64,000 nt of DNA from Curvibacter sp. AEP1-3 (GTDB taxonomy: Bacteria > Pseudomonadota > Gammaproteobacteria > Burkholderiales > Burkholderiaceae_C). Of this stretch, positions 1 to 64,000 are shown in pieces. The notes below the pieces were generated by a model, which saw nothing but the letters and a program-made list of their open reading frames with translations, did no database searches and was not told where the DNA came from. Position 1 is the stretch's first letter, and each line of letters opens with the position of its first letter. The stretch spans positions 558,001-622,000 of the forward strand of contig NZ_CP015698.1 of the NCBI RefSeq assembly GCF_002163715.1, given 5' to 3'. The position numbers and the translations under genes were made by a program.

Positions 1-230
1 CTGTTGGCACTGCGAGAATCCCCAATAAGTGCCCACTGGTTGTTTGTAGAGGCTGGATAGATGGCGCTACCAAAGCTCACTTCGGATCCTGTTTCCGGGT
101 GAATAAGCGCTGTCATTCCAGCATTCCACTTTGGCACCATTTGCTGCTGACCAGCGGCGTTTTTAAAGCCGATATGGTTGCGAGTTGGGTCCGATAGAAC
201 GTCTACTTTTGAGCTGATATCGAGTGGCAT
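1..230 (-). CDS. Phage protein, probable SGNH/GDSL hydrolase (3' part outside window)
   Basis: The reading frame opens with an ATG preceded by CTGGAGAAC, a good ribosome binding site, and runs off the left edge after about 76 codons. The visible part is MPLDISSKVD..., with WALIGDSRSAN near residues 66-76. The IGDS core resembles block I (GDS) of SGNH/GDSL esterases, which occur as virion or tail-associated hydrolases in phages. The gene starts 24 bases downstream of the portal gene stop on the same strand, a place where lambda-type phages usually carry the head maturation protease. What is seen is the frame, the start and the GDS motif; the hydrolase call is inference because the catalytic Asp-His block lies outside the window. 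Confidence 0.55.
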   Translation of the reverse strand, partial: MPLDISSKVDVLSDPTRNHIGFKNAAGQQQMVPKWNAGMTALIHPETGSEVSFGSAIYPASTNNQWALIGDSRSAN

Positions 231-254
231 GGAAGTTCTCCAGGTCAGTGAGGT

Positions 255-1763
255 TTAAGCGACCGGCGGTTTTCCGGTAGAGGGCGTAGCCCCGGGGGTG
301 CCGTCGTAAGCGGTGAGCTGCACGCCCACTTCGGCGGCCAGCTTCATGGCCATGGCGATGGCGTCGACGGTGTCCTCGAAGTCGTAGCCCATGGCAGCGC
401 ACAGGTCTTGGGGTGACATGAGGCCTGCTTTGACGGCGAGGATCTTGGCTTCCATGTCGCCTTTGGGATCGACCCATTCCCAGCGGCGGGCCTGCCACTC
501 ATGGCGGCTGAACTTGGCCAGCTTGCTGTAAGGCAAAGCATTACCGTTGGGAAATGTGATGGCACCACTGAGCAGGGCCATCTTGAGCCAAGCACGAAAG
601 ACGGGCTCCATGAAAACGTTGATGAACCACTCTTGGTCATCCATCCAGCGGTCGCGCTCTTCCAAGGCACCCGAGCGGATGCTGCTGTAGCTGACGCCTT
701 CCAGATCATTGCCGACCGAGTGATAAGCCACGCACCAGCCGCTGGCCACACGCTGCAGGGCGGTTTTGACGAACGGGCCAAACACCTCATTGGGGTATTT
801 GCTTTCGTGCGGCTGAAAGGTGGTGCCGGCGGGCAGTGTGTCGTACACGCCGGGCTGGCTGGTGGTGATGATGGGGGCACCGGGCTCAGCACTTTCTGGC
901 GCACCAATGGGTGCTTGCGCCTCGGCACTGGTGAAGAAGCCGTAGTGGTTGGCACCATGCTCGGCAGCCAGCACGGCCGACAGCATGAAGCCGCCCAGGT
1001 GGTGCAGGCTGAGCATGCCCGGGGCCATCCAAGGGATGCCGCGCAGCTGCTCGGCGCGCTCGACTTTGAAGCGGTGCAGCACCTCGGTGGTGGGCACGCG
1101 GATCCGGGTGCGGCTGCTGCTGACGCCGTCGTTGGGGTGGGCAGCAAACAGGTGCACGGCCACGGGGCGGCGGTAGGCATCGACCTCGACGCCCATGATG
1201 ACGGCGTTGGTGGAGCCGGTGGCGCCGACGTTGTAGGTGGTGTCGATGCGGTCTACATCGATGACTTGCAGTGCGAAGTTGAATTTATTGCCGGCGTCTT
1301 TGCCTTGAATGAAGCGGACCAGAAACTCGCCATCACTGGGCAGGCCACCGACGATGGTGGTGCACAGGTCGCGCAGGCTTTGCTGGCCGGCTACATCGCA
1401 GGCGAGGCCCCATTCGGCCCATGCCTCTTCAATGGCGTTGCTGGCAGCGCGGTCGGGCTTGCCTGGTGCGTCTTGCACGCGAGACTGCAGCCGGATACCA
1501 CCGGGGCCGATGATGTTGCTGGTGACCATGCGCGTGTACTTGGCGGCATAGTCGTTGTTGTGGCGCAGGTCGCGGCCACGGGAGCGCAGGCGGTTGAGGT
1601 CGCCGCGCAGCTCTTGGTTGATGGACTGCTCGGTGGTGATCCAGTCAGACGCCAAGCGGCCGAGCTGCGCGCCCTGAAAACGCCGCGTTTGGGCTTGTCC
1701 ACCGAAGTAGCGGGCCACGGCACCGCGTGCGCGCTGGATGAGGCTGCGATATTGCATGGCCAT
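255..1763 (-). CDS. Phage portal protein, lambda family
   Basis: A 502-residue protein matching lambda-family (Phage_portal_2 type) portals in length and style. The N-terminal region is basic (ARGAVARYFGG), followed by 'RLRSRGRDLRHNNDYAAKY' and 'NIIGPGGIRLQ', typical of the family; the central part holds 'EVLHRFKVERAEQLRGIPW', and the C-terminus is Pro/Gly-rich. The portal forms the dodecameric ring at the capsid vertex through which DNA is packaged by the terminase encoded about 1 kb upstream. The start shown is the first of two in-frame ATGs (the other is at 1757). It follows the connector-like gene by 8 bases, so the two are surely co-transcribed. Confidence 0.9.
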   Translation of the reverse strand: MAMQYRSLIQRARGAVARYFGGQAQTRRFQGAQLGRLASDWITTEQSINQELRGDLNRLRSRGRDLRHNNDYAAKYTRMVTSNIIGPGGIRLQSRVQDAPGKPDRAASNAIEEAWAEWGLACDVAGQQSLRDLCTTIVGGLPSDGEFLVRFIQGKDAGNKFNFALQVIDVDRIDTTYNVGATGSTNAVIMGVEVDAYRRPVAVHLFAAHPNDGVSSSRTRIRVPTTEVLHRFKVERAEQLRGIPWMAPGMLSLHHLGGFMLSAVLAAEHGANHYGFFTSAEAQAPIGAPESAEPGAPIITTSQPGVYDTLPAGTTFQPHESKYPNEVFGPFVKTALQRVASGWCVAYHSVGNDLEGVSYSSIRSGALEERDRWMDDQEWFINVFMEPVFRAWLKMALLSGAITFPNGNALPYSKLAKFSRHEWQARRWEWVDPKGDMEAKILAVKAGLMSPQDLCAAMGYDFEDTVDAIAMAMKLAAEVGVQLTAYDGTPGATPSTGKPPVA

Positions 1764-1771
1764 GGGAGCCC

Positions 1772-2335
1772 TTAGTAGTTGCCGCCAAAGCGCACGAACA
1801 CCCGACGCGGATCACCCATGCCGCGGGCAATGAGGTTGGCGGCGGTTTCACGAGCGACTTCGGCGCGGTATCGGTCGCGCAGGGCCAGCAGCTCAGCCAT
1901 GGGGATGCGCTGCAAGCTGCGCCCGGCGATGGTGTAGTTGGCGGCGGTGAGGTTGGCGCCGTCTTCGAGGTAGGCCTCGATGTTGGCCAGCACGCGGCGG
2001 GCGTGGGTGCGGGCATCGAGCGTGGCAGCGGAGAAGCTGCTTTGCACTTTGAAGGTGCCGCTGCCTACGGTGTAGACCTCGCCGGACTTGCTGACGCGGG
2101 CGCGCCAGGTGTAGTCACCCGGCACCCAGTCGGCGGTGGTGGTTGCGGCTACGGTGATGAGGTGATCGGACCCGCTGGCGGTGCCGATGACGGTGATTTT
2201 GCTGGTGCCGTTGATGAGCACATAGCTGAGCTCCCAGCCTTCAGTTGCCGGGTATTCAGCCAGTGTTTTGAGCCACTTGGCAGTGTCGCCTGCGATGAGT
2301 ACATCGGGCTCGGTGGTGGGTGTGGGTGCAGCCAT
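1772..2335 (-). CDS. Probable head-tail connector with an N-terminal beta-rich domain
   Basis: A 187-residue protein between the Mor-like gene and the portal. The first 95 or so residues are rich in Thr/Val/Gly and beta-strand-like (ITVIGTASGSDHLITVAATT), resembling an immunoglobulin-like fold. The last 80 are helical, with 'YTIAGRSLQRIPMAELLALR', which resembles the small gpW-type head-tail joining proteins of lambda-like phages. Lambda gpW is about 68 residues and sits in the same place between terminase and portal. The two-part layout suggests a fusion of a decoration-like domain with a gpW-like connector. The assignment rests on position and that short motif, so the function is probable rather than established. 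Confidence 0.55.
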   Translation of the reverse strand: MAAPTPTTEPDVLIAGDTAKWLKTLAEYPATEGWELSYVLINGTSKITVIGTASGSDHLITVAATTTADWVPGDYTWRARVSKSGEVYTVGSGTFKVQSSFSAATLDARTHARRVLANIEAYLEDGANLTAANYTIAGRSLQRIPMAELLALRDRYRAEVARETAANLIARGMGDPRRVFVRFGGNY

Positions 2336-2361
2336 TTGGCCCCTACTTTGGGGGGCCTTGT

Positions 2362-2389
2362 GTCTAGTTTTTAAGGCAAGAAACTAGAC
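2362..2389. terminator. Perfect 9-bp inverted repeat between Mor-like and connector genes
   Basis: GTCTAGTTT and AAACTAGAC flank a 10-base loop, a perfect 9-bp stem just after the Mor-like gene stop and 27 bases before the connector start. There is no T-run after it on the minus strand, so it is not a classical intrinsic terminator. It could be a processing or attenuation hairpin inside the packaging operon. Confidence 0.5.
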
Positions 2390-2393
2390 GTTT

Positions 2394-2711
2394 TCAGCTT
2401 TTGATGATCTGCCACAGGCGCGAGCGGCTGACTTTGTAGCGGCGCTCCAGCAGGGCAATGCGCTCACCCCGGAGGTAGTCGGCTTTGATCTGGGCATTGC
2501 GCTCGCTGCTGCCCTCCCCGCTGCGGCGGGCAATGTAGGGGCGGTCCCCCGCCCACTTGGCGCGGATCTGCTTGTCGGCCTGCTTGGCCAGCTCGGCGGT
2601 GAAGCCGGGGGCCATGGCCAGGACGAGGGAGAGCATGTCCTCAATGATGTCGTTCTCGCTGCCAGCGTGGGCGGCGGGGGTGGCGGCTTTGCTGTGGGTA
2701 GGGGTCACCAT
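2394..2711 (-). CDS. Mor-like transcription activator family protein
   Basis: A 105-residue protein. The C-terminal half, from 'DRPYIARRS' to 'RRYKVSRSRLWQIIKS', resembles the dimerisation and helix-turn-helix region of the Mor/C family of middle and late activators known from phage Mu; the HTH is 'GERIALLERRYKVSRSRLWQ'. The N-terminal 40 residues are Ala/His-rich and then helical. Its ATG lies just upstream of the terL stop, so it is translated with the packaging genes. A regulator inside the packaging operon suggests feed-forward control of late genes, which is inference. An alternative is a structural gene with chance similarity; the HTH pattern makes that less likely. Confidence 0.6.
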   Translation of the reverse strand: MVTPTHSKAATPAAHAGSENDIIEDMLSLVLAMAPGFTAELAKQADKQIRAKWAGDRPYIARRSGEGSSERNAQIKADYLRGERIALLERRYKVSRSRLWQIIKS

Positions 2712-4624
2712 GTGGGCCTCGATGGGTTTCGGTTATGAGATGGACGCTGAATAAGGGGGCGCTGCACCGGCTGGGCGACCGGTGCGGGCTTGGTTTCGGG
2801 GGCTTCGTAGACGCCGGGAGCCACCTGGTTGAGCAGCAAGGTCTCCAGTCGGTCCCAGTCGGCCTTGGTGGCGCGGTGCAGGCGCAGCTCGGGGTGGTGA
2901 GCGGCGGCAAAGGCGTAGACCCATGTGTCCAAGGGCTCGTTGCGGGCACCGCGGCGGTTCACGAAGCGGTTTTGGGCGGGGTTGTAGGTTTCGGACACCA
3001 GCCCGGGAAAGTATTCGGCGGGCAATTCGCTGGTGAAGTGGGTGACGCGCAGCTCGGGGTCTTTGGCGCTGTCCACACTCAGGCGGCTGTAGAGCCAGTG
3101 CTTGATGCCGACCGTACCCACGTGGTGGGTCATCACGCCGCGTTTGTCGTGCTGGCCCTTCCAGGTAACGTCTTGCAGCTTGCCCTTGGACAGCACGGGC
3201 GCGTTGTTGGGGATGGCACCGAAGATGCACAGGGGACGGCGCACGCGGCGGCTGCGGACGAAGTTTTTCACATCCTCGGTGCGGTGGCCACCGGCGTCGT
3301 TGGCCATGGCTTCCACCCGCAAGGTGCCGCCGTACTCGGACTGGATGGGCTTGTTGAGGTATTCAGTGAGCGCATTCCACACCTCGGGGCCGGCCGGATC
3401 GCCGGGCAGCTCGACATAGTCCAGCACCCAGAAGGCCATGCCACGGCCCCAGCCCACGAGCTGCACGGCCAAGCGGTTGTCTTGCGTGTCCACGCCGGCA
3501 GTGACGCAGAGCACACCCTTGGGGGCCACGCGCAGGGCGTAGGGCTCGGCGCGATCGGCAATGGCGTTGTGCTTGACGTTGCGCATGGCTTGGTCTTCCC
3601 AGGCTTCGGCGCGGCGGTCATTCACAAAGGTCTTGAGGCGGGACTGGTCACCCTGCGCATCCACCCACGCTTGCGCCATATCAAGCCAGCGAGGGCCCAG
3701 GCCGAAACGGTAGTAAAGGAAGTTGGCGCGATAGCCGCGGATCTTTCGGCCCGGATGGGTGGGCACCCAGCGGCCACGGTCAGTCATCCAGTCTTTGTGG
3801 TGCTCTTCGATTTCGGCGCCGCACTCAGGGCATACCACCCATGCACGGATGACTTTGCCATCGGGGCCCGTAGACCAATGAAACCCCGCCCAGGTGAGCG
3901 CATGCTCGTGGCCACAGTGGGGGCAAGGCACCTGATAGTGGCGCTGATCTGAGACTTCCCATTTGGCCTCGAGGCGGCACTGGCCGATGATTTCGGGAGT
4001 ACCAACGCTTGCGCGTTTATAAGTGCTGGGAAATGCGCTAGGACGGCCGTCCAGCAAGGCGTCTGGGTCATCACCTGACTTGAGACTGGCCGCAAAGCTG
4101 CTGAATTCGTCCGCCAGCACCAGCTTGGCACTGGTGCTCTTAAGGCGCTTGGGGTTACCGGCGTGCTCAATGTATAGCTGGCCACCGGCAAAGTCTTTGA
4201 ATTCTTTGGTGTTCGAGCTGTTGCGGCTGTTGGTGCTGGTGAGGGCTTCGGCGCAGGCGGGGGTTTCCTCTAGCAGCGGGTTGAGCTTTTGGTTGATGAA
4301 CTTCTGCTGAGAAACCTCGCCGGGCAGCACCACTAGGATGGGCCCGGGGTTCTCGCACATCGTGTAGCCGATGACGTTGGTCTCCAGCTCGGATTTGCCG
4401 AACTGGATGGGGAAAATGCAAACGATCTCCTGCACCGGGCTGCGGGCGGACATGCTGTCCATTGGCTCACGTAGCAACGGGGACCGGTCAGTAGACCAAC
4501 GGCCGGGGATGGCGCTGGCCTTGCTACTCAGCACCCGGTTGGCGTCTGCCCACTGACTGACGGTGAGCGGCTTGCGTGGTGCAATGGCGCGCGCCGCGCT
4601 GTGGAAAAGTCCTGCTGCTTGCAT
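2705..4624 (-). CDS. Phage terminase large subunit, lambda GpA type
   Basis: A 639-residue terminase ATPase-nuclease that pumps DNA into proheads and cuts it. The visible landmarks are a Walker A-like segment FPIQFGKSE (residues 71-79; GpA proteins have a deviant K-S loop), a Walker B LVLADEF (168-174), two Cys pairs CPHC and CPEC (234-268) of a zinc-binding insert, the nuclease start GVDTQDNRL (377-385), and the late motif NEPLDTWVYAFAA. Length and order match the GpA family. It starts 2 bases downstream of the terS stop, and its stop overlaps the region of the Mor-like start. Confidence 0.95.
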   Translation of the reverse strand: MQAAGLFHSAARAIAPRKPLTVSQWADANRVLSSKASAIPGRWSTDRSPLLREPMDSMSARSPVQEIVCIFPIQFGKSELETNVIGYTMCENPGPILVVLPGEVSQQKFINQKLNPLLEETPACAEALTSTNSRNSSNTKEFKDFAGGQLYIEHAGNPKRLKSTSAKLVLADEFSSFAASLKSGDDPDALLDGRPSAFPSTYKRASVGTPEIIGQCRLEAKWEVSDQRHYQVPCPHCGHEHALTWAGFHWSTGPDGKVIRAWVVCPECGAEIEEHHKDWMTDRGRWVPTHPGRKIRGYRANFLYYRFGLGPRWLDMAQAWVDAQGDQSRLKTFVNDRRAEAWEDQAMRNVKHNAIADRAEPYALRVAPKGVLCVTAGVDTQDNRLAVQLVGWGRGMAFWVLDYVELPGDPAGPEVWNALTEYLNKPIQSEYGGTLRVEAMANDAGGHRTEDVKNFVRSRRVRRPLCIFGAIPNNAPVLSKGKLQDVTWKGQHDKRGVMTHHVGTVGIKHWLYSRLSVDSAKDPELRVTHFTSELPAEYFPGLVSETYNPAQNRFVNRRGARNEPLDTWVYAFAAAHHPELRLHRATKADWDRLETLLLNQVAPGVYEAPETKPAPVAQPVQRPLIQRPSHNRNPSRPTW

Positions 4625-4626
4625 GG

Positions 4627-5253
4627 CTAAAACTCCCCCTTGCCCAGCTTGGCCAAGCTTTGCGCGGCAGTATCCAGCGCGTGCTCCACCTCATTGGAAA
4701 GGATGGACTTGATCTGGGTCTCATCACTCGTGGCGGCGAGCTGTGGTGCCAGGTTGTAGGGCAATCCCTCGATACTCGTACGCAAGACGGTGATGATTTC
4801 AGCTACCACCGCGCGGACTTCGGAGGCGGGCAACAGCTCGCGGATCTTCTCGCGATAGCTGGCCTCGGCTTCCATGGCGGCGAAGTGCTCGCGCTTGGCC
4901 TTGCTGCCCTGGTAGTCGTAGCCCTGCCCGGCGGGTGGCTGCTCGCCCTCACCCGCTACAGAATTGGTAGCTGCTTGCGCACTACTGGCGTGCGCTGGCG
5001 CTTGATTTGTCTTGCTTTCTGCATGGCCGGTAGCCACCTCGGCGCCGCGCTCTTCGGCGTGGCGGGCAGCCACACCGGCTTTGCTGGGGTCGCGGGTTTC
5101 GGCGATGCGTGCAATGCTCTCTTGCACCCGCACGGTCTTGCCGTCTTCGGCCAGCACCAAGCGGCCGGTCTTTTTGAGCTCGCTGCCGTAGCCGACTTTG
5201 ACGCCGATCAGGCGGCAGAACTCGGACAGGGTTGCCGTTTCGGGGGTGCTCAT
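4627..5253 (-). CDS. Phage terminase small subunit
   Basis: A 208-residue protein directly upstream of terL and probably the DNA-recognition subunit. The N-terminal 60 residues (SEFCRLIGVKVGYGSELKKT) look like the winged-helix DNA-binding part of Nu1-type small terminases. The middle, about residues 70-110, is low-complexity Ala/Gln/Ser/Glu. The C-terminal 100 residues are helical (EASYREKIRELLPASEV) and probably oligomerise. The low-complexity middle is partly encoded by a 44-bp dispersed repeat (4954-4997), so this linker seems to have taken up a repeat without losing frame. The gene overlaps the 71-residue upstream gene by 4 bases. Confidence 0.75.
   Translation of the reverse strand: MSTPETATLSEFCRLIGVKVGYGSELKKTGRLVLAEDGKTVRVQESIARIAETRDPSKAGVAARHAEERGAEVATGHAESKTNQAPAHASSAQAATNSVAGEGEQPPAGQGYDYQGSKAKREHFAAMEAEASYREKIRELLPASEVRAVVAEIITVLRTSIEGLPYNLAPQLAATSDETQIKSILSNEVEHALDTAAQSLAKLGKGEF
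4954..4997 (-). repeat. 44-bp dispersed repeat, copy 1 (inside terS)
   Basis: Read on the minus strand it contains AGCGC, then TGCGCAAGCAGCTA, then TGTAGC at the family's fixed spacing. It is read through in frame within the terminase small subunit, where it encodes part of the Ala/Ser/Gln-rich linker. It is the only prophage copy and the only one of the nine confident copies in this orientation. Confidence 0.75.
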
Positions 5254-5465
5254 CGGGGGACCTCGCCTTTGAAATACTTCATGGGTTCGGGCTTCAGCCA
5301 GGCGGCGTGCACCTCTTTGGCTGGGCCGAGTGGGTAGGGTTCGGAGTGATCCAGCTCGCGCACCCGGATGACTTCGCCGGATTGCATGGCGATGACCGAT
5401 TTGTCGCCGAGCAGGTAGCGGTGGCCTTGTAATGCGGTGGCAAAGTCACCGGGTGCGGTTTTCAT
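5250..5465 (-). CDS. Small phage protein of unknown function
   Basis: A 71-residue protein beginning MKTAPGDFATALQGHRYLL and ending MKYFKGEVPR. The composition is ordinary, with no recognised domain, membrane segment or signal peptide. It overlaps the terS start by 4 bases and follows the Rha-family gene by 5 bases, so it belongs to the packaging operon. Small proteins at this place are common in lambda-like prophages, but I cannot assign a role. Confidence 0.65.
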   Translation of the reverse strand: MKTAPGDFATALQGHRYLLGDKSVIAMQSGEVIRVRELDHSEPYPLGPAKEVHAAWLKPEPMKYFKGEVPR

Positions 5466-5470
5466 ACGGG

Positions 5471-6370
5471 CTATTTCTCCATGCAGGTGTTGATACGGTC
5501 CACGCAGGTGCCGAGCCAGTGCACCTCGGTCATGTCATCGGGGCCACTTTTGCAGCCGGCTGGATACATGAATGAGGCAGGGCCCCGCAGATTGCCGTCG
5601 GCGTCCTGGTAGCGCTTGCGCTTGGCGGTAACCATGCCGGCCGCCTGTAGCACGTTGCTCCAACGGGGCAAGGTCAAGGGCTCGGCGCCTTGTTGCTTGA
5701 CCCACCGGCTGTAAAACTCATATGCACTGACAGTCAAGATGGGCAGGCAAGCGCCGGAAGCGAATGCACCAGCCTCGTACTCAGCCCAGAAATTCAGCAC
5801 ACGCTGCACTTCGGGGTTGATTGGTGCGGGCGCTTCCAGCGCGGCCAGCTGGCTGTGGGCCTGCAGTTCATCCAACATGCAGACGCCGGTTTTTAGACGT
5901 GCAACTTCGTTAGCGCGGCGGATGGCCTGGGCGGTGGTCAATCCTGCCACCCGACCGGAGCGGATGACGGCGCGGAAAGTGCGGTCAGCCGCCACCATCA
6001 CATCAGCAGCATGGGACAGGAACAGCGCCCCGCCAGGCTGCGGCAGTTGCTGGGAAGCCAGTTTGTCGCGCAGCTCAAAGAAAGCCCGAACCAGGGCGAC
6101 CTTGAACTTGATGACCAGCGGGCTGTTGCGCATGAAGGTCACCAGCAGGGTGGCTTGCTGCTCGTTCAGAAATGCCACATCGCGAGTCTGTTTGCCTCCG
6201 TTGGTGTCAAAGGGTTCAATTTCAAATTGAACCCTTCCAAACTCAGAGAGACTGTCAACGTGCTTTTTAAGCAGGACCAGAACACTGTTGTGCTCCATTT
6301 CGACGCCTTTTGCGATCGCCAATGAAGTGGTCATGGGTTCGTTGTGGTGAAGCAAAACGAGATCAGACAT
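5471..6370 (-). CDS. Rha-family phage regulatory protein with a primase-like C-terminal module
   Basis: 299 residues from an ATG preceded by AAGGAGGTTGCA, a near-perfect ribosome binding site; an upstream in-frame start at 6394 has none. Residues 1-105 match the Rha family: 'TTSLAIAKGVEMEHNSVL', 'FLNEQQATLLVTFMRN' and 'VIKFKVALVRAFFELR' are its typical blocks. Rha proteins are phage regulators that act early after infection. The last 85 or so residues (EFYSRW..., LPRWSN, RKRY, YPAGC, WLG) align with the C-terminus of the primase-helicase encoded at 8607-11054, suggesting a shared DNA-binding module. It lies just downstream of the putative antisense-RNA immunity leader, so it is a likely target of that control. 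Confidence 0.85.
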   Translation of the reverse strand: MSDLVLLHHNEPMTTSLAIAKGVEMEHNSVLVLLKKHVDSLSEFGRVQFEIEPFDTNGGKQTRDVAFLNEQQATLLVTFMRNSPLVIKFKVALVRAFFELRDKLASQQLPQPGGALFLSHAADVMVAADRTFRAVIRSGRVAGLTTAQAIRRANEVARLKTGVCMLDELQAHSQLAALEAPAPINPEVQRVLNFWAEYEAGAFASGACLPILTVSAYEFYSRWVKQQGAEPLTLPRWSNVLQAAGMVTAKRKRYQDADGNLRGPASFMYPAGCKSGPDDMTEVHWLGTCVDRINTCMEK

Positions 6371-6611
6371 TGCAACCTCCTTGCTTGCTGGCAAGCTGCA
6401 CGGCGCGCAATTGCTGGCGCACCATGTCGTGCAAGCGCTTGTTTTCCACCAGAAAAGCTTGCAGTCGTCGAATTTCGGCGGCTGCGGGGCTATTTGCAGG
6501 TGCGCCGGACAGCCGACCGCCTTTATTGCGGGGCTGCTTGACTGGACGAGCCAGCGCAGTGGGAAGTGGGATGATTTGTGCGCAACGGGGCGCGGATGCG
6601 TTATGAGCCAT
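6363..6611 (-). CDS. Small coiled-coil phage protein of unknown function
   Basis: 82 residues from an ATG with CTGGAGGCC upstream, a strong ribosome binding site. The N-terminal 45 residues are Pro/Ala/Arg-rich and probably disordered. The C-terminal part, 'AEIRRLQAFLVENKRLHDMV', is a predicted amphipathic coiled coil. Its end overlaps the Rha start by 8 bases, which implies translational coupling. It is the first gene after the structured leader (6620-6850), so its expression should depend on read-through of that leader. No family recognised. Confidence 0.6.
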   Translation of the reverse strand: MAHNASAPRCAQIIPLPTALARPVKQPRNKGGRLSGAPANSPAAAEIRRLQAFLVENKRLHDMVRQQLRAVQLASKQGGCNV

Positions 6612-6619
6612 GAATGGCC

Positions 6620-6850
6620 TCCAGGGACTGCGGTTTACAACAACCACCGCACCCGAGACCAATCGAGGGCGGCAGCTCGAATGGGTTGGTCTACCGGGCA
6701 GCCCCTGCGGGAACCGGCGGAGCTTGCGCTCCCCCATCCGAGCCGCCAAAACTGGAGGCACAGACAACGAAGCCGCAGACTCTGCGGAAAAGAGGCCACG
6801 GCTTTCGTCGTGGAGCTGCAACGGGAGACCAATCCCGATCACGCCTTTTT
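6620..6850 (-). ncRNA. Putative P4-type antisense-RNA immunity leader (CI-like RNA locus)
   Basis: On the minus strand this untranslated leader carries two copies of a hairpin whose loop is TTGGTC: CGGGA-TTGGTC-TCCCG at 6837-6822 and CGA-TTGGTC-TCG at 6664-6653. Between them is a hairpin with the complementary loop, GGT-AGACCA-ACC (6695-6684). Seven bases (AGACCAA) can pair with either copy, extended by GGG/CCC around a bulge at the first. Other stems are GGAGC-GCAA-GCTCC (6731-6718), CCGCAGA-g-TCTGCGG (6787-6773) and CCACG...CGTGG (6812-6795). As I recall, phage P4 has the same target/anti-target/target order (seqA, seqB in the CI RNA, seqC), where a processed RNA terminates leader transcription. 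P4-like integrase and primase genes are in the same element. The promoter and RNA ends were not located. Confidence 0.6.
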
Positions 6851-6885
6851 TTGACGTGACGGGCGGAGTGTAGCGCAAGCTAATA

Positions 6886-6899
6886 TGTGTGCATACACA
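6886..6899. promoter_or_regulatory. Palindromic operator-like site between leader and divergent regulator
   Basis: TGTGT-GCAT-ACACA is an inverted repeat with 5-base arms. It lies 12 bases upstream of the ATG at 6912 and upstream of the oppositely directed leader. Placement between two divergent units suggests a regulator binding site, perhaps for the wHTH-like protein encoded at 6912-7259. Inference from position and symmetry only. Confidence 0.4.
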
Positions 6900-6911
6900 A
6901 GGGAGGGAACC

Positions 6912-7259
6912 ATGCGATTCTTTAAAGCACTGCGCATGGCGTTTGCCGGATGGATGGCCAGCAGAGCCAGAAGACGACAGCGCGAGGCGGGCATGCGATC
7001 GACGGCCAACAGCCCAGCTGCGCCGCAACCCGTGACCATGGAACCGATCGCTCCCCAGGTTAAGGGCTACAGCTTGACCATTCCGCAACTGATTTGCCTT
7101 GACTACGGGAGGGACGGAAAGCCCTTCCAGGCGGACAGCAGAGGACCAACCATACGCACGATCCGATCGCTGACCGCCAAAGGTTTGCTCCAAGAATCCA
7201 AACCCGGATGGTTCACGATCACACAAACCGGACTCGGCATTCTCAAAAGTCGGGACTAA
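6912..7259 (+). CDS. Small winged-helix-like protein, divergent to the immunity leader
   Basis: 115 residues from an ATG preceded by GGGAGGGAACC, a strong ribosome binding site. The N-terminal 30 residues are basic and amphipathic (MRFFKALRMAFAGWMASRAR). The C-terminal 50, 'RTIRSLTAKGLLQESKPGWF' followed by TITQTG, read like the recognition helix and wing of a winged-helix DNA-binding domain. It is the only plus-strand gene between the leftward replication and packaging units and diverges from the immunity leader. No named family recognised. A regulatory role is plausible from the fold-like pattern and position but unproven; an accessory inserted gene is the alternative. Confidence 0.55.
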   Translation: MRFFKALRMAFAGWMASRARRRQREAGMRSTANSPAAPQPVTMEPIAPQVKGYSLTIPQLICLDYGRDGKPFQADSRGPTIRTIRSLTAKGLLQESKPGWFTITQTGLGILKSRD

Positions 7260-7285
7260 TAACTGGTTCATAAAGGCGGGCATGT

Positions 7286-8074
7286 TCAGGCTCCCAGCTT
7301 TTCCGCTGCCTGCCGAATCCGAGCGCGCATGCGCTTCGCAAGGAAGTTGTCGGCATCGGCTTTTTCAGCGATGCGGGCCATGTTGAGGCGTGGCGTATAG
7401 CTGGGCGTGCGCACGAACATGAGCACGGGGCGCACATCGGCGCCCGTAGTGCCCACGACTGCCCAGATGCCGGGTGCGAGGTGGCCGGTTTTGCCGCTGC
7501 GCAGCTTGCCGTAGGCCACAAAGTAGCGCCGGCCAGAAACCTTGCTGGTGCCTTTGATCAGGTTGGCTTTGCGCTTGTCGCTCATATTGGCCTTAAAGCC
7601 CTGCTCCCCGAAGGCTTGGAAGTAGCTGATGAGCTGCACCAGGAAGGGCCCGCGCATGTTGCCGCGGCCATCGTCACTGCCAGGGAAAGGAACGCGGGGC
7701 AGCGCGGTCTGGTAACCAGCAGGCAGGATGCCGGCACGGCGCAGGATGACTTCGGAGCGCTTGTCGCGGCGGGTGCCGCCGGCCTCTTGCGCGCGCAGGA
7801 TCTGCTGGGGGTCTATGCCCTTGCCGCCGAAGTAGGTGGGCTCGATGGTGGCGCTGAGGCTGCTGGCGTCGGCCTGTTTGACGTAGACGCTTTTGAGGAT
7901 GTAGGGCGTGGGGTCTTGGAAGACGCTAGCCATTTCCGCCTGCATGGTGCGGCGCACCTGAAATGCGGTGTCGGTGATGGCCTTGGCGGCGGCTTCGCGG
8001 AGCTGGGGGCCGCTGAGCTGGTTGAGCTGCTTGAGGACCTTCTCCAAGCCTTCCATCTTGAGGGTGATTTTCAT
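7286..8074 (-). CDS. Phage minor tail/tail-completion-like protein (gpZ-like)
   Basis: 263 residues from the ATG giving MKITLKMEGLEKVLKQLNQL; a longer upstream frame has Pro/Arg-rich shadow composition, and this start overlaps the preceding stop as ATGA. The opening 'MEGLEKVLKQLNQLSGPQLR' and the following 'AITDTAFQVRRTMQAEM' are typical of phage minor tail proteins of the Z or tail-completion type, which act in tail joining. Basic residues are frequent in the C-terminal half. It lies between the replication genes and the immunity leader, away from the packaging module, which is unusual. The family call comes from the N-terminal pattern and length. Confidence 0.6.
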   Translation of the reverse strand: MKITLKMEGLEKVLKQLNQLSGPQLREAAAKAITDTAFQVRRTMQAEMASVFQDPTPYILKSVYVKQADASSLSATIEPTYFGGKGIDPQQILRAQEAGGTRRDKRSEVILRRAGILPAGYQTALPRVPFPGSDDGRGNMRGPFLVQLISYFQAFGEQGFKANMSDKRKANLIKGTSKVSGRRYFVAYGKLRSGKTGHLAPGIWAVVGTTGADVRPVLMFVRTPSYTPRLNMARIAEKADADNFLAKRMRARIRQAAEKLGA

Positions 8075-8325
8075 GATGCTTGCTCGCTTTCGGTTTTTGC
8101 GGCTTTGGAGGCGATCAGCGCGGGGATGGCACCCAACCCCTGCGCCACACCTTCTTTGCTGCCGGTGAGCGTGATTTGCAGGCGGCGCAGGCCGGGGAAG
8201 ACGCCTTGGGCGATCAGGTCGCGGCAAAGGGTGCCGAGTTCAGGCCAGTCGCGCAGGGCTTGCTTGAACTCGGGGAGGTTTTCTTCCGTGCAGCGGATGG
8301 TTTTCTTTACCGGTTGGCAGTCCAT
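8071..8325 (-). CDS. Small phage protein of unknown function
   Basis: 84 residues from the ATG giving MDCQPVKKTIRC; a second ATG lies one codon upstream (8328). The sequence is acidic then basic ('ENLPEFKQALRDWPEL', 'SKAAKTESEQAS') with a hydrophobic middle 'LQITLTGSKEG'. The ribosome binding site is weak (AAAAGAA). It overlaps the gpZ-like gene by 4 bases, so the two are coupled. Longer upstream extensions of this frame run through the repeat-rich origin-like DNA and read as Cys/His-rich nonsense, so they were not used. No domain recognised. Confidence 0.55.
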   Translation of the reverse strand: MDCQPVKKTIRCTEENLPEFKQALRDWPELGTLCRDLIAQGVFPGLRRLQITLTGSKEGVAQGLGAIPALIASKAAKTESEQAS

Positions 8326-8340
8326 CATTTCTTTTGTGCG

Positions 8341-8590
8341 GGATGTGGGGGATGTAGTGCGGCATGCGAAAACGCGCAAACCCGCATGGGCATTGACGTG
8401 TGCGGTGTGTGCGGTATGTGCGGGGTACAGGCGCACAGGTGTGCGCACATGCGCACGCCTGCACACACGCACGCCTGCATGGGAAACCGCAAACGATGCC
8501 GCACATACCGCACAACCCATATAAATCAACGACTTAACCCCGCACACGATGGCGCACGGCATACCGCACACACCGCACAGATTTGGGGTT
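8341..8590. other. Candidate replication origin: iteron-rich inverted repeats and AT-rich segment
   Basis: This gap between the small gene and the primase gene holds many TGTGCGG units in both orientations. TGTGCGGTGTGTGCGGTATG occurs on the plus strand at about 8399-8418 and again on the minus strand at about 8579-8560, forming a large inverted repeat. Further copies are CCGCACATACCGCAC (about 8499-8513) and a perfect-arm palindrome GTGCGCA-CA-TGCGCAC near 8440-8457. Between them is an AT-rich patch, ATATAAATCAACGACTTAA (about 8519-8537). P4-type primases bind iterons at the origin with their C-terminal domain, so an iteron cluster next to this primase is a good origin candidate. Replication activity is inferred. 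Confidence 0.55.
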
Positions 8591-8606
8591 ATGGCCAGAG
8601 CGCGCA

Positions 8607-11054
8607 TCACTTTTGGGCCTTGTAGTCTTTGAGGCTGACGCGGAATGCGTCGATGCGGCCACCCAGCCAGATGGCTTCTTTGTCGCCAAAGGGGCGCTCT
8701 TGGCAGCCGGGCATGTAGGTGACGCCATGGGGGCCGATGGCGGTCTCGGAGCCCAGCAGGTTGTAGCGCTTGCGCTCGGTGGTGGCGCCGTGCTTGCGCA
8801 TGATGGCGTTGGAGAAGCGCGGAAGGTTGAGGGCTTTGAGGCCCACGTTGTTGCACCACACCTGGTAGAGCTCGTAGAAGTCCTGCGTGAGCGCAGGCAG
8901 CAGCAAGCCGGGCGACACCATGTTGTCAGTAGACCGGCCCTTCAGCGGTGGGAATCCGGGTATCTCGCCGGCTTCGAAGTCTTGAATGAAGCGGCTGGGG
9001 CTGTCCAAGCCGAGGTTGATCAGCTCGCGCTTGGCGTCTGTCATCGGCGGGAGGGTGCCCTCGTCAAAGTCGCCCAGATCGAGGTGCAGAAGGTGATGGT
9101 GTAGGGCCTCGATGCCGCCTGCTTTAATTTCTGCTTTGACGCGGCCATAAAACTCTTGTTCAAGCTTGACCGGTGTCCAGATCACTGCATGGCGCCGGTC
9201 GTCCTCTTCCAGCACCACGGGCATGGCCTCGTTGGACAGAAAGACCATGTTCACATGATTGCGCTTGTCATAGGCACTCATGTTTTTGGGATTGATGCGG
9301 ATCCAGTCCCCAGTAATGAATGCCTTGAGCTTGTTTTTAATGTGATACAGGTCAGAGCGTGCAACCACCTCGTCAGCGATCAGGAAGAGCTTGCGGCTGG
9401 CCCAGTCGTTGAACTTGTCTTCAATGGCTGACTGGTCGATCACGCGGCCATAGCGACCGTAGATGGCCATGATGCATTCGAAGAACATGTTCTTCCCCGT
9501 GCCCTGTGGACCATGGATGACCACCGTGGTTTTCATCTTGGCGCCCGGATGTTGGATCGGGTAGGCCAGCCAGCGCAGCACCCACTCATAGAGCTGGTCG
9601 GGCTTGCTGTCTTCGGCGCACATGTATTGCAGCAGCTCGAGCAGCAGATCGCAACTGCCGGCCTTGGGCACGGTGGGCCATCCGGACCAGAGGTTGCAGA
9701 GAATGTCCGGGTCTGTACAAGCAGGGTCGAAGCCCACTTGCTGCACGCGCACGATCTGCCTGTCTGGGTGCTCTGCCCACGCGCGGTGAATCTCACGTGC
9801 CAGGCAAGCATCACGCATATCGCTCATGGCCAGCAGAATGTGCTCTTGATGATCGAACACCGTGCTGCCCTGCCCGTACACCAACGCAAAGCGCTCCAGC
9901 AGCTCTTCCACGCTGTCAATCGGGCGCAGTGGGCTGTATTCGTTGCCACCCTCCCCCCCTGTGGCGGTGGCGGCGCGTTTTGGAGACGCGCGCCAATTCA
10001 GCTCCGAGAGGCGGGCCTCGATCTGGTTGCGGACTACGTGAAGGCCTTCCAGCAGGTGCAGGTCGTTGAAATCGTTGAGCTTGGTGCCCTTCTCCATCCA
10101 GCCGGCCTTGCGGGCTGCTGCATCGGTGAACCTTGGGGCAATCCATGCACCGCCCACTTCCATGGCCGCTGCACTGGCGGCAGAGATACCTGCGTTGCTG
10201 GCTTTATGTGGCTGGCCGCAGTGTGGGCAGTTGGGGCCATCGGCAGGCCATACCGGCTTGCGGCATTCTTGCTGCTGGCACTTCTGGGTTTCGTCGTCAT
10301 CCGCGCAAATGAGGAACTGGGAACGCTTGTGGCGTGCGCGCAAGTTGCGCACCACATGGATGATGTTGCCTGCGTCAAAGGCGATGACCACGGGCAGGCC
10401 GGTGGCTTCGTACAGGCTGGCGCCCGTGGCATAGCCTTCCGCCACCAGGACGATGGGGCCAATCACCCCGATCTGGTGAAAGTGCCCTTTCTTGGCGAGA
10501 CCGGCTGGCCAAAATTCCTTGTCCAGCTTTTTGCGTTCACCGGTTTGTTTGCCGCGGATGACCTGTAGACCGTGAATCTGGCCGGCCACATCCAGCACTG
10601 GGATGATCATGGCCGCGCCGGGTGAGTACCGCACGCCATGGCCCAGCACGCCCTTGCGGGTGAGGTATTCGCACTCGCCCTGCTCGGAGTAGCGGCCCCA
10701 TGCTTTGCGGGCCCGCTCGGCTGCGCGCTCCTGGTCGGCCTTCTCTGCCAGCTCGGAGTTGCGCTTGTCCTCAGCCATGCGGCGGCGCACTGCGTCACGC
10801 TGCTCGGTGCTCAGCTCCTGCTTGCCAATCTCCACCTTCTGGACATTGTTGTTGGTGCCTTGCCAGTTTCCGTAGCTGCCCACGATCAAGTCGTTGCCGT
10901 TGTCCAGCCGGATTTCATGCAAGTGATACCAGCCGCGCTTTTCCTTGCCGCCATCCTTCGACCGGCAACGCTGACGCTTGCCAATATCGAGGTGGTCGAC
11001 CAGCAGGCCGAACGCCTGCAACTGGCTCAAAACTTCATGGTAGTTGGAGGACAT
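8607..11054 (-). CDS. P4-alpha-like primase/helicase (TOPRIM + SF3 helicase)
   Basis: 815 residues. Residues 195-260 are a TOPRIM domain: LVAEGYATG with the catalytic Glu at 206, then LICADDDE at 248-255. Cys residues 259, 264, 276 and 279 look like a zinc ribbon inserted next to it. From about 500 comes an SF3 helicase: Walker A HGPQGTGKN (514-522) and Walker B-like LFLIADE. The last 85 residues (LPRFSN, RKRY, YMPGC, WLGG) form a module also present at the end of the Rha-family protein. Such proteins unwind and prime phage DNA at an iteron origin, and an iteron-rich segment lies just downstream at 8341-8590. A non-coding gap of about 170 bases separates it from the CII-family gene. Confidence 0.92.
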   Translation of the reverse strand: MSSNYHEVLSQLQAFGLLVDHLDIGKRQRCRSKDGGKEKRGWYHLHEIRLDNGNDLIVGSYGNWQGTNNNVQKVEIGKQELSTEQRDAVRRRMAEDKRNSELAEKADQERAAERARKAWGRYSEQGECEYLTRKGVLGHGVRYSPGAAMIIPVLDVAGQIHGLQVIRGKQTGERKKLDKEFWPAGLAKKGHFHQIGVIGPIVLVAEGYATGASLYEATGLPVVIAFDAGNIIHVVRNLRARHKRSQFLICADDDETQKCQQQECRKPVWPADGPNCPHCGQPHKASNAGISAASAAAMEVGGAWIAPRFTDAAARKAGWMEKGTKLNDFNDLHLLEGLHVVRNQIEARLSELNWRASPKRAATATGGEGGNEYSPLRPIDSVEELLERFALVYGQGSTVFDHQEHILLAMSDMRDACLAREIHRAWAEHPDRQIVRVQQVGFDPACTDPDILCNLWSGWPTVPKAGSCDLLLELLQYMCAEDSKPDQLYEWVLRWLAYPIQHPGAKMKTTVVIHGPQGTGKNMFFECIMAIYGRYGRVIDQSAIEDKFNDWASRKLFLIADEVVARSDLYHIKNKLKAFITGDWIRINPKNMSAYDKRNHVNMVFLSNEAMPVVLEEDDRRHAVIWTPVKLEQEFYGRVKAEIKAGGIEALHHHLLHLDLGDFDEGTLPPMTDAKRELINLGLDSPSRFIQDFEAGEIPGFPPLKGRSTDNMVSPGLLLPALTQDFYELYQVWCNNVGLKALNLPRFSNAIMRKHGATTERKRYNLLGSETAIGPHGVTYMPGCQERPFGDKEAIWLGGRIDAFRVSLKDYKAQK

Positions 11055-11226
11055 CAGTAACTTTCGGGGCCGCTAGCTACACACAAAAAGGGGTTCGAAT
11101 TACCCGCACGCAGAGGTGAAGGGAAGGACCCAATGCCGGGGGTGGCTGCATCAGCACCACGCAACGCGCAGGAACCAACGCCAGCGTTTACCGCTGCTGC
11201 TACCAATGGGGAGGTGGGGCTAGCTC

Positions 11227-11751
11227 TCATGAGTTGAAGGATTTCGGAGGCGTTGGGAGCTGCGCGCGCAGGCCGGCCAGCAGGTTGTTGATGGCGCTGA
11301 TAGCCTCAGATGCCAAGCCATCGCAGCGGCGCATGCTGTTGCCTGTGACCCCTGCCGCGAAGGCGTCGGACACTGCGTGCTGCAGGTCTGCCACCAGGGC
11401 GTTCATCTGCCAGTACAGGGCGTGGGGATCGTCGGTGCTGGCCGGTACCGACTTGATGACGGTGTAACCAAGGCGTGCTGCCTCGGCTTGCAGGATCCAC
11501 GGCAGACCGGAGAACTCCTGCATTTGCAGGGCTTCTTCAACGGTCGTGTGGTGGGTGGTGTTGTTGGGGTTTACCTTGTGGTTCAAGGTGTCCACCGACT
11601 TGCCCATGCGCGATGCCAGGACTTGAATGCCGCCTTGGCACTTGTGCGCTGTGTGGTAGATCGCGTCTTGAACGCTCATTCCGGTGATGTCGGGTATCTG
11701 CTCCTCTGCGCCATAGGCAGTTGCGCGAGGAATTGAAATACTTGTTTTCAT
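11227..11751 (-). CDS. Phage regulatory CII family protein (CP76-like)
   Basis: 174 residues from an ATG preceded by AAAGAGGTGGTG, a strong ribosome binding site; longer frames upstream lack one. The core, 'SVQDAIYHTAHKCQGGIQVL' then 'ASRMGKSVDTLNHKVNPNN', is the signature of the phage CII/CP76 family, with a helix-turn-helix in the first third. The C-terminal half is helical. Lambda CII-like activators set the lysis-lysogeny balance. The gene sits between the repressor region and the primase, the expected place. The 172 bases after it (11055-11226) hold no gene I can support. Confidence 0.85.
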   Translation of the reverse strand: MKTSISIPRATAYGAEEQIPDITGMSVQDAIYHTAHKCQGGIQVLASRMGKSVDTLNHKVNPNNTTHHTTVEEALQMQEFSGLPWILQAEAARLGYTVIKSVPASTDDPHALYWQMNALVADLQHAVSDAFAAGVTGNSMRRCDGLASEAISAINNLLAGLRAQLPTPPKSFNS

Positions 11752-12015
11752 GAACACCACCTCTTTGAAATCAAAATTGCCAAGCGTCGGCTTTACCGTG
11801 CGCCAGCTGGTGAAGGAATGTGTGCAGCAGGCCCACGCTGAGCTGCGTGCAACGCATCCCAAGTACCGGAGCTATGGCGGCTACCTTGGCAGCTTTCAGC
11901 CTGTTGCAAAGAAGGAGCCGCGCAATGTTTGAGCGACTGACAAGGGCGAGCTCCCCCACAGGTGGACAATGGGAGCTTCTCACCACCACCAACGCCACCA
12001 CAGGGGGTACTCATA

Positions 12016-12240
12016 ATGCAAACGCAGGAATTGCTGCTGGCTGCGCAGGTGCGACTTATCGCCAAGGAAATGCAGCAGGAGCTCTTGAAAGCCGAGCTCT
12101 CAGGAATGCCGGAAGGTCCAGCCAAAGACGCGAAAGCGGCCGATCTGGTGCTGCACAACCCAGTGCACAGCTTTACAGGTGCAGCTTTGGAAGAGCTCAA
12201 GGAATACGCCGCGCTCATAAACACGTACTTGGCCAAGTGA
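12016..12240 (+). CDS. Small helical protein of unknown function
   Basis: 74 residues from an ATG preceded by AGGGGG. The frame can be extended upstream to 11962, but that part is Pro-rich and lacks a binding site. The sequence is mainly helical and slightly acidic ('LLAAQVRLIAKEMQQELLKA', 'AALEELKEYAALINTYLAK'), with protein-like amino acid use. It lies on the plus strand between two minus-strand regulator genes (CII family and Cro-like), ending 8 bases before the Cro-like stop. No family recognised. Confidence 0.5.
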   Translation: MQTQELLLAAQVRLIAKEMQQELLKAELSGMPEGPAKDAKAADLVLHNPVHSFTGAALEELKEYAALINTYLAK

Positions 12241-12248
12241 CTGAGCTG

Positions 12249-12464
12249 TCAGGCGTGTTGAGCCGATTGGCTGGACGTGGACACACCGTGCTGCTGGGCT
12301 TGCTGCCCTTGAATGCGCAGCACCGCGCCGTTCACTTTGTCGGCAAGGCTCTGGGTCAGAACATCCGGCCAAACGTAGATCGCATGCGGGCTCTTGTAGC
12401 CCATGGCCTTAGCGGCTTTCGCTGGGGTTCCCCCCAGAAGTTCGATGGCAGTTTTTTTGAGCAT
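12249..12464 (-). CDS. Cro-like YdaS-family regulator
   Basis: 71 residues. 'IELLGGTPAKAAKAMGYKSP' followed by HAIYVWPD is the helix-turn-helix pattern of small Cro-like (YdaS type) proteins, in which a degenerate HTH is followed by W-P. The C-terminal 20 residues are Gln/Ser-rich. It is divergent from the XRE repressor gene at 12534, and the shared 69-base intergenic region carries a perfect palindrome (12472-12489). This is the classical repressor/Cro arrangement that decides lysogeny, so it probably binds that operator. Confidence 0.8.
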   Translation of the reverse strand: MLKKTAIELLGGTPAKAAKAMGYKSPHAIYVWPDVLTQSLADKVNGAVLRIQGQQAQQHGVSTSSQSAQHA

Positions 12465-12471
12465 GCGCGGA

Positions 12472-12489
12472 TTGTAATAGCTATTACAA
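12472..12489. promoter_or_regulatory. Perfect 18-bp palindromic operator
   Basis: TTGTAATAG followed by CTATTACAA is a perfect palindrome in the Cro/repressor intergenic region. A half site ATTACAA lies at 12506-12512. Related TGTAAT...ATTACA sites recur near the second repressor gene (14323-14360), so the two modules may read the same operators. Confidence 0.75.
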
Positions 12490-12512
12490 GCGCTGCGTGA
12501 TTTTTATTACAA
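12483..12512 (-). promoter_or_regulatory. Putative promoter of the Cro-like gene
   Basis: On the minus strand TTGTAA (12512-12507) and TGTAAT (12488-12483) are separated by 18 bases, matching sigma-70 elements at 4/6 and 5/6. The -10 lies inside the palindromic operator and the -35 on the half site, so binding at either would shut the promoter. Confidence 0.5.
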
Positions 12513-12533
12513 CTACAGGATTATTCTCACGCC

Positions 12534-12998
12534 ATGCGATACGGTGAACGCCTACAACTTGCCATGGACCATGCGGCCAAGATCAAGCAGCTCGAAAAAA
12601 TCGAGCGGATCGAAGTTGCCAGGGTCGCGGACTGCAGCACCCAAAACATCGGGATGATTCTTCGCGGTGCGCAAGGTGACCAGCATCTCAACACCGAGGC
12701 CAACTACAGGGTCGCCAACTTCCTGCGCGTGAATGCGCACTGGCTGGCCACCGAAGAAGGCGACATGCTCAAAGGCGTTGCTCCAGAGCAGCCGGCCGTG
12801 TCGTTTGAGGCCAAACAACTGGATCTTCTCTTACGCTCCATCCCAGAGGACCGCCGGTTGACAGCCTACCAAATGGCGACGCAGCTGCTGATTTCATATC
12901 TCGCGCCGGCGCCCTTGCCTCAATCTGCAGCGAGCACCAGCGCAGGGCAAGATCCACATGTTGTGGCAGCCAAGCCGTCCGCATCACACCACAAGTAG
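12534..12998 (+). CDS. XRE-family phage repressor without peptidase domain
   Basis: 154 residues. Residues 1-75 form an HTH-XRE domain ('VARVADCSTQNIGMILRGAQ'), followed by 'ANYRVANFLRVNAHWLATEE', the usual end of CI-type N-terminal domains. There is no S24 peptidase or autocleavage domain; the C-terminus is helical, then Ala/Ser-rich. Induction may therefore not run through RecA-stimulated self-cleavage. It diverges from the Cro-like gene across the palindromic operator and is the best candidate for the main lysogenic repressor. Its last 230 bases overlap an antisense frame (12769-13284). Confidence 0.85.
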   Translation: MRYGERLQLAMDHAAKIKQLEKIERIEVARVADCSTQNIGMILRGAQGDQHLNTEANYRVANFLRVNAHWLATEEGDMLKGVAPEQPAVSFEAKQLDLLLRSIPEDRRLTAYQMATQLLISYLAPAPLPQSAASTSAGQDPHVVAAKPSASHHK

Positions 12999-13284
12999 CC
13001 AGATACGTGCAGAACTCGACCGCCTGGTGATATTGGTCCTCTCGGACAATCAGCGCCCAGGGAATGTCGGGAACCCGGTATTCGGGCTGCTTTGCTTCCT
13101 CTGAAAAAATGGTGATCGCGCCGTCGTAGCGCTCAATGATTCCGTCGCAATACGAGGCTGCAAGCCTCGGCACGATAGATCGGGCTTCCGGATGCCCGAA
13201 AATTCCAGAGTGACGCGCCAGCAGGACGCCGCCCTCCACATACTCGCAGCGCGTGACAGCACTGCTGGACCTCAATTCCCACAT
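12769..13284 (-). CDS. Hypothetical protein, antisense-overlapping the repressor gene
   Basis: 171 residues from the ATG giving MWELRSSSAV with GGGGG just upstream. Roughly the first 95 residues look like real protein ('GIFGHPEARSIVPRLAASYC', 'PWALIVREDQYHQAVEFC'). The last 75 are Arg/Pro/Ala-rich and lie opposite the repressor coding end, so the natural protein may have been longer on another end or shortened by recombination. No family recognised. The unusual 230-base convergent overlap keeps confidence low. Confidence 0.4.
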   Translation of the reverse strand: MWELRSSSAVTRCEYVEGGVLLARHSGIFGHPEARSIVPRLAASYCDGIIERYDGAITIFSEEAKQPEYRVPDIPWALIVREDQYHQAVEFCTYLATCGVMRTAWLPQHVDLALRWCSLQIEARAPARDMKSAAASPFGRLSTGGPLGWSVREDPVVWPQTTRPAALEQRL

Positions 13285-13473
13285 CAAACCCCCTGATGAA
13301 GCCTATTTTTGGCCGATTTGTGACAAATTGTATTTGCACCATGTGCGCACAAAAAGTCTACCGGAGAAATACACCTTTTCCGGCCAAACTATTCACCAGA
13401 GGGACAGCAACCGTGTACAGGGCTGATCAAGAAAATATCAGTTTCGCCTGCGGAAATGAAAAATTCACAAATC

Positions 13474-13492
13474 CAGTGTTACAAAAACACTG
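13474..13492 (-). terminator. Hairpin terminator after the zinc-ribbon membrane gene
   Basis: CAGTGTT and AACACTG pair around a 5-base loop directly after the stop of the minus-strand gene at 13494. On that strand it is followed by a T-rich tract (GATTTGTGAATTTTTC). The 209 bases from 13285 to 13493 hold no other feature I can support. Confidence 0.5.
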
Positions 13493-13493
13493 A

Positions 13494-13778
13494 TTAATTC
13501 ACGGCATCCTGTGGCACAGATGCACCACAGTGTTTACAGCGCACAGCCTCAACCTTGATGAACTCGGCACATTCCGGGCATTTGCGCGCACTCACGCCGA
13601 ACGGCAGGCCGGTGATGGGGTTGATTTTTGAGTTTTTGCCGCGAAACAAAAGCACCAGCGCGCCCACCAGTGGACTGAGCAGTAATGACAGCAGCGCGAA
13701 CAAGAAGCCACTGCGGCCCCAGCTCTGCGCCCAATAGCCCACCGCCACACAAAACAAACCGTAGACCAAGTAAAACAT
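13494..13778 (-). CDS. Small membrane protein with C-terminal zinc ribbon
   Basis: 94 residues from the ATG giving MFYLVYGLF, with AAGGGG upstream. Two transmembrane segments occupy about residues 1-18 and 25-47 (FLFALLSLLLSPLVGALVLL). A double CxxC zinc ribbon closes the chain: CPEC and CKHC about 17 residues apart. The basic linker between them suggests the ribbon is cytoplasmic. It lies in the lysogeny-control region beside two repressor genes, where lysogenic-conversion or superinfection-exclusion genes often sit. That role is a guess; the topology and the ribbon are seen. Confidence 0.65.
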   Translation of the reverse strand: MFYLVYGLFCVAVGYWAQSWGRSGFLFALLSLLLSPLVGALVLLFRGKNSKINPITGLPFGVSARKCPECAEFIKVEAVRCKHCGASVPQDAVN

Positions 13779-13795
13779 GCGCACCCCTTGGTAGA

Positions 13796-14170
13796 TCAGG
13801 ATTCCAACGGCTTGCCCAGATGCAGTGCCGCCAGTCCATTGTGTACTACCTCGTACATGTGGGGGCTGTGGGCCAGCGTGGTGAATAGCGCAACCACCGT
13901 GGCCTTGTCATAGTCACCAGCCGCCTGCAAGTGCTCAGCCAGAACGCGCAGCGCTTCTTCCAAGGGCATGCGCCGATCTGAGTCGCCGAACTCGAGCCAC
14001 TCCAGCGTGCAGCCCACAAACTCAGCGCACTGGCGCATGTATTTCTGGGGAATGCCGCGCAGCTTCCAGTGGTTGATGTTGCCCTTGCTTGTGCCCAAGG
14101 CGTCAGCGAGCGACACAAAAGACTTCCTCTTGCGTCGCATCTCTCTGACCAATCTCTCCCAAGCACTCAT
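13796..14170 (-). CDS. Second XRE/CI-like phage regulator
   Basis: 124 residues. 'KSFVSLADALGTSKGNINHW' then KLRGIPQKY is an HTH of the type found in phage CI/Cro proteins, followed by 'CAEFVGCTLEWLEFGD', the usual closing helix of the DNA-binding domain. The C-terminal 50 residues are helical (EEALRVLAEHLQAAGDYDK) and may dimerise. It diverges from the early operon starting at 14403, with TGTAAT-type half sites in between, so it probably represses that operon and itself. It is separate from the repressor at 12534, giving the element two repressor modules. Confidence 0.8.
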   Translation of the reverse strand: MSAWERLVREMRRKRKSFVSLADALGTSKGNINHWKLRGIPQKYMRQCAEFVGCTLEWLEFGDSDRRMPLEEALRVLAEHLQAAGDYDKATVVALFTTLAHSPHMYEVVHNGLAALHLGKPLES

Positions 14171-14310
14171 CCCCCATTTTTTGCAAAGGGATTACACAAA
14201 ACGTTTACTTCTGAAAGAGTGATTACGGGGTGTAAGTAGGCCGCACATCTCGTCTGGCGGCCCAGATACATGGGACTTTCCCTAGATTCCGCTCCCAAAA
14301 ACAAGCGAAT

Positions 14311-14360
14311 TTGCAAATCTTCTGTAATTTGTATTTACTTTGCTTGTAATTTCCATTACA
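14311..14360 (+). promoter_or_regulatory. Putative early promoter with operator half sites
   Basis: TTGCAA (14311-14316) and TTTACT (14334-14339) have 17-base spacing. TGTAAT lies in the spacer (14323-14328), and TGTAAT-TTCC-ATTACA (14345-14360), with perfect 6-base arms, lies just downstream. A repressor there would block the early operon that begins at 14403. The rest of 14171-14402 holds further ATTACA-like half sites near 14191 and no gene. Confidence 0.5.
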
Positions 14361-14402
14361 TTTATTTCAACCCAGCAAGCGAACGCTGGATTGGAGTGAA
14401 AA

Positions 14403-14828
14403 GTGAAGTTCTCAACCCTCCCACCATTCAAAGCCACCGGCAAGGTAGACATATACCAGCCCGGCGATTTCAGCCCATCTGCCAAATTAGAAGTGACGGT
14501 CATCGTCACCGATCAATGGGCAATCAGCACAGCCATGGAGCGCGCAGCACGCTGGAAGCTGGAGCACCTTGGTGTGCCAGCCGACAAAGCCCAAGCGCTC
14601 AACCTCGAATACAACGGCACCTACGAAATCGCAGCCCTTGAGCCCAAAGGGGTGAAGCAACTGTGGGGCATCCCCGTTGAAGGCTTCCTTGATGGCGGCA
14701 ACTACACCGAAGCCAAGCGCGCCCTTTTGATTCGCCAGCGCCGTTTGCTGCCTTTGGACCATGCCGAAGCTTTGGCTATGTACGGCAAGCGCGTTCAAGT
14801 CAAGCAAGAAGTGGCGGTGGCAGCATGA
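14403..14828 (+). CDS. Early phage protein of unknown function
   Basis: 141 residues from a GTG start with TTGGAG upstream; first gene of the rightward early operon. It begins MKFSTLPPFKATGK and has a mixed alpha/beta look with 'EVTVIVTDQWAISTAMERAA' in the middle. No known domain, signal peptide or membrane segment seen. It overlaps the next gene by 4 bases. First position after the regulated promoter means it is expressed earliest on induction, but no function can be assigned. Confidence 0.65.
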   Translation: MKFSTLPPFKATGKVDIYQPGDFSPSAKLEVTVIVTDQWAISTAMERAARWKLEHLGVPADKAQALNLEYNGTYEIAALEPKGVKQLWGIPVEGFLDGGNYTEAKRALLIRQRRLLPLDHAEALAMYGKRVQVKQEVAVAA

Positions 14829-15124
14829 ACACCACCGCACACCGCCTGGTCAACATCCTGCTGGCCCTCGCCATCGTGGCCGTCTACGCAGCCATGCAAC
14901 AGGTCGATGGCATGCCTGATGGCCGCGCCGAAATGGCGCAGTCTGCCGCCACACAAGACGCTATCAAAACAGAAGCTGCCCGCGCACGTTACATGCGGGC
15001 CGCTGCCCAATCTTGCGGAAATGCTGACTGGGTGGAGGTAGACGCCCAAACCGTGCGCTGCATTCCCCGCAAGGCACCCGCCAACACTGGCGCTGTCGTG
15101 GCTCTGGCCGAGGTGACACGATGA
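14825..15124 (+). CDS. Small single-pass membrane or secreted phage protein
   Basis: 99 residues. Residues 8-24 (LVNILLALAIVAVYAAM) are a hydrophobic segment that acts as a membrane anchor or uncleaved signal. The rest is Ala-rich and helical with a Cys-containing end (CGNADWVEVDAQTVRCIP). It overlaps its neighbours on both sides by 4 bases (ATGA type). No family recognised. Confidence 0.6.
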   Translation: MNTTAHRLVNILLALAIVAVYAAMQQVDGMPDGRAEMAQSAATQDAIKTEAARARYMRAAAQSCGNADWVEVDAQTVRCIPRKAPANTGAVVALAEVTR

Positions 15125-15402
15125 ACTGCTGCAACGACTTCGGCCAATGCACCCAAGGGCAACACTGCCCTGCCCGCCCGGCTGCTGTAACCCGCGTGAA
15201 GGTCAGCCACTGCACCCGCGCTGAGGCTGCACCAGTGATTCCACAGCCCACACCTGTGCGCCGTGCCCCGATGGATGACGAGCTGCAGCTCAGCAACTGG
15301 GACCGCTTCTGGTTCTGGGGAACTGTCAGCGTTGCCGGTGTTTGCACGCTGGTCGTGATCGTCGGTGGCGTGGGCTGGGCCTACGGAAAGTACATGGCAT
15401 GA
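15121..15402 (+). CDS. Small phage protein with C-terminal membrane segment
   Basis: 93 residues. The N-terminal 30 are rich in Cys and His (MNCCNDFGQCTQGQHC), a possible metal-binding cluster. Residues 65-90 (WFWGTVSVAGVCTLVVIVGG) are one transmembrane helix. It is coupled to both neighbours by 4-base overlaps. No family recognised. Confidence 0.6.
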   Translation: MNCCNDFGQCTQGQHCPARPAAVTRVKVSHCTRAEAAPVIPQPTPVRRAPMDDELQLSNWDRFWFWGTVSVAGVCTLVVIVGGVGWAYGKYMA

Positions 15403-15710
15403 GAGCGCCACGCTGCCACGCCGATGCGGCCGACATGCCGCCCGTGACCGATGCCCACCGCCAGGCAGCCTTCCAAGGCATGCACTGGAAGGGTTGGACC
15501 TACGAGCAGGCCATGCAGTTCGACATGCGCCGCCGGCTGATCGAGTGCCGCGCAGCTGCTCTGCGTAAGGCCGAGTGGGAAGCCACCACCAAGCGCACCA
15601 CTGTGCCAGTGCGCCGTGTCCGCCTTGGCAGCGATGGCCACCCCGTCGGCTACGTCACCCAGATGGTCAACGGCCCACGCAAACCCATTGTGCAGCCGGA
15701 CCTGATCTGA
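15399..15710 (+). CDS. Early phage protein of unknown function
   Basis: 103 residues from the ATG that overlaps the preceding stop. The N-terminus is basic with 'AFQGMHWKGWTYEQAMQFDM', the middle Arg/Ala-rich, the end 'VGYVTQMVNGPRKPIVQPD'. A longer frame upstream is a shadow of the previous gene. No domain recognised. Confidence 0.6.
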   Translation: MRAPRCHADAADMPPVTDAHRQAAFQGMHWKGWTYEQAMQFDMRRRLIECRAAALRKAEWEATTKRTTVPVRRVRLGSDGHPVGYVTQMVNGPRKPIVQPDLI

Positions 15711-15741
15711 CTGCCCTCCCCTTTTTCACCACGACACCACC

Positions 15742-15951
15742 ATGCCCCACCAAGTTCTTCCAATTGCGGCCATAGAGGCCAAGGCCCGCACAGATGCGGC
15801 GACCTACGACAACGTGAACGACGCCTGCCCCTACAGCTTCTACACCGAGGCCGGCCGCGTCTACAAAGCCGCCTTCCAGAAGGAACGCCTTGCCATGTCC
15901 ATGAAGGGCAAGCCCGAGGTGAAGACTAACCGCACGAGGGCTGCAGCATGA
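15742..15951 (+). CDS. Small phage protein of unknown function
   Basis: 69 residues, MPHQVLPIAAIEAKARTDAA onward, with an aromatic middle (CPYSFYTEAGRVYKAAF) and a basic tail. It overlaps the following HD-domain gene by 4 bases. No family recognised. Confidence 0.55.
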   Translation: MPHQVLPIAAIEAKARTDAATYDNVNDACPYSFYTEAGRVYKAAFQKERLAMSMKGKPEVKTNRTRAAA

Positions 15952-16583
15952 ACTGGCTTGTAACCGCCCACGCCCGTGAGCATGAGCTCACCGGTACCGC
16001 TGCCACCCACCCGGACAACGTGCCCAGCCTGAGCGAGATCGGGCACTCGTTGGCCCAGATCAACCGGTTTACCGGCCACGCTACCCGCCCCTACAGCGTC
16101 GCAGAGCACAGCCTGCTGGTGCTGAGCTTGGCCCGCAATGAATACGCATCGCCTGAGCTGCAGTTTGCAGCCCTGATGCATGACGCCCACGAGTGCATCA
16201 CCAGCGATGTGGCCAGCCCGATCAAGGCCGAACTGGGCCCCGTGTGGGCCGCCTTTGAGTGGAAGCACCAGCGCCACTTGCTGGAGCAGTACGAGCTGCT
16301 GGACGTGTTTACCCAGTACAAGGCCCGCATCAAGCGCTGGGATCTGATTGCACTGGCGACCGAGCGCAGCCAGATCACCCGCTTCAACCCGCTGTACCAC
16401 CGTCTGTGGCCGATTCTGGACACGCCAAGCGAAGAGATACCGGTGGCCACCGGCGTGGATCTGAACGAGCACTGGCGCTGCGTCAACACCTGGGCGACTT
16501 GGGCCCACGTGTTCACCCAGCAGGCCGAGGAGCTGCAGACCCGAATCATGAAGGCCAAGGTGAACGGGCGGGCTGCAGCATGA
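15948..16583 (+). CDS. HD-domain phosphohydrolase, YfbR-like
   Basis: 211 residues. The HD signature is visible: H in SVAEHSLLVLS, then LMHDAHE about 30 residues later, and DLIALATER further on. The spacing matches the YfbR/HD_3-like group of 5'-nucleotidases, metal-dependent enzymes that remove phosphate from deoxynucleoside monophosphates. In a phage early operon such an enzyme could adjust the dNTP pool or hydrolyse modified nucleotides; this role is inferred. It overlaps its neighbours by 4 bases on both sides. Confidence 0.75.
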   Translation: MNWLVTAHAREHELTGTAATHPDNVPSLSEIGHSLAQINRFTGHATRPYSVAEHSLLVLSLARNEYASPELQFAALMHDAHECITSDVASPIKAELGPVWAAFEWKHQRHLLEQYELLDVFTQYKARIKRWDLIALATERSQITRFNPLYHRLWPILDTPSEEIPVATGVDLNEHWRCVNTWATWAHVFTQQAEELQTRIMKAKVNGRAAA

Positions 16584-16912
16584 GAATCACAGCCAAGCCT
16601 GCCGAAATGCTGGTCATTGACGACCTGCCTCGACTTGATCCTATTCGCGTTGTGCTGGAAAACTTTGAGCCAGGCAAGGGACGCATCATCATCGTCTGCT
16701 ACGACGCCGCATGGGTAGCTTACTGGGGCGCTATGAGCGGGAAGTCTGTGCAGGACTTCTTCGTACGCAGCGATGCCGGCTATCTGGCATCGAACCTGAT
16801 GAGCGCGTCTACCCTGTCGCGGGCAAAGAATCACGAAACCTATCTGGTTCGCATAGTTGCCGCTGTACAGGAAGCGCTGCGCGAGCGGGAACGCCAAGGC
16901 GGTGCAGCATGA
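16580..16912 (+). CDS. Early phage protein of unknown function
   Basis: 110 residues from the ATG overlapping the HD gene stop. It has 'GRIIIVCYDAAWVAYWGAMS', 'SVQDFFVRSDAGYLASNLMS' and a helical Arg/Glu-rich end (EALRERERQGG). The alpha/beta pattern with conserved-looking aromatic residues recalls small proteins found in many phage early operons, but I know no function. Coupled to the next gene by a 4-base overlap. Confidence 0.6.
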   Translation: MRITAKPAEMLVIDDLPRLDPIRVVLENFEPGKGRIIIVCYDAAWVAYWGAMSGKSVQDFFVRSDAGYLASNLMSASTLSRAKNHETYLVRIVAAVQEALRERERQGGAA

Positions 16913-17154
16913 GCACCACCCTCGCAGACCGCGCCAAAGGCACCGCCTTTGAGGTCATCTACCAGCCACGCGCAGTGCCTGACAGCTGCCGCCCACCGAA
17001 GAAAAGCGGCCCGAAGCCCAGCAGCGCCAAAAAGCACGCGGCATGGGCTGGCCTGCAGCCGCTGGAGAACGTGGCACCCGGATTCAACACCCCCATCACC
17101 ACCCGCGAGCAGTCTGCACGGACTTCTCGCATTCGCGGCCGAGGTAACAAATGA
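16909..17154 (+). CDS. Small basic phage protein
   Basis: 81 residues, rich in Pro, Lys and Arg (PPKKSGPKPSSAKKHAAW) with a basic end TSRIRGRGNK. The composition suggests a nucleic-acid-binding or largely disordered protein. Overlaps the next start by 4 bases. No family recognised. Confidence 0.55.
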   Translation: MSTTLADRAKGTAFEVIYQPRAVPDSCRPPKKSGPKPSSAKKHAAWAGLQPLENVAPGFNTPITTREQSARTSRIRGRGNK

Positions 17155-17384
17155 GCCAACGTATCGTCAATTTAGAAGTGAACGACGCCGGCAGCTGGCG
17201 CCGTGTCACCAGCTTTGATCTGGACGCCTTTGATGAGGGCGACCTTGAGCACTGCGCACACAGCTTGCTGGAGCTCAGCAGCAACGACAAGCTCAAGGCA
17301 CGGATCATCATTCCAGGTGATGCAGCCCCGCTGGTTACTTGGAACAAACAAGACAGCTGGCGCGAACTGGGGGAGACCACATGA
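17151..17384 (+). CDS. Small acidic phage protein
   Basis: 77 residues, acidic ('FDLDAFDEGDLEHCAHSLLE'), mixed alpha/beta. It follows a very basic gene product, so a complex is conceivable but unproven. Coupled to both neighbours by short overlaps. No domain recognised. Confidence 0.55.
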   Translation: MSQRIVNLEVNDAGSWRRVTSFDLDAFDEGDLEHCAHSLLELSSNDKLKARIIIPGDAAPLVTWNKQDSWRELGETT

Positions 17385-17737
17385 ACCCCTTTGCACAGAT
17401 CGCCGCTACTTTGACGGCCCACACCGTCCCAGCCTGGAACGCCAGCGAGGTCAAACCGCAGGGACTGAGCCGCACCGAGACTATTCGGCAGCTGCTCAAG
17501 TCCGCCAGTCGCCCGGTCAGCGCCGCTGAGATTGCGTTTGACATGGACGAATTCCCCAACTTCGGCACCCACTTGGTGTGGCTGCTCTTGAAGTACGACA
17601 TTCAAAAGGGGCGCGTGCTTTTTCAGGATGGCAAGTACCGCTGGAACCACGCCTATGACACCGCCGAGGCCGAGGCAATCCGAGCCGCGGTGAAGCTGCT
17701 CAAAAACCACGGCTACAAAGTGAAGGAGCCATCATGA
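17381..17737 (+). CDS. Winged-helix-like phage protein
   Basis: 118 residues. 'SRTETIRQLLKSASRPVSAA' then 'EIAFDMDEFPNFGTHLVWLL' and 'GRVLFQDGKYRWNH' follow the helix-helix-turn-helix-wing order of small wHTH domains. The last 20 residues are helical and basic. A DNA-binding role inside the early operon is likely but no named family is recognised. Starts on the stop of the previous gene (ATGA). Confidence 0.55.
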   Translation: MNPFAQIAATLTAHTVPAWNASEVKPQGLSRTETIRQLLKSASRPVSAAEIAFDMDEFPNFGTHLVWLLLKYDIQKGRVLFQDGKYRWNHAYDTAEAEAIRAAVKLLKNHGYKVKEPS

Positions 17738-18252
17738 GAAAAACCAGCGCATACGCCCGCAAGCAGCGCCGCTTGGGCGGTGTCTACAACGGCGCCGAAG
17801 GCTTCAACGTGATTCAGCGTTGCCGCCAGTACACCCCCGAGCCACTACCAGGCATGGAATCGGTAGCGGGTACCCAGTCAGCTGCTGACAAGTCCATGAT
17901 CCTTGTGCGTGAGGCTTACCTAGCCATGAAGAACAACGCATGCATCGACCCGGTGCACGACTTTGATGTGCTGGCCCATGCCATCGGCGTGGCGTGGATC
18001 CGGGCGGTAAAGATTGCCGGTGAAGACGAGTTCACCAACACCATGCTGCCGATTCTCAAAACGGCCAACGAGGCTCTGGGCCGGAGCAAGGAACGATTCC
18101 ACCGGATTGGCCGCATGGGCTTTGATGGCCCAGCGATCGACCAGGTGGAGGCAGGCATTGAGGTGTACGAAGCCATTGTGAGCGCCAGCAGCCCCGCCCA
18201 GATGACGGAAGCCGTGGAAGAGCGCAGCCGGATATTGAAAGGCCAGCAATGA
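17734..18252 (+). CDS. Early phage protein of unknown function
   Basis: 172 residues. A basic N-terminal 25 (RKTSAYARKQRRLGG) is followed by an all-helical body: 'EAYLAMKNNACIDPVHDFDV', 'LAHAIGVAWIRAVKIAGEDE'. It resembles conserved hypothetical proteins of beta-proteobacterial prophages by general look only. Overlaps both neighbours by 4 bases. No function assigned. Confidence 0.6.
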   Translation: MRKTSAYARKQRRLGGVYNGAEGFNVIQRCRQYTPEPLPGMESVAGTQSAADKSMILVREAYLAMKNNACIDPVHDFDVLAHAIGVAWIRAVKIAGEDEFTNTMLPILKTANEALGRSKERFHRIGRMGFDGPAIDQVEAGIEVYEAIVSASSPAQMTEAVEERSRILKGQQ

Positions 18253-18527
18253 ATATGCCTAAAGCAAAAACGTGGGCGATTTTTACGCCGGAAGGAAACG
18301 CCCGTATGTGGTCAATGTTTCAGTCCCATGTGCAGAAGCTGGCAGACGCCGAGGGCCTGACGGTCACACCACTCTACGACAAGCAAGCCCTGATTGATTC
18401 GCTGGAGGAAGCTGCAAAGGAGTGCGACTCCACTTACTACAAGTATCTCGCTGAGGACAGCGGAGAAGTGCTCCACGGAATTGCCGCTTGTGCAGCAACT
18501 ATCCGCAAACTGAAGGAAACGCTATGA
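18249..18527 (+). CDS. Small phage protein of unknown function
   Basis: 92 residues, alpha/beta N-terminus (WAIFTPEGNARMWSMFQSHV), acidic helical end ('EECDS'-type region and IRKLKETL). Its last codons and the next start lie in a segment repeated at 18726-18747 before the following gene. Coupled by a 4-base overlap. Confidence 0.55.
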   Translation: MNMPKAKTWAIFTPEGNARMWSMFQSHVQKLADAEGLTVTPLYDKQALIDSLEEAAKECDSTYYKYLAEDSGEVLHGIAACAATIRKLKETL

Positions 18528-18745
18528 CCTGTGGAACTTGCAAACACGAAGAAGTGCGCGACACACAGCCCTGCACCGGCTGCAATCATGGCAGATGGTG
18601 GGAGCCAAAAGAAGCCAAGACGAAATGCGGCACATGCCTAGGCGATGGCATTGATGGAGAGGACAGCGACGGTATCAACGGAGCGGTTACTTGGACATGC
18701 CAAGACTGCAAGGGAACCGGCTACCAACTGAAGGAAACGCTATGA
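18524..18745 (+). CDS. CxxC zinc-binding phage protein (DnaJ-like cysteine motifs)
   Basis: 73 residues with five CxxC-type pairs: CGTC, CTGC, CGTC(LGDG), CQDC(KGTG). The last two resemble the CxxCxGxG repeats of the DnaJ zinc domain. Probably a small zinc-binding protein. It ends with the same residues LKETL as its upstream neighbour, owing to a repeated DNA junction. The ATG has GAAGGAAAC upstream. Confidence 0.6.
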   Translation: MTCGTCKHEEVRDTQPCTGCNHGRWWEPKEAKTKCGTCLGDGIDGEDSDGINGAVTWTCQDCKGTGYQLKETL

Positions 18746-18906
18746 CCACCGGAGCCGAATGCTTTGACCAAGATTGTAACGGTTGCGATGACTGCACCGA
18801 CTACGAAGACGACGACAAGGAGTGCGAGCGCTGCCACGGCGACGGACGCGACCCATTGAATGACTATTTACTCCCCTGCCCACTTTGCGAAGGAGCTCAG
18901 ATATGA
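18742..18906 (+). CDS. CxxC zinc-binding phage protein (DnaJ-like cysteine motifs)
   Basis: 54 residues with CNGCDDC, CERCHGDG and CPLCEG, the last two again of DnaJ-like CxxCxGxG type. Very acidic middle (YEDDDKE). It uses the same GAAGGAAAC ribosome binding site as the previous gene and overlaps the next start. It looks like a diverged partner of the preceding gene rather than an exact duplicate. Confidence 0.55.
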   Translation: MTTGAECFDQDCNGCDDCTDYEDDDKECERCHGDGRDPLNDYLLPCPLCEGAQI

Positions 18907-19463
18907 CCACCAAAGACGTATTAGCACTTGCGCTGGAGGCGCTAGAGAAGATCGCATTTGCCGATATGTTCGACTTTCAGCGCCGCGACCTTGCCCGCAA
19001 AACAATCACCGCCCTCAAGCAAGCGCAAGAGCCGGTAGCCTTTATTTCGCCAAAGCAGCTTGAGCTGATTAAAGACCCCGATGGCGAATTCGGGCACTAC
19101 ATCCCGATGCGGAAAACATCTGCGGGTAATTTTGTTATGGCGCTTTACGCAGCACCCAAGCAAGCGGAGCCGATATGGCAGCCTATTGAATCAGCGCCGA
19201 GCCTTCAAATCGTTCTTATCCACTACAAGAACTCGAATGACCGCGGCCGCACGATTAAGGCAAGATTTGTTCCGCGCTACACCGAAGAATCACATCAAGA
19301 GAATGATGAAGGTGTAACTGAGTACGACGAAGCCAATGACCGTTACACCCTGATTCAGGGATGGTGGGAGCAGATAGATAACTGGGATGACTTCTCCGAA
19401 GTCTACGTGTCAAACAACCCAACCCACTGGATGCCATTGCCAAAACCACCGGAGGCCCAATGA
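18903..19463 (+). CDS. Phage protein with C-terminal DUF551-like domain
   Basis: 186 residues. The N-terminal helical part (LALALEALEKIAFADMF) is followed by 'PVAFISPKQLELIK' and LYAAP, a segment common in phage proteins of modular build. 'WQPIESAPS' begins and NPTHWMPLPKPPE ends the C-terminal domain, which fits DUF551. No biochemical role is known to me for DUF551. Lies in the same coupled operon, just before the excisionase-like gene. Confidence 0.7.
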   Translation: MTTKDVLALALEALEKIAFADMFDFQRRDLARKTITALKQAQEPVAFISPKQLELIKDPDGEFGHYIPMRKTSAGNFVMALYAAPKQAEPIWQPIESAPSLQIVLIHYKNSNDRGRTIKARFVPRYTEESHQENDEGVTEYDEANDRYTLIQGWWEQIDNWDDFSEVYVSNNPTHWMPLPKPPEAQ

Positions 19464-19708
19464 TCAAACCAGCCTACCTCGAGCTGGAAAGCGTCGCGGC
19501 CTTTGTGGCACTCAGTGAAACCACTGTGCAGCGCCTGGTGCGTGAGGAAGCATTCCCGAAACCGCGTCTGCTGTCTGGCCGACGGGTGGCTTGGCTGGTG
19601 CGGGAGGTGGAAGCCTGGGCAGAGGAAAGGCCCGTGGCAGACCTACCACCGCCCAAAAACACCAGTTGCCGCAAACCTAGGGCAAGGCAGCAAGCTGCTC
19701 CAGCTTAG
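19460..19708 (+). CDS. AlpA-family excisionase/regulator
   Basis: 82 residues. 'LESVAAFVALSETTVQRLVR' and 'FPKPRLLSGRRVAWLVREVE' then AWAEER match AlpA proteins: an MerR-like helix-turn-helix with the F-P-x-P and R-x-x-x-W motifs. AlpA-type proteins activate or assist excision in P4-like elements. Last gene of the early operon, converging on the integrase gene with a 32-base tail overlap (19677-19708), so excision and integration genes are transcribed against each other. Confidence 0.85.
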   Translation: MIKPAYLELESVAAFVALSETTVQRLVREEAFPKPRLLSGRRVAWLVREVEAWAEERPVADLPPPKNTSCRKPRARQQAAPA

Positions 19709-20939
19709 CGTCCAACAATGTCATCCAGTGCCGCCGCTCCTGATCGTAGGTGTGGCGGTTATAGGTTCCTTTGATCCCACCTTGCATGTGCCCCAGAATG
19801 GCCTCGGCCACTTCGTCGGGGCACTTCATGGCAGCCAGCATGGTGCGGGCCGTACGGCGCAAATCGTGCGGGCTCCACTCCGTCACCGGCAGCGCTGGCC
19901 CGCTGTTACGCTCTTGCTGCTGACTCGAGTAAGGCATGCGCTGATACACCTGCGTGCCGATGGTGGCCTGATTCACGTGACCACCGCGGGTGCCAGGGAA
20001 TAGCCATCCGTCGTAATCCTCCATCCGGCGCCGTACGATCGCCAAAGCTCTGCCCACCAAGGGCACCCGCAGATCCGTGGCCAGCTCGTGGCGCGCGTTC
20101 TTTGTCTTTGCCTTCGGGATGGTCCACCACCAGCCATCCGCCTCCTGACTGATTTCCCCCTTTTCCATGCTCATGGTCTCAGCGCCACGGGTGGCCGTCC
20201 AGAGGTACAGGATCAGCGCGTCTGAAATCAGCGTGCTGAAATTCGGCAGCCAGCGGAGCAGCTTGCCCACCTCGGCTTCGTTGAGCGTACGCTTGGCCGT
20301 GCCGATCTTCACGCCCACACGGTTGCGGCCTTTGCTGCGCAGCCGGCCACGCATCACCAAGCGCCACCAGTTGGGGGTTGTGTCGGGAATGCGGCCAGCA
20401 TCGAGCGCGTAATCCCACGCCGCGCCCAGCTCACCGCGCAGGGTCTGAGCGCTGACCGGTATGTGCTGCAGCCCTTCCAGCAAGTTGAATGCGTCAGTAC
20501 GGGTGATGGTGACGGCGGGCCGCTCGGCGATGGGGTCCAGGTGCGCATCTAGCAGCCGGCGCATTTCTTTCGCGCCCTTTGGCTTGCGGTGCAGGTCGAC
20601 GTGGCCGTCCAGGTAGTCGTTGCACAGCTGGCGCACGGTGTAGGTGTCGCTGGGCTTGGGTTTCTCGGCGGCTCGGATTTCACGCTTGGAGACCGCCGGA
20701 TCCTCACCCGCATCGCGCCGCGCGCGCAACGCCTCCCATGCCACGACCGCTGCCGCCAGCGACATGGCCGGCCAGTGCCCGATCTGCACTTGGCGCATTT
20801 TGTCGTCCACCGGCGACTTGTAGCGGTAGGTCCACGACCGGCGTGTCTCTGTCGCCTTCAATCGCAAGCCCGGGCAGCCATCAACCATGAGGTGCTGACC
20901 AGGCTGCAGCAGCTTGGCTTCGCGTGCGTCAAATTTCAT
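19677..20939 (-). CDS. P4-type tyrosine integrase
   Basis: 420 residues. N-terminal arm-binding domain of P4 type ('GCPGLRLKATETRRSWTYRY', QIGHWPAMSLAAA), central core-binding SAM-like domain, C-terminal catalytic domain with the Arg in TATRGAETM, HDLRRT, the His in LGHMQ and the Tyr in YNRHTY. All catalytic residues are present, so it should be active. It recombines phage and chromosome sites. The gene is next to the housekeeping gene maf, and the DNA in between carries repeated GGCGTAA motifs, likely arm sites. Confidence 0.95.
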   Translation of the reverse strand: MKFDAREAKLLQPGQHLMVDGCPGLRLKATETRRSWTYRYKSPVDDKMRQVQIGHWPAMSLAAAVVAWEALRARRDAGEDPAVSKREIRAAEKPKPSDTYTVRQLCNDYLDGHVDLHRKPKGAKEMRRLLDAHLDPIAERPAVTITRTDAFNLLEGLQHIPVSAQTLRGELGAAWDYALDAGRIPDTTPNWWRLVMRGRLRSKGRNRVGVKIGTAKRTLNEAEVGKLLRWLPNFSTLISDALILYLWTATRGAETMSMEKGEISQEADGWWWTIPKAKTKNARHELATDLRVPLVGRALAIVRRRMEDYDGWLFPGTRGGHVNQATIGTQVYQRMPYSSQQQERNSGPALPVTEWSPHDLRRTARTMLAAMKCPDEVAEAILGHMQGGIKGTYNRHTYDQERRHWMTLLDAKLEQLAALP

Positions 20940-21112
20940 GCATTTTCACCCTTACGGCGTAACTTTCCCCATAAACAGAAAAGTGACTCTGGCGTAACTT
21001 TTGAAAAAGCACCCTAAAAAGCTACGCCAAAACGCGGAGTGTATAGGAATGCAATGGAGTGTTATGACTACATCCGGCGAACTGGCGTAACCAGTCCACC
21101 AGAGGGAAAACG
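20940..21112. other. Prophage right attachment region with putative integrase arm sites
   Basis: GGCGTAA motifs occur at 20956, 20991 and 21084 (plus), and as TACGCC at about 21023-21028 (minus). Two of them extend to GGCGTAACTTT. Repeated short motifs next to an integrase start are typical arm-type binding sites. The crossover core cannot be fixed without the left prophage end. It should lie between the integrase and the maf 3' end, possibly overlapping the maf stop at 21113. Confidence 0.55.
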
Positions 21113-21727
21113 TCAGATTTTGAAGCCGATCTCTCGGAGAACCTGAGCGGTTTCAAAGAGTGGCAGACCCATGATGCCAGAGTAAGAGCCCTCAATGCGC
21201 GCAATAAACGCGGCCGCCCTGCCCTGCACACCGTATGCGCCGGCCTTGCCCATGGGTTCGCCGCTCGCCACGTAGATGGCAATATCGTCTTCGCACATGG
21301 CAGAGAAAGTGACTACCGATTCCGAGCACGCCTGGGCGGTCTTGTCGCCCCATGCCACTGCCACCGCAGTAAACACGCGATGGGTGCCGCCAGCCAAAGC
21401 GCGCAACATGCGCTTGGCATCTTCTGCATCCGCCGGCTTGCCAAGGATGCTGTCCCCCAAGGCGACGGTCGTGTCCGCACAAAGAATAGGACGATTTTGA
21501 CCGCTAGCGCCCGCTAAACGTGCGCGAGCAGCTATCAATTTAAGAGCAGTCACCCGCTGCACATAAACCGCAGGCGTATCGCCCTCCAACACCACTTCCA
21601 GGCTCTCAGCATCTTCATCTGGGGTGGGCAAGAGCAACTCGTGCGCAACGCCGATCTGGGTCAGCAACTCGCGACGGCGCGGACTCTGGGAGGCGAGATA
21701 GATGTAGTCCGGGGCACTCATGGTCAT
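21113..21727 (-). CDS. maf: Maf-family nucleotide pyrophosphatase
   Basis: 204 residues from the ATG that overlaps the rlmH stop as ATGA. The Maf signature is present: '[18 protein letters not shown]' at the start, [21 protein letters not shown] in the middle (read in two parts), and the late '[18 protein letters not shown]'. Maf proteins hydrolyse non-canonical or modified nucleoside triphosphates such as m7GTP. The segment [19 protein letters not shown] is encoded by a 44-bp dispersed repeat and falls in a normally variable loop before the catalytic strand. First chromosomal gene beside the prophage. Confidence 0.93.
21505..21548 (+). repeat. 44-bp dispersed repeat, copy 2 (inside maf)
   Basis: Contains TAGCGCCCG, TGCGCGAGCAGCTA and AGCA at the family spacing. 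Lies antisense to maf and is translated in frame into an Ala/Arg-rich loop. Confidence 0.85.
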
Positions 21728-22191
21728 TCCCTGTGGTACGGGTGATTGGCGTTGACAGACCAAGCCCGGTAAAGCTGCTCAATCAGCAGCACCCGCACCA
21801 TGGCGTGGGGCAAGGTCAGGTCGGAGAGGCGTATGCGCTCGTGCGCGGCCTGGCGGAACTCGGGGTCCAGACCGTCCGGGCCGCCTATGATGAGCGCCAC
21901 ATCGGTGCCGCCCAGCTGCCATTCTTTCAGACGATCGGCCAGCCCCGTGGTGCGCAAGCTGGTGCCGCGTTCGTCGAGTGCCACAATGCGCGCCCCTTTG
22001 GGGATGGCTTCTTCTATGCGCTTGCGTTCAGCGGCGTAAAGCTGTTCCACCGTTTTGGAGCCTCTCGGCTCCGTCTTGATGGCTTTGAGCTCTACTTTGA
22101 GCTCATGGGGAAATCGCTTGGCGTAGTCGTCCCACGCGGTTTGCGCCCAGTCCGGTACCCGCTGACCGACAGCGACGATGACCAGCTTCAC
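21724..22191 (-). CDS. rlmH: 23S rRNA pseudouridine-1915 N3-methyltransferase
   Basis: 155 residues, the standard RlmH length. It begins [17 protein letters not shown] and carries '[18 protein letters not shown]', IIGGPDGLD and the C-terminal [15 protein letters not shown], all hallmarks of this SPOUT methyltransferase with a knotted SAM site. It methylates the pseudouridine at position 1915 in helix 69 of 23S rRNA. Usual neighbours rsfS upstream and maf downstream are here. Confidence 0.97.
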
Positions 22192-22199
22192 GCAGAACC

Positions 22200-22919
22200 T
22201 CAGGCTTTACGGGGAGCGGCTTTCTTCGCAGGCGCCTTCTTGGCGGCAGCGGGCTTGGCCGCAGCTTTTTTGGCGACCGTCTTTTTGACTTCGGGCTTGA
22301 CCACCACCGTCTTCACCGCCGCCTTGGCCGCAGGCTTTGCAGCGCTGGTTTTGGAGGCGGCTTTCTTGGCAGGTGCTTTCACGCCAGCGGCTTTGTCTGC
22401 AGCCTTCTTCAGAGCAGCTTTGGACGGGAATGCTTCTTCCACGCCCTTCTTGGCTGCGCTGGAACGGCGCATGCTCGGCTCCACAGCCTTCGCACTGGTT
22501 TTCTTGGCGGCAGGTTTGGCCTCTTCGCTGGCTTTGGCGACCACGGGCTTGGCCGCACCCAGCTTCAGGCGAACGGGCTTCTCGCCCCACAGCTCTTCGA
22601 GGTGGTAGTACTGGCGGAAGTTGGGCTGCATGATGTGCACCACGACCTGGTTGCAATCCACAATGATCCACTCGCCATTGCCTTCGCCTTCAATACGCGG
22701 CTTGGCAAAGCCGGCTTCGCGCACCGCATCGCGCACGCTGGCAGCCAAGGCTTTGGTCTGGCGGTTGCTGGTGCCGGAGGCGATGATCACGCGCTCAAAC
22801 AAAGCAGACAGATGCTCAGTGTCGAACACCACAATATCTTGCGCCTTCACATCTTCCAGACCATCGACGACGGCACGTTGAAGTTTCTGGGTATTTTTGG
22901 CAACGGTGGAAGTAGTCAT
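22200..22919 (-). CDS. rsfS: Ribosomal silencing factor RsfS with long Lys/Ala-rich tail
   Basis: 239 residues. Residues 1-118 are the full RsfS domain: '[20 protein letters not shown]', '[18 protein letters not shown]', '[20 protein letters not shown]' and YHLEELWG. RsfS binds L14 on the 50S subunit and blocks subunit joining in starvation. Normal length is about 105-120; here some 120 residues of [13 protein letters not shown] repeats follow, resembling histone H1-like tails. The tail is in one frame and rich in Lys/Ala/Pro, so it is probably disordered and may bind RNA. The operon order with rlmH and nadD is conserved. Confidence 0.95.
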
Positions 22920-23536
22920 CAGTGAGGTCGGTAAAGAAGGTGTTGGTCAATATAACGCGCAACCGGTTCAAAAACCAGTGGGGCAATGCTCTCGCCGGAG
23001 GCTACACGTTGTCGGATTTCGGTGGCACTGACAGCCATGGGAGGCATGTACAGCACAGTCAGGCCGGGGATTTCGGCACTCAAGGCATCAAATTGACCCT
23101 TGGCGCCCGTTGAATCTGCGCGGGCAGCTACACTAATTATAGCAAGTGCCGGCAGCGCCTCGGATTCATGCCAAGTATGCAGGGCTAGCGCCTGGTCTTC
23201 GCCGATCAGCAAGTGCAGAGCCGCCCCCGGATTTTCCGCATGCAGTTCGCGCAAAGTGTCCACGGTGTAGCTGGCACCTGCGCGCCGGGTTTCGCGCGCA
23301 TCCACCTGCACTTCCGGAATATCGGCAAAGGCCAAGGTAGCCATGGCCAAGCGGTGTTCCGCAGAACTCAAGGCCCGGGCCTTGTGCCATGCGTGCCCGG
23401 TCGGTATGACCAGCAGCTTGTCCAGTGACAGCTCGGCGATGGCAGCCTTGGCCAGAGCCAAATGCCCGAGGTGCGGGGGGTCAAACGCGCCCCCGAACAC
23501 GCCAATGCGCAAGGGTCTGCTGGCAGATGTGGTCAA
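22919..23536 (-). CDS. nadD: Nicotinate-nucleotide adenylyltransferase
   Basis: About 205 residues from a TTG start that overlaps the hemF stop (TTGA); no ATG is available before the core, and longer frames run antisense-like through hemF. The signature '[20 protein letters not shown]' is the nucleotidyltransferase GxFDPxHxGH motif, and '[15 protein letters not shown]' is the C-terminal ISSTxIR equivalent. It makes NaAD from NaMN and ATP in NAD synthesis. The piece around [18 protein letters not shown] is encoded by a 44-bp dispersed repeat. The start choice is uncertain. Confidence 0.92.
23101..23144 (+). repeat. 44-bp dispersed repeat, copy 3 (inside nadD)
   Basis: Contains GGCGCCCGTTGAAT, TGCGCGGGCAGCTA and TTATAGCA. 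Antisense to nadD and translated in frame, giving a segment similar to the one the maf copy gives. Confidence 0.88.
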
Positions 23537-24456
23537 ACCCAGTCCCGCGCGGTGAGGAAGTGAGAGGTCAGCGCCTCTTCGGGCGAGCCGGCAGGCGCTA
23601 CGTGCTGGTACGACCAGCTGGCGTGTGGCGGCATGGACAGCAGAATCGACTCGGTGCGCCCACCGGATTGCAGGCCGAAGTGGGTGCCCCGGTCCCACAC
23701 GAGGTTGAACTCCACATAGCGTCCGCGCCGATACAGCTGGAAGTCGCGCTCGCGTGGGGTGTACGCCATGTCCTTGCGGCGCTCTGCAATAGGCAAGTAG
23801 GCCGCCAAAAAGGCATCGCCCACCGACTGCAACATCGCAAAGCTGCGGTCTTGGCCCAACTCCGAGAAGTCATCAAAAAAGATGCCCCCCACGCCACGGG
23901 GCTCATTGCGGTGCTTCAGAAAGAAATACTCATCACACCATTTTTTGAAGCGGGGGTACTTGTCCTCCCCGAAAGCTGACAACGCGTCCTTGCACGTCTG
24001 ATGAAAATGCACCGCGTCTTCATCAAAACCGTAATAGGGCGTCAGATCCATACCACCGCCGAACCAGCAGACGGTCTCACCCTGCGGATTCTTGGCACCC
24101 AACATGCGCACATTCATGTGCACGGTGGGCACATAAGGGTTGCGCGGGTGGAAGACCAGCGAAACGCCCATGGCCTCAAAGGGCGCACCAGACAGTTCAG
24201 GACGGTGCTGGGTCGCACTGGGCGGCAGCTTGGGGCCGCGCACATGCGAGAAACCACAACCAGCGCGCTCAAACACGGCGCCACCTTCCAGTATTCGGGT
24301 GATGCCATTGCCCTGCAGAGGCTCGCCCGGCGCTTTTTCCCATGCGTCGGAAAGAAAAGTACCGCCATCCATCGCTGCGATAGCGGTTGTGATGCGGTCC
24401 TGCAAACCCATCAGGTAGGCGCGTACATGCTCGGTTGTGGCTGGGGTGTCAGACAT
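23533..24456 (-). CDS. hemF: Oxygen-dependent coproporphyrinogen III oxidase
   Basis: 307 residues from the ATG giving [10 protein letters not shown]; another ATG six codons upstream is possible. Family marks: '[20 protein letters not shown]', '[20 protein letters not shown]', '[20 protein letters not shown]' and '[20 protein letters not shown]'. It converts coproporphyrinogen III to protoporphyrinogen IX with O2 in heme synthesis, which indicates aerobic growth. It overlaps the acyltransferase end by 8 bases and the nadD start by 4. Confidence 0.97.
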
Positions 24457-25138
24457 GGTCTTGCTTTCTTTCATGCGGGGCCGGCCGTTGGGCCGCCAGA
24501 AAAATCACAGGCGCTGCCGCCTCAGGATGTTTGCCACACACGCCTTGCAACAGGCCGGCCATGTGGGCGAGGTCGGCTTGCGGGTCTCCACTCAAGGTCA
24601 TGAACCGGGTTGCCTCCACCACTTTGCGGCCATAGTCCAAACTGACGACGCCCACCGGAACGTTTGCTTTGAGCGCCACCTGGTAGAAGCCACTGCGCCA
24701 GCCCTCCGTGCGCTTGCGAGTCCCCTCAGGCGACAGACCCAGCCAATAGAGCTCTGATTGCTGCCGGGCACGTTGAACGCCCTCCACCACCTGCCCTACC
24801 ACCCCTTGGGGCGAATGCCGGTGCACGGGAATGCCCCCTACCCATTTCAGCCAGCGGCCGAACAGCGGGAACTTGAACAACGTGTCCTTGGCCCAGAAAT
24901 TGAGCTGCAGCCCCACGGCCCACTTGGCCAAGATGGCTACGATGAAGTCCCAGTTGCTGGTATGGGGGTACACCACCATCACACCCTGCAGCGCCGGGAG
25001 TCCGTCAAAGTCCACCCTCCAGCCCAGGAGCCCGAGAATCTTGCGGGCCAAAGGGCTGCCCCGCAGCTGCACGGGGAGTGACACATGTCCGGCGGATGCC
25101 ACCGGATCAGCCTTTGACGGCGCGGTACCCGATGTCAC
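24449..25138 (-). CDS. PlsC-like 1-acylglycerol-3-phosphate acyltransferase family protein
   Basis: 229 residues. The acyltransferase motifs are HTSNWD (H-x4-D) with [14 protein letters not shown] after it, and GLSPEGTRK, the phosphate-binding FPEGTR block. The hydrophobic segment near the catalytic motif suggests a peripheral membrane association. Substrate is not obvious; the group with HTSNWD often appears as small solitary acyltransferases of unknown acceptor. Its first 32 bases overlap the end of purD, so a later start is possible. Confidence 0.85.
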
Positions 25139-26399
25139 GGCGGAATTGCATGCCGTCGAACTGAATCTCGTCGATCACTTGGTAGGCACGCTGCTGCGCC
25201 TGCTTGACGCTGTCAGCCAACGCCGTCACGCAGAGCACGCGGCCTCCGGAAGTCAACACCGTGCCGTCTTGCAGGGTGGTACCGGCATGGAACACGGCGG
25301 CGTCTTCGCTCTCTTTGGGGATACCGGTAATGGCATCGCCCTTGCGCGGGTTCATGGGGTAGCCGTGGGCAGCCAGCACCACGCCAAGCGCTGTGCGACG
25401 GTCCCACTGCAACTCAACCTCATCCAGCTTGCCGTGCGGGCCCGGCTCGGTGGCGGCCATCAGCACGTCCACCAGATCGGTCTTCAAACGCATCATGATG
25501 GGCTGAGTCTCGGGGTCGCCCATGCGGCAGTTGAATTCCAGCGTCTTGGGCTGGCCGTTCTTGTCGATCATCAGGCCAGCGTACAAAAAGCCGCTGAATG
25601 GAATGCCATCGGCTTCCATACCCTTGACCGTGGGCAAGATGATCTCCCGCATCGCCTTGGCGTGCACATCCGGGGTGACCACCGGTGCGGGCGAATAAGC
25701 ACCCATACCACCCGTGTTCGGGCCCTGGTCGCCATCCTGCAAGCGCTTGTGGTCCTGGCTCGTAGCCAGGGGCAGCACGTTTTTGCCATCCACCATGACG
25801 ATGAAGCTGGCCTCTTCGCCTTCCAGAAACTCTTCAATCACCACGCGAGCACCGCCATCGTTGTGCGCCACGCCCAGGGTGTTGTCCACCAGCATGAAGT
25901 CAATGGCCTCGTGGGCTTCGGCCACGGTCATGGCCACCACCACGCCCTTGCCGGCAGCCAAGCCGTCGGCCTTGACCACCGTGGGTGCGCCCATCTTGTC
26001 CACGTAAGCGTGGGCTGCCACCGGGTCGGAGAAGGTGGCGTATTCGGCCGTCGGAATGCCATGGCGGCGCATGAATGCCTTGCTGAAGGCCTTGGAGCTT
26101 TCCAGCTGAGCGGCGGCCTTGGTCGGGCCGAAGATGCGCATGCTGTGGGCGCGAAACTCATCCACCACACCGGCTGCCAAAGGCACTTCGGGGCCCACCA
26201 AGGTCAATGTGATCTTATTGTCCTGCGCCCACTGGCGTAGCTGCACCACATCGGTGATGGGCACATTTTTGAGGCGCGGGTCGGTGGCAGTGCCACCGTT
26301 GCCGGGCGCCACATAGACCATCTGCACCTTGGGGGACTGGGCCAGTTTCCAAGCCAGCGCATGTTCACGGCCACCGCCGCCAATTACGAGTACGTTCAT
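25107..26399 (-). CDS. purD: Phosphoribosylamine--glycine ligase
   Basis: 430 residues, normal GARS length. N-terminal 'MNVLVIGGGGREHALAWKLA', ATP-grasp blocks 'VVKADGLAAGKGVVVAMT' and 'EEFLEGEEASFIVMVDGKNV', then 'PNTGGMGAYSPAPVVTPDVH' and 'LEFNCRMGDPETQPIMMRLK'. It performs the second step of purine synthesis. It follows yebC by 10 bases on the same strand. Confidence 0.98.
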   Translation of the reverse strand: MNVLVIGGGGREHALAWKLAQSPKVQMVYVAPGNGGTATDPRLKNVPITDVVQLRQWAQDNKITLTLVGPEVPLAAGVVDEFRAHSMRIFGPTKAAAQLESSKAFSKAFMRRHGIPTAEYATFSDPVAAHAYVDKMGAPTVVKADGLAAGKGVVVAMTVAEAHEAIDFMLVDNTLGVAHNDGGARVVIEEFLEGEEASFIVMVDGKNVLPLATSQDHKRLQDGDQGPNTGGMGAYSPAPVVTPDVHAKAMREIILPTVKGMEADGIPFSGFLYAGLMIDKNGQPKTLEFNCRMGDPETQPIMMRLKTDLVDVLMAATEPGPHGKLDEVELQWDRRTALGVVLAAHGYPMNPRKGDAITGIPKESEDAAVFHAGTTLQDGTVLTSGGRVLCVTALADSVKQAQQRAYQVIDEIQFDGMQFRRDIGYRAVKG

Positions 26400-26409
26400 A
26401 TTTTTTTAT

Positions 26410-27129
26410 TCAGAGTGCGGCGTTGTGGAAGATGTCCTGGGTGTCATCCAGGTCTTCCAGTACATCCAGGAGTTTTTGCATGCGCTCGGCGTCCTCGCCG
26501 GAGAGCTCAATCGTGGAATCAGAACGCATGGTCACAGTAGCGACTTCAGCGGTCAGGCCGGCAGCCTCCAAAGCGGCCTTGACGGCCTCAAAGTCAGCCG
26601 GCGCGGTCAGCACCTCAATCGCGCCTTCGTCATCCGTAATCACGTCCTCGGCGCCGGCCTCCAGCGCCACTTCCATGACCTTGTCTTCGCTGGTGCCAGG
26701 GGCAAAAATCATTTGACCCACGTGCTTGAATTGGAAGGCCACCGAGCCTTCGGTGCCCATGTTGCCGCCATGCTTGCTGAACGCATGGCGCACTTCAGCC
26801 ACGGTGCGCACCTTGTTGTCCGTCATGGTGTCCACGATGATGGCCGCGCCACCGATGCCGTAACCCTCGTAGCGGATTTCTTCGTAGCTGATGCCGTCCA
26901 GTGAGCCGGTGGCCTTGTCGACGTTGTATTTCACCCGGTCTGCAGGCATGTTGGCGGCTTTGGCCTTTTCGATGGCCAGACGCAAACGCGGGTTCATGGC
27001 CGGGTCGCCCCCGCCTTGTCGGGCCGCTACCGTGATTTCACGGACGATACGGGTCCAAATCTTGCCTCGCTTCTCGTCCTGACGCCCCTTGCGGTGCTGA
27101 ATATTGGCCCATTTGCTATGTCCTGCCAC
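26410..27129 (-). CDS. yebC: YebC/PmpR family regulator (TACO1-like)
   Basis: 239 residues beginning [18 protein letters not shown], the invariant start of the family, with '[20 protein letters not shown]', '[20 protein letters not shown]' and '[20 protein letters not shown]'. Earlier described as a DNA-binding regulator; more recent views place this family in translation of poly-proline-like stalling motifs. First gene of the leftward block; it diverges from the HerA-like ATPase gene. Confidence 0.95.
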
Positions 27130-27187
27130 ACGAAACCCTTTAAAAATTCGTTACGCTACTCCCTCGATTGTACTTTTTGAGACATCT

Positions 27188-28771
27188 ATGGCTTCCATCC
27201 AAGACGAAGGCATCCTGATTGCCCAGCACGCCGCAGGCAAGTCTGCAGTGCAATGTTTCCTCCGGCCCGACAAGGCCAACCGCCACGGCCTCATCACCGG
27301 CGCCACCGGCACCGGCAAAACCATCACCCTGCAGAGCCTGGCCGAAGGCTTTTCCGCCCTGGGCGTGCCGGTGTTCATGGCCGACGTCAAAGGCGACCTG
27401 ACCGGCATTTCCCAAAAAGGTGCGTTGACCGAGAAGCTGGCCAAGGTCATCAAGGAACGGGGTTTTGAAGAACCCGCGTTTTCCGCCTTCCCCACCACGC
27501 TGTGGGACGTGTTCGGCAAACAAGGCCACCCCGTGCGCGCCACCGTGAGCGACCTGGGCCCGCTGCTGCTGGCCCGCATGCTCAACCTGAACGAAACCCA
27601 GGCCGGCGTGCTGCAACTGGTGTTCAAGATTGCGGATGACGACGGCCTGTTGCTGCTCGACATGAAAGACCTGCGCGCCATGTGCCAGGACGTGGGCGAC
27701 AACGCCGCCAGCTACACCACCGAATACGGCAACATCAGCGCCGCCAGCATTGGCGCCATCCAGCGCGGCCTGATGCAGATCGAGGAGCAAGGAGGCGACC
27801 AATTCTTCGGCGAGCCCATGCTCAACATCGAAGACTTCATGCAGACCGATGGCTCGGGCAAAGGCGTGGTCAACATCCTCGCGGCAGACAAGCTCATGCA
27901 GTCGCCCCGTCTGTACGCCACCTTCCTGCTGTGGATGCTGAGCGAACTCTTCGAGGCTCTGCCCGAAGTGGGCGACCTTGACAAACCCAAACTAGTGTTC
28001 TTCTTTGATGAAGCCCACCTGCTGTTTGCCGATGCGCCCAAGGTGCTGATTGAGCGCATTGAGTTGGTCGTGCGATTGGTACGCTCCAAGGGCGTGGGCG
28101 TATTCTTTGTGACGCAAAACCCGCTGGACATTCCCGACAGCGTGCTGGCCCAGCTGGGCAACCGCGTACAACACGCCTTGCGCGCCTTCACCCCGCGCGA
28201 CCAGAAAGCCGTCAAGAGCGCTGCAGACACCATGCGCGCCAATCCTGGGCTGGACGTGGCAACCGCTATCACTGAATTGGGGGTGGGCGAAGCGCTGGTG
28301 AGCCTGATGGACGAAAAAGGCCGACCTTCTCTCACGGAACGCGTGTTCGTCATTCCGCCGGCCAGCCAGATCGGCCCCATCACCCCCGAGCAACGCAAGA
28401 CGCTGATCACCGAATCCATTGTGGCCGGTGTGTACGAAAAAGCGGTAGACCGCGAATCTGCATTTGAAGCACTCAAGGGTCGCACGCAAAACCGTGCGCC
28501 CGCTGCGGCGGAAGCTGAAAGCGATGCAGCCCCGGCCGCCCCGCGTACCCGTGCCGGCCGCGCAGCGCCTGCTGCGGAGCCGGAGGCAGCGCCCGCCGGT
28601 GGCGGCATCCTGGACAGCATTGGCGACATGTTGGGTGGCGGCGCCCGCCGTTCGCGCGCCAGCGTGGGCGAGCAGCTCATCAAGAGTGCAGCCAGCTCCA
28701 TCGGCCGCGAAGTGGGCCGCCAGATCATCCGCGGGGTGCTGGGCAGCATCCTGGGCGGCAGCAAGCGATAA
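27188..28771 (+). CDS. HerA/FtsK-like ATPase, DUF853 family
   Basis: 527 residues from the ATG giving [14 protein letters not shown]; frames further upstream overlap yebC. Walker [13 protein letters not shown] (about residues 37-48), '[19 protein letters not shown]', Walker [15 protein letters not shown], and '[20 protein letters not shown]' are the usual blocks. A Pro/Ala-rich linker (about 435-475) leads to a Gly-rich end [15 protein letters not shown] and GQIIRG-type helix. DUF853 proteins are putative HerA-like helicases of unknown role. Followed 20 bases later by upp. Confidence 0.9.
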
Positions 28772-28791
28772 CCACCACAAGGAACAAGAAC

Positions 28792-29445
28792 ATGGTCACC
28801 ATCGATCCCGCGGCACGTGCCAACGTCACCCTCATCGACCACCCGCTGGTGCAGCACAAGCTCACCCTGATGCGCAAAAAGGAAGCCAGCACCAGCAGCT
28901 TCCGCCGACTGCTCAACGAGCTGGCCGGCCTGATGATTTACGAAGTCTGCCGCGACATGCCGCTGCAAGATCTGGAAATTGAAACCCCGCTGGAAACCAC
29001 CACCGGCAAAGTCATTGACGGCAAAAAGCTGGTGTTCGCCAGCGTGCTGCGCGCTGGCAACGGCATTCTGGACGGCGTGCTCTCCGTGGTTCCGGGCGCC
29101 CGCGTAGGCCACGTGGGCCTGTACCGCGACCCCAAAACCCTGCAGGCGGTGGAGTACTACTTCAAGATGCCCAGCAACATGGAAGAACGCGATGTCGTCG
29201 TCGTGGACCCCATGTTGGCCACCGGCAACTCAGCGGCTGCGGCCGTCACGCGCCTCAAGGCCTGCAACCCCAAGTCCATCAAATTCCTGTGCCTGCTGAC
29301 CTGCCCCGAGGGCATCAACACCATGTACAAGGAACACCCCGATGTTCGCATCTTCACCGCTGCCATCGACCGGGGCCTGAACGACCACGGCTACATCATG
29401 CCGGGGCTGGGTGACGCGGGCGATCGTATCTTCGGTACCCAGTAG
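28792..29445 (+). CDS. upp: Uracil phosphoribosyltransferase
   Basis: 217 residues. '[20 protein letters not shown]' at the start, '[20 protein letters not shown]', the PRPP loop [16 protein letters not shown], and the late '[20 protein letters not shown]' and [17 protein letters not shown] are typical. It makes UMP from uracil and PRPP. The cytosine-deaminase-like gene follows about 100 bases downstream with a repeat between, consistent with a pyrimidine salvage unit. Confidence 0.97.
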
Positions 29446-29469
29446 TCGATTAGTAGTAAAAATGGCCGT

Positions 29470-29513
29470 TAGCGCCCGTGGAATATGCGCGGGCAGCTAG
29501 GTTTTTGATAGCA
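29470..29513 (+). repeat. 44-bp dispersed repeat, copy 4 (upp-codA gap)
   Basis: TAGCGCCCGTGGAATA, TGCGCGGGCAGCTA and GATAGCA. Intergenic, 24 bases after upp and 31 before the codA-like start. The short inverted repeat GCCCG...CGGGC could fold into a hairpin. Confidence 0.92.
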
Positions 29514-29544
29514 CTCTGCCTCACAGGGTGCGGGAGTTTTCACC

Positions 29545-30867
29545 ATGCTCGACCTGCTTATCCACAACGCTACCTTGCCCGACGGGCGCAGCCACATGTC
29601 GGTGGCGGTGCAAGGCGGTCGCATCACAGAGGTGACGCAAGGGCTCACGCCCGAAGCCGCTCAGGCCTCTGAGGTGGTGGACGCCGGCGGCATGCTGCTC
29701 AGCAGCCCTTTTGTGGATGCGCACTTCCACATGGACGCCACGCTGAGCCTGGGCCTTCCGCGCCTGAACCAAAGCGGCACGCTACTGGAAGGCATTGCGC
29801 TGTGGGGTGAGCTCAAACCCCACCTCACCTTTGAGGCGCTGGTAGACCGCGCCCTGGCCTATTGCGACTGGGCGGTGGCCAACGGCCTGCTGGCCATACG
29901 CAGCCATGTGGACACCAGCGACCCGAGCATGCTGGCGGTGGAAGCCCTGTTGGCAGTTAAAAAGAAAGTCGCGCCCTATATCGACCTGCAGCTGGTCGCG
30001 TTCCCGCAGGACGGCGTGCTGCGGAGCAGAGGCGGTGTGGACAACCTCAAGAAAGCGTTGAGCCTTGGCGTGGACGTGGTGGGTGGCATTCCCCACTTCG
30101 AGCGAACCATGGCCGACGGTGCTGCCAGCGTCAAGCTGCTGTGCGAGCTGGCGGCTGAGCAAGGCAAGCTGGTCGACATGCACTGCGACGAGTCGGACGA
30201 CCCGCTCTCGCGCCACGTCGAAACCCTGGCATTTGAAGCAAACCGCCTGGGCCTGCACGGCCGCGTGACTGGCTCCCACCTCACATCCATGCACAGCATG
30301 GACAACTACTACGTGAGCAAACTGCTGCCCCTGATGGCCGAGGCGCAATTGAGCGTGGTGAGCAACCCGCTCATCAACATCACCCTGCAAGGCCGGCACG
30401 ACACTTACCCCAAGCGCCGCGGCATGACCCGCGTGCCCGAAATCATGGCAGCCGGCATGACCGTCGCCTTCGGTCAGGACTGTTGCATGGACCCCTGGTA
30501 CAGCATGGGTAGTGGCGACATGCTGGAGGTGGCCAGCATGGGCCTGCACGTGGCGCAAATGACCAGCCAAAGCGCCATGCAGCAATGCTTTGATGCCGTC
30601 ACCACCAACCCCGCCCGCATCCTGCACCTGGAGGGCTATGGCCTGGAAAAAGGCTGCCACGCCGACCTGGTGCTGCTTCAGGCGCAAAACCCTATCGAGG
30701 CTATCCGCCTCAAAGCCACCCGCCTCAAAGTCTGGCGCAGGGGCGCTCTGGTGGCACAAACTCCGCCACGGACAGCGACACTGGCTCTGCCCGGCCGGCC
30801 GGCGAGCACATCTTTCTTACATACCAAACAGGTCTCTAGCGCTCATGGATATTGCGCAAGCAGCTAG
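29545..30867 (+). CDS. codA: Cytosine deaminase-like amidohydrolase (possibly 5-methylcytosine specific)
   Basis: 440 residues, close in layout to E. coli CodA. Metal ligands are visible: H60 and H62 (DAHFHMD), H213 (DMHCDESDD, with catalytic E216), H245 (GSHLTSMHSM) and D312 (GQDCCMDPWYS). The residue matching CodA Asp314 is Cys313, and the residue before the catalytic Asp is Gln instead of His. Position 314 governs 5-substituted cytosine use, so the substrate may not be plain cytosine. The neighbouring upp gene favours uracil salvage. The C-terminus is extended by about 20 residues up to a stop that lies within a 44-bp repeat. Confidence 0.85.
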   Translation: MLDLLIHNATLPDGRSHMSVAVQGGRITEVTQGLTPEAAQASEVVDAGGMLLSSPFVDAHFHMDATLSLGLPRLNQSGTLLEGIALWGELKPHLTFEALVDRALAYCDWAVANGLLAIRSHVDTSDPSMLAVEALLAVKKKVAPYIDLQLVAFPQDGVLRSRGGVDNLKKALSLGVDVVGGIPHFERTMADGAASVKLLCELAAEQGKLVDMHCDESDDPLSRHVETLAFEANRLGLHGRVTGSHLTSMHSMDNYYVSKLLPLMAEAQLSVVSNPLINITLQGRHDTYPKRRGMTRVPEIMAAGMTVAFGQDCCMDPWYSMGSGDMLEVASMGLHVAQMTSQSAMQQCFDAVTTNPARILHLEGYGLEKGCHADLVLLQAQNPIEAIRLKATRLKVWRRGALVAQTPPRTATLALPGRPASTSFLHTKQVSSAHGYCASS

Positions 30868-30880
30868 CAAAAACATAGCA
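30837..30880 (+). repeat. 44-bp dispersed repeat, copy 5 (codA-nitrilase junction)
   Basis: TAGCGCTCATGGATATT, then GCGCAAGCAGCTAG and CATAGCA. It supplies the codA stop codon (TAG at 30865-30867) and an ATG (30845) in frame with the downstream nitrilase gene. Confidence 0.9.
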
Positions 30881-30886
30881 TTCACG

Positions 30887-31588
30887 ATGGCTGCTGCACA
30901 AAGCACCTCGGTCCCGCTGGAGGTGGTGGCCAATGTGCAAAACCACCTGCGCTTTGTGGAAGCAGCTGCGCAGCATGGCGTGCAGTGGCTGGTCTTCCCG
31001 GAACTGTCCCTCACCGGCTACGAACTGGCCGCAATGCCCGACCTCGTGCTCCACCCCGAGCACGCCTTGCTGGCGCCCCTGCGCGAAGCAGCCCAACGCA
31101 CAAGCATGGCCATTACCGTGGGCGCTCCGGTGGACAGCGGCAGCGCCCTGCCCTTCATAGGCGCGATCACCCTGCGACCGGATGGCCAACACTACGTTTA
31201 CGCGAAGCACCACCTGCATGGCAGCGAAACCCGATTCGCCACCGCCGGCTCAGCGCCGGTAGGCCTGCAGGAATGGAATAGCCACACAGTCGCCAGCGCC
31301 ATCTGCGCCGACACCAATCACCCCGGCCATGCTGCGCATGCGGCAGCAGCAGGTGCCTGCGTCTACGCAGCCGGCATCCTCACATCTGCCAATGGCTATG
31401 CCGCCGAAGCCCCCCTGTGGGCCAGCTATGCGCGGGAACATGCCATGACGGTTGTGATCGCCAACCACGGGGGACCATCGGGGGGCTATTTGTCGGCCGG
31501 GAGAAGCGGAATTTGGGGAACCGATGGGGCCCTGCTGGTGGAAGCAGCGGGTACAGGGGATTGCTTGGTAGTGGCTCAGACCATTTGA
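30887..31588 (+). CDS. Nitrilase/carbon-nitrogen hydrolase family protein
   Basis: 233 residues from the ATG giving MAAAQSTSVPLEV, which fits the usual first strand of the family; an alternative ATG at 30845 lies inside the repeat and would add 14 residues. The Glu-Lys-Cys triad is visible: E in FPELSLTGYE, K in YAKHHLHGSE, C in SAICADTNHPG. The late NHGGPSGGYLSAG is also typical. It hydrolyses an amide or nitrile of unknown identity. Shorter than most (260-300). No clear ribosome binding site precedes either start. The position after the deaminase suggests nitrogen salvage, by inference. Confidence 0.85.
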   Translation: MAAAQSTSVPLEVVANVQNHLRFVEAAAQHGVQWLVFPELSLTGYELAAMPDLVLHPEHALLAPLREAAQRTSMAITVGAPVDSGSALPFIGAITLRPDGQHYVYAKHHLHGSETRFATAGSAPVGLQEWNSHTVASAICADTNHPGHAAHAAAAGACVYAAGILTSANGYAAEAPLWASYAREHAMTVVIANHGGPSGGYLSAGRSGIWGTDGALLVEAAGTGDCLVVAQTI

Positions 31589-31657
31589 ACCGTGTACAGG
31601 GTCCAGCCATCTTTTAGCTTGGTGGCATGGAAAACTATGAACCGCGCCATTTGCGCA

Positions 31658-32053
31658 TTAGTTCTTTCGTGACCTCGCGTCATGAACTTCCATTCCCAAA
31701 TATGCGGCACCCAATGCGGCAGCGCCCAAAATCAGGCCCCACGAAAGCGGCGAACTAAAGGTAGAAAGAGGATCGTCGGCCAAACGCCAGTGCAATACGG
31801 CATGGATGATGCAAAACATTGCCAAGCCTCGTCGACTCACCCATTGCACCAGATCGCTGGCATGGTGCGTAAGCGCAATGAGTGCCCAAAACAGCGGTAT
31901 GTGCATAGCCACAAACCACCACCGGCCTTGGTCGTCACCCAAGCTCCGTAACACATAGAGCAACCGCCATTCGGCCTGGGTCATTGCATCCATTTCATGG
32001 GTGAAAAGTACTGCCAGCATGAGCTGAACAAGAGTCTTCTGCGCAAGCATCAA
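31658..32053 (-). CDS. DUF6713-like membrane protein
   Basis: 131 residues with four hydrophobic segments. The start 'VQLMLAVLFTHEMDAMTQAE' has the H-E-x-D-A motif of a small family of integral membrane proteins (DUF6713 as I recall it), followed by MHIPLFWALIALTHH and a histidine in HAVLHWRL. No function is known to me. Lies 12 bases downstream of another small membrane gene. Confidence 0.7.
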   Translation of the reverse strand: MMLAQKTLVQLMLAVLFTHEMDAMTQAEWRLLYVLRSLGDDQGRWWFVAMHIPLFWALIALTHHASDLVQWVSRRGLAMFCIIHAVLHWRLADDPLSTFSSPLSWGLILGAAALGAAYLGMEVHDARSRKN

Positions 32054-32065
32054 AAGCCTTCCAGT

Positions 32066-32455
32066 TCAGCGGCCACCATTGGAGTGAAAAATCAGCCCAA
32101 TACTTAGCAAAAGGGCTGCCCCCACATCGACCCACATGACTTTGGCGACCGCCGCGCCATGGGTTTGCAATGCCGCAAAAAGCACAAAACCAATCATGCT
32201 GATCAACGCTGCAATACCTACCGGCCAGCGCCATGCGGGGTTGAACATTGCTGCAAAGCAAGCCGCCGCCAACAAGCCAAAGAGAAGCGCACGATGCTGC
32301 ATGAGAATAGTCAAATCCTGCCCCTCACCCAGCGTGACTCCATATGCTGGTTCGAGCGTGGATCGTCCCAGAACACCCGCCAATGGCAGGACGTGGATCA
32401 CACCTGTCAGCCCGAAACTGATGCGGATAAACCACTCGCTGAGTGACGGAGTCAT
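32066..32455 (-). CDS. Small four-helix membrane protein
   Basis: 129 residues with four transmembrane segments. 'YGVTLGEGQDLTILMQHRAL' then LFGLLAAACFAAMF recalls a family of small membrane proteins often mislabelled as phosphopantetheine adenylyltransferase; no enzyme motif is present. Its ATG overlaps the upstream stop as ATGA with GGAGGAGAAA ahead. Confidence 0.65.
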   Translation of the reverse strand: MTPSLSEWFIRISFGLTGVIHVLPLAGVLGRSTLEPAYGVTLGEGQDLTILMQHRALLFGLLAAACFAAMFNPAWRWPVGIAALISMIGFVLFAALQTHGAAVAKVMWVDVGAALLLSIGLIFHSNGGR

Positions 32456-32700
32456 GCTTTTTCTCCTCCACTGATGAATTGGAGAGTTGGACCCAAGGAT
32501 CCGGTTAAGGGAGCGAGATACAAATGTGGTTTCTTCACAGGGGTTCCTTTCAACGTACGACCAGTGTGTTCGTTAAGTTGAATCGACTCAATTACTTCAC
32601 AGGTAATTGAAAAGACAGCGTTTCGCTTTCCACAACGACATGAGCAAACGATCAGCGCGCTATTCTTTAGGCCTGTCAAATACAAAATCACTACCCCCAT
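32452..32700 (-). CDS. Small Cys-containing hypothetical protein
   Basis: 82 residues, MGVVILYLTGLKNSALIVCS onward, with CSCRCGK and a further Cys, then a basic middle. The 4-base ATGA overlap with the next gene argues that it is translated, but its start overlaps the EVE gene start region on the other strand and a TTGACA element, so the N-terminus may begin later. No family recognised. Confidence 0.35.
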   Translation of the reverse strand: MGVVILYLTGLKNSALIVCSCRCGKRNAVFSITCEVIESIQLNEHTGRTLKGTPVKKPHLYLAPLTGSLGPTLQFISGGEKA

Positions 32701-33172
32701 GCTCCACTACTGGCTCATGAAAGCCGAGCCCGCCGAGGCCTCGATTGACGACGTGCTGGCCATGCCCGACGCCACCGTGGGCTGGACCGGCGTGCGCAAC
32801 TACCAAGCCCGCAATTTCATGCGCGACAGCATGCAGGTAGGCGATGGAGTGCTGTTCTACCACTCCAGTTGTGCGCAGCCCGGTGTGGTGGGCATTGCTC
32901 GGGTCGCGTCCGGCATCAAGGCAGACCCCACCCAATTTGACCCCGCGTCGCCCTATTTCGATGCGGCGAGCAAGCCCGAAGCGCCCCGCTGGCTCCTGGT
33001 CGATGTACAGGTAGTCCACAAGACGCGCAACCTCACGTTGCCGGAGCTTCGGGCTGATGCGGCCCTCGCCGATCTCCTCATTCTCAAAAAAGGCAACCGG
33101 CTGTCCATCACGCCGGTGGAGCCTGCGCATTGGCAACAAATCGTGAGCGTGCTCGGACATCCGGGAGCCTGA
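32699..33172 (+). CDS. EVE-domain protein
   Basis: 157 residues. 'YWLMKAEPAEASIDDVLAMP' then 'WTGVRNYQARNFMRDSMQVG', 'GVLFYHSSCAQPGVVGIARV' and 'LLILKKGNRLSITPVEPAHW' are the full set of EVE (PUA-like) blocks. EVE domains bind modified bases in DNA or RNA. Usual length. Solitary EVE proteins like this are common in proteobacteria near housekeeping genes. Followed at once by the lyase gene. Confidence 0.93.
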   Translation: MLHYWLMKAEPAEASIDDVLAMPDATVGWTGVRNYQARNFMRDSMQVGDGVLFYHSSCAQPGVVGIARVASGIKADPTQFDPASPYFDAASKPEAPRWLLVDVQVVHKTRNLTLPELRADAALADLLILKKGNRLSITPVEPAHWQQIVSVLGHPGA

Positions 33173-33175
33173 ACG

Positions 33176-35074
33176 ATGCAGAGGCCGCGTTTTCCAAAGT
33201 TATGGGCGTGCGTTCTTTGGCTGGCAGGTGCGCTGCTTTCAAGTGCCCATGCCGGTCGCTTCGTAGACATTGCGCCCGAGCGGGTGGCCAGCCTCACCCA
33301 ACAATTGCCTGAAAAACCATCCGGTTTAGGGCCTGCTTGTCTGGATCGCTCCGCCTGGGGGCAAGCAGACGTTCAACGGCGCCTGCAAGAGGTCACCAAA
33401 GCTGCTGAAAAAATCGCCGCGCAGCCCGTGCCTCCGTGGGACGACGAGGCCTACCTCGAATACAGCCGCAATGGCGTTCGTGGCAATGGCGAACGCATGA
33501 TGAACGCGCGCAAAGCGGGGCTGCATGTGCTGGTGCTGGCGGAATGCAGCCAATGGGCGGGCAGCTACCTTCCCTCCATCTCACGCTTGCTCCAAGCCCT
33601 GAGCACACAACCCACCTGGACGTGGCCGGCCCATGACAAGGATTTGCGCAATTTCCGCGGGCAGCGTTTTGAGGTGGATTTGTTTGCCGCCGACACAGCC
33701 AACGAACTGGCCCAAGCGCTCTACCTGCTGGGCGACAAGTTGGATGGCTCGACCCGAAAGATGGTGCGGGATACCGTGGTGCAACGCGTACTCGCCCCGG
33801 TGCGCGCCAGCTACGAGACCGGAGGCAAAGACCACTGGTGGCTCAAGGCAGACCACAACTGGAACGCGGTGTGCCTCAAAGGGGTGACAGGCACTGCATT
33901 GGCGCTGCTGCCCAACCGCGAAGACCGTGCAGTATTTGTGGCGGGCGCGGAGCATTACATCCGCAACTATCTGGGTGGTTTCCCGCCGGACGGCTACGCG
34001 CTGGAGGGCCCCGGCTACTGGAACTATGGCTTCTCGCACTACACAGAGTTGCGGGAAATGCTGATGCAGGCCACCGCTGGCCGGCTAGACCTGTTTGACA
34101 ACCCGCTTGTGCGCGAAGTGGCGCTCTATGGGTACCGGTTTGAGATGACGCCGGGAAATGTGGCGCTGTTTGGAGACGCAGGGCGCAACACCCGCATGGA
34201 TGACACCACGCGCGCCTATGCCAACGAGGCCTATGGCCTTGGCCAGCCGCAAACCCTGTTCAGCCAGAGCGTGAGCGTCAATGCCCCGGCCAACTCCAGC
34301 CCGCTGGTACAGGCATCCATCAAGCTGTTCAGCAAGCCGGCACCTGCAGGCCATGGCAGCGCCTCGGCGGTGGGCTTGCAGACCTACTTCAACACCGTGG
34401 GCGTTCTGGTGTCCCGCCCCGGGCCGGGCGAAACCCTGGGCTTTGCCATCAAGGCGGGAGGCAACGGCAACCACAGCCACAATGATGTGGGCTCCTACAC
34501 CATTGCCCTTGGGGCCGAGCAGCCGGTGGGCGATGCGGGTGCCACGGTGTACTCCTCCAAAACCTTCAGCAAAGACCGCTTCACCATCCGCGGCATCAAC
34601 TCCTGGGGCCATCCGGTTCCCGTAGTGGCGGGCCGTTTGCAACGCGAGTCCACCAAGGTCAAAGCGCCAGTTCCCGAGCAACGAGGCGACGCCAACGGCA
34701 GCATGATGCGCATCGACATGAAGCCCGCCTATGCACTGGATTCGCTACAAAAACTGGAGCGCTCCGCGCAGCATATTCGGGGGCCAGAGCCCAAAGTGAT
34801 CATTGAGGATGCTTTTCGCTTCAGCACCCCTCAGACCTTTGAGTCGGCCATCATCAGCACCGGCCAGTTCCAGCGTGTAGCGGACGACACCTTGGACTTC
34901 TGGCAAAAACGGGAACACCTGCGGGCCAAAATCAGCGCCTCGCAGGCCTTCGAGCTCCAGACCGAAACGGTGACGGAAGAAGGTCTCACCTTCAACCGCA
35001 CCGCCATCCGCTTCCTGCAAGCCGTCACCGGTAATGCCTGGGTGCGCATGGAATTCACCCCGGCGCCCCGCTGA
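33176..35074 (+). CDS. Secreted heparinase II/III-like polysaccharide lyase
   Basis: 632 residues. A signal peptide covers about residues 1-25 (LWACVLWLAGALLSSAHA). The N-terminal 350 residues form an alpha/alpha toroid-like lyase part ('DHWWLKADHNWNAVCLKGVT', 'PDGYALEGPGYWNYGFSHYT'), and the C-terminal part is heparinase II/III-like with NHSHNDVGSYTIALG. Such enzymes degrade uronic-acid polysaccharides in the periplasm or outside. No transporter or partner enzymes are next to it, so the substrate is unknown. Confidence 0.85.
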   Translation: MQRPRFPKLWACVLWLAGALLSSAHAGRFVDIAPERVASLTQQLPEKPSGLGPACLDRSAWGQADVQRRLQEVTKAAEKIAAQPVPPWDDEAYLEYSRNGVRGNGERMMNARKAGLHVLVLAECSQWAGSYLPSISRLLQALSTQPTWTWPAHDKDLRNFRGQRFEVDLFAADTANELAQALYLLGDKLDGSTRKMVRDTVVQRVLAPVRASYETGGKDHWWLKADHNWNAVCLKGVTGTALALLPNREDRAVFVAGAEHYIRNYLGGFPPDGYALEGPGYWNYGFSHYTELREMLMQATAGRLDLFDNPLVREVALYGYRFEMTPGNVALFGDAGRNTRMDDTTRAYANEAYGLGQPQTLFSQSVSVNAPANSSPLVQASIKLFSKPAPAGHGSASAVGLQTYFNTVGVLVSRPGPGETLGFAIKAGGNGNHSHNDVGSYTIALGAEQPVGDAGATVYSSKTFSKDRFTIRGINSWGHPVPVVAGRLQRESTKVKAPVPEQRGDANGSMMRIDMKPAYALDSLQKLERSAQHIRGPEPKVIIEDAFRFSTPQTFESAIISTGQFQRVADDTLDFWQKREHLRAKISASQAFELQTETVTEEGLTFNRTAIRFLQAVTGNAWVRMEFTPAPR

Positions 35075-35199
35075 TCCCCGGCAAGGGCAGGCGCGATTTG
35101 CATGCGCCTTGGCGCGAATGGCGAGTGACGTGGCGCGTCTTGCCGCCTACGATTCAGCTATTCCGTCAACAAACCTCTCTGCATTCACAGGAAAACGCC

Positions 35200-36036
35200 A
35201 TGTCTACATCTTCACGCCCCCAAGTCGTCCTCATCACCGGTGCTTCATCCGGCATGGGCAAAGAAGCCGCCAAGTTACTGCTTCGCCAAGGCCATGTGGT
35301 CTACACCGCTGCGCGCCGCGTCGAGCTGATGCAAGACCTGCAGGCTCTGGGTGCACATCCCCTCAAAATGGATGTCACTGATGAAGCCCAGATGCAAGCC
35401 GGTATCGCGCAAATCACCGCAGCCCACGGCGGCGTGGACGTGCTGGTGAACAACGCCGGCTTCGGCATCTACGGTGCCATGGAAGACACCAGCATGGCCG
35501 ATGCGCGCTACCAGTTCGATGTGAACTTCTTCGGCCTGGCCCGCATGACCCAATTGGTGCTGCCTCATATGCGCAGCCAGCAGCGCGGGCGCATCATCAA
35601 CATCTCGTCCATGGGCGGCAAGATGTATACCCCGCTGGGTAGCTGGTACCACGCCACCAAGCACGCTCTGGAGGGCTGGAGCGATTGCCTGCGCCTGGAG
35701 CTGGCACCCTTCGGCATTCAGGTGGTGATCGTGGAGCCCGGCATCATTGCCACGGAGTTCGGCGACGTGATGACCGGCCCGCTGCTGGAACGCTCCGGCA
35801 AAGGCCCCTACGCCAAGCTGGCACACATCGTGGCCAAGGCCACTGGCGACGCTTACAGCAAGCCCAATGCTGCGTCCCCGGCTTCCGTGATTGCGGACGT
35901 GATCGCCGAAGCCATCGCCGCCCCCAAGCCCAAAACCCGCTACGTGGCAGGCAAAATGGCCAAACCACTGATGTTCATCCGCAAATGGTTCGGTGACCGC
36001 TTCTTTGACATGGCGGTCATGAGCCAGATGAAGTAA
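35200..36036 (+). CDS. Short-chain dehydrogenase/reductase
   Basis: 278 residues. Rossmann motif TGASSGMGKEAAK, NNAGFG, the catalytic S in ISSMGG and YHATKHALEG (Y-x3-K). The layout resembles classical SDRs of the DltE/YqjQ kind; substrate unknown. The ribosome binding site is CAGGAAAA. Just upstream (35075-35199) is a short non-coding stretch. It is followed 26 bases later by an AraC-type regulator that may control it. Confidence 0.88.
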   Translation: MSTSSRPQVVLITGASSGMGKEAAKLLLRQGHVVYTAARRVELMQDLQALGAHPLKMDVTDEAQMQAGIAQITAAHGGVDVLVNNAGFGIYGAMEDTSMADARYQFDVNFFGLARMTQLVLPHMRSQQRGRIINISSMGGKMYTPLGSWYHATKHALEGWSDCLRLELAPFGIQVVIVEPGIIATEFGDVMTGPLLERSGKGPYAKLAHIVAKATGDAYSKPNAASPASVIADVIAEAIAAPKPKTRYVAGKMAKPLMFIRKWFGDRFFDMAVMSQMK

Positions 36037-36062
36037 TCATCGCCACCTGACAGGAGCACCCG

Positions 36063-37076
36063 GTGAAACACGCCAGCAAATTTGCCATCCAACGCGGCTG
36101 GAAGCTGCTTCTGGCCGACATGGCGCTCCCCGTGGGTGAGGTGCTCGCGTGGGCAGGCCTGCCGGGCGACATGTTTTCGCGCCCGGATGCCAGCCTGAGC
36201 CCGGCTGACTTCTTCAAGCTCTGGAACGGCATGGAGCAAGTGGCCGGTGGCGACGACTTGCCCCTGCGCTTCGGCCGGGCCATTTCGGTCGAGGCGTTTG
36301 ATCCGCCCATCTTCGCCAGCCTGTGTGCCCCCAACATGAATGTGGCACTGCAGCGGCTCTCCAGCTTCAAGCGCCTTATCGGGCCCATGATTCTGGAAGT
36401 GCAAGTCACCTCCAACGGCACATCGGCGGATTTGAGCTGCTACGGCTATGAAGGGCATCTGCCCCGCAGCCTTGCGGCCACCGAAATGGTGTTTTTTACC
36501 CAGCTGGCGCGTCTGGCCACCCGCAAACAGGTGGTGCCCCTGCGGGTGGAGCTGGTGCAATTACCGGATGACTGCGCCCCGCTGGAGGCCTTCTTCGGCT
36601 GCGCCTTGCAAGCCGCCGACCGTAACCGCATCACATTCAGCCCTCAAGACGCAGGACACCCGTTTTTGACCGAAGACAACGCCATGTGGGAGAGCTTTGA
36701 GCCCGCCTTGATGAAGCGCATCACCGATCAGGACCACTCGGCCAAAGCCTCTGAGCGGGTGCACAGCGCCTTGCTGGGGTTGCTGCCCGGCGGGCGTAGC
36801 GGCATTGACGATGTAGCTACCAAACTGCTCACCAGTCGGCGGACCTTGCAACGGCAGTTGCTCGCAGAAGGCCTGAGCTTTCAAGATGTGCTCAACCGCA
36901 CCCGCCGGGAGCTGGCCGAGCACTACCTGCGCCAGGATGCCATCACGCCCGGCGAAGTGTCGTGGCTGCTGGGCTTTCAGGATGGCAACTCATTCATTCG
37001 CGCCTTCAAGGGTTGGACCGGCAGCACTCCCGGCCAGTACCGCAGCAACATGCCACGCCGAGCTGCCCCCATGTAA
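36063..37076 (+). CDS. AraC-family transcriptional regulator
   Basis: 337 residues. The N-terminal 200 residues belong to the arabinose-binding-like sensor domain of the OruR/ArgR-like subgroup ('LSPADFFKLWNGMEQVAGGD', 'DLPLRFGRAISVEAFDPPIF'). The C-terminal AraC HTH runs from VHSALLGLLPGGRSG through 'TSRRTLQRQLLAEGLSFQDV' to the WLLGFQDGNSFIRAFKGWTG and PGQYR blocks. Ligand unknown. Lies between the SDR and MAPEG genes on the same strand. Confidence 0.92.
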   Translation: MKHASKFAIQRGWKLLLADMALPVGEVLAWAGLPGDMFSRPDASLSPADFFKLWNGMEQVAGGDDLPLRFGRAISVEAFDPPIFASLCAPNMNVALQRLSSFKRLIGPMILEVQVTSNGTSADLSCYGYEGHLPRSLAATEMVFFTQLARLATRKQVVPLRVELVQLPDDCAPLEAFFGCALQAADRNRITFSPQDAGHPFLTEDNAMWESFEPALMKRITDQDHSAKASERVHSALLGLLPGGRSGIDDVATKLLTSRRTLQRQLLAEGLSFQDVLNRTRRELAEHYLRQDAITPGEVSWLLGFQDGNSFIRAFKGWTGSTPGQYRSNMPRRAAPM

Positions 37077-37139
37077 TGCGGGTTGCCCCTAGGGGGCGGT
37101 CTGCTATGGTTTCGCATCACAACAAAGGAGAAAAGTTTC

Positions 37140-37547
37140 ATGACTGCATTGCAAGCATTGGTGGGTTTTGCACTTTGGACGCTGGCCTTGATCACGCTGG
37201 TGTTTTTGTACCGCGGGCTGCGCTTTCTGCGGGGTACGCCCATCAATCACTGGCCGCGGGGCAACAAACCGCAGGACGATGCCGGCTTGGTCAAACGCCT
37301 CGAAGACGCCCACGCCAACTGCATGGAAAACCTGCCGGTGTTTGCGGCGCTGGTGCTTGCGGCCAGCCTGATGGACAAGACCAACTCCATTCAAACGATC
37401 GCGCCCTTCGTGCTCTACGCCCGGATCGGCCAGACACTGGCGCACCTGTGGGGCACCGGCCCGCTGCAGGTGTTTGTGCGAGCCAGTTTCTGGAGCGTAC
37501 AGCTGGTGATTTGCCTCTGGATGGCCATTCAGCTGCTGGCGGCCTGA
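37140..37547 (+). CDS. MAPEG-family membrane protein
   Basis: 135 residues from an ATG with AAAGGAGAAAAG upstream. Four transmembrane segments; 'GAKRALEDAHANCMENLPVF'-like block reads here as RLEDAHANCMENLPVFAA, the MAPEG signature with the N-x-x-E-x-x-P core. MAPEG proteins are membrane glutathione-dependent enzymes; bacterial members are mostly uncharacterised. Follows the SDR and AraC genes. Confidence 0.85.
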   Translation: MTALQALVGFALWTLALITLVFLYRGLRFLRGTPINHWPRGNKPQDDAGLVKRLEDAHANCMENLPVFAALVLAASLMDKTNSIQTIAPFVLYARIGQTLAHLWGTGPLQVFVRASFWSVQLVICLWMAIQLLAA

Positions 37548-37575
37548 GGGGCCAATTCATCATCGAACAAGCACC

Positions 37576-37619
37576 TCGCGCTCATGGAATATGCGCAAGC
37601 AGCTCCTTAATTGATAGCA
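37576..37619 (+). repeat. 44-bp dispersed repeat, copy 6
   Basis: TCGCGCTCATGGAATA, TGCGCAAGCAGCTC and GATAGCA. Between the MAPEG gene and the UPF0303 gene, ending 6 bases before the ATG at 37626. Confidence 0.92.
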
Positions 37620-37625
37620 AAAACC

Positions 37626-38117
37626 ATGACCATAGACACTGACCTCGCCCGCCTCGCCCTGCAGGAGGAGCGCCTGCAGTTTGACGCCTTTGACCAGCGC
37701 ACCGCATGGGCGCTGGGCAGCCGCATCAAGGCCCTTAGCGAAGAAGCCGGCGTGGCACTGGCGATTGAAATCCGGCTGGGCAAGGACACCGTGTTCTTCT
37801 ACAGCATGCCCGGCACTGGCCCCACGAATGCGGACTGGGCACGGCGCAAGCGCAACTCGGTAGAGCTGTTGCACACCAGCTCGTACGCGCTCAACCTGAA
37901 GCTCGAAAAAGAAGGCAGCACTCTGGAGGCCAAGCAAGGCCTGCCCCTGCGCGACTACGCCACGCACGGCGGTAGCGTTCCCATTCGGGTACGCGGCGTG
38001 GGTGTGGTCGGGGTGGTGACCGTTTCAGGCATCCCGCAGCGGGACGACCATGCCATGGCCATCAAAGCACTCGCAGAACTCTGCGGTGTGCCTTTGCACG
38101 AGGTGGCGCTGGATTAG
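37626..38117 (+). CDS. UPF0303/GlcG-like heme-degrading-domain protein
   Basis: 163 residues beginning MTIDTDLARLALQEERL. The blocks 'AWALGSRIKALSEEAGVALA', 'ADWARRKRNSVELLHTSSYA' and 'GGSVPIRVRGVGVVGVVTVS' are those of the UPF0303 (YBR137W-like) family, which shares the HbpS/GlcG fold. Role uncertain; some relatives bind heme. A 44-bp repeat ends 6 bases upstream, so no clear ribosome binding site is present. Converges on relA. Confidence 0.85.
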   Translation: MTIDTDLARLALQEERLQFDAFDQRTAWALGSRIKALSEEAGVALAIEIRLGKDTVFFYSMPGTGPTNADWARRKRNSVELLHTSSYALNLKLEKEGSTLEAKQGLPLRDYATHGGSVPIRVRGVGVVGVVTVSGIPQRDDHAMAIKALAELCGVPLHEVALD

Positions 38118-38128
38118 CGCGGAACTGT

Positions 38129-40363
38129 TTAGCGCCGCCGCGCAGAGCGCACGCCGGATAGCTCATTCACGATCTTGAGCACCCGGGTCAAGCGGCCGGA
38201 CTCGGCCACTTCTACAGTGAAAGTCATCCAAGCGGTGCCTTTGACAGACTGGGTTTGCACCCCGATGACATTCATCTTTTCTTTGGCGAACACCTCCGAG
38301 ATATCGCGCAGCAAGCCCTGGCGGTCCAAAGCCTCAACTGCAACGTCCACCGGGTACACGTTCCCGTCTTTGCCGCCCGGGGCGCCCCACTCCACCTCGA
38401 TCAGGCGGTCGCCACTGCGTTGCACCATGTTGCGCAGGTTGGAGCAGTCCGACCGGTGCACGCTCACGCCCTTGCCCCGGGTCACAAAGCCGCTGATCAA
38501 ATCCGGCGGTGCCGGCTTGCAGCACTTGGCCAACTGGGTCATCAGCGAATCGATGCCCACCACCAGTACCCCGCCCTTGCCGCCGGACACACCACGCGGC
38601 TTCTTGAGCGGCATGTAGTCGTCCTGCGTGCCGGCGGGCTCTGGCGGGCGCAGCAGCAGCTCGATGTTGCGCAGTGAAAACTCGTCTTTGCCCACCACCT
38701 CAAACAAGGCGTCGGCATTGTGGAAGCCCAGCTGGCTGGCCAGGTCGTCGAGCTTGATAGCGGTTTTGCCTTCACGCTGCAGCAGCTTTTCTACCGCCTC
38801 GCGGCCCTTGGCCATGGTCTCACCCATGGCCAGCGCATTGAACCAGGCCCGCACCTTGGCGCGCGCCCGGTGACTGACCAGATAGCCCAGCTCGGGGTTG
38901 AGCCAGTCGCGCGAGGGGCCGCCCTCTTTCACGGCAGTCACTTCCACGGTCTGGCCGTTTTTGAGCGGAGTATTCAGCGGCACCATGGCGCCATCCACCT
39001 TGGCACCCCGGCAACGGTGGCCCAGGTTGGTGTGCACGCTGTAGGCAAAGTCCACCGCGGTTGCCCCCTGCGGCAGCTCCACAATGGCGGCATCCGGCGT
39101 GAGCACATAGATGCGGTCGTCAAACATACCCTGCCCGTCGGACGCATGGGCGCCGGAGAGGTCGCGCTCCCAGGCCAGCAATTGGCGCAGCACAGCAATC
39201 TTGGCGTCGTACTCGCCGGCGGCCGTCACGCTGCCGCCATAGCCTTTGGCGCCCGCCTCTTTGTAGGCCCAGTGGGCGGCCACACCATGCTCGGCATGGT
39301 CGTGCATGGCCTGGGTGCGGATTTGCACCTCAATGGGTTGGCTGCCTGCGTCTCTAACTACCGTGTGCAGCGACTGATACCCATTGGGCTTGGGGCGGGC
39401 GATGTAGTCGTCAAATTCTTCAGTGATCGGTGTAAAGCGGGTGTGCACCAGGCTGAGTGCCGCGTAGCAGTCCGGCACCGTGGGCACCACGATGCGCAGC
39501 GCCCGTATGTCGTACACCTGCTCAAAGCCCAGCGACTTGCCCCGCATCTTCTTGACGATGCTGTAAATGTGTTTGGGTCGGCCCTGCACGGTGGCGTGCA
39601 CGCCCTGCGCTACCAACTCGTCCGCCAACTGCTGGCGCAGTCGGTCCACCGAGGCTTCCCGCTCTGTCCGTTTTTCGTCCAGCAGCTTGGCGACCTGCTT
39701 GTAGGTATTGGGCTCGAGGAAGCGGAACGACAAGTCCTCCATCTCCCATTTGATTTCCCAGATGCCCAGCCGGTTGGCCAGTGGCGCAAACACCTGCAGG
39801 GCCTCAGAAGCCAGCCCCGGCGGCACCGGCAACTTGGTCGCCGCAAAGTGCCGCAAGGTCTGCAAGCGCGACGCCAAGCGCAGCATGACCACACGCAGGT
39901 CTTTGCTGAAGGCCAACAGCATCTTGCGAACGCTCTCCGTCTGTGCTGCGGCGGTTTGCGCCATGGGTGCCGCACTACTGCTGTGGCTGGCCGACTGCTG
40001 GGCCAGCCGTGCCATACGCTGCAAGCGCACCAGCTTGGTGGTTTCCAGGGCCAGGTCGGCAAAGTTGTCGCCGAAAGCTTTGGCGATGATTTCGTGGGGC
40101 TTGTTCAGGTGGTCACAGGCATACACCAGGTAGCTGGCAGCCTGCATCGCCTCGGAGCCGCCAATGGTGCGCAAGATGGCGGCTACGGCATCCGCGTGTT
40201 GCAGCACGTTTTCGCCAGTATCCAGTGATTGCGTCGCCAACAAAGGCTCTGCAAAGGCGCGAGCGCGCTGCAGGGCTCCGGCCTGCTCGGGCAGGCTGTC
40301 TGCGGTGGCCGCAATCACTTGCGGGGTGGCCGTGGGTAAGTCCCCGGCATACAAACTTTTCAT
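38129..40363 (-). CDS. relA: GTP pyrophosphokinase RelA
   Basis: 744 residues with the RelA/SpoT order: degenerate HD domain (about 55-120), synthetase domain with 'RPKHIYSIVKKMRGKSLGFE', YDIRALRIVV and YIARPKPNGYQSLHTVV, then a TGS domain (VLTPDAAIVELPQGATAVDF) and a C-terminal ACT domain (GLLRDISEVFAKEKMNVIGV). The HD pair expected in SpoT hydrolases reads CD here (YACDHLNKP) with no matching His, so this is a RelA-type synthetase without hydrolase activity. It makes (p)ppGpp in the stringent response. A separate spoT is expected elsewhere. Confidence 0.95.
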   Translation of the reverse strand: MKSLYAGDLPTATPQVIAATADSLPEQAGALQRARAFAEPLLATQSLDTGENVLQHADAVAAILRTIGGSEAMQAASYLVYACDHLNKPHEIIAKAFGDNFADLALETTKLVRLQRMARLAQQSASHSSSAAPMAQTAAAQTESVRKMLLAFSKDLRVVMLRLASRLQTLRHFAATKLPVPPGLASEALQVFAPLANRLGIWEIKWEMEDLSFRFLEPNTYKQVAKLLDEKRTEREASVDRLRQQLADELVAQGVHATVQGRPKHIYSIVKKMRGKSLGFEQVYDIRALRIVVPTVPDCYAALSLVHTRFTPITEEFDDYIARPKPNGYQSLHTVVRDAGSQPIEVQIRTQAMHDHAEHGVAAHWAYKEAGAKGYGGSVTAAGEYDAKIAVLRQLLAWERDLSGAHASDGQGMFDDRIYVLTPDAAIVELPQGATAVDFAYSVHTNLGHRCRGAKVDGAMVPLNTPLKNGQTVEVTAVKEGGPSRDWLNPELGYLVSHRARAKVRAWFNALAMGETMAKGREAVEKLLQREGKTAIKLDDLASQLGFHNADALFEVVGKDEFSLRNIELLLRPPEPAGTQDDYMPLKKPRGVSGGKGGVLVVGIDSLMTQLAKCCKPAPPDLISGFVTRGKGVSVHRSDCSNLRNMVQRSGDRLIEVEWGAPGGKDGNVYPVDVAVEALDRQGLLRDISEVFAKEKMNVIGVQTQSVKGTAWMTFTVEVAESGRLTRVLKIVNELSGVRSARRR

Positions 40364-40387
40364 GGAAGGCTCACAAGGCGGGGAACG

Positions 40388-41275
40388 TTACCCCAGCAAA
40401 AAAGAAGTCACTGCGTCCTGTTGGTCTTGTGCAATCAGGGTCGGGGCGTGGCCCACACCGGCAAACTCCACCAGGCGGGCTTTGGGGCCACGCTGCGTCA
40501 TGGCCAGTGCCGTCTCGGGTGACAAGAGGTCAGATTCCGCGCCGCGAAGCAACAAAGTGTCTGCCGTGATGGCGTCGTACAGCTGCCACAGTTGCGCCTG
40601 GCCGGCCAGCGCCAGCTCCTCTGTCACCGCCCTGAACGGGATGGCTATCGCAGGGTCGTAGTGCAGCCCCACTTTGCCGTCCGGCAGGGTCTTGACCATG
40701 TGGCGCGACAACTCCAGCCACTGCGCCGGCGTGTGCGGCCCGAAACTGCTCGAGATCGCCCACATGGCATCAGCCGCTTGCTGCAAATCATCGAAGCTCA
40801 CCGCGCGACCCAGATAGGTGCCAATGCGCTGTAGCGACGACCACTGGATCACCGGGCCCACGTCGTTGAGCACCAATTTACGTACCTTCACACCCACCGA
40901 CTGTGCATGCGCAGTCACCGCCAAGCCAATCAGGCCGCCCATGCTGGTGCCCACCCAATCCAGGGTGGCGGGCTTCAGGTGTGCCAACAGACCCAACACG
41001 TCGCCGGCATAGGTCGGCACGCCATAGCCGGCAGGGTCCTTCAGCCAATCGCTCTGGCCACGTCCGGCCACGTCAGGACAGACCACACGGATAGGCTGGG
41101 AAGCGCGGGCTACCAAGGCCTGCGCCAGCACGTCAAAGTCGCGACCCTGTCGCGAGAGGCCATGCACACACACCACGGTGTGGGCGGCTTCCGCAGCGCC
41201 CCACTGCCAATACGCCATGCGGCGCGGACCGTTGGCGTCAGCGCAGGGTACGTAATTCAGCGTAGGTTCAGCCAT
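40388..41275 (-). CDS. Alpha/beta hydrolase
   Basis: 295 residues from the ATG giving MAEPTLNYVPCAD; a longer frame to 41473 has a Pro/Ala-rich shadow start that lies over bdhA. Alpha/beta-hydrolase marks: VVCVHGLSRQGRDF (oxyanion HG), the nucleophile elbow GTSMGGLIG, acid in RGAESDLLS, and His in FAGVGHAPTL. Diverges from bdhA 70 bases away. Substrate unknown; the pairing with 3-hydroxybutyrate dehydrogenase suggests PHB-oligomer or hydroxyester hydrolysis by inference only. Confidence 0.88.
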   Translation of the reverse strand: MAEPTLNYVPCADANGPRRMAYWQWGAAEAAHTVVCVHGLSRQGRDFDVLAQALVARASQPIRVVCPDVAGRGQSDWLKDPAGYGVPTYAGDVLGLLAHLKPATLDWVGTSMGGLIGLAVTAHAQSVGVKVRKLVLNDVGPVIQWSSLQRIGTYLGRAVSFDDLQQAADAMWAISSSFGPHTPAQWLELSRHMVKTLPDGKVGLHYDPAIAIPFRAVTEELALAGQAQLWQLYDAITADTLLLRGAESDLLSPETALAMTQRGPKARLVEFAGVGHAPTLIAQDQQDAVTSFLLG

Positions 41276-41345
41276 GGTGCAGTCACTCGTTTGATAATGA
41301 CCACATCCTAATGGAATCCCCCCACCACTTTGTGAAGGAAGACGC

Positions 41346-42116
41346 ATGTTGAAAGGTAAAACCGCCCTCGTTACCGGCTCCACCAGCGGCATCGGTTTGG
41401 GTATCGCCAAGGCACTGGCCGCACAAGGCGCCAACATCGTGCTTAACGGCTTTGGCGACGTCGAAGGCCCCAAGGCCGAAGTGGCCGCTCTGGGCGTGCA
41501 AGTGACCTACCACGGTGCGGACATGAGTAAGCCTGCCGAGATCGCAGCCATGATCGAGCACGCCAGGGCCACTTTTGGCGGCGTGGACATTCTGGTCAAC
41601 AACGCGGGCATCCAGCATGTGGCGCGGGTCGAAAACTTCCCCATCGAGAAATGGGACGCCATCATCGCCATCAACATGAGCAGCGCCTTCCACGCCACGC
41701 GCCTGGCCCTGCCCGCCATGCAAGCCAAAAACTGGGGCCGCATCATCAACGTGGCGTCCGTCCACGGGCTGGTGGGCTCGGCCGAAAAGTCGGCCTATGT
41801 GGCCGCCAAACACGGTGTGGTGGGTCTGACCAAAGTGACAGCGCTGGAAAACGCTACCACCGGCGTGACCTGCAATGCCATCTGCCCCGGCTGGGTGCTC
41901 ACCCCGCTGGTGCAAAAGCAGGTGGACGCCAAAGCTGCCGCGCAAGGCATCAGCAACGCGGACGCTACCAAACAGCTGTTGGGCGAAAAGGAGCCTTCCA
42001 TGCAATTCACCACGCCCGAGGAGCTGGGCGCCTTGGCCGTGTTTTTCTGCTCCCCCGCTGGCGACAACGTGCGCGGCGTGGCATGGAATATGGACGGTGG
42101 CTGGACAGCGCAGTAA
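41346..42116 (+). CDS. bdhA: 3-Hydroxybutyrate dehydrogenase
   Basis: 256 residues. The SDR Rossmann motif TGSTSGIGLGIAKALA, NNAGIQHVARVENFP, Ser-Tyr-Lys in VASVHGLVGSAEKSAYVAAK (read in two parts), and the late 'CNAICPGWVLTPLVQKQVDA' are those of bacterial D-3-hydroxybutyrate dehydrogenases. It interconverts 3-hydroxybutyrate and acetoacetate in polyhydroxybutyrate breakdown. The 3' end is followed by a 44-bp repeat and a strong terminator. Confidence 0.95.
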   Translation: MLKGKTALVTGSTSGIGLGIAKALAAQGANIVLNGFGDVEGPKAEVAALGVQVTYHGADMSKPAEIAAMIEHARATFGGVDILVNNAGIQHVARVENFPIEKWDAIIAINMSSAFHATRLALPAMQAKNWGRIINVASVHGLVGSAEKSAYVAAKHGVVGLTKVTALENATTGVTCNAICPGWVLTPLVQKQVDAKAAAQGISNADATKQLLGEKEPSMQFTTPEELGALAVFFCSPAGDNVRGVAWNMDGGWTAQ

Positions 42117-42136
42117 TTTCGAAGAAAATCGGGCCC

Positions 42137-42180
42137 TGGCGCCCGATAGATATGCGCGAGAAGCTATGAATTCAATAGCA
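42137..42180 (+). repeat. 44-bp dispersed repeat, copy 7
   Basis: TGGCGCCCGATAGATA, TGCGCGAGAAGCTATGAA and AATAGCA; GCTATGAATTCAATAGC forms a short inverted repeat. It runs directly into the terminator. Confidence 0.9.
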
Positions 42181-42212
42181 AAAAGCCCCTGCAGGAACCT
42201 GCAGGGGCTTTT
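42181..42212. terminator. Strong bidirectional Rho-independent terminator
   Basis: A 13-bp perfect stem (AAGCCCCTGCAGG / CCTGCAGGGGCTT) with a 2-base loop, preceded by A's and followed by TTTTC. It separates the convergent bdhA and kinase-HDOD genes and can end transcripts from both sides. Confidence 0.93.
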
Positions 42213-42231
42213 CTTATTCAGACTCACACGC

Positions 42232-44691
42232 TCAGCTGGACTGCTTGAACGCCATCACGGCCTGGTTACGCAAGGTGCGCAGCAAGGCCAGTTCTTTTTC
42301 GTCCAACTCCAGTGCGCCATGTTTGAGCTTGTCGGCGTAAATCAGGCCGAAAGGAGCGCCCTTGATCTGCAAGGGCAAGAGCAAAAATGCCGGTGCATTC
42401 AGGCCACTGCGGTACCACGCGGGCAGCCGCTGCACGATGCGCAACTCGGCGGTGTCGCTGATCATGGTGTCGGCGCCTTTGACGCACACGACTCCGAACA
42501 AATCCGGCGAAGCAGCCTTGAGGTGGGTCTTGAAGCCTTTGATGTGCGCCTCCACGCCCTGCCCCAAACCGAAGCGGCCGGTCATCATTTCCGTCTTGGC
42601 GTCGCGCATGCAAAAAATGATGCGGTCAAACTCCAGCGCACGCAGCATGGTTTCCAAAATCATGCGCAGCACGTCGGTGAGCTTGAAGTCATCCACCATG
42701 GCGTTGGTGATGTCTTGAATGCCCGCGGAAAGTGTTTCGGCCACCAGGTTGCTGCGGCGGGTAGAAAGCGGCGCACCGGGTTCATCCAAGGGGGCGGCCT
42801 GGGTGGCTTGCAGCGCAAAGCTGCCCAGATTGCCGTCTGTTTCCGCCTGCAAGGGCGCGGCGCGGCTGGTGAGCTCTACCGGCAGCTGAAGCAACTTGGC
42901 AGCTGCAGATCCCGGCGCCACATGAATGTCCATGGCATTGGCAAGGTCCACCAGCTTGAGGCGGGCCTTGGCGGTGGCCTCGTTGACCAGCTTGATGCTG
43001 CTGCCCATCACATTCGCATACTTCTTGGTAACAGCGGCAATACGGTCGTCCACATCTTTGGCATCACTGCGCAGAAGCACGTCCGCGATTTCATTGGATG
43101 CGAGTGCAATCCACCGGATGCGCTCTGCCGCATCGGACGGGGGCGTTGGCGGCGGGGTACCTGTGGGCTTACGCATGCAGCGCTGGATACCCGGGGGTAA
43201 ACCCCAGCTTTTGGCGATACCCAGGCCCAGCTCTTCATAGCTCAGCCCCAGCACACTGATGGATGCGGCTTCCTCGGTCTTGCGGTCCCGGGCTGACTGG
43301 GTCAGAGTCCGGATGTTGTTGGCCTCTTCCGGGAAATAGAACTGCGCCAACAACCGGCCCAGATTCTGGAACATGGATCCGATAAACGCCTCTTCGCTGT
43401 CGCGCACCACGGGGCAGAGCTCTCCCCCAATGGAGCCGGCCATCAGCGAGCGCAAAAACTCTTCTTTGAGCTGGGCCGCATGGGCTTTGTCCTGCATGTG
43501 CTCCAGCAATACCAAGCTGAGCGCCATATTGCGGATGCCGTTGAAGCCCACCAGGTGCACAGCCCGGGACACGGTGCTGATGCTGCCGCCCCGTGCATAG
43601 TGCGCACTGTTGACCAGACGCAACAGCTTGTTAGTCAGTGCCACGTCCTTGAGGATTTCATTGGTGACACTGCCCACGCTCTCTTTGTCAGAGCGCGCCA
43701 TGCTCTGGATACGGGTCACCGAATCCGACAACGCCGGAAAGTCGCTCTTGTGCCGCATGCGCCGCAGCAAAAACTCCAGGGTGGCGTTGTTGGCCGCTTC
43801 GCTGGCTTGTGCGGGCCCTTGCAGGGACTGCACCCACAGCTCCAGCTCGCTTTGGAATACCCGTGCGCTGACAAACCGCTTGGAATTGTCTTTGGCCAGC
43901 GCCCGCAACACGATGGCACGCAGCTGATCGTCCACCCCGGCAGGCATTACCTTGGGGAGATCCAGTTGCTCGTTGGTGATACGGTAAATTGCCCGGTAGG
44001 GATCGGTCTCCATCACCAGCTGACGGCCCATCAGCATTTCCGCCAGCACCAAACCGGCCGAAAAAATGTCCATGGCGGGGCTGGGTGCAGCGCCATTTGC
44101 AGCTTCCGGGGAGATGTAGCCGATAGTGCCCCCGCTCCCGGGGTTGGACTCTTTGCTGTTGGCATCGGGGATACGGGCCGCAATGCCGAAATCCATGACC
44201 CGCGCCCGGCCCGCTCCATCGATCACGATATTGGAAGGCTTCAGGTCCCGATGTACCACACCGGCGGCATGGGCCACCGCCACGGCATCAAGTACATCCA
44301 TCATCAGGGCGACTGCCTGGCTGGCTGGCAGCGCCCCATTCTGTTTCAGGTGCTGGTCCAGCGTGTTGCCGGCTATGTACTCAAACACCAGGTAAGGCTG
44401 CGCTTCGTGGATGTCAGCCTCATAGACTGGCACGATGTTGGGGTGAGTCACCCGCCCCACGCTGCGGGCCTCTTGCAGCCATTGCGCCACAGCCTGCCCG
44501 TCGACACCGGCACCCGGACGCATCACCTTGACGGCCACCTCGCGCTCCATGCGCGGGTCGAAGGCCAGCCACACCGTACTTTGGGCGCCCTTACCCAGAA
44601 TGCGGATCAACTCGAACCGCCCCAACAGGCTCTTGGCTACTTGTCGACCGCGGCTGTCATCGCCGCTTCTGGCTGTCTGGTTATCTGGCAT
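42232..44691 (-). CDS. Ser/Thr protein kinase-HDOD-GAF fusion protein
   Basis: 819 residues. Residues 26-285 are a Hanks-type kinase with all key sites: GKGAQSTV (33-40), K55, HRDLKPSN (147-154) and DFG (167-169). The middle, about 305-520, is HDOD-like: 'LKDVALTNKLLRLVNSAHYA' and 'AVHLVGFNGIRNMALSLVLL'. The end, about 650-815, is GAF-like ('ILETMLRALEFDRIIFCMRD', PLQIKGAPFGLIYADK). No transmembrane segment, so it is cytoplasmic. The order suggests a signal protein in which the kinase is controlled by a GAF ligand or the HDOD part; the HDOD function is poorly known. Two more HDOD genes lie at 61946 and 63420. Confidence 0.9.
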   Translation of the reverse strand: MPDNQTARSGDDSRGRQVAKSLLGRFELIRILGKGAQSTVWLAFDPRMEREVAVKVMRPGAGVDGQAVAQWLQEARSVGRVTHPNIVPVYEADIHEAQPYLVFEYIAGNTLDQHLKQNGALPASQAVALMMDVLDAVAVAHAAGVVHRDLKPSNIVIDGAGRARVMDFGIAARIPDANSKESNPGSGGTIGYISPEAANGAAPSPAMDIFSAGLVLAEMLMGRQLVMETDPYRAIYRITNEQLDLPKVMPAGVDDQLRAIVLRALAKDNSKRFVSARVFQSELELWVQSLQGPAQASEAANNATLEFLLRRMRHKSDFPALSDSVTRIQSMARSDKESVGSVTNEILKDVALTNKLLRLVNSAHYARGGSISTVSRAVHLVGFNGIRNMALSLVLLEHMQDKAHAAQLKEEFLRSLMAGSIGGELCPVVRDSEEAFIGSMFQNLGRLLAQFYFPEEANNIRTLTQSARDRKTEEAASISVLGLSYEELGLGIAKSWGLPPGIQRCMRKPTGTPPPTPPSDAAERIRWIALASNEIADVLLRSDAKDVDDRIAAVTKKYANVMGSSIKLVNEATAKARLKLVDLANAMDIHVAPGSAAAKLLQLPVELTSRAAPLQAETDGNLGSFALQATQAAPLDEPGAPLSTRRSNLVAETLSAGIQDITNAMVDDFKLTDVLRMILETMLRALEFDRIIFCMRDAKTEMMTGRFGLGQGVEAHIKGFKTHLKAASPDLFGVVCVKGADTMISDTAELRIVQRLPAWYRSGLNAPAFLLLPLQIKGAPFGLIYADKLKHGALELDEKELALLRTLRNQAVMAFKQSS

Positions 44692-44743
44692 GAAAATCCG
44701 TGTGGAAGGGGCTGCTGTGGCTCAAGGCGGTGTCAGTATGTCA

Positions 44744-46075
44744 TCAAAGTTTCGCCACTAACTTATCGGCCACATACATTTCAAAATCAATGGAGGCCAG
44801 CGGACGGCTGTACAGATAGCCCTGGAACAGCCTGCAATGGTTGGCGAGCAGGAAGTCACGTTGGCCTTCCGTCTCGACCCCCTCTGCAATCACCGCAAAC
44901 CCCAGGCTCTCACCCAGTTGCAGCACAGTGCGGGCAATGGCTGCGTCGCTGGGATCGGTAAGCACGTCGCGCACAAAGGCCTGGTCGATTTTGATCTGGT
45001 CCAGGGGAAGTTTTTTCAGGTAGCTGAGCGAAGAAAATCCGGTGCCGAAGTCATCCAGCGAGCAGCCCACGCCCAGCGCATGGAGACTGTGCATCTTGGC
45101 GATGATGTCGTTCATGTCCTGGACCAACATGCTTTCCGTCAATTCCAGCTTCAGGCGGGCGGCCACCACACCATGTCGCTCCATAGCACTGGCCACCTGC
45201 TGTACAAAATCTGCCTGCAAAAACTGCTTGGCACTGACGTTGACCGACAGGCTCAGCCCTGCCATGACAGGCAGCTTGGCCCAACGCTGCAAGGTTTGGC
45301 AAGCCTCTTGCAACACCCAGCTTCCCAATGGAAGTATGAGCCCAGACTCCTCTGCCACCGGAATGAAGTCACCGGGTGACACCAGCCCCAGTTGGGGATG
45401 GCGCCAGCGCAGAAGCGCCTCTGCACCCATGGCCCGCCCGTCGGACTGCACCTGCGGCTGGTACACCAGAAAGAACTCGTTGCGGGCAATACCCCGCTCT
45501 ATGTCACGCTCCAGGGTATTCGCCTCGGCTGTTTCCGTCAGCAAAATGTGCACCAGCGCCAACATCCCCAACATCGCTGTACTGGCATTGATCCACACGC
45601 CGATCCTGCGCACAGATGCAGGTATGTTGAATTCAGAAGGGATGCTCCAGGACGTGCTGGCGAACACCACAAACGTTACCATCAGCACGGCTGTCAGGGA
45701 CCACCGCAGAACCGGCGGTTCATTGCGCAACACGAGCAAGGACGCCAGGGTCAAGACCAGCAAAAAGAGGTGGGAGGTTCGCGGAGCCACTGCATCCGGA
45801 ACATCAAAGTAGAGGGAGAACAGACCGATCACGACATACGTCACCAGCGACACCAACAAGAAAGCCGCCCGCGTCCGGCGCAAATGCGTCAACCAGGCAA
45901 CACACCCCCCGGTCAACAACAACCCGAACTCAACGACGGCCACCTCGTACTCGCCGGTCAGTCCGAAGAACACCGACCACCCTGCCCCCAAGCCCATCAA
46001 CAGACCGGCACTCACCCACAGAATCAGGCGGATTCGGTGCCGGTGGATGCCGGATCTGAGCTCATTCGAATTCAT
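44744..46075 (-). CDS. Membrane EAL-domain c-di-GMP phosphodiesterase
   Basis: 443 residues. Five or six transmembrane segments occupy residues 15-190; there is no GGDEF domain. The EAL domain (195-443) has GAEALLRWRHP, ELTESML, LDDFGTGFSSL, KIDQAFVRD and AEGVETEGQ, so the catalytic residues are intact. It should hydrolyse c-di-GMP. Its start overlaps the stop of the upstream GGDEF-EAL gene by 4 bases. The EAL domains of the two proteins are near paralogues. Confidence 0.92.
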   Translation of the reverse strand: MNSNELRSGIHRHRIRLILWVSAGLLMGLGAGWSVFFGLTGEYEVAVVEFGLLLTGGCVAWLTHLRRTRAAFLLVSLVTYVVIGLFSLYFDVPDAVAPRTSHLFLLVLTLASLLVLRNEPPVLRWSLTAVLMVTFVVFASTSWSIPSEFNIPASVRRIGVWINASTAMLGMLALVHILLTETAEANTLERDIERGIARNEFFLVYQPQVQSDGRAMGAEALLRWRHPQLGLVSPGDFIPVAEESGLILPLGSWVLQEACQTLQRWAKLPVMAGLSLSVNVSAKQFLQADFVQQVASAMERHGVVAARLKLELTESMLVQDMNDIIAKMHSLHALGVGCSLDDFGTGFSSLSYLKKLPLDQIKIDQAFVRDVLTDPSDAAIARTVLQLGESLGFAVIAEGVETEGQRDFLLANHCRLFQGYLYSRPLASIDFEMYVADKLVAKL

Positions 46076-49000
46076 GCCACGTCTTCCCGGACCGAGACAG
46101 CATGGACATAGCGCAAAAACTCATCGGCAGGCACCGGCCGGCTGTACAAATAGCCTTGGTAACTGTTGCATCCGTTTGCAACCAAAAAGTCGCGTTGCTC
46201 ACCGGTTTCAACCCCTTCGGCGATGACCTTCAGGCCCAGCGTTTTGCCCAGTGCCAAGATGGTTTGAACGATGGCGGCATCGTTCGGGTCGGTCAACACA
46301 TCCCGGACAAAGGACTGGTCAATCTTGAGCTGATCCAGCGGCAAGCGCTTGAGGTACGAAAGTGATGAATAGCCCGTGCCGAAATCATCGAGCGAAAAGC
46401 CGACACCACGGGCGCGCAGGGCAGACATCTTGACGATCACATCGTCCAGGTTGTCGGCCAACAGACTTTCAGTGAGCTCCAACTTGAGGCAGTGCGGATT
46501 GGCACCGGTGTAGTCCAGCATGTCCAGAATATGCTGCGCAAAATCCTGCTGCCGGAATTGCCGGGAGCTGACGTTGACAGCCAGCGTCAGCGCGCGAGTC
46601 TCCGGGTCCGCGGCCCAAGCGACCAGCTGGGCGCATGCGGCCTCCAGAATCCAGCTGCCCAAGGTCAGGATCTGGCCCGAGTCTTCTGCCACCGGAATGA
46701 ACTCCGCCGGCGACACCATGCCACGCGTTGGATGGTTCCAGCGCAACAGGGCCTCGGCCCCCATGACGCAACCTGATTTATCTACCTGTGGCTGGAAAAA
46801 CAACTCAAACTGACCGAACAAAATGCCTTGGCGTATGTCGGCCTCCAGCTCAGCGCGCTTGGTAACTGCTGCCTGCATTTGCGGGTCGTAAAAGCGCAAG
46901 CCATTGCGACCTGCGCCTTTGGCTTGGTACATCGCGAGGTCCGCCTGCTTCAAGAGATCTTCCACCTCGACCTCATGGCCATTGAAAAGCGTCAGGCCCA
47001 TGCTGGGCGTGCTGTGGAACTCATGGCCGGCGAGCTGATAGGGCCAATTCAACTTGGCGATGATTTTTTCACCCACTGCCGTCGCCTGAGAGGCTGCAAT
47101 GTCATGGAATTCGTCCAGGCCTTCAAGCATCACCACATATTCGTCGCCACCCAGCCGGGCAACCGTGTCTTCTTCCCGCACGGTATCGAGCAAGCGTTGC
47201 GCAACCTGCTGCAGCAGCAAGTCCCCCTTGTCATGCCCCAAGGTGTCGTTCAGGTTCTTGAAGTGGTCCAGGTCAATGAACAACAGTGCGCCGCAATGGG
47301 CACTGCGCGCACTGCTGGCCAGGGCGTGCCGCAAACGGTCGATCAGCATGCGGCGGTTCGGCAAGCCGGTCAGCGGGTCGTAAAACGCGAGCTGACGAAT
47401 CTGGTCTTCGGCCGCCTTGCGTTGCGTGATGTCGGTCACTGTCGCAACAAAATGGCTGACTGCTCCGGTTTCATCATTGACCGCCGTGATGTGCAGCCAC
47501 TGGGGATGGATTTCGCCATTTTTGCGGCGGTTCCACATCTCGCCTTGCCACGTACCGGTACTGGCCAACGAGGCATTCAGCTCCTCGTAAAAGGCATTGT
47601 CATGCCAGCCTGAGCTGAACATGGTCGGGGTGTTGCCGATGACTTCTACATCCTCATAGCCCGAGATCCGGGTAAACGCCTCGTTAACCCGCAAAATCCG
47701 CCGATGCGCATCGGTGACCATCATGCCCTCCTGGGCTTCGAATGCGGTCGCCGCCACCCGCAACTCGGCTTCAGTTTGCTTGCGCTCACTGAGGTCAATA
47801 TCAAATCGGAACAGCTCCTTGTCGTTGCCGTGCCCGGCCACCGCGGCATGGCCCGTCAGAACCGGCACTTCCCGACCCGTTCTGTGCAGCAACATCATTT
47901 CGCGAGCTTCGGGCGCCCGGCCCGATTCCAGCATGCCGGCAATCAAACTCCTGAATTCTGATCGCGCCTCCGGTGGCACCAACACCTCGACCAGATTGCG
48001 CCCCAAAACTTCCTCCTCGCTATAGCCATAAAGCAGTTCAGAGGCATGATTCCAGTAAGTAATCGTACCGTCAGGCGTGAACCCTTGCACGGCCACTGCA
48101 CTGATGTTTTGCAACAGGCTGCGAAATCGCATTTCCGACGCACGAAGGGCCTCGGCAGCAGCATGACGGTTGGTCACATCCCGTGCGAGCAGCACGACCA
48201 GGTTGTCGTCACCTTCCTCCGCACCGAGTGCGTGGGTGCGCCCCTCCAGGCGACGGGGTCCCTGAAGGGTGGGCAAGTCGACTTCAAACGTGAGTGTGGT
48301 ACTGGTCTGCAACGTAGCCCGGATCTGACTCAGCACCCGGTCTGCTTCAGATGCCGGAAAAACGTCATGCAGTGTGTGGCCGACCATGCCGGAAACGTTC
48401 ATGCCCGAACCCGGGCCGACCTGACTGAGCACCTCCACCAATTTGCCGTCTTTGTCCAGGAGGCACAGCAGGTCCGGTATGGCATGGACGGTGGCACGCA
48501 AGCGGGCCTCGTGGGCGCGCAGCGCATCTTCGCCCTGCAAGCGTTGGCGTGCATCGTCCATAATGCGGCCCAGGCCCCAGGCTGCCAAGGCATAAATCAA
48601 CCAGGCGGACAACATCCGGGAGAAATCCGGGTCCGTGACACCCGGTTGAAAGAACAACAGGCAGGCCAAGGTCAGCAGCTGGCTGACCAAACTGAACAAC
48701 GGCATCCACCCCAGCCACTGCTCGCGAACCGCGGTGCGACCCCACTGGTGATACGCCAATCCCGCAGCCGTGCTCACCACCATGGCCAGCACTCCGCTCC
48801 AACCGGCGAAGTCGCCCACATCAAGATAAAAAAGCAGCGCCAGCGCAGCCGCCAAGCAAGCGGCCACCGGCCCGCCTATTGCCGCCGCCATGCTCAGCAC
48901 GACGGTGCTTCCATTGACCTGCAAGCCGGGGGACAACGACACCGGATTCAAAACGGCCACCATGCAAATGGCAGCGAACAAAAAACCGGTAGCAACCTCG

Positions 49001-49098
49001 CTCAGCACCCCTCTCCTGCGCAAGGAGCGGATGGTGAAGCTGTAAGTGAGGCTGAGCGCCAGCAACAAGGCGACGCTTTTGACAAGGTCTAATGCCAA
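46072..49098 (-). CDS. Membrane PAS-GGDEF-EAL protein
   Basis: 1008 residues. An N-terminal membrane domain (about 1-185) of the 5TMR-LYT type ('GFLFAAICMVAVLNPVSLSP' region) is followed by PAS domains (about 195-310, 320-430, 440-555), then GGDEF (about 565-725; core RLGGDEYVVML near 650) and EAL (about 745-1000; GAEALLRWNHP near 784, ELTESLL, DDFGTGYSSL, AEGVETGEQ). The GGDEF core reads GGDEY, a change often seen in active and in degenerate cyclases. It may make and degrade c-di-GMP depending on the PAS signal. Co-transcribed with the EAL gene downstream. Confidence 0.92.
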   Translation of the reverse strand: MALDLVKSVALLLALSLTYSFTIRSLRRRGVLSEVATGFLFAAICMVAVLNPVSLSPGLQVNGSTVVLSMAAAIGGPVAACLAAALALLFYLDVGDFAGWSGVLAMVVSTAAGLAYHQWGRTAVREQWLGWMPLFSLVSQLLTLACLLFFQPGVTDPDFSRMLSAWLIYALAAWGLGRIMDDARQRLQGEDALRAHEARLRATVHAIPDLLCLLDKDGKLVEVLSQVGPGSGMNVSGMVGHTLHDVFPASEADRVLSQIRATLQTSTTLTFEVDLPTLQGPRRLEGRTHALGAEEGDDNLVVLLARDVTNRHAAAEALRASEMRFRSLLQNISAVAVQGFTPDGTITYWNHASELLYGYSEEEVLGRNLVEVLVPPEARSEFRSLIAGMLESGRAPEAREMMLLHRTGREVPVLTGHAAVAGHGNDKELFRFDIDLSERKQTEAELRVAATAFEAQEGMMVTDAHRRILRVNEAFTRISGYEDVEVIGNTPTMFSSGWHDNAFYEELNASLASTGTWQGEMWNRRKNGEIHPQWLHITAVNDETGAVSHFVATVTDITQRKAAEDQIRQLAFYDPLTGLPNRRMLIDRLRHALASSARSAHCGALLFIDLDHFKNLNDTLGHDKGDLLLQQVAQRLLDTVREEDTVARLGGDEYVVMLEGLDEFHDIAASQATAVGEKIIAKLNWPYQLAGHEFHSTPSMGLTLFNGHEVEVEDLLKQADLAMYQAKGAGRNGLRFYDPQMQAAVTKRAELEADIRQGILFGQFELFFQPQVDKSGCVMGAEALLRWNHPTRGMVSPAEFIPVAEDSGQILTLGSWILEAACAQLVAWAADPETRALTLAVNVSSRQFRQQDFAQHILDMLDYTGANPHCLKLELTESLLADNLDDVIVKMSALRARGVGFSLDDFGTGYSSLSYLKRLPLDQLKIDQSFVRDVLTDPNDAAIVQTILALGKTLGLKVIAEGVETGEQRDFLVANGCNSYQGYLYSRPVPADEFLRYVHAVSVREDVA

Positions 49099-49248
49099 GG
49101 GGCGCTCCCGCAGCCAAGATCGTTATGGAAAACCAAACGTCTCTCCCTGAATAGTTATTCGGGAGATTATGGCGCGCAGCCTGTTTTTTGAGCAGCGTCT
49201 TTTATAGGGATTTCGCTAGCTTTTGCGGGCTTATGGGCCCGAAGCCAT

Positions 49249-49500
49249 TCACTGGCTGCTTTGCTCGCGCAACTGCCGGCGCAATTGCTGTCGCTGGCTT
49301 GCATCCAGGCCCGCATTGCCTCCGGCGGCTTGCTCCCCGTTGGATCGCAGCACCGCCTTCAGCTCACTCCGGCGCTTGGCTCCGTCGGTCGGGGCAGGAC
49401 GAGATGCTTCCGCACCTGGGCCCGGGCGGGGCGCAGTGGGCTGCGCCCACACGGTGGTGCAAGCCAGCAGGGACGGGACAATGATCCGGATTAGGTGCAT
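49249..49500 (-). CDS. Small secreted or periplasmic protein
   Basis: 83 residues. Residues 1-19 (MHLIRIIVPSLLACTTVWA) are a signal peptide; the mature part is Pro/Ala-rich, then basic and helical with an Arg/Gln-rich end (SQRQQLRRQLREQS). It diverges from the ompR-like gene, 160 bases away. No family recognised. Confidence 0.65.
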   Translation of the reverse strand: MHLIRIIVPSLLACTTVWAQPTAPRPGPGAEASRPAPTDGAKRRSELKAVLRSNGEQAAGGNAGLDASQRQQLRRQLREQSSQ

Positions 49501-49661
49501 GATCGACAGTCAAATAGCGAACCTTGATGGTGGCAGTTCGGCCGGCGCAACGCTGTAAAGCGCGCCCCAGATTTGTAACATAGTGTCAAAGCTGGGCCTT
49601 ACGCCGGTGGTTTGTGGCTCCATCCGCGCAAAATCCGGCCTGTTACATATTTGAGGACGAC

Positions 49662-50396
49662 ATGCAAGCCCAATCCAACCGACCCAACAAAATCCTTGTG
49701 GTGGATGATGACGCGCGCATCCGTGACCTGCTGCGCCGCTACCTCACCCAGGAAGGCTTTGAAGTGTTGTTGGCCGAAGACGGCAAATCCCTGACCCGCA
49801 TCATGCTCCGGGAGACGGCCGACCTCATCGTGCTGGATTTGATGATGCCGGGCGAAGACGGCCTCTCCATCTGCCGCCGCCTGCGTGCTGCCAACGATGT
49901 GACCCCCGTCATCATGCTGACCGCCAAGGGCGAGGACATTGATCGTATCGTGGGACTGGAAGTCGGGGCGGACGATTATCTGGGCAAGCCCTTCAACCCC
50001 CGTGAATTGCTGGCACGCATCCACGCTGTGCTGCGCCGCCGGCCTACCCAGGAAGCCCCGGGCGCGCCATCCAGCGACAACGAAATCGTCAGGTTCGGCA
50101 CGTTTGTGTTTGACCTCGGACTGCGCACCCTGAAAAAAGCGGATCAGGAAATCACCCTCACCACCGGTGAATTCGCCATGCTCAAGGCACTGGTGCGCCA
50201 CCCCCGCATTCCGCTCTCCCGCGAAAAGCTGGCGCAGTTGTCCCGTGGCCGCGAGTTCGAGCCTTTCGACCGCAGCCTGGACGTTCAGGTTTCCCGACTG
50301 CGTAAGCTGTTGGAAACCGACCCCACCACCCCCCGCTTTATCCAGACGGTCTGGGGTGTAGGCTACGTATTTGTTCCAGACGAAGCATCCGCCTGA
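49662..50396 (+). CDS. ompR: OmpR-family response regulator
   Basis: 244 residues from the ATG giving MQAQSNRPNKILVVDDD; a longer frame upstream lacks receiver features. Receiver domain with D15/D16, phospho-acceptor D59 in IVLDLMMPGEDG and K109 in GKPFN; then a winged-helix trans_reg_C domain with SREKLAQLSRGREFEPFDRS and WGVGYVFVPD. The sequence matches OmpR proper very closely (RGREFEPFDRSLDVQVSRL in its two parts). Pairs with the envZ gene 17 bases downstream, so osmotic or envelope sensing is likely. Confidence 0.95.
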   Translation: MQAQSNRPNKILVVDDDARIRDLLRRYLTQEGFEVLLAEDGKSLTRIMLRETADLIVLDLMMPGEDGLSICRRLRAANDVTPVIMLTAKGEDIDRIVGLEVGADDYLGKPFNPRELLARIHAVLRRRPTQEAPGAPSSDNEIVRFGTFVFDLGLRTLKKADQEITLTTGEFAMLKALVRHPRIPLSREKLAQLSRGREFEPFDRSLDVQVSRLRKLLETDPTTPRFIQTVWGVGYVFVPDEASA

Positions 50397-50413
50397 GCCA
50401 CAGGTTTCACCGA

Positions 50414-51823
50414 TTGCAAGCTACCCAAATTCCCGACTTTGACGCCAGCGCTCCGGCCGACCTAGCGGAGGATGAACCCAGTGGATGGCGCAAGCCGTTC
50501 TCCCGGGTCAGTCTGTTCTGGCGCACCTTTTTCCTGATCGCCATTCTGCTGATCGGCAGCATCCTGGCGTGGCTGCAGACTCTGCGAGCCCTGGAATTTG
50601 AACCCCGTGCCGTGCAGACAGCCCAGTTGCTGGCCTCCCAGGTCAATCTGAGCCGGGCGGCGTTGGTCTATGCCGACGGCATTGCCCGCATTTCACTCAT
50701 CAAGACCATGAAGGATGAGGAAGGTCTGCGCATCGTGCCGCGCGAGCCTAGCGACACCTTTGAGTCCAAGGACAACGACGCCTTCAGCCGCCGGGTCGTG
50801 GCTGAGCTGGGCACCCGCCTGGGCAAGGGCACCGTGGTGGCCAGCAGCATGAATGGCCAGCCGGGCCTGTGGGTCAGCTTTGTAATCGACGGGGATGATT
50901 ACTGGCTACAAACCGACCAAGCCAAGTTCAACCCTGCAGGTGGCACGACCTGGCTGATCTGGCTCTTGGTAGCCACTGTCATGTCCCTGGCCGGTGCGGC
51001 ACTGATTGCGGGCCTGATCAATCGCCCACTCAAAGAGCTTTCGTTTGCGGCCAGCCGCATGCGTGAAGGCAACTTCAGCGCCAGCCAGCTGGATGAACAT
51101 GTCAACACCAGCGAAATCCGCGAGGTCAATATCGGCTTCAACCGCATGGCCCAGAAACTGGCCAAAGTGGAGCAAGACCGCGCGCTGATGCTGGCCGGCA
51201 TTTCGCACGATCTGCGCACCCCTCTGGCCCGCCTGCGCCTGGAAACCGAGATGAGCGTCAACAACGAAGAGGCCCGCGCCCACATGGCGGCGGATATCAG
51301 CCAGCTCGACGCCATCATCGACAAGTTTCTCGACTACGCCCGACCTGACCGGGTGAGCCTCACGCCTGTGGTCTTGGGCGACGTGGTGGACACCTGCATT
51401 TATTCCATGCGCAAGCTGCCGGACGTGCAAGTGCGTGTGGACATGGAAGATGACATGCTGGTCTATGCCGATGAGGTAGAGCTAGGCCGAGTCATTACCA
51501 ACCTGCTGGAGAACGCCCGGCGTTATGGAAAATCAGTGCATACCGGCATTGCGGACATCCACATTTCGGCAATAGCCAAAGACAAGTGGGTGCTGGTGAA
51601 GGTCCGTGACCACGGCATCGGTGTCGCGCCCGAACAGCTTTACCAGCTCACCCAGCCTTTTTTTCGCGGCGAAGCTGCACGCACCGCCGCCAACGGAGCC
51701 GGTTTGGGACTGGCCATTGTTGAAAAAACCATGCAGCGCATGGGCGGCACTTTTCATATAGCCAACTCCAGCTCCGGGGGCTTGTCGGCCAATCTGCGTC
51801 TGCAGCGGGCCACCCGCTTCTGA
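50414..51823 (+). CDS. envZ: EnvZ-like sensor histidine kinase
   Basis: 469 residues. It starts at a TTG 17 bases after the ompR stop; no good ATG exists before the first membrane segment. TM segments at about 37-57 and 180-202 bracket a periplasmic sensor of about 120 residues, then HAMP (about 200-252), HisKA with H265 in ISHDLRTPLARL, and an HATPase with NLLENARRYG (N box) and GAGLGLAIV (G box). It phosphorylates OmpR. The start codon is rare but the reading frame is clear. Confidence 0.93.
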   Translation: MQATQIPDFDASAPADLAEDEPSGWRKPFSRVSLFWRTFFLIAILLIGSILAWLQTLRALEFEPRAVQTAQLLASQVNLSRAALVYADGIARISLIKTMKDEEGLRIVPREPSDTFESKDNDAFSRRVVAELGTRLGKGTVVASSMNGQPGLWVSFVIDGDDYWLQTDQAKFNPAGGTTWLIWLLVATVMSLAGAALIAGLINRPLKELSFAASRMREGNFSASQLDEHVNTSEIREVNIGFNRMAQKLAKVEQDRALMLAGISHDLRTPLARLRLETEMSVNNEEARAHMAADISQLDAIIDKFLDYARPDRVSLTPVVLGDVVDTCIYSMRKLPDVQVRVDMEDDMLVYADEVELGRVITNLLENARRYGKSVHTGIADIHISAIAKDKWVLVKVRDHGIGVAPEQLYQLTQPFFRGEAARTAANGAGLGLAIVEKTMQRMGGTFHIANSSSGGLSANLRLQRATRF

Positions 51824-51841
51824 CACCTACGATCAGAAAGC

Positions 51842-52321
51842 TCAGGGTTTACTAAGCAACACGACGGCTCGCGCCTCCATGGCGCGACCCTCTCCCACCG
51901 GGCCCATCTTCTCTGCCGTTTTGGCTTTGACGTTCACGCAGCCGATATCCAGATCCAGCACAAAAGCAATGCGCTCCCGCATGGCCTGAATGTGCGGTGC
52001 CAGCTTGGGCGCCTGGGCGATCACGGTGCTATCGAGGTTGACGATGTGGTAGCCCAGCGCCCGCACATCGGCTGCCACTTTGGCGAGCAGTACGGTGGAA
52101 TCGGCGCCTTTGTACTGAGCATCCGTGTCTGGAAAGTGCTTGCCGATGTCACCCAACGCTGCGGCCCCGAGTAGTGCGTCGGTAATGGCGTGCAGCAAGG
52201 CGTCGGCGTCCGAATGGCCCAGCAAGCCCTTTGTATGGGGGATCTCGACGCCGCCCAGAATGAGCTTGCGGCCTTCGACCAGTTGGTGGGTGTCCCAGCC
52301 TTCACCGATGCGGATGTTCAT
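51842..52321 (-). CDS. ispF: 2-C-Methyl-D-erythritol 2,4-cyclodiphosphate synthase
   Basis: 159 residues, normal length. D10 and H12 in [14 protein letters not shown] bind the metal, with [24 protein letters not shown] (as H42-type metal ligand and active loop) and [10 protein letters not shown]. It cyclises CDP-ME2P in the MEP pathway. The ispD gene follows upstream on the same strand after a gap that contains a 44-bp repeat; ispF-ispD-mfd is a usual order here. Confidence 0.96.
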
Positions 52322-52355
52322 GTATGGATTCCGGTTTTTGCTTCAAATTTGCCTC

Positions 52356-52399
52356 TCGCGCCCATGGAATATGCGCGAGCAGCTATGAAAAAGATAGTA
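52356..52399 (+). repeat. 44-bp dispersed repeat, copy 8 (ispF-ispD gap)
   Basis: TCGCGCCCATGGAATA, TGCGCGAGCAGCTATGAA and GATAGTA. It occupies about half of the 91-base gap between ispF and ispD, whose transcript must run across it. Confidence 0.92.
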
Positions 52400-52412
52400 T
52401 TTCCGCCAACCA

Positions 52413-53186
52413 TCAGACTCGCGCAGCCAGCACCGCGGCAGCCAGCGCAAAGTCTTGCGGGTAAGTGACCTTGAAATTCTGCGCACTGCCTTCGACGAGC
52501 TTAGGGCTTTGCCCCATGAACTCCAGCGCGCTGGCCTCATCCGTCACCGCATCACCGGCCGACCGCAAGGCAGTCTGCAGGGCACCGATGCGGAACATCT
52601 GCGGCGTTTGGGCCAGCCACTTGTCACTGCGGTCTATCGTCGCGGCTACGCGGCCGCCCTGTTCTTGCTTCAGGGTGTCGGGCAGCTTCAAGGCCAGCAG
52701 ACCACCGACGGCATCGTGCTGGCACGCGTCAATCAGCCGGTCCACATCGGCGGCTGTGAGCAGACAGCGCGCGGCATCGTGCACCAGCACCCAATCCTGC
52801 GCTTGAGCACCCTGCTCCAGCAAAGCAGAAAGTCCATTCAACACACTTCCAGCGCGGGTGGAACCTCCGCAGGCAGCTACAAAAACAGGAGCACCTTCAG
52901 GCGCGTGTGCAGACCCAAAGAAAGTATCCCCGGCCGACACCACCACCTGAATACCCGCCAATCGCTCCACCGCAGCCAAGGCCTGCAGGGTGTGCAGCAC
53001 CATGGCCCGGCCGCCCAACACGGCGTATTGCTTGGGGCCGGCAGCACCTGAGCGGCTGCCAGTGCCTGCGCAGGGCACCAGACCCCAAAGTCGAGGATCC
53101 GCAGCGGAGTGTGACGGGACCGGGCGCGCGTCGGCAGGCGACAAAGGGGATATGGGAGGTGTTTGGGTCATAGAGGGAGCGACCAT
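52413..53186 (-). CDS. ispD: 2-C-Methyl-D-erythritol 4-phosphate cytidylyltransferase
   Basis: About 257 residues from the ATG giving MVAPSMTQTPP, preceded by GGAGTG at good spacing; a later ATG (53171) is possible. The signature LVPCAGTGSRSGAAGPKQYA binds CTP, with VHDAARCLLTAADV, IDRSDKWLAQTPQMFR and 'DEASALEFMGQSPKLVEGSA' following. It makes CDP-ME in the MEP pathway. The N-terminal extension of about 25 residues is poorly conserved in this family. The segment APVFVAACGGSTRAGSV overlaps a doubtful repeat copy. Confidence 0.95.
   Translation of the reverse strand: MVAPSMTQTPPISPLSPADARPVPSHSAADPRLWGLVPCAGTGSRSGAAGPKQYAVLGGRAMVLHTLQALAAVERLAGIQVVVSAGDTFFGSAHAPEGAPVFVAACGGSTRAGSVLNGLSALLEQGAQAQDWVLVHDAARCLLTAADVDRLIDACQHDAVGGLLALKLPDTLKQEQGGRVAATIDRSDKWLAQTPQMFRIGALQTALRSAGDAVTDEASALEFMGQSPKLVEGSAQNFKVTYPQDFALAAAVLAARV
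52850..52893 (+). repeat. Possible degenerate 44-bp repeat (inside ispD)
   Basis: CAGCGCGGGTGGAACC, TCCGCAGGCAGCTAC and AGGAGCA keep the family spacing exactly but differ at many positions. The region also encodes the conserved GG-x-TRA-x-SV motif of IspD, so the likeness may be chance. Confidence 0.35.
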
Positions 53187-53312
53187 TCTAAAATCACTCC
53201 AGCGCAATCCAGCCCCACACCCGATTTTTCTGGCGTGGGGCTGTTTGCACGCCAGCCGCCCTTTCAGGCGGCTGCACCTATTTTGGCCGCCCAGACTGCA
53301 CCCCACCGATTC

Positions 53313-56300
53313 ATGGATCTTCCCAAGCTTACCCCCGGCAAACGTTTCACCCTGCCCCGCCCCACCGGCTCTGCCGACGCCATGTTGCTGGCGCGCCTAG
53401 GCACCCGGGAGAAAGCAGCGGGCAAGCCGATGACGGTGGTGACGGCAGACGCAAGCGACGCACAGCGCCTTTTGGAAGAAATTGCCTTCTTCGCGCCCGA
53501 CTTGCGCTGCGCCCTCTTCCCCGACTGGGAAACCCTGCCTTACGACACCTTTTCGCCCCACCAGGATTTGATCAGTGAGCGTCTGGCCACGCTGTGGCGA
53601 ATCAGCCAGCGCGACAAGGAAAATGGGGCTGACGTGGTCATCGTGCCCGCCACCACCGCGCTGTACCGCTTGGCCCCCCCCAGCTTTCTGGCGGGCTACA
53701 CCTTCGAGTTCAAGGTCAAACAAAAGCTGGACGAGGCACGCCTCAAAAGCCAGCTCACGCTGGCAGGCTACAGCCATGTCACGCAGGTGGTGAGTCCCGG
53801 CGAATACGCGGTGCGCGGCGGGCTGATCGACCTCTTCCCCATGGGAAGCCTAGTACCTTACCGCGTAGACTTGTTTGACGACGAGATCGACAGCATCCGC
53901 ACCTTCGACCCCGACAGCCAGCGCAGCCTGTACCCGGTGCCCGAAGTGCGCCTCTTGCCCGGCCGCGAGTTCCCCATGGACGACGACGCCCGTGCCAAGT
54001 TCCGCAGCCGCTGGCGCGAATTGCTGGACGGCGACCCGACCAAGAGCCGCATCTACAAGGACATCGGCAATGGCGTAGCCACCGCGGGTATTGAGTACTA
54101 CCTGCCGCTGTTCTTTGAAGAAACAGCCACCGTGTTCGACTACGTGGGCGAAGACGCCACCGTGGTGCTACATGGCGACTTGGAGCCGGCCTTCCAGCGT
54201 TTCTGGCAAGACACCAAAGACCGCTACCGCCTGGTACAGGGCGATCCGGACCGCCCGGTGCTGCCGCCCGAGAGCCTGTTTCTCGGCACGGAGCAGTTTT
54301 ACGCCAAGGCCAACGAGCATGCCCAACTGGCCATTCGCGCCCAGTCCGAAGGCACCGAGTTTTCTGAGGTCAGCCCGCTGCCCGAGCTGGGCGTGGTGCG
54401 CGGCACCGAAGAGCCGCTGGCCTTGCTCAAACAGCACGCCCGCAACACCCAGCAGCGCCTGCTGGTGCTGGCCGAGAGCGATGGCCGGCGCGAAAGCCTG
54501 CTGGACTTTTTGCGCGCCTCACAGTTCAGCCCGCCCGCCTTTGACAGCCTGCACGAATTTCTGGACAGCAAAGAGCCCATAGGCATTGCCACCTCGGGTC
54601 TGACCAAGGGCTTCAGCTGGCTGGAAGCCGGCATTGACCTGATCACCGAGACCGAGCTGTTTGCCGCCGGCCCCACGACACGCCGCCGCAAAAAGCAAGA
54701 GCAAGTCAGCGATGTGGAAGCGCTGATCAAAGACCTCTCCGAGCTCAACGTGGGCGACCCGGTGGTGCACAGCGCGCACGGCATAGGCCGCTACCGTGGG
54801 CTGATGCACATGGACATGGGCAACAAAAACGCCGCCGGTGAGCCTGAGTTGCAAGAGTTTTTGCACCTGGAATACGCCGACAAGGCCACGCTCTATGTGC
54901 CGGTGAGCCAGCTGCAGCTGATTTCCCGCTACACCGGCGTGAGCGCTGACGAAGCACCCCTGCACCGCCTGGGCAGCGGCCAGTGGGAAAAAGCCAAGCG
55001 CAAGGCCGCTGAGCAGGTGCGCGACAGTGCGGCCGAGCTGCTCAATATCTACGCCCGCCGTGCCGCCCGCGAAGGACACCCCTTCCGCTACAGCCCGGGC
55101 GATTACGAGACCTTTGCCAACGACTTCGGCTTTGACGAAACCGCCGACCAGAAGGCCGCCATCCACTGCGTGATCCAGGACATGATTTCCCCTCGCCCCA
55201 TGGACCGCCTGGTCTGCGGCGATGTGGGTTTCGGTAAAACCGAGGTGGCTTTGCGAGCCGCCTTTATTGCCGTGACGGGCGGCAAGCAGGTGGCGTTTCT
55301 GGCGCCTACGACCCTCTTGGCTGAGCAGCACTTCCAGACCCTGGTGGACCGCTTCAGCAAGTGGCCGGTGAAGATTGCCGAGATGAGCCGCTTTCGCAGT
55401 GGAAAGGAAATTACCGCTGCGCTCAAGGGTGTGGCTGATGGCACGGTGGACATTGTGGTGGGCACGCACAAGCTGTTGTCTGAGTCCACCCAGTTCAAAA
55501 ACCTGGGGCTCTTGATCATCGACGAAGAGCACCGTTTCGGCGTGCGCCACAAAGAGCAAATGAAGGCGTTGCGGGCCGAGGTGGATGTGCTGACGCTCAC
55601 CGCGACCCCTATCCCGCGTACGCTGGGCATGGCACTGGAAGGCCTGCGCGACTTGAGCGTAATTGCCACCGCCCCCCAGCGCCGCCTGGCCATCAAGACC
55701 TTTGTGCGCACCGAGGGCAACGGCGTGATCCGCGAAGCAGTGCTGCGCGAACTCAAGCGCGGCGGGCAAGTCTACTTCTTGCACAACGAGGTGGAGACCA
55801 TCGAGAACCGCCGCCAGAAACTCGAAGAGCTGCTGCCCGAAGCCCGCATTGCCGTGGCCCACGGCCAGATGCCGGAGCGCCAGCTGGAAGCCGTGATGCG
55901 CGACTTCGTGGCCCAGCGCTACAACCTGCTGCTGTGCTCCACCATCATCGAAACCGGCATTGACGTGCCGAGTGCCAACACCATTGTCATGAGCCGCGCC
56001 GACAAGTTCGGCCTGGCGCAGCTGCACCAGTTGCGCGGCCGCGTGGGGCGAAGCCACCACCAAGCCTATGCCTACCTGATGGTGCCCGACCTGGAAGGCC
56101 TGACCAAACAGGCCCAACAGCGCCTGGACGCCATACAGCAAATGGAAGAACTGGGCAGCGGCTTTTACCTGGCCATGCACGACCTGGAAATCCGGGGGGC
56201 CGGCGAAGTGCTGGGCGAAAACCAGAGCGGCAACATGCTGGAAGTGGGCTTTCAGTTGTACAACGAAATGCTGTCGGAAGCCGTGCGCTGCCTCAAGAAC

Positions 56301-56792
56301 GGCCAGGAGCCGGACCTGCTGAGCCCGCTCAACGTCACCACCGAGATCAACCTGCACGCCCCCGCCCTGCTGCCCGATGACTATTGCGGCGACGTGCACC
56401 TGCGCCTGTCCTTTTACAAAAAACTGGCGACCGCCAAGACTACCGACCAAGTGGACGGGCTGCTGGAAGAAATTGTGGACCGCTTCGGCAAGCTGCCGGC
56501 CCAGGCCCAGACGCTGATTGACGTGCATCGCCTGCGCGTGATCGCCAAGCCTTACGGGGTGATAAAGGTTGACGCCGCACCCGGCGTCATCCACATCACC
56601 TTCAAGAAGAACCCGCCGGTGGAGATGATCAAGCTCATCGAGCTGATCCAGAAGAACAAGCACATCAAGCTGGCCGGCAATGAGAAGCTGCGCATCGAGC
56701 GCGAGCTGCCCGAAGTCAAAGACCGGGCACAGATGGTGCGCGACATCCTGCGATCCCTGGGGCAACCCGTCGCGGAGAAGGCCTCCGCATAA
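53313..56792 (+). CDS. mfd: Transcription-repair coupling factor
   Basis: 1159 residues from the ATG giving MDLPKLTPGKRF; a longer upstream frame overlaps the ispD start region. The N-terminal UvrB-homology part has ALFPDWETLPYDTFSPHQDL (UvrA-binding module), the RNAP-interaction domain lies near 'VGDPVVHSAHGIGRYRGLMH', and the translocase has Walker A CGDVGFGKTEVALRAAF (about 633-649), IIDEEHRFGVRHKE, TATPIPRTL and the TRG-type 'GRVGRSHHQAYAYLM' motif. It removes stalled RNA polymerase and recruits UvrA. Confidence 0.98.
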   Translation: MDLPKLTPGKRFTLPRPTGSADAMLLARLGTREKAAGKPMTVVTADASDAQRLLEEIAFFAPDLRCALFPDWETLPYDTFSPHQDLISERLATLWRISQRDKENGADVVIVPATTALYRLAPPSFLAGYTFEFKVKQKLDEARLKSQLTLAGYSHVTQVVSPGEYAVRGGLIDLFPMGSLVPYRVDLFDDEIDSIRTFDPDSQRSLYPVPEVRLLPGREFPMDDDARAKFRSRWRELLDGDPTKSRIYKDIGNGVATAGIEYYLPLFFEETATVFDYVGEDATVVLHGDLEPAFQRFWQDTKDRYRLVQGDPDRPVLPPESLFLGTEQFYAKANEHAQLAIRAQSEGTEFSEVSPLPELGVVRGTEEPLALLKQHARNTQQRLLVLAESDGRRESLLDFLRASQFSPPAFDSLHEFLDSKEPIGIATSGLTKGFSWLEAGIDLITETELFAAGPTTRRRKKQEQVSDVEALIKDLSELNVGDPVVHSAHGIGRYRGLMHMDMGNKNAAGEPELQEFLHLEYADKATLYVPVSQLQLISRYTGVSADEAPLHRLGSGQWEKAKRKAAEQVRDSAAELLNIYARRAAREGHPFRYSPGDYETFANDFGFDETADQKAAIHCVIQDMISPRPMDRLVCGDVGFGKTEVALRAAFIAVTGGKQVAFLAPTTLLAEQHFQTLVDRFSKWPVKIAEMSRFRSGKEITAALKGVADGTVDIVVGTHKLLSESTQFKNLGLLIIDEEHRFGVRHKEQMKALRAEVDVLTLTATPIPRTLGMALEGLRDLSVIATAPQRRLAIKTFVRTEGNGVIREAVLRELKRGGQVYFLHNEVETIENRRQKLEELLPEARIAVAHGQMPERQLEAVMRDFVAQRYNLLLCSTIIETGIDVPSANTIVMSRADKFGLAQLHQLRGRVGRSHHQAYAYLMVPDLEGLTKQAQQRLDAIQQMEELGSGFYLAMHDLEIRGAGEVLGENQSGNMLEVGFQLYNEMLSEAVRCLKNGQEPDLLSPLNVTTEINLHAPALLPDDYCGDVHLRLSFYKKLATAKTTDQVDGLLEEIVDRFGKLPAQAQTLIDVHRLRVIAKPYGVIKVDAAPGVIHITFKKNPPVEMIKLIELIQKNKHIKLAGNEKLRIERELPEVKDRAQMVRDILRSLGQPVAEKASA

Positions 56793-56806
56793 ACCAAATT
56801 GGCCTC

Positions 56807-56850
56807 TGGCGCCCATTCCGTGTGCGCGAGCAGCTACTAAACTTATAGCA
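56807..56850 (+). repeat. 44-bp dispersed repeat, copy 9 (mfd-serB gap)
   Basis: TGGCGCCCATTCCG, TGTGCGCGAGCAGCTACTAA and TTATAGCA. It sits between mfd and serB, ending 9 bases before the serB ATG. Confidence 0.92.
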
Positions 56851-56859
56851 AACCACCCT

Positions 56860-57573
56860 ATGCCCAGCAACGAAATTTCTCCCGGCCTCGTCGTCCAGAA
56901 CCTACCCGATGCACTGCACTTGAGCGACTACAAGCTTATCGCCTTCGACATGGACTCGACCCTCATCAACATCGAGTGCATCGACGAGATTGCTGATGCG
57001 GTAGGACGCAAGGCCCAGGTGGCCGCCATCACCGAAGCCGCCATGCGCGGCGAGATCACCGACTTCAAAGACAGCTTGCGCCGCCGTCTGGCCCTGCTGC
57101 AAGGCGTGACCGAGGCCGACCTGCACGCCGTCAAAACCGAGCGACTGCGTTTGAACCCCGGCGCGGCTGCGCTGGTCTCCGCCTGCAAACAAGCGGGGCT
57201 CAAAGTGCTGCTGGTGAGCGGCGGATTCACCTACTTTGCCTCGCACGTGTGCGAGCTGCTGGGCATCGACTTCATGCGCTCCAACGCTTTGCAAATCGAC
57301 AACGGAGCGCTGACGGGTGCCCTGGTGCAGCAGGCTTGGGGCGACATTTGCGACGGCGCCGAGAAACGCCGCACGTTACTGGAAGTCGCGTCCTTGATGA
57401 ACATCCGCCCCGATCAGTGCATTGCCATGGGCGACGGCGCCAACGACCTGCCCATGATGGGCGCAGCCGGCCTCTCGGTGGCTTACCACGCCAAGCCCGC
57501 CGTGCGCGAGCAAGCGCAGGTCGCCATCAACGAGGGCGGTTTGGATCGCCTGTTGGAAGTACTGAAGGCCTGA
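56860..57573 (+). CDS. serB: Phosphoserine phosphatase
   Basis: 237 residues. HAD motif I FDMDSTLINIECIDEIAD, motif II LVSGGFTYFAS, motif III with K in EKRRTLLEV, and motif IV CIAMGDGANDLPMMGAAG. It removes phosphate from phosphoserine in serine synthesis. The first ATG after the repeat is used; longer frames overlap mfd. It converges on the phosphatase gene at 57624. Confidence 0.96.
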   Translation: MPSNEISPGLVVQNLPDALHLSDYKLIAFDMDSTLINIECIDEIADAVGRKAQVAAITEAAMRGEITDFKDSLRRRLALLQGVTEADLHAVKTERLRLNPGAAALVSACKQAGLKVLLVSGGFTYFASHVCELLGIDFMRSNALQIDNGALTGALVQQAWGDICDGAEKRRTLLEVASLMNIRPDQCIAMGDGANDLPMMGAAGLSVAYHAKPAVREQAQVAINEGGLDRLLEVLKA

Positions 57574-57623
57574 TGGTCTGCTGAGGACCCTGAGGAGACG
57601 GTTGGAACGCTTGCCAAGCTCCC

Positions 57624-59219
57624 TCAGACGCTGTTCACCTTGGGCTGCCCCTGTTCCACCACAAACGCTGCCAGCGTGCTCACACCGCTGTCTAAACGGG
57701 TCGCATCGTCCACCACCCGCAGGCTCACGCTGAGCTGCTGCGGGGTGAACTCCGCCACCCCATAGCCGCGCCGCTCGCGGTCGGCCATGACGAAGTGCGG
57801 GTTCTCCGCCAATACTTCCGCCAGACCTTTGTTGTCTCCACCACGGGAGGTGATGCTGGTGCCGCAAAACTCCACGCCCACCGCTTTGCTGTCCGGACGC
57901 GCGTAATCAGCTTTCACATGGCCGACCCAGTTGGAGTGCACATCGCCCCCCAAAAACACCGGGTTGCTGACCTTGTGGCGCTGCAAGGCGTGTGTGAGAC
58001 GGGACCGTGCAGGCGCATAGCCGTCCCATCCATCGTTGTGGAGCACCAGGCCGTCGCCGGGTCTGAAATCCCGCTGCCCGAACACGGTCTGCTGAGCGAT
58101 CACACTCCAGGTGCCACCGCCTGCCACCAAGGACTGATCCAGCCAGCCCTCCTGCTCCTTGCCCAATAAGGAACGGGAGGGATCGTTCCAGCTCGCGCAG
58201 GCCGCAGGATTCACCCCGCTGGAGCCGAATGCCCCTCCTTTGGTACAGGCCTGCCGGTCGCGGTACTGGCGGTCGTCCACCGTGTGCAGCACCGCCAAAC
58301 GACCGAAGGCTACACGGTCATACAAGCGCAGCTCGCTACCGGGCTGCATTGCACCCGCCAAGGCTTTTTGCAGCACGGAAGCGCGCAGGGGCATGTGTTC
58401 GTAATAGGCTTGGTAGGCCGCCAGACGGCGTGCGGCAAAGTCCGGCGCCTCGGGGCCGAAAGTACCTTGCACCCCGCCGGCATAGTCGTTCTGCACCTCA
58501 TGGTCATCCCAGGTCATGATCCACGGGCAGGCAGCGTGCATGGCCTGCAAATCACCGTCACTCTTGTACAGCGCATAGCGGGCGCGGTAATCATCCAAGG
58601 TGATCGTGGCGCTGGTGGGCACGCGCCGCACCGACTTGCTGCTGCCACCGTATTCGTAGATGTAGTCACCCAGGAACATGACGGCATCCAGATTTTCAGC
58701 CCGCATGTGCCGGTAGGCACTGTAAAAGCCATGCTCCCAATGCTGGCAGGACGCATAGGCCAGACGCAGCCTCTGCGCGGCGGCGCCGGGCGCGGGGAAG
58801 GTGCGGGTGCGCCCCATAGCGCTCACCGCCGTGCCGACTTGGAAGCGATAGAAATACCAGCGGTCCGGCTCCAGGCCCTGCACTTCTACGTGTACCGAGT
58901 GCGCCAGCTCCGGAACTGCATTCACCGAGCCGGTTTGCACCATGCGTTGGAAGCCTTCGTCATGCGCCACCTCCCAGCGCACAGCTATTGGGGAGGAACC
59001 CCATGCGGCAGTGTCAGCCGCTTGAAGCTGTACCAAACGTGTCCACAACACCACCGAATCGTGTCTGGGTGAGCCACTGGCGACGCCCAGTGCAAAAGGG
59101 TCACTGACCAATCGGGGCTGAGCGCGGGCACCGTCCGGCAGCCACAAGCCCCCTGCAATGGCACCGGCCATCGCCAACACACGGCGCCGGTCGAGGAACG
59201 GTGGAGTGTCCGCAGCCAT
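57624..59219 (-). CDS. phoD: PhoD-type alkaline phosphatase/phosphodiesterase
   Basis: 531 residues from the ATG giving MAADTPPFLDRRRVLAM. The twin-arginine motif DRRRVLAM followed by 'AGAIAGGLWLPDGARA' is a Tat signal, so the enzyme is exported folded. PhoD marks: FALGVASGSP, WTRL, 'LRLAYASCQHWEHGFYSAYR', 'DAVMFLGDYIYEYGG', TWDDHEVQNDYAG and 'NPVFLGGDVHSNWVGHV'. It frees phosphate from phosphoesters in the periplasm and uses Fe-Ca in its relatives. No Pho regulon gene is adjacent. Confidence 0.94.
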   Translation of the reverse strand: MAADTPPFLDRRRVLAMAGAIAGGLWLPDGARAQPRLVSDPFALGVASGSPRHDSVVLWTRLVQLQAADTAAWGSSPIAVRWEVAHDEGFQRMVQTGSVNAVPELAHSVHVEVQGLEPDRWYFYRFQVGTAVSAMGRTRTFPAPGAAAQRLRLAYASCQHWEHGFYSAYRHMRAENLDAVMFLGDYIYEYGGSSKSVRRVPTSATITLDDYRARYALYKSDGDLQAMHAACPWIMTWDDHEVQNDYAGGVQGTFGPEAPDFAARRLAAYQAYYEHMPLRASVLQKALAGAMQPGSELRLYDRVAFGRLAVLHTVDDRQYRDRQACTKGGAFGSSGVNPAACASWNDPSRSLLGKEQEGWLDQSLVAGGGTWSVIAQQTVFGQRDFRPGDGLVLHNDGWDGYAPARSRLTHALQRHKVSNPVFLGGDVHSNWVGHVKADYARPDSKAVGVEFCGTSITSRGGDNKGLAEVLAENPHFVMADRERRGYGVAEFTPQQLSVSLRVVDDATRLDSGVSTLAAFVVEQGQPKVNSV

Positions 59220-59237
59220 GATCAATACGCGGGGCGC

Positions 59238-59882
59238 CTACTCCGCAGCGATCTGGCGCAAAGCTTGTTCAAACACCTCCGGCGGCTGCCCACCGGAAAT
59301 CAAGTGCCGGTCATTGATCACCACCGCCGGCACCGAGTGAATGCCGGCATTCAAATAGAACTGCTCTTGCTCCCGCACCGCGTCGGCAAACTCATCGCCT
59401 GCCAGCACCTCGCGTGCCTCGTCGCCGGACAAACCCACCGATTCGGCCGCCTCTATCAACACAGCATGCTGGCTCGGGTCCTTGCCGTCGGTGAAATAAG
59501 CCTTGAACAGCGCTTTTTTGAGGGCTGTCTGCAAGCCGGTGTCTTCGGCCCAGTGCAACAGCCGGTGCGCATCGAAGGTGTTGTAGATACGGGCGCGCTT
59601 GTCCATGTTGAAGGTGAAGCCCAGCACCTCACCCCGGGCGCGGATGTTCTCGCGGGCGGCAGCGGCTTGCTCCGGGCTGGAGCCGTACTTCTTGCTCAGG
59701 TGCTCGGTAATGTCCTCCCCTTCGGGCACCATCTGCGGGTTGAGCTCGAAGGGTTGGAACTGCATCTGTACTTCGACCTCGCCTTGAAGGCGGGAAAGTG
59801 CAGTTTCCAGGGATTGCAAGCCGATGGCGCACCAGGGGCAGGACACATCGGAGACGAAATCAATTTTGAGCGTAGTGGTCAT
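59238..59882 (-). CDS. DsbA-family oxidoreductase (FrnE-like)
   Basis: 214 residues from the ATG giving MTTTLKIDFVSDVSCPWC. The CPWC active site comes right after the first strand; 'GLQSLETALSRLQGEVEVQM', 'FNMDKRARIYNTFDAHRLLH', 'GIHSVPAVVINDRHLISGGQ' and PPEVFEQALRQI follow, as in the FrnE branch. No signal peptide, so it is cytoplasmic. Thiol-disulfide exchange or glutathione-linked reduction; partner unknown. Confidence 0.92.
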   Translation of the reverse strand: MTTTLKIDFVSDVSCPWCAIGLQSLETALSRLQGEVEVQMQFQPFELNPQMVPEGEDITEHLSKKYGSSPEQAAAARENIRARGEVLGFTFNMDKRARIYNTFDAHRLLHWAEDTGLQTALKKALFKAYFTDGKDPSQHAVLIEAAESVGLSGDEAREVLAGDEFADAVREQEQFYLNAGIHSVPAVVINDRHLISGGQPPEVFEQALRQIAAE

Positions 59883-59985
59883 ATGAGGCCGGTCGCCTAT
59901 TTCCGGCACCGGTGTGTTGGTTTTCACAATAAATGGTGCGGTGCCACCTAAAATCTGGGCAGCGTTTTCCCCTACACCTTACCGT

Positions 59986-60594
59986 ATGTCTGCCGTGCGT
60001 TTTCTGGTTGCTGACAGCAGCCCTGCATTACAAACTTTTGCCAGAAACCTGATCACCGGCTATGGCTTTGAGCCGGCCTGGGTGGCGGTGGCCTCTACGC
60101 CAGAGGCAGCTCTCGCATCGGCGCGGGAGCAGGCGCCCCACTTTTTGCTCACCGATTGCTTTTCCAAAGAACAGACCACAGGATTGCAGTTGGCTGCGGA
60201 GGTAAAAAAAGGCACACCTGATTTGCGCTGGGCCCTGATGAGCGCCCGGTTGGATGAAGAGCTGGACACCTTGGCCCGCAACGCCGGCGCCATGTTTCAA
60301 CTGGCCAAGCCCTTTGCGGCGGCAGACATCAAGACCGCCATGGGCAAAGCATTGGAGCAATGGGGACAGGACAACCATGAGGTCGGACGGCGCATGCCGG
60401 GCTACAGGCGCCCGCGCGCGGTACCCGTCGTACCGGTAGTGCCTGATGTGCCAGCCTACAAGGCAGGCGATTACGTCGAGTACCAAGGTGTGCGGGACAC
60501 CGTGAGACACGTCATTTTCCGCCGCGGGGAGTTGGTCGTTCAGTTGTCCAACGTGAGCGGCATGGTGCCTGCAACCAAACTCCGTAAACTTTGA
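59986..60594 (+). CDS. Receiver-like protein with a C-terminal binding module
   Basis: 202 residues from the ATG giving MSAVRFLVADSSPALQTF. Residues 1-125 follow the CheY-like receiver fold: D10 in VADSS, DCFS at the phospho-acceptor place (LLTDCFS), LMSARLDEE and K in LAKPFAAAD. The second acidic residue of the usual DD pair is replaced by Ser, so it may be pseudo-receiver-like. A Pro/Val-rich linker (VPVVPVVPDVP) leads to a 55-residue C-terminal domain (GDYVEYQGVRDTVRHVIF). The stop codon lies inside a perfect inverted repeat. Confidence 0.7.
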   Translation: MSAVRFLVADSSPALQTFARNLITGYGFEPAWVAVASTPEAALASAREQAPHFLLTDCFSKEQTTGLQLAAEVKKGTPDLRWALMSARLDEELDTLARNAGAMFQLAKPFAAADIKTAMGKALEQWGQDNHEVGRRMPGYRRPRAVPVVPVVPDVPAYKAGDYVEYQGVRDTVRHVIFRRGELVVQLSNVSGMVPATKLRKL

Positions 60595-60622
60595 ATTTGC
60601 AGTGACCACCGCAAATTCAAAG
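60589..60622. terminator. Perfect 12-bp inverted repeat between convergent genes
   Basis: CTTTGAATTTGC and GCAAATTCAAAG flank a 10-base loop. It overlaps the stop codon of the receiver-like gene and lies 15 bases before the end of the aminotransferase gene on the other strand. No strong T-run follows, but the position suggests transcript end formation on both sides. Confidence 0.6.
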
Positions 60623-60636
60623 GCCGGATGGTCGTA

Positions 60637-61836
60637 TTACAGCGCCTGACCGAGGCGCGCAATCCCTTCCTCAATCTTGGCCACATCCGCCGTGGCAAAA
60701 CTCAGGCGCAAAGTCGTCTGGTCGGGATCGTGTGCGTAGAACGGCGCGCCGGGTACAAAGGCCACCAGTTTGTCGATGGCACGCTTCGCAAAATCGCCTG
60801 CGTGGGTGGGCTTGCCATTGGCACCGGTCAGGCGTGCCCAGAAAAACATGCCGCCCTGGGGTGCATCGAATGCAATGGCATCGCCCAGTTCCGCTTGCAA
60901 GCGTGCAGCCATCACACGGGCGCGTTCTGCGTAGGTTGCGCGCACGGCCGCTAAAGCGGTCGGCAAGCGATTGAGCGTGAGGTAGTGCGCGGCAGTCGCT
61001 TGGGTCAAATTGCTGGTGTGCGCGTCACTGAACTGCTTGCACATGGTGGCACGGCTAAGCAAAGCCGACGGTGCAATCAACCACCCCACTCGCAGGCCCG
61101 GACTCAGCACCTTGCTGAAGGAGCCGCAGTGCGCCAGCCAATCGCGGCTGCCAGGCACTTCGTCGCTCAAGGCCAGCAGGCTGGGCGGTGGCGCCTGGTC
61201 GAAAAACAGCTCTCCGTACGGGTCATCCTCCACCACCAGGGTCTGGGTGCGGGCAGCAATCTCCAATACACGTTTGCGGCGTTCCAGACTCAACATGGCT
61301 CCGCTGGGGTTGCCGAAAGAAGGGATCAAGTAAACCAGCTTGGGTTTGTGCTCTGCAATCAGGGCTTCAAGTTTGTCCACATCCACACCGTTCGCGTCGA
61401 TCGGTGCACCGATGACATGTGCGCCGTAGAGGCGGAAACACTGGATAGTGGCGAGAAATGTGGGAGCCTCCATGATGACCTTGTCACCGGGAGAGATCAT
61501 GGTTTTGCCGATCAGGTCCAACGCTTGCTGGCTACCTGTAGTCACGATCAAGCCATCGGGCGCCACCGTTGCGCCTTTACCGGCCATGTGTCGGCTGATG
61601 CCTTCGCGCAGCGGTTGAAAGCCCTCGGTAGCGCCGTACTGCAGCACCGGGCCGGGAATGTTCTTGAGAACTGCGTCAGTTGATTCGCGGATGCCTTCGA
61701 CGTCAAACAAGGCGGGATCGGGGAAACCGCCAGCAAAACTGATGATGCCCGGCTTGCCGAGCAGCTTGAACAGTTCACGGATGGCGGAGCTTTCGACGTT
61801 GTTCAACCGATCTGCAAATTGCATATTTAATTTCAC
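60637..61836 (-). CDS. PLP-dependent aminotransferase, class I/II
   Basis: 399 residues. Fold-type-I marks: 'YGATEGFQPLREGISRHMAG', GSQQALDLIGKTMISPGDKV, PSFGNPSGAMLSLERRKRVL, VVEDDPYGELFFD, and the PLP Lys in SFSKVLSPGLRVGWL. The sequence pattern is that of the 2-aminoadipate/valine-pyruvate-like aminotransferases (MocR-related catalytic part without an HTH). Substrate uncertain. It diverges from the HDOD gene at 61946. Confidence 0.9.
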   Translation of the reverse strand: MKLNMQFADRLNNVESSAIRELFKLLGKPGIISFAGGFPDPALFDVEGIRESTDAVLKNIPGPVLQYGATEGFQPLREGISRHMAGKGATVAPDGLIVTTGSQQALDLIGKTMISPGDKVIMEAPTFLATIQCFRLYGAHVIGAPIDANGVDVDKLEALIAEHKPKLVYLIPSFGNPSGAMLSLERRKRVLEIAARTQTLVVEDDPYGELFFDQAPPPSLLALSDEVPGSRDWLAHCGSFSKVLSPGLRVGWLIAPSALLSRATMCKQFSDAHTSNLTQATAAHYLTLNRLPTALAAVRATYAERARVMAARLQAELGDAIAFDAPQGGMFFWARLTGANGKPTHAGDFAKRAIDKLVAFVPGAPFYAHDPDQTTLRLSFATADVAKIEEGIARLGQAL

Positions 61837-61945
61837 AATTCAAACAAAAAAATATTAATAACCCGAGCAAAACCAGATTCTCAAGGCGCCCTACTTCAGG
61901 TAAATTGTCATCGACACCGGTCACTTTCATTAACCAGGAGACGAC

Positions 61946-62752
61946 ATGACCCAGCTCGCAGCGTTCTTTGAAACCGTGAAATTGCCATCCATGTCTGAGG
62001 TGGCCCACGCACTCATTCAATCCCTGAATGACGATAGTGCGGGCATCCCCGAGATACGTGACCTCATTGCCAAAGACCCGGCGCTTTCGGCCAAGCTATT
62101 GCGCTTGGCCAATAGCGCCCAGTTCGGCTTGCCCCGCGGCGTCAGCAGTCTGGATGATGCTATCACCATGGTAGGCATGTCGAAGGTGCGTACTTTAGCG
62201 CTGGGCGCTTGTTTGAGCGAATCTTTTCCAACGATTCCGGGTCTTGACCGTAAAGAATTCTGGCGTACCAGCATGGCCTGCGCGGGTTACGCCCAGTGGC
62301 TGGCGACAGGCCTGGGCATGGATGGGCAACAAGCCTGGCTCACCGGCATGATGCTGCGCTTGGGCGAGTTGCTGATCGTGCAAGCAGAGCCGGAGGTGCT
62401 GCAGGAAATTGAGAAGCTGCCGCATATTCCCGGAGTGCGTTGGCAACGTGAAGCCCGGCTCACCGGCTTTACCGAGGGACAAATTACTTCCGAGCTGGCA
62501 CGTCGCTGGAATTTCCCGCCCCAGATGGTGCAGGCGCTGGCCCAATCGGCCGAACCGGTCACTACCCATGGATTTTCCCGACTTGCCGGGGTAATCCATC
62601 TCGCGGGGTTGATGGCAGAGACAGACCACAACGGTCCCGATGTCATTGATACTCTGCCTTCCGAAGTGATTTCTGCGCTGATGCTGGACGTCGACTGGCT
62701 GCACGCGAAATTCCCCAACGAAGAATCTTTTGTAAACATCACTGCCTTGTGA
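61946..62752 (+). CDS. HDOD-domain protein (first of two)
   Basis: 268 residues. HDOD blocks: 'KLPSMSEVAHALIQSLNDDS', 'LIAKDPALSAKLLRLANSAQ', 'SSLDDAITMVGMSKVRTLAL', and 'WLTGMMLRLGELLIVQAEPE'. HDOD domains are HD-related signalling modules without phosphodiesterase activity. Its stop overlaps the nth start by 4 bases. A close paralogue starts at 63420, so nth lies between two related genes. Confidence 0.92.
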   Translation: MTQLAAFFETVKLPSMSEVAHALIQSLNDDSAGIPEIRDLIAKDPALSAKLLRLANSAQFGLPRGVSSLDDAITMVGMSKVRTLALGACLSESFPTIPGLDRKEFWRTSMACAGYAQWLATGLGMDGQQAWLTGMMLRLGELLIVQAEPEVLQEIEKLPHIPGVRWQREARLTGFTEGQITSELARRWNFPPQMVQALAQSAEPVTTHGFSRLAGVIHLAGLMAETDHNGPDVIDTLPSEVISALMLDVDWLHAKFPNEESFVNITAL

Positions 62753-63393
62753 AACCTGCCCAGATAGAAGACTTTTTCGCCACCCTGCAGGCCGCCAACC
62801 CCAACCCGCAAACCGAGCTGGAGTTCAGCTCTGTTTTCGAGTTGCTGGCGGCCGTTTTGTTGTCGGCGCAAGCGACCGATGTAGGGGTCAATAAAGCGAC
62901 CCGCAAGCTGTTTGCCATAGCCAATACACCGCAACGAATTCTGGACTTGGGTTTGCCGGGTTTGGAGGAACACATCAAGACCATCGGGCTATTTCGGAGC
63001 AAAGCCAAGCACCTGATGGAAACCTGCCGCATGCTGGTGGATCTGCATGGAGGGCGTGTGCCTGCGGACCGGGAATCCCTGGAAGCACTGCCGGGTGTGG
63101 GGCGCAAAACCGCCAATGTGGTGTTGAACGTGGCATTCGGTCAACCGACCATGGCAGTGGACACGCACCTTTTCCGCTTGGGCAATCGCACGGGACTGGC
63201 GCCCGGCAAGACACCGCTGGAGGTTGAGCTGAAGTTGCTCAAACGCATACCGGCGCGCTACATGGTTGACGCACACCATTGGCTTATCCTGCATGGGCGT
63301 TATGTCTGCCAAGCCCGCAAACCTTTGTGTTGGCAATGCAGCGTAAATCAAGCTTGCGGATATAAACTCAAGACCCCCGCACCCGCGGGCTGA
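62749..63393 (+). CDS. nth: Endonuclease III
   Basis: 214 residues from a GTG start that overlaps the preceding stop. Helix-hairpin-helix LPGVGRKTANVVLNVAFG with catalytic K120, then D138 in VDTHLFRLGNR; both positions match E. coli Nth numbering. The 4Fe-4S ligands are at the end (C-x6-C-x2-C-x5-C in CQARKPLCWQCSVNQAC). It removes oxidised pyrimidines and nicks the strand in base excision repair. Confidence 0.97.
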   Translation: MKPAQIEDFFATLQAANPNPQTELEFSSVFELLAAVLLSAQATDVGVNKATRKLFAIANTPQRILDLGLPGLEEHIKTIGLFRSKAKHLMETCRMLVDLHGGRVPADRESLEALPGVGRKTANVVLNVAFGQPTMAVDTHLFRLGNRTGLAPGKTPLEVELKLLKRIPARYMVDAHHWLILHGRYVCQARKPLCWQCSVNQACGYKLKTPAPAG

Positions 63394-63419
63394 CAGAACC
63401 TAGTAACCAGCGAAGCTTC

Positions 63420-64000
63420 ATGGCGGATATCAATACTTTCATCCAAACGGTCAAATTGCCTGTGATGCCGGAGGCGGCCCATGCGCTGATTCGTACTCTT
63501 AATGATGAAGATGCGGACGTAGTGACCGTGCGTGACATCATCGCCAAAGACCCTGCCCTGACCACGACCCTGCTGCGCATGGCCAACAGTGCCCTGTTCG
63601 GCTTGTCCCGCTCTGTCACAACCTTGGACAACGCCGTCAGCGTGGTCGGCATGGCGCAGATCCGTGCCCGTGCGCTGGGGATCTGCATGTCGCAGGTATT
63701 CAAGCTGCCCGAAAGCATCAACCGCCTGGAGTTCTGGCGCTACAGCATGGTATGCGCGGGCTACGCGAAGTTTCTGGCCCACAAAACCGGTCTGGATGAG
63801 CAGCAGGCCTGGCTCACCGCCATGATGCTGCGATTGGGTGAATTGGTGTTGTCCATGCACAGCCCGGACATCATTGCCCCCATTGAACAACTTCCACGCG
63901 CCCCCGGGGAGCGATGGAAGCGAGAGCGTGAACTGATCGGCTTTGACGAGGGCCAGATTACCGGCGAGGTGGCCCGTCGTTGGGATTTCCCCGAAGAAGT
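63420..64000 (+). CDS. HDOD-domain protein (second of two; 3' part outside window)
   Basis: At least 193 residues, cut by the window edge. 'MADINTFIQTVKLPVMPEAA', 'IIAKDPALTTTLLRMANSAL', 'TTLDNAVSVVGMAQIRARAL' and 'WLTAMMLRLGELVLSMHSPD' align closely to the HDOD protein at 61946 over the whole visible length, so the two are paralogues from a duplication that now flank nth. The start is the ATG 27 bases after the nth stop. Confidence 0.9.
   Translation, partial: MADINTFIQTVKLPVMPEAAHALIRTLNDEDADVVTVRDIIAKDPALTTTLLRMANSALFGLSRSVTTLDNAVSVVGMAQIRARALGICMSQVFKLPESINRLEFWRYSMVCAGYAKFLAHKTGLDEQQAWLTAMMLRLGELVLSMHSPDIIAPIEQLPRAPGERWKRERELIGFDEGQITGEVARRWDFPEE

Follow-up and report, generated by a model that had tools for sequence, protein, structure and literature searches.

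What is the short repeat that recurs across this window (the whole 64-kb stretch of DNA that was analysed), how did it spread, and how did some of its copies come to lie inside genes? With a probability of roughly seven in ten, we interpret it as an old palindromic mobile DNA, ~54-57 bp long and non-autonomous, that spread through Comamonadaceae-type members of the family and is now mostly quiet. All nine copies reported by the first-pass annotation were recovered. A position matrix built from those nine copies scores them at 53-75 bits, versus maxima of -7.8 to 9.0 in 10 mononucleotide shuffles (one strand), and a covariance model likewise built from the nine window copies gives them 58.7-74.6 bits and adds three decayed ones. 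The 14-mer in that annotation is weak evidence when used alone (56 matches with up to three mismatches versus a chance mean of 38.25). The copies, with covariance model scores, and the genes that host three of them are:

4627..5253, minus strand: prophage terminase small subunit gene, host of a copy (PHROG 57)
4947..5012, minus strand: element copy within the terminase gene, 58.7 bits; sense open frame NQAPAHASSAQAATNSVA
14952..15017, minus strand: decayed copy, 19.8 bits
21113..21763, minus strand: maf, host of a copy (PF02545)
21490..21555, plus strand: element copy within maf, 66.5 bits; antisense open frame of 18 residues
22919..23698, minus strand: open reading frame with nadD, host of a copy (PF01467); the start codon is probably further in
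23086..23151, plus strand: element copy within nadD, 71.6 bits; antisense open frame of 18 residues
29455..29520, plus strand: element copy, 69.3 bits, intergenic; genome G001 of the same genus is 89 bp shorter here
30822..30887, plus strand: element copy, 69.7 bits; the upstream gene has its stop codon here, and a carbon-nitrogen hydrolase gene likely starts here
34736..34801, minus strand: possible decayed copy, 16.7 bits
37561..37626, plus strand: element copy, 66.1 bits, intergenic, 6 bp ahead of the next gene
42122..42187, plus strand: element copy, 70.3 bits, in a gap of convergent genes
52341..52406, plus strand: element copy, 72.7 bits, intergenic
52835..52900, plus strand: decayed copy, 24.7 bits
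56792..56857, plus strand: element copy, 74.6 bits, intergenic; core 4 bp past the mfd stop and 9 bp ahead of a HAD hydrolase gene (Pfam; serB in the first-pass annotation)

The annotation's placement of the copies between genes stands for part of the set: three of the nine are inside genes (terminase small subunit, maf and nadD), and the copy at 30822-30887 spans a gene stop and start. Its reading of mfd and the following HAD-type gene beside the 56792..56857 copy is borne out by Pfam. The 44 bp with fixed borders that it described are the inner part only of a conserved unit of ~54-57 bp, whose 3' end is sharply defined by ATAGCA and whose less distinct 5' tail (TT...TCAAAT) extends ~10 bp beyond the 44-bp core, and the copies are not at a fixed spacing along the window. 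The G+C content of the window copies is 45-58 per cent. The terminal sequences AATTGGCC and ATAGCA lack complementarity, i.e. there are no terminal inverted repeats.

As had been proposed, two small hairpins can form in each copy. Covariation weakly supports the GCGC/GCGC hairpin, which is mostly invariant (711 paired cells versus a shuffle mean of 686 and maximum of 705), and lends none to the 3' hairpin: its inner pairs are formed in 96/96, 107/107 and 108/108 cells but hardly vary, its outer pairs are formed in only 71/109 and 74/109, and its total of 456 paired cells is below the shuffle mean of 464.5. Single-copy DNA folds marginally better than shuffles (z from +0.35 to -1.90), and no pairing was detected in the 5' tail (2 of 210 pairs with z >3, and 2 of 210 with z < -3). 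At the Rfam gathering score, the sole match in the 64-kb window is a C4 antisense RNA, not at any copy.

Genome-wide, the family is far above chance. The home genome has at least 150 copies (150 of 1481 candidates were scored, and all 150 match), and 400-kb stretches of three genomes of the genus (home G000, G007 and G001) contain 46, 47 and 47 copies, with none in the reversed control; by extrapolation, there are ~500 copies per genome. Of 120 genomes sampled from the GTDB family, 27 carry the element in abundance. The 55-nt consensus has no match in 50,697 records of a phage collection, and matches occur in 3 of 72,556 records of a plasmid collection.

According to a simple home-made codon-usage gene caller, 20 of the 46 copies in the home 400-kb stretch are intragenic. 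A model trained on non-genic copies only (75 copies from all three genomes, some overlapping a gene end) finds 17, 21 and 19 genic copies in the three stretches, sets that are largely the same orthologous copies. In two relatives that lack the element, it has no match at E <0.01 over 400 kb. Each strand of the consensus has a single stop-free frame, NWPLAPVECARAAIKLIA and AINLIAARAHSTGARGQ, and genic copies occupy these two frames in 16/17, 18/21 and 16/19 cases. Landing in a gene would thus be tolerated if the copy falls into either stop-free frame, where it should be translated, and we infer that the genic copies are translated into protein. The conserved host genes include maf, nadD, purL, ligA, dapE, cobU, cobS, cobD, earP and genes encoding a PrmB/PrmC-like methyltransferase and a sigma-70 factor. 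The dapE gene carries the element in 14 of 15 high-copy genomes versus none of 13 zero-copy rows (12 genomes), and the nadD copy is also present in NadD of relatives among the matches listed. That the genic copies are no more than alanine/arginine-rich coding sequence resembling the model by chance is scarcely credible. The favoured frames do give AARA-like peptides, which are common in high-G+C proteins, and native Maf and PrmB/PrmC-like proteins are already similar at these positions; against this stand the absence of matches in the element-free relatives and the site scores in dapE, maf and the methyltransferase gene, which are 8.7-46 bits in most rows from high-copy genomes and do not exceed 2.3 in zero-copy rows. 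With the reversed control also at 0, we rejected this explanation.

How the element enters genes is less straightforward. The phage terminase linker has a full 18-residue element peptide that is absent from other homologues, a gain of about the full length, and for this reason we dropped the notion that a full-length insert never occurs. Elsewhere, there is no added length relative to element-free homologues (maf, ligA and the PrmB/PrmC-like methyltransferase; maf of genome G132, of the same genus, lacks the element at unchanged protein length), or the gain is smaller than the 18 codons of the element (purL +7, earP +7-8, cobU +9; dapE in seven rows, 30 codons versus 22-26 without the element). 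Plain insertion does not predict such absent or partial gains. An alternative is that the element replaces partly similar sequence, with a single-stranded copy annealing in a conversion-like process, and the element-free dapE of genome G107 already resembles the element 5' end (AAACGGCC). We consider this unlikely: the terminase linker gained about the full 18 residues, the gain in some rows of dapE exceeds 8 codons (34-47 versus 22-26), and equal lengths could also result from later deletions or from the native likeness of Ala/Arg-rich helices, a similar native stretch being present in Burkholderia Maf. Among the host genes compared, no event is recent enough to be read directly. It is equally doubtful that unrelated essential enzymes across the family share a translated piece of the repeat, in either open frame, through replacement at near-equal length.

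Returning to the mobile element reading, the annotation had anticipated presence/absence variation between strains. At short range there is none, as all 35 comparable home copies are shared with G007 (11 of 46 copies without synteny were left out, both here and in the comparison with G001); at genus and family distance it does occur, in maf, dapE and several intergenic gaps. Eight home copies are absent from G001, where five sites are of equal length, one differs by 3 bp, one lacks 89 bp and one has 1280 bp more; we read the five and the one with the 3-bp difference as decayed copies. In the reverse direction, 35 of the 47 G007 copies are found in the home genome, 1 is undetected at equal length and 11 are unplaced, versus 27, 1 and 19 of the 47 G001 copies. 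Neither these three genomes nor the wider comparisons yielded a recent, cleanly empty site from which exact ends could be read, and no target duplication was seen. Element identity equals flank identity between the home genome and G007 (0.921 versus 0.923), and in comparisons with G007 or G001 conservation is no higher in the copies than in the flanking sequence. Recent movement is absent in this genus and the copies drift neutrally; the family now seems silent. Copies are more alike within a genome (0.635) than between genomes (0.595; 0 of 500 label shuffles). Because of this lineage-specific likeness and the element-free orthologous sites, the element probably moved as a unit, as the annotation had suggested and in line with a dispersed family far above chance genome-wide. 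It would have travelled as single-stranded hairpin DNA.

A resident Y1 transposase of RAYT type, working in trans, would be the most likely mover, with the element as a REPIN-like family unusually tolerant of genes; we hold this tentatively, as clearly less likely than not. A RAYT gene, which the annotation had recommended looking for, is indeed present: the home genome has a single Y1_Tnp match (33.7 bits, cut-off 23), a 231-aa ORF with DHFH. The protein scores 44.4 with the REP-associated NCBIfam family REP_Tyr_transpos, which is below the cut-off of 80 and counts against the proposal, and a search of solved structures with it returned none. Y1_Tnp matches occur in 26 of 27 high-copy genomes versus 63 of 93 others (Fisher p 0.002), although G105 holds 29 copies without a Y1 match. 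A relic copy directly follows the RAYT stop codon at 17 of 25 high-copy loci (25 of the 26 Y1_Tnp-positive high-copy genomes, the home locus being viewed apart), at 2 of 15 zero-copy loci (hand-chosen, one of them, L137, only 30 per cent identical) and at 6 of 367 gene ends in the home stretch. The 16-mer used for this count was picked after inspection of the flanks, chiefly at locus L127, without which the figure is 16 of 24. In G127 the copy at the RAYT 3' end is nearly perfect, but the home RAYT-side copy does not match the consensus of the home population. Since the palindrome TCTGACCCC flanks the RAYT and forms inverted pairs at four other G127 loci, with doublets in some genomes, it is probably the cognate repeat of this RAYT in place of the element; the TCTGACCCC pattern finds nothing in G000 or G001. 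The RAYTs of high-copy genomes share ancestry (in this comparison L032-L034 were labelled high-copy without a copy count), which explains the correlation equally well, and the association may thus be one old event.

A different possibility is that the element is useful to its host (as a transcription terminator, an mRNA 3' hairpin or a nucleoid site) and is kept by selection at each site. Non-genic copies are close to gene ends, and among the 19 in the home stretch 6 are in convergent and 1 in divergent gaps, versus 21 and 43 of the 174 gaps of at least 60 bp. This nevertheless appears improbable, more so than replacement within genes, because the consensus hairpin is not followed by a T-run, tandem gaps hold both orientations (7 and 5), and many copies are inside genes. 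An intrinsic terminator or another sequence-conserved function was rejected because the copies show no extra conservation.

Among known systems, the element works like Rickettsia palindromic elements (RPE). These are described as palindromic and non-autonomous, as having an open frame and as occurring both in spacers and, in frame, within conserved protein genes (PMC2229807, PMC10969869); their length is given as 105-146 bp, with a 12-bp terminal inverted repeat (PMC2229807). Our element is likewise palindromic and non-autonomous, and it too has copies in frame within conserved genes. It does not belong to RPE, as it measures 54-57 bp, has two separate hairpins and no terminal inverted repeats, is open on both strands and resides in betaproteobacteria with 3-5 Mb genomes. 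PMC3116915 describes REP sequences as extragenic and REPINs as doublets of REPs in inverted orientation. The annotation's comparison with REP fits insofar as there are hundreds of short palindromic copies and one RAYT-type gene with a relic copy beside it, and fails insofar as about four in ten copies are genic (20/46, or 17/46 by the model trained on non-genic copies). The element is not a REPIN either: its two hairpins differ in sequence, so it is not an inverted doublet of one REP, and the resident RAYT has another candidate REPIN. ERIC, NEMIS and RUP are short, non-autonomous, dispersed MITEs, some of them in frame in genes, according to PMC2229807. The element shares all of these traits, but it has no terminal inverted repeats; on that ground it is not a MITE of that kind, and the suggested likeness to MITEs fails. 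No target duplication was seen.

Identity with the Beta-proteobacterial repeat element (BRE) of Bordetella is very unlikely. PMC3110155 reports BRE from Comamonadaceae too, with some copies in coding sequences; there it is ~90 bp long, averages 69 per cent G+C in Bordetella and is partly tandem, and R. ferrireducens has 4 copies of it, while no listed genome has more than 29. Both occur in the same class of hosts, mostly in spacers, but, compared by description, they differ in size, G+C content, tandem arrangement and abundance (>40 per 400 kb here). Polaromonas sp. JS666 presumably belongs to the same bacterial family as the element's hosts. The MITEs of this strain, mentioned in a review (PMC10969869), might be the same thing as the element. 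In searches of an open-licence library, which does not include the Polaromonas JS666 genome paper, we found no description of the family, and a search of PMC3733652 for six genus names found none.

The in-frame habit now appears in betaproteobacteria with 3-5 Mb genomes and hundreds of copies, and the invaded proteins include enzymes such as Maf, NadD, DapE and PurL as well as the product of a phage packaging gene. The intracellular genus Rickettsia is the best-known case of in-frame invasion of proteins by a palindromic repeat. The ways in which selfish DNA extends or rewrites proteins can thus be tested across many genera, with element-free relatives as controls. A separate observation concerns the Pfam family DUF1010, which begins with the translation of the element in 10 of the 12 loci examined.

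Nine copies had been reported for the window by the first-pass annotation, and all nine are present, scoring 58.7-74.6 bits against a covariance model built from them. Three further copies in the window are decayed (16.7-24.7 bits).

Element copies in the window (covariance model, 66-nt model coordinates)
4947-5012, minus strand, element copy
start 21490, plus strand, element copy
start 23086, plus strand, element copy
start 29455, plus strand, element copy
start 30822, plus strand, element copy
start 37561, plus strand, element copy
start 42122, plus strand, element copy
start 52341, plus strand, element copy
start 56792, plus strand, element copy

The conserved unit spans 54-57 bp, not the 44 bases originally described. 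Past ATAGCA at the 3' border, information content drops to roughly zero over the next few bases, and at the 5' border a weak TT...TCAAAT tail persists for ~10 bp. Both proposed hairpins can be drawn and the pairing statistics favour them only weakly: the GCGC hairpin has 711 paired cells (shuffle mean 686, maximum 705), but the 3' hairpin, whose inner three pairs are invariant, has 456, below its shuffle mean of 464.5. Prophage genes (terminase large and small subunits, an anti-repressor-like regulator and a minor tail protein) occupy 2705-8227 on the minus strand, with a C4 antisense RNA among them at 6665-6753. Viral contig L282 also has the element copy in the terminase small subunit (37.6 bits), which L283 lacks.

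Scanning the whole home genome (4.38 Mb) with the nine-copy covariance model gave at least 150 copies; 150 were scored among 1481 candidates and all 150 match, with scores from 44.6 bits upward. With a profile iterated starting from the nine (E < 0.001, matches merged), 46, 47 and 47 copies were found in 400-kb stretches of the home genome, its nearest relative compared (G007) and a congener (G001), against 0 in reversed sequence, which bears out the anticipated genome-wide excess over chance. Extrapolation would give ~500 copies per genome. Among 120 genomes sampled from the GTDB family (completeness >= 90 per cent), at least 48 have matches under strict filters, and in at least 27 of these at least 29 of 43 scored places match. 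Names of homologues suggest Rhodoferax and Comamonadaceae for the home genus. The consensus varies by lineage: the home genus, for example, has GCGCCCG...TGTGCGC, and G127, G033 and G085 have GCGCTTG...CAAGCGC. Copies are more alike within one genome than between genomes (mean 0.635 vs 0.595; 0 of 500 label shuffles), which we read as spread that went on after the genera had separated; since the within-genome mean is low, most copies are old. Two copies 165 bp apart in G033 (L152, 18230 and 18395) share identical element sequence and left flank, suggesting local duplication. On a Diaphorobacter plasmid (NZ_CP049911.1; L266 1904-1957 and 6002-6055), two copies flank cobN, the second overlapping its 3' end and stopping 1 bp short of the next gene start (6057).

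Placement of home-genome copies by 300-bp flanks shows that the expected presence/absence variation is missing against the nearest relative; it appears at genus and family distance. All 35 placeable copies are present in G007 (11 unplaceable), while in G001 27 are present, 8 undetected and 11 unplaceable. Six of the 8 undetected loci keep their length within 3 bp, one is 89 bp shorter in G001 and one lies in a rearranged place. Some gaps are empty in the congener G132 (for example 11 bp vs 115 in the home genome) and in G093 (for example 19 bp vs 107); others there retain the element. Identity of non-genic copies and their 60-bp flanks is 0.921/0.923 to G007 and 0.808/0.825 to G001; for genic copies it is 0.898/0.881 and 0.778/0.764. 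Because copies are shared with G007 and diverge as their flanks do, the family appears silent or nearly so in the home genus, and selection does not hold the sequence of the copies as a class.

A simple gene caller based on codon usage places 20 of the 46 copies in the home stretch within genes, 7 across a gene end and 19 between genes. A model trained on 75 copies that do not lie inside genes, as a precaution against circularity and composition effects, recovers 17, 21 and 19 genic copies in the home genome, G007 and G001; across 400 kb from two zero-copy relatives it gives no match at E < 0.01. Each strand of the consensus has a single open frame, and the other four of the six frames contain stops; genic copies use the two open frames in 16/17, 18/21 and 16/19 cases (binomial p 2.7e-7 in the home genome), the three sets being mostly orthologous. 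Selection following entry explains this restriction. Among the host genes are maf and nadD in the window, purL (two copies), ligA, dapE, cobS, cobD, cobU and earP, as well as genes for a sigma-70 factor, a PrmB/PrmC-like methyltransferase with Pfam MTS and PrmC_N, and a protein resembling tRNA/rRNA uracil methyltransferases. In a SelO-like gene (G000:C1 493317-493370, L046 13317-13370), the copy is open in G007 and G001; in the home genome it introduces an in-frame stop, and the gene call terminates inside it.

Effects on host length are mixed. In dapE the element occurs in 14/15 high-copy genomes (14.5-36.9 bits) and is absent from G023 and all 13 zero-copy rows; of the high-copy rows with the element, seven have a stretch of 30 codons and seven one of 34-47, against 22 (G023) and 22-26 (zero-copy rows) without it. 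At this site the G109 dapE (L171) has a longer insert, of 47 codons, which may represent a second repeat or an extended one; it shares KGFSPLAQ with G057 (38 codons). Additions are 7 residues in the first purL copy (vs Salmonella PurL), 7-8 in earP and 9 in cobU. The full peptide (e.g. NQPLAPAESARAATESVA in the protein P0254) is found in a number of homologues of the prophage terminase and missing from others, the stretch being ~65 residues with it vs ~45 without (61 of 106 matches aligned, 45 of them displayed). In maf the element spans 50 bp with host length unchanged, G132 and seven zero-copy rows being equally long without it. The methyltransferase gene (8.7-36.2 bits in 14/15 high-copy rows vs <=2.3 in 11 zero-copy rows) has no gap at the element against element-free homologues, nor does ligA against E. 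coli ligase. Outcomes of both kinds thus occur, plain insertion and replacement-like; that the element actually replaced host sequence seems improbable.

A REP-type Y1 transposase (RAYT) is the suspected mover, and mobilisation by it has about one chance in three. The RAYT check suggested by the first-pass annotation gave evidence on both sides. A single Y1 transposase match occurs in the home genome; this 231-aa ORF contains DHFH (four columns variable among 48 relatives) and scores 44.4 bits against NCBIfam NF047646, under the cut-off of 80. A decayed element copy (15.1 bits) starts at its stop codon, and L032-L034 have diverged versions there. Y1_Tnp matches occur in 26/27 high-copy genomes vs 63/93 others (Fisher p 0.002), and the element 3' part follows the RAYT stop (<=5 of 16 mismatches) at 17/25 high-copy loci vs 2/15 zero-copy loci, the background being 6/367 gene ends in the home stretch and 1.6 in shuffles of the 25. 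However, many RAYTs of these loci are bounded by GGGGTCAGA and TCTGACCCC, and TCTGACCCC forms close inverted pairs at four other G127:C1 loci (582084, 820890, 1097601 and 3022669), which counts against a cognate pair of element and RAYT. A pattern search of 16 genomes found TCTGACCCC, single or paired, in most of them and not in the home genome or G001. The TCTGACCCC family, whose palindromes bound many RAYT genes (loci L106-L145), is likely the RAYT's own REPIN, separate from the element. In the RAYT tree the high-copy loci are not an exclusive group, their common ancestor having 36 tips, 7 of them zero-copy.

The likeness to REP or MITE elements that had been drawn holds for a short, dispersed family. 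Unlike REPINs, the element has genic copies and no inverted doublet; it works like an RPE but differs in length and lacks terminal inverted repeats, a lack that also separates it from classical MITEs, and length and G+C set it apart from BREs. On the features tested, it is thus outside all four classes; it may have been described earlier under another name in subscription papers. The start of Pfam DUF1010 (PF06231) is a translation of the element, which lies 13 nt inside the DUF1010 match in 10 of 12 loci examined (L268 1181-1687, L267, L269-L272 and L275-L280). In G127, G085 and G028, strong matches form arrays with steps of ~260-320 bp, which we take to resemble integron cassettes, and the DUF1010-start stretch also lies near blaIMP-1 on two IncP plasmids.
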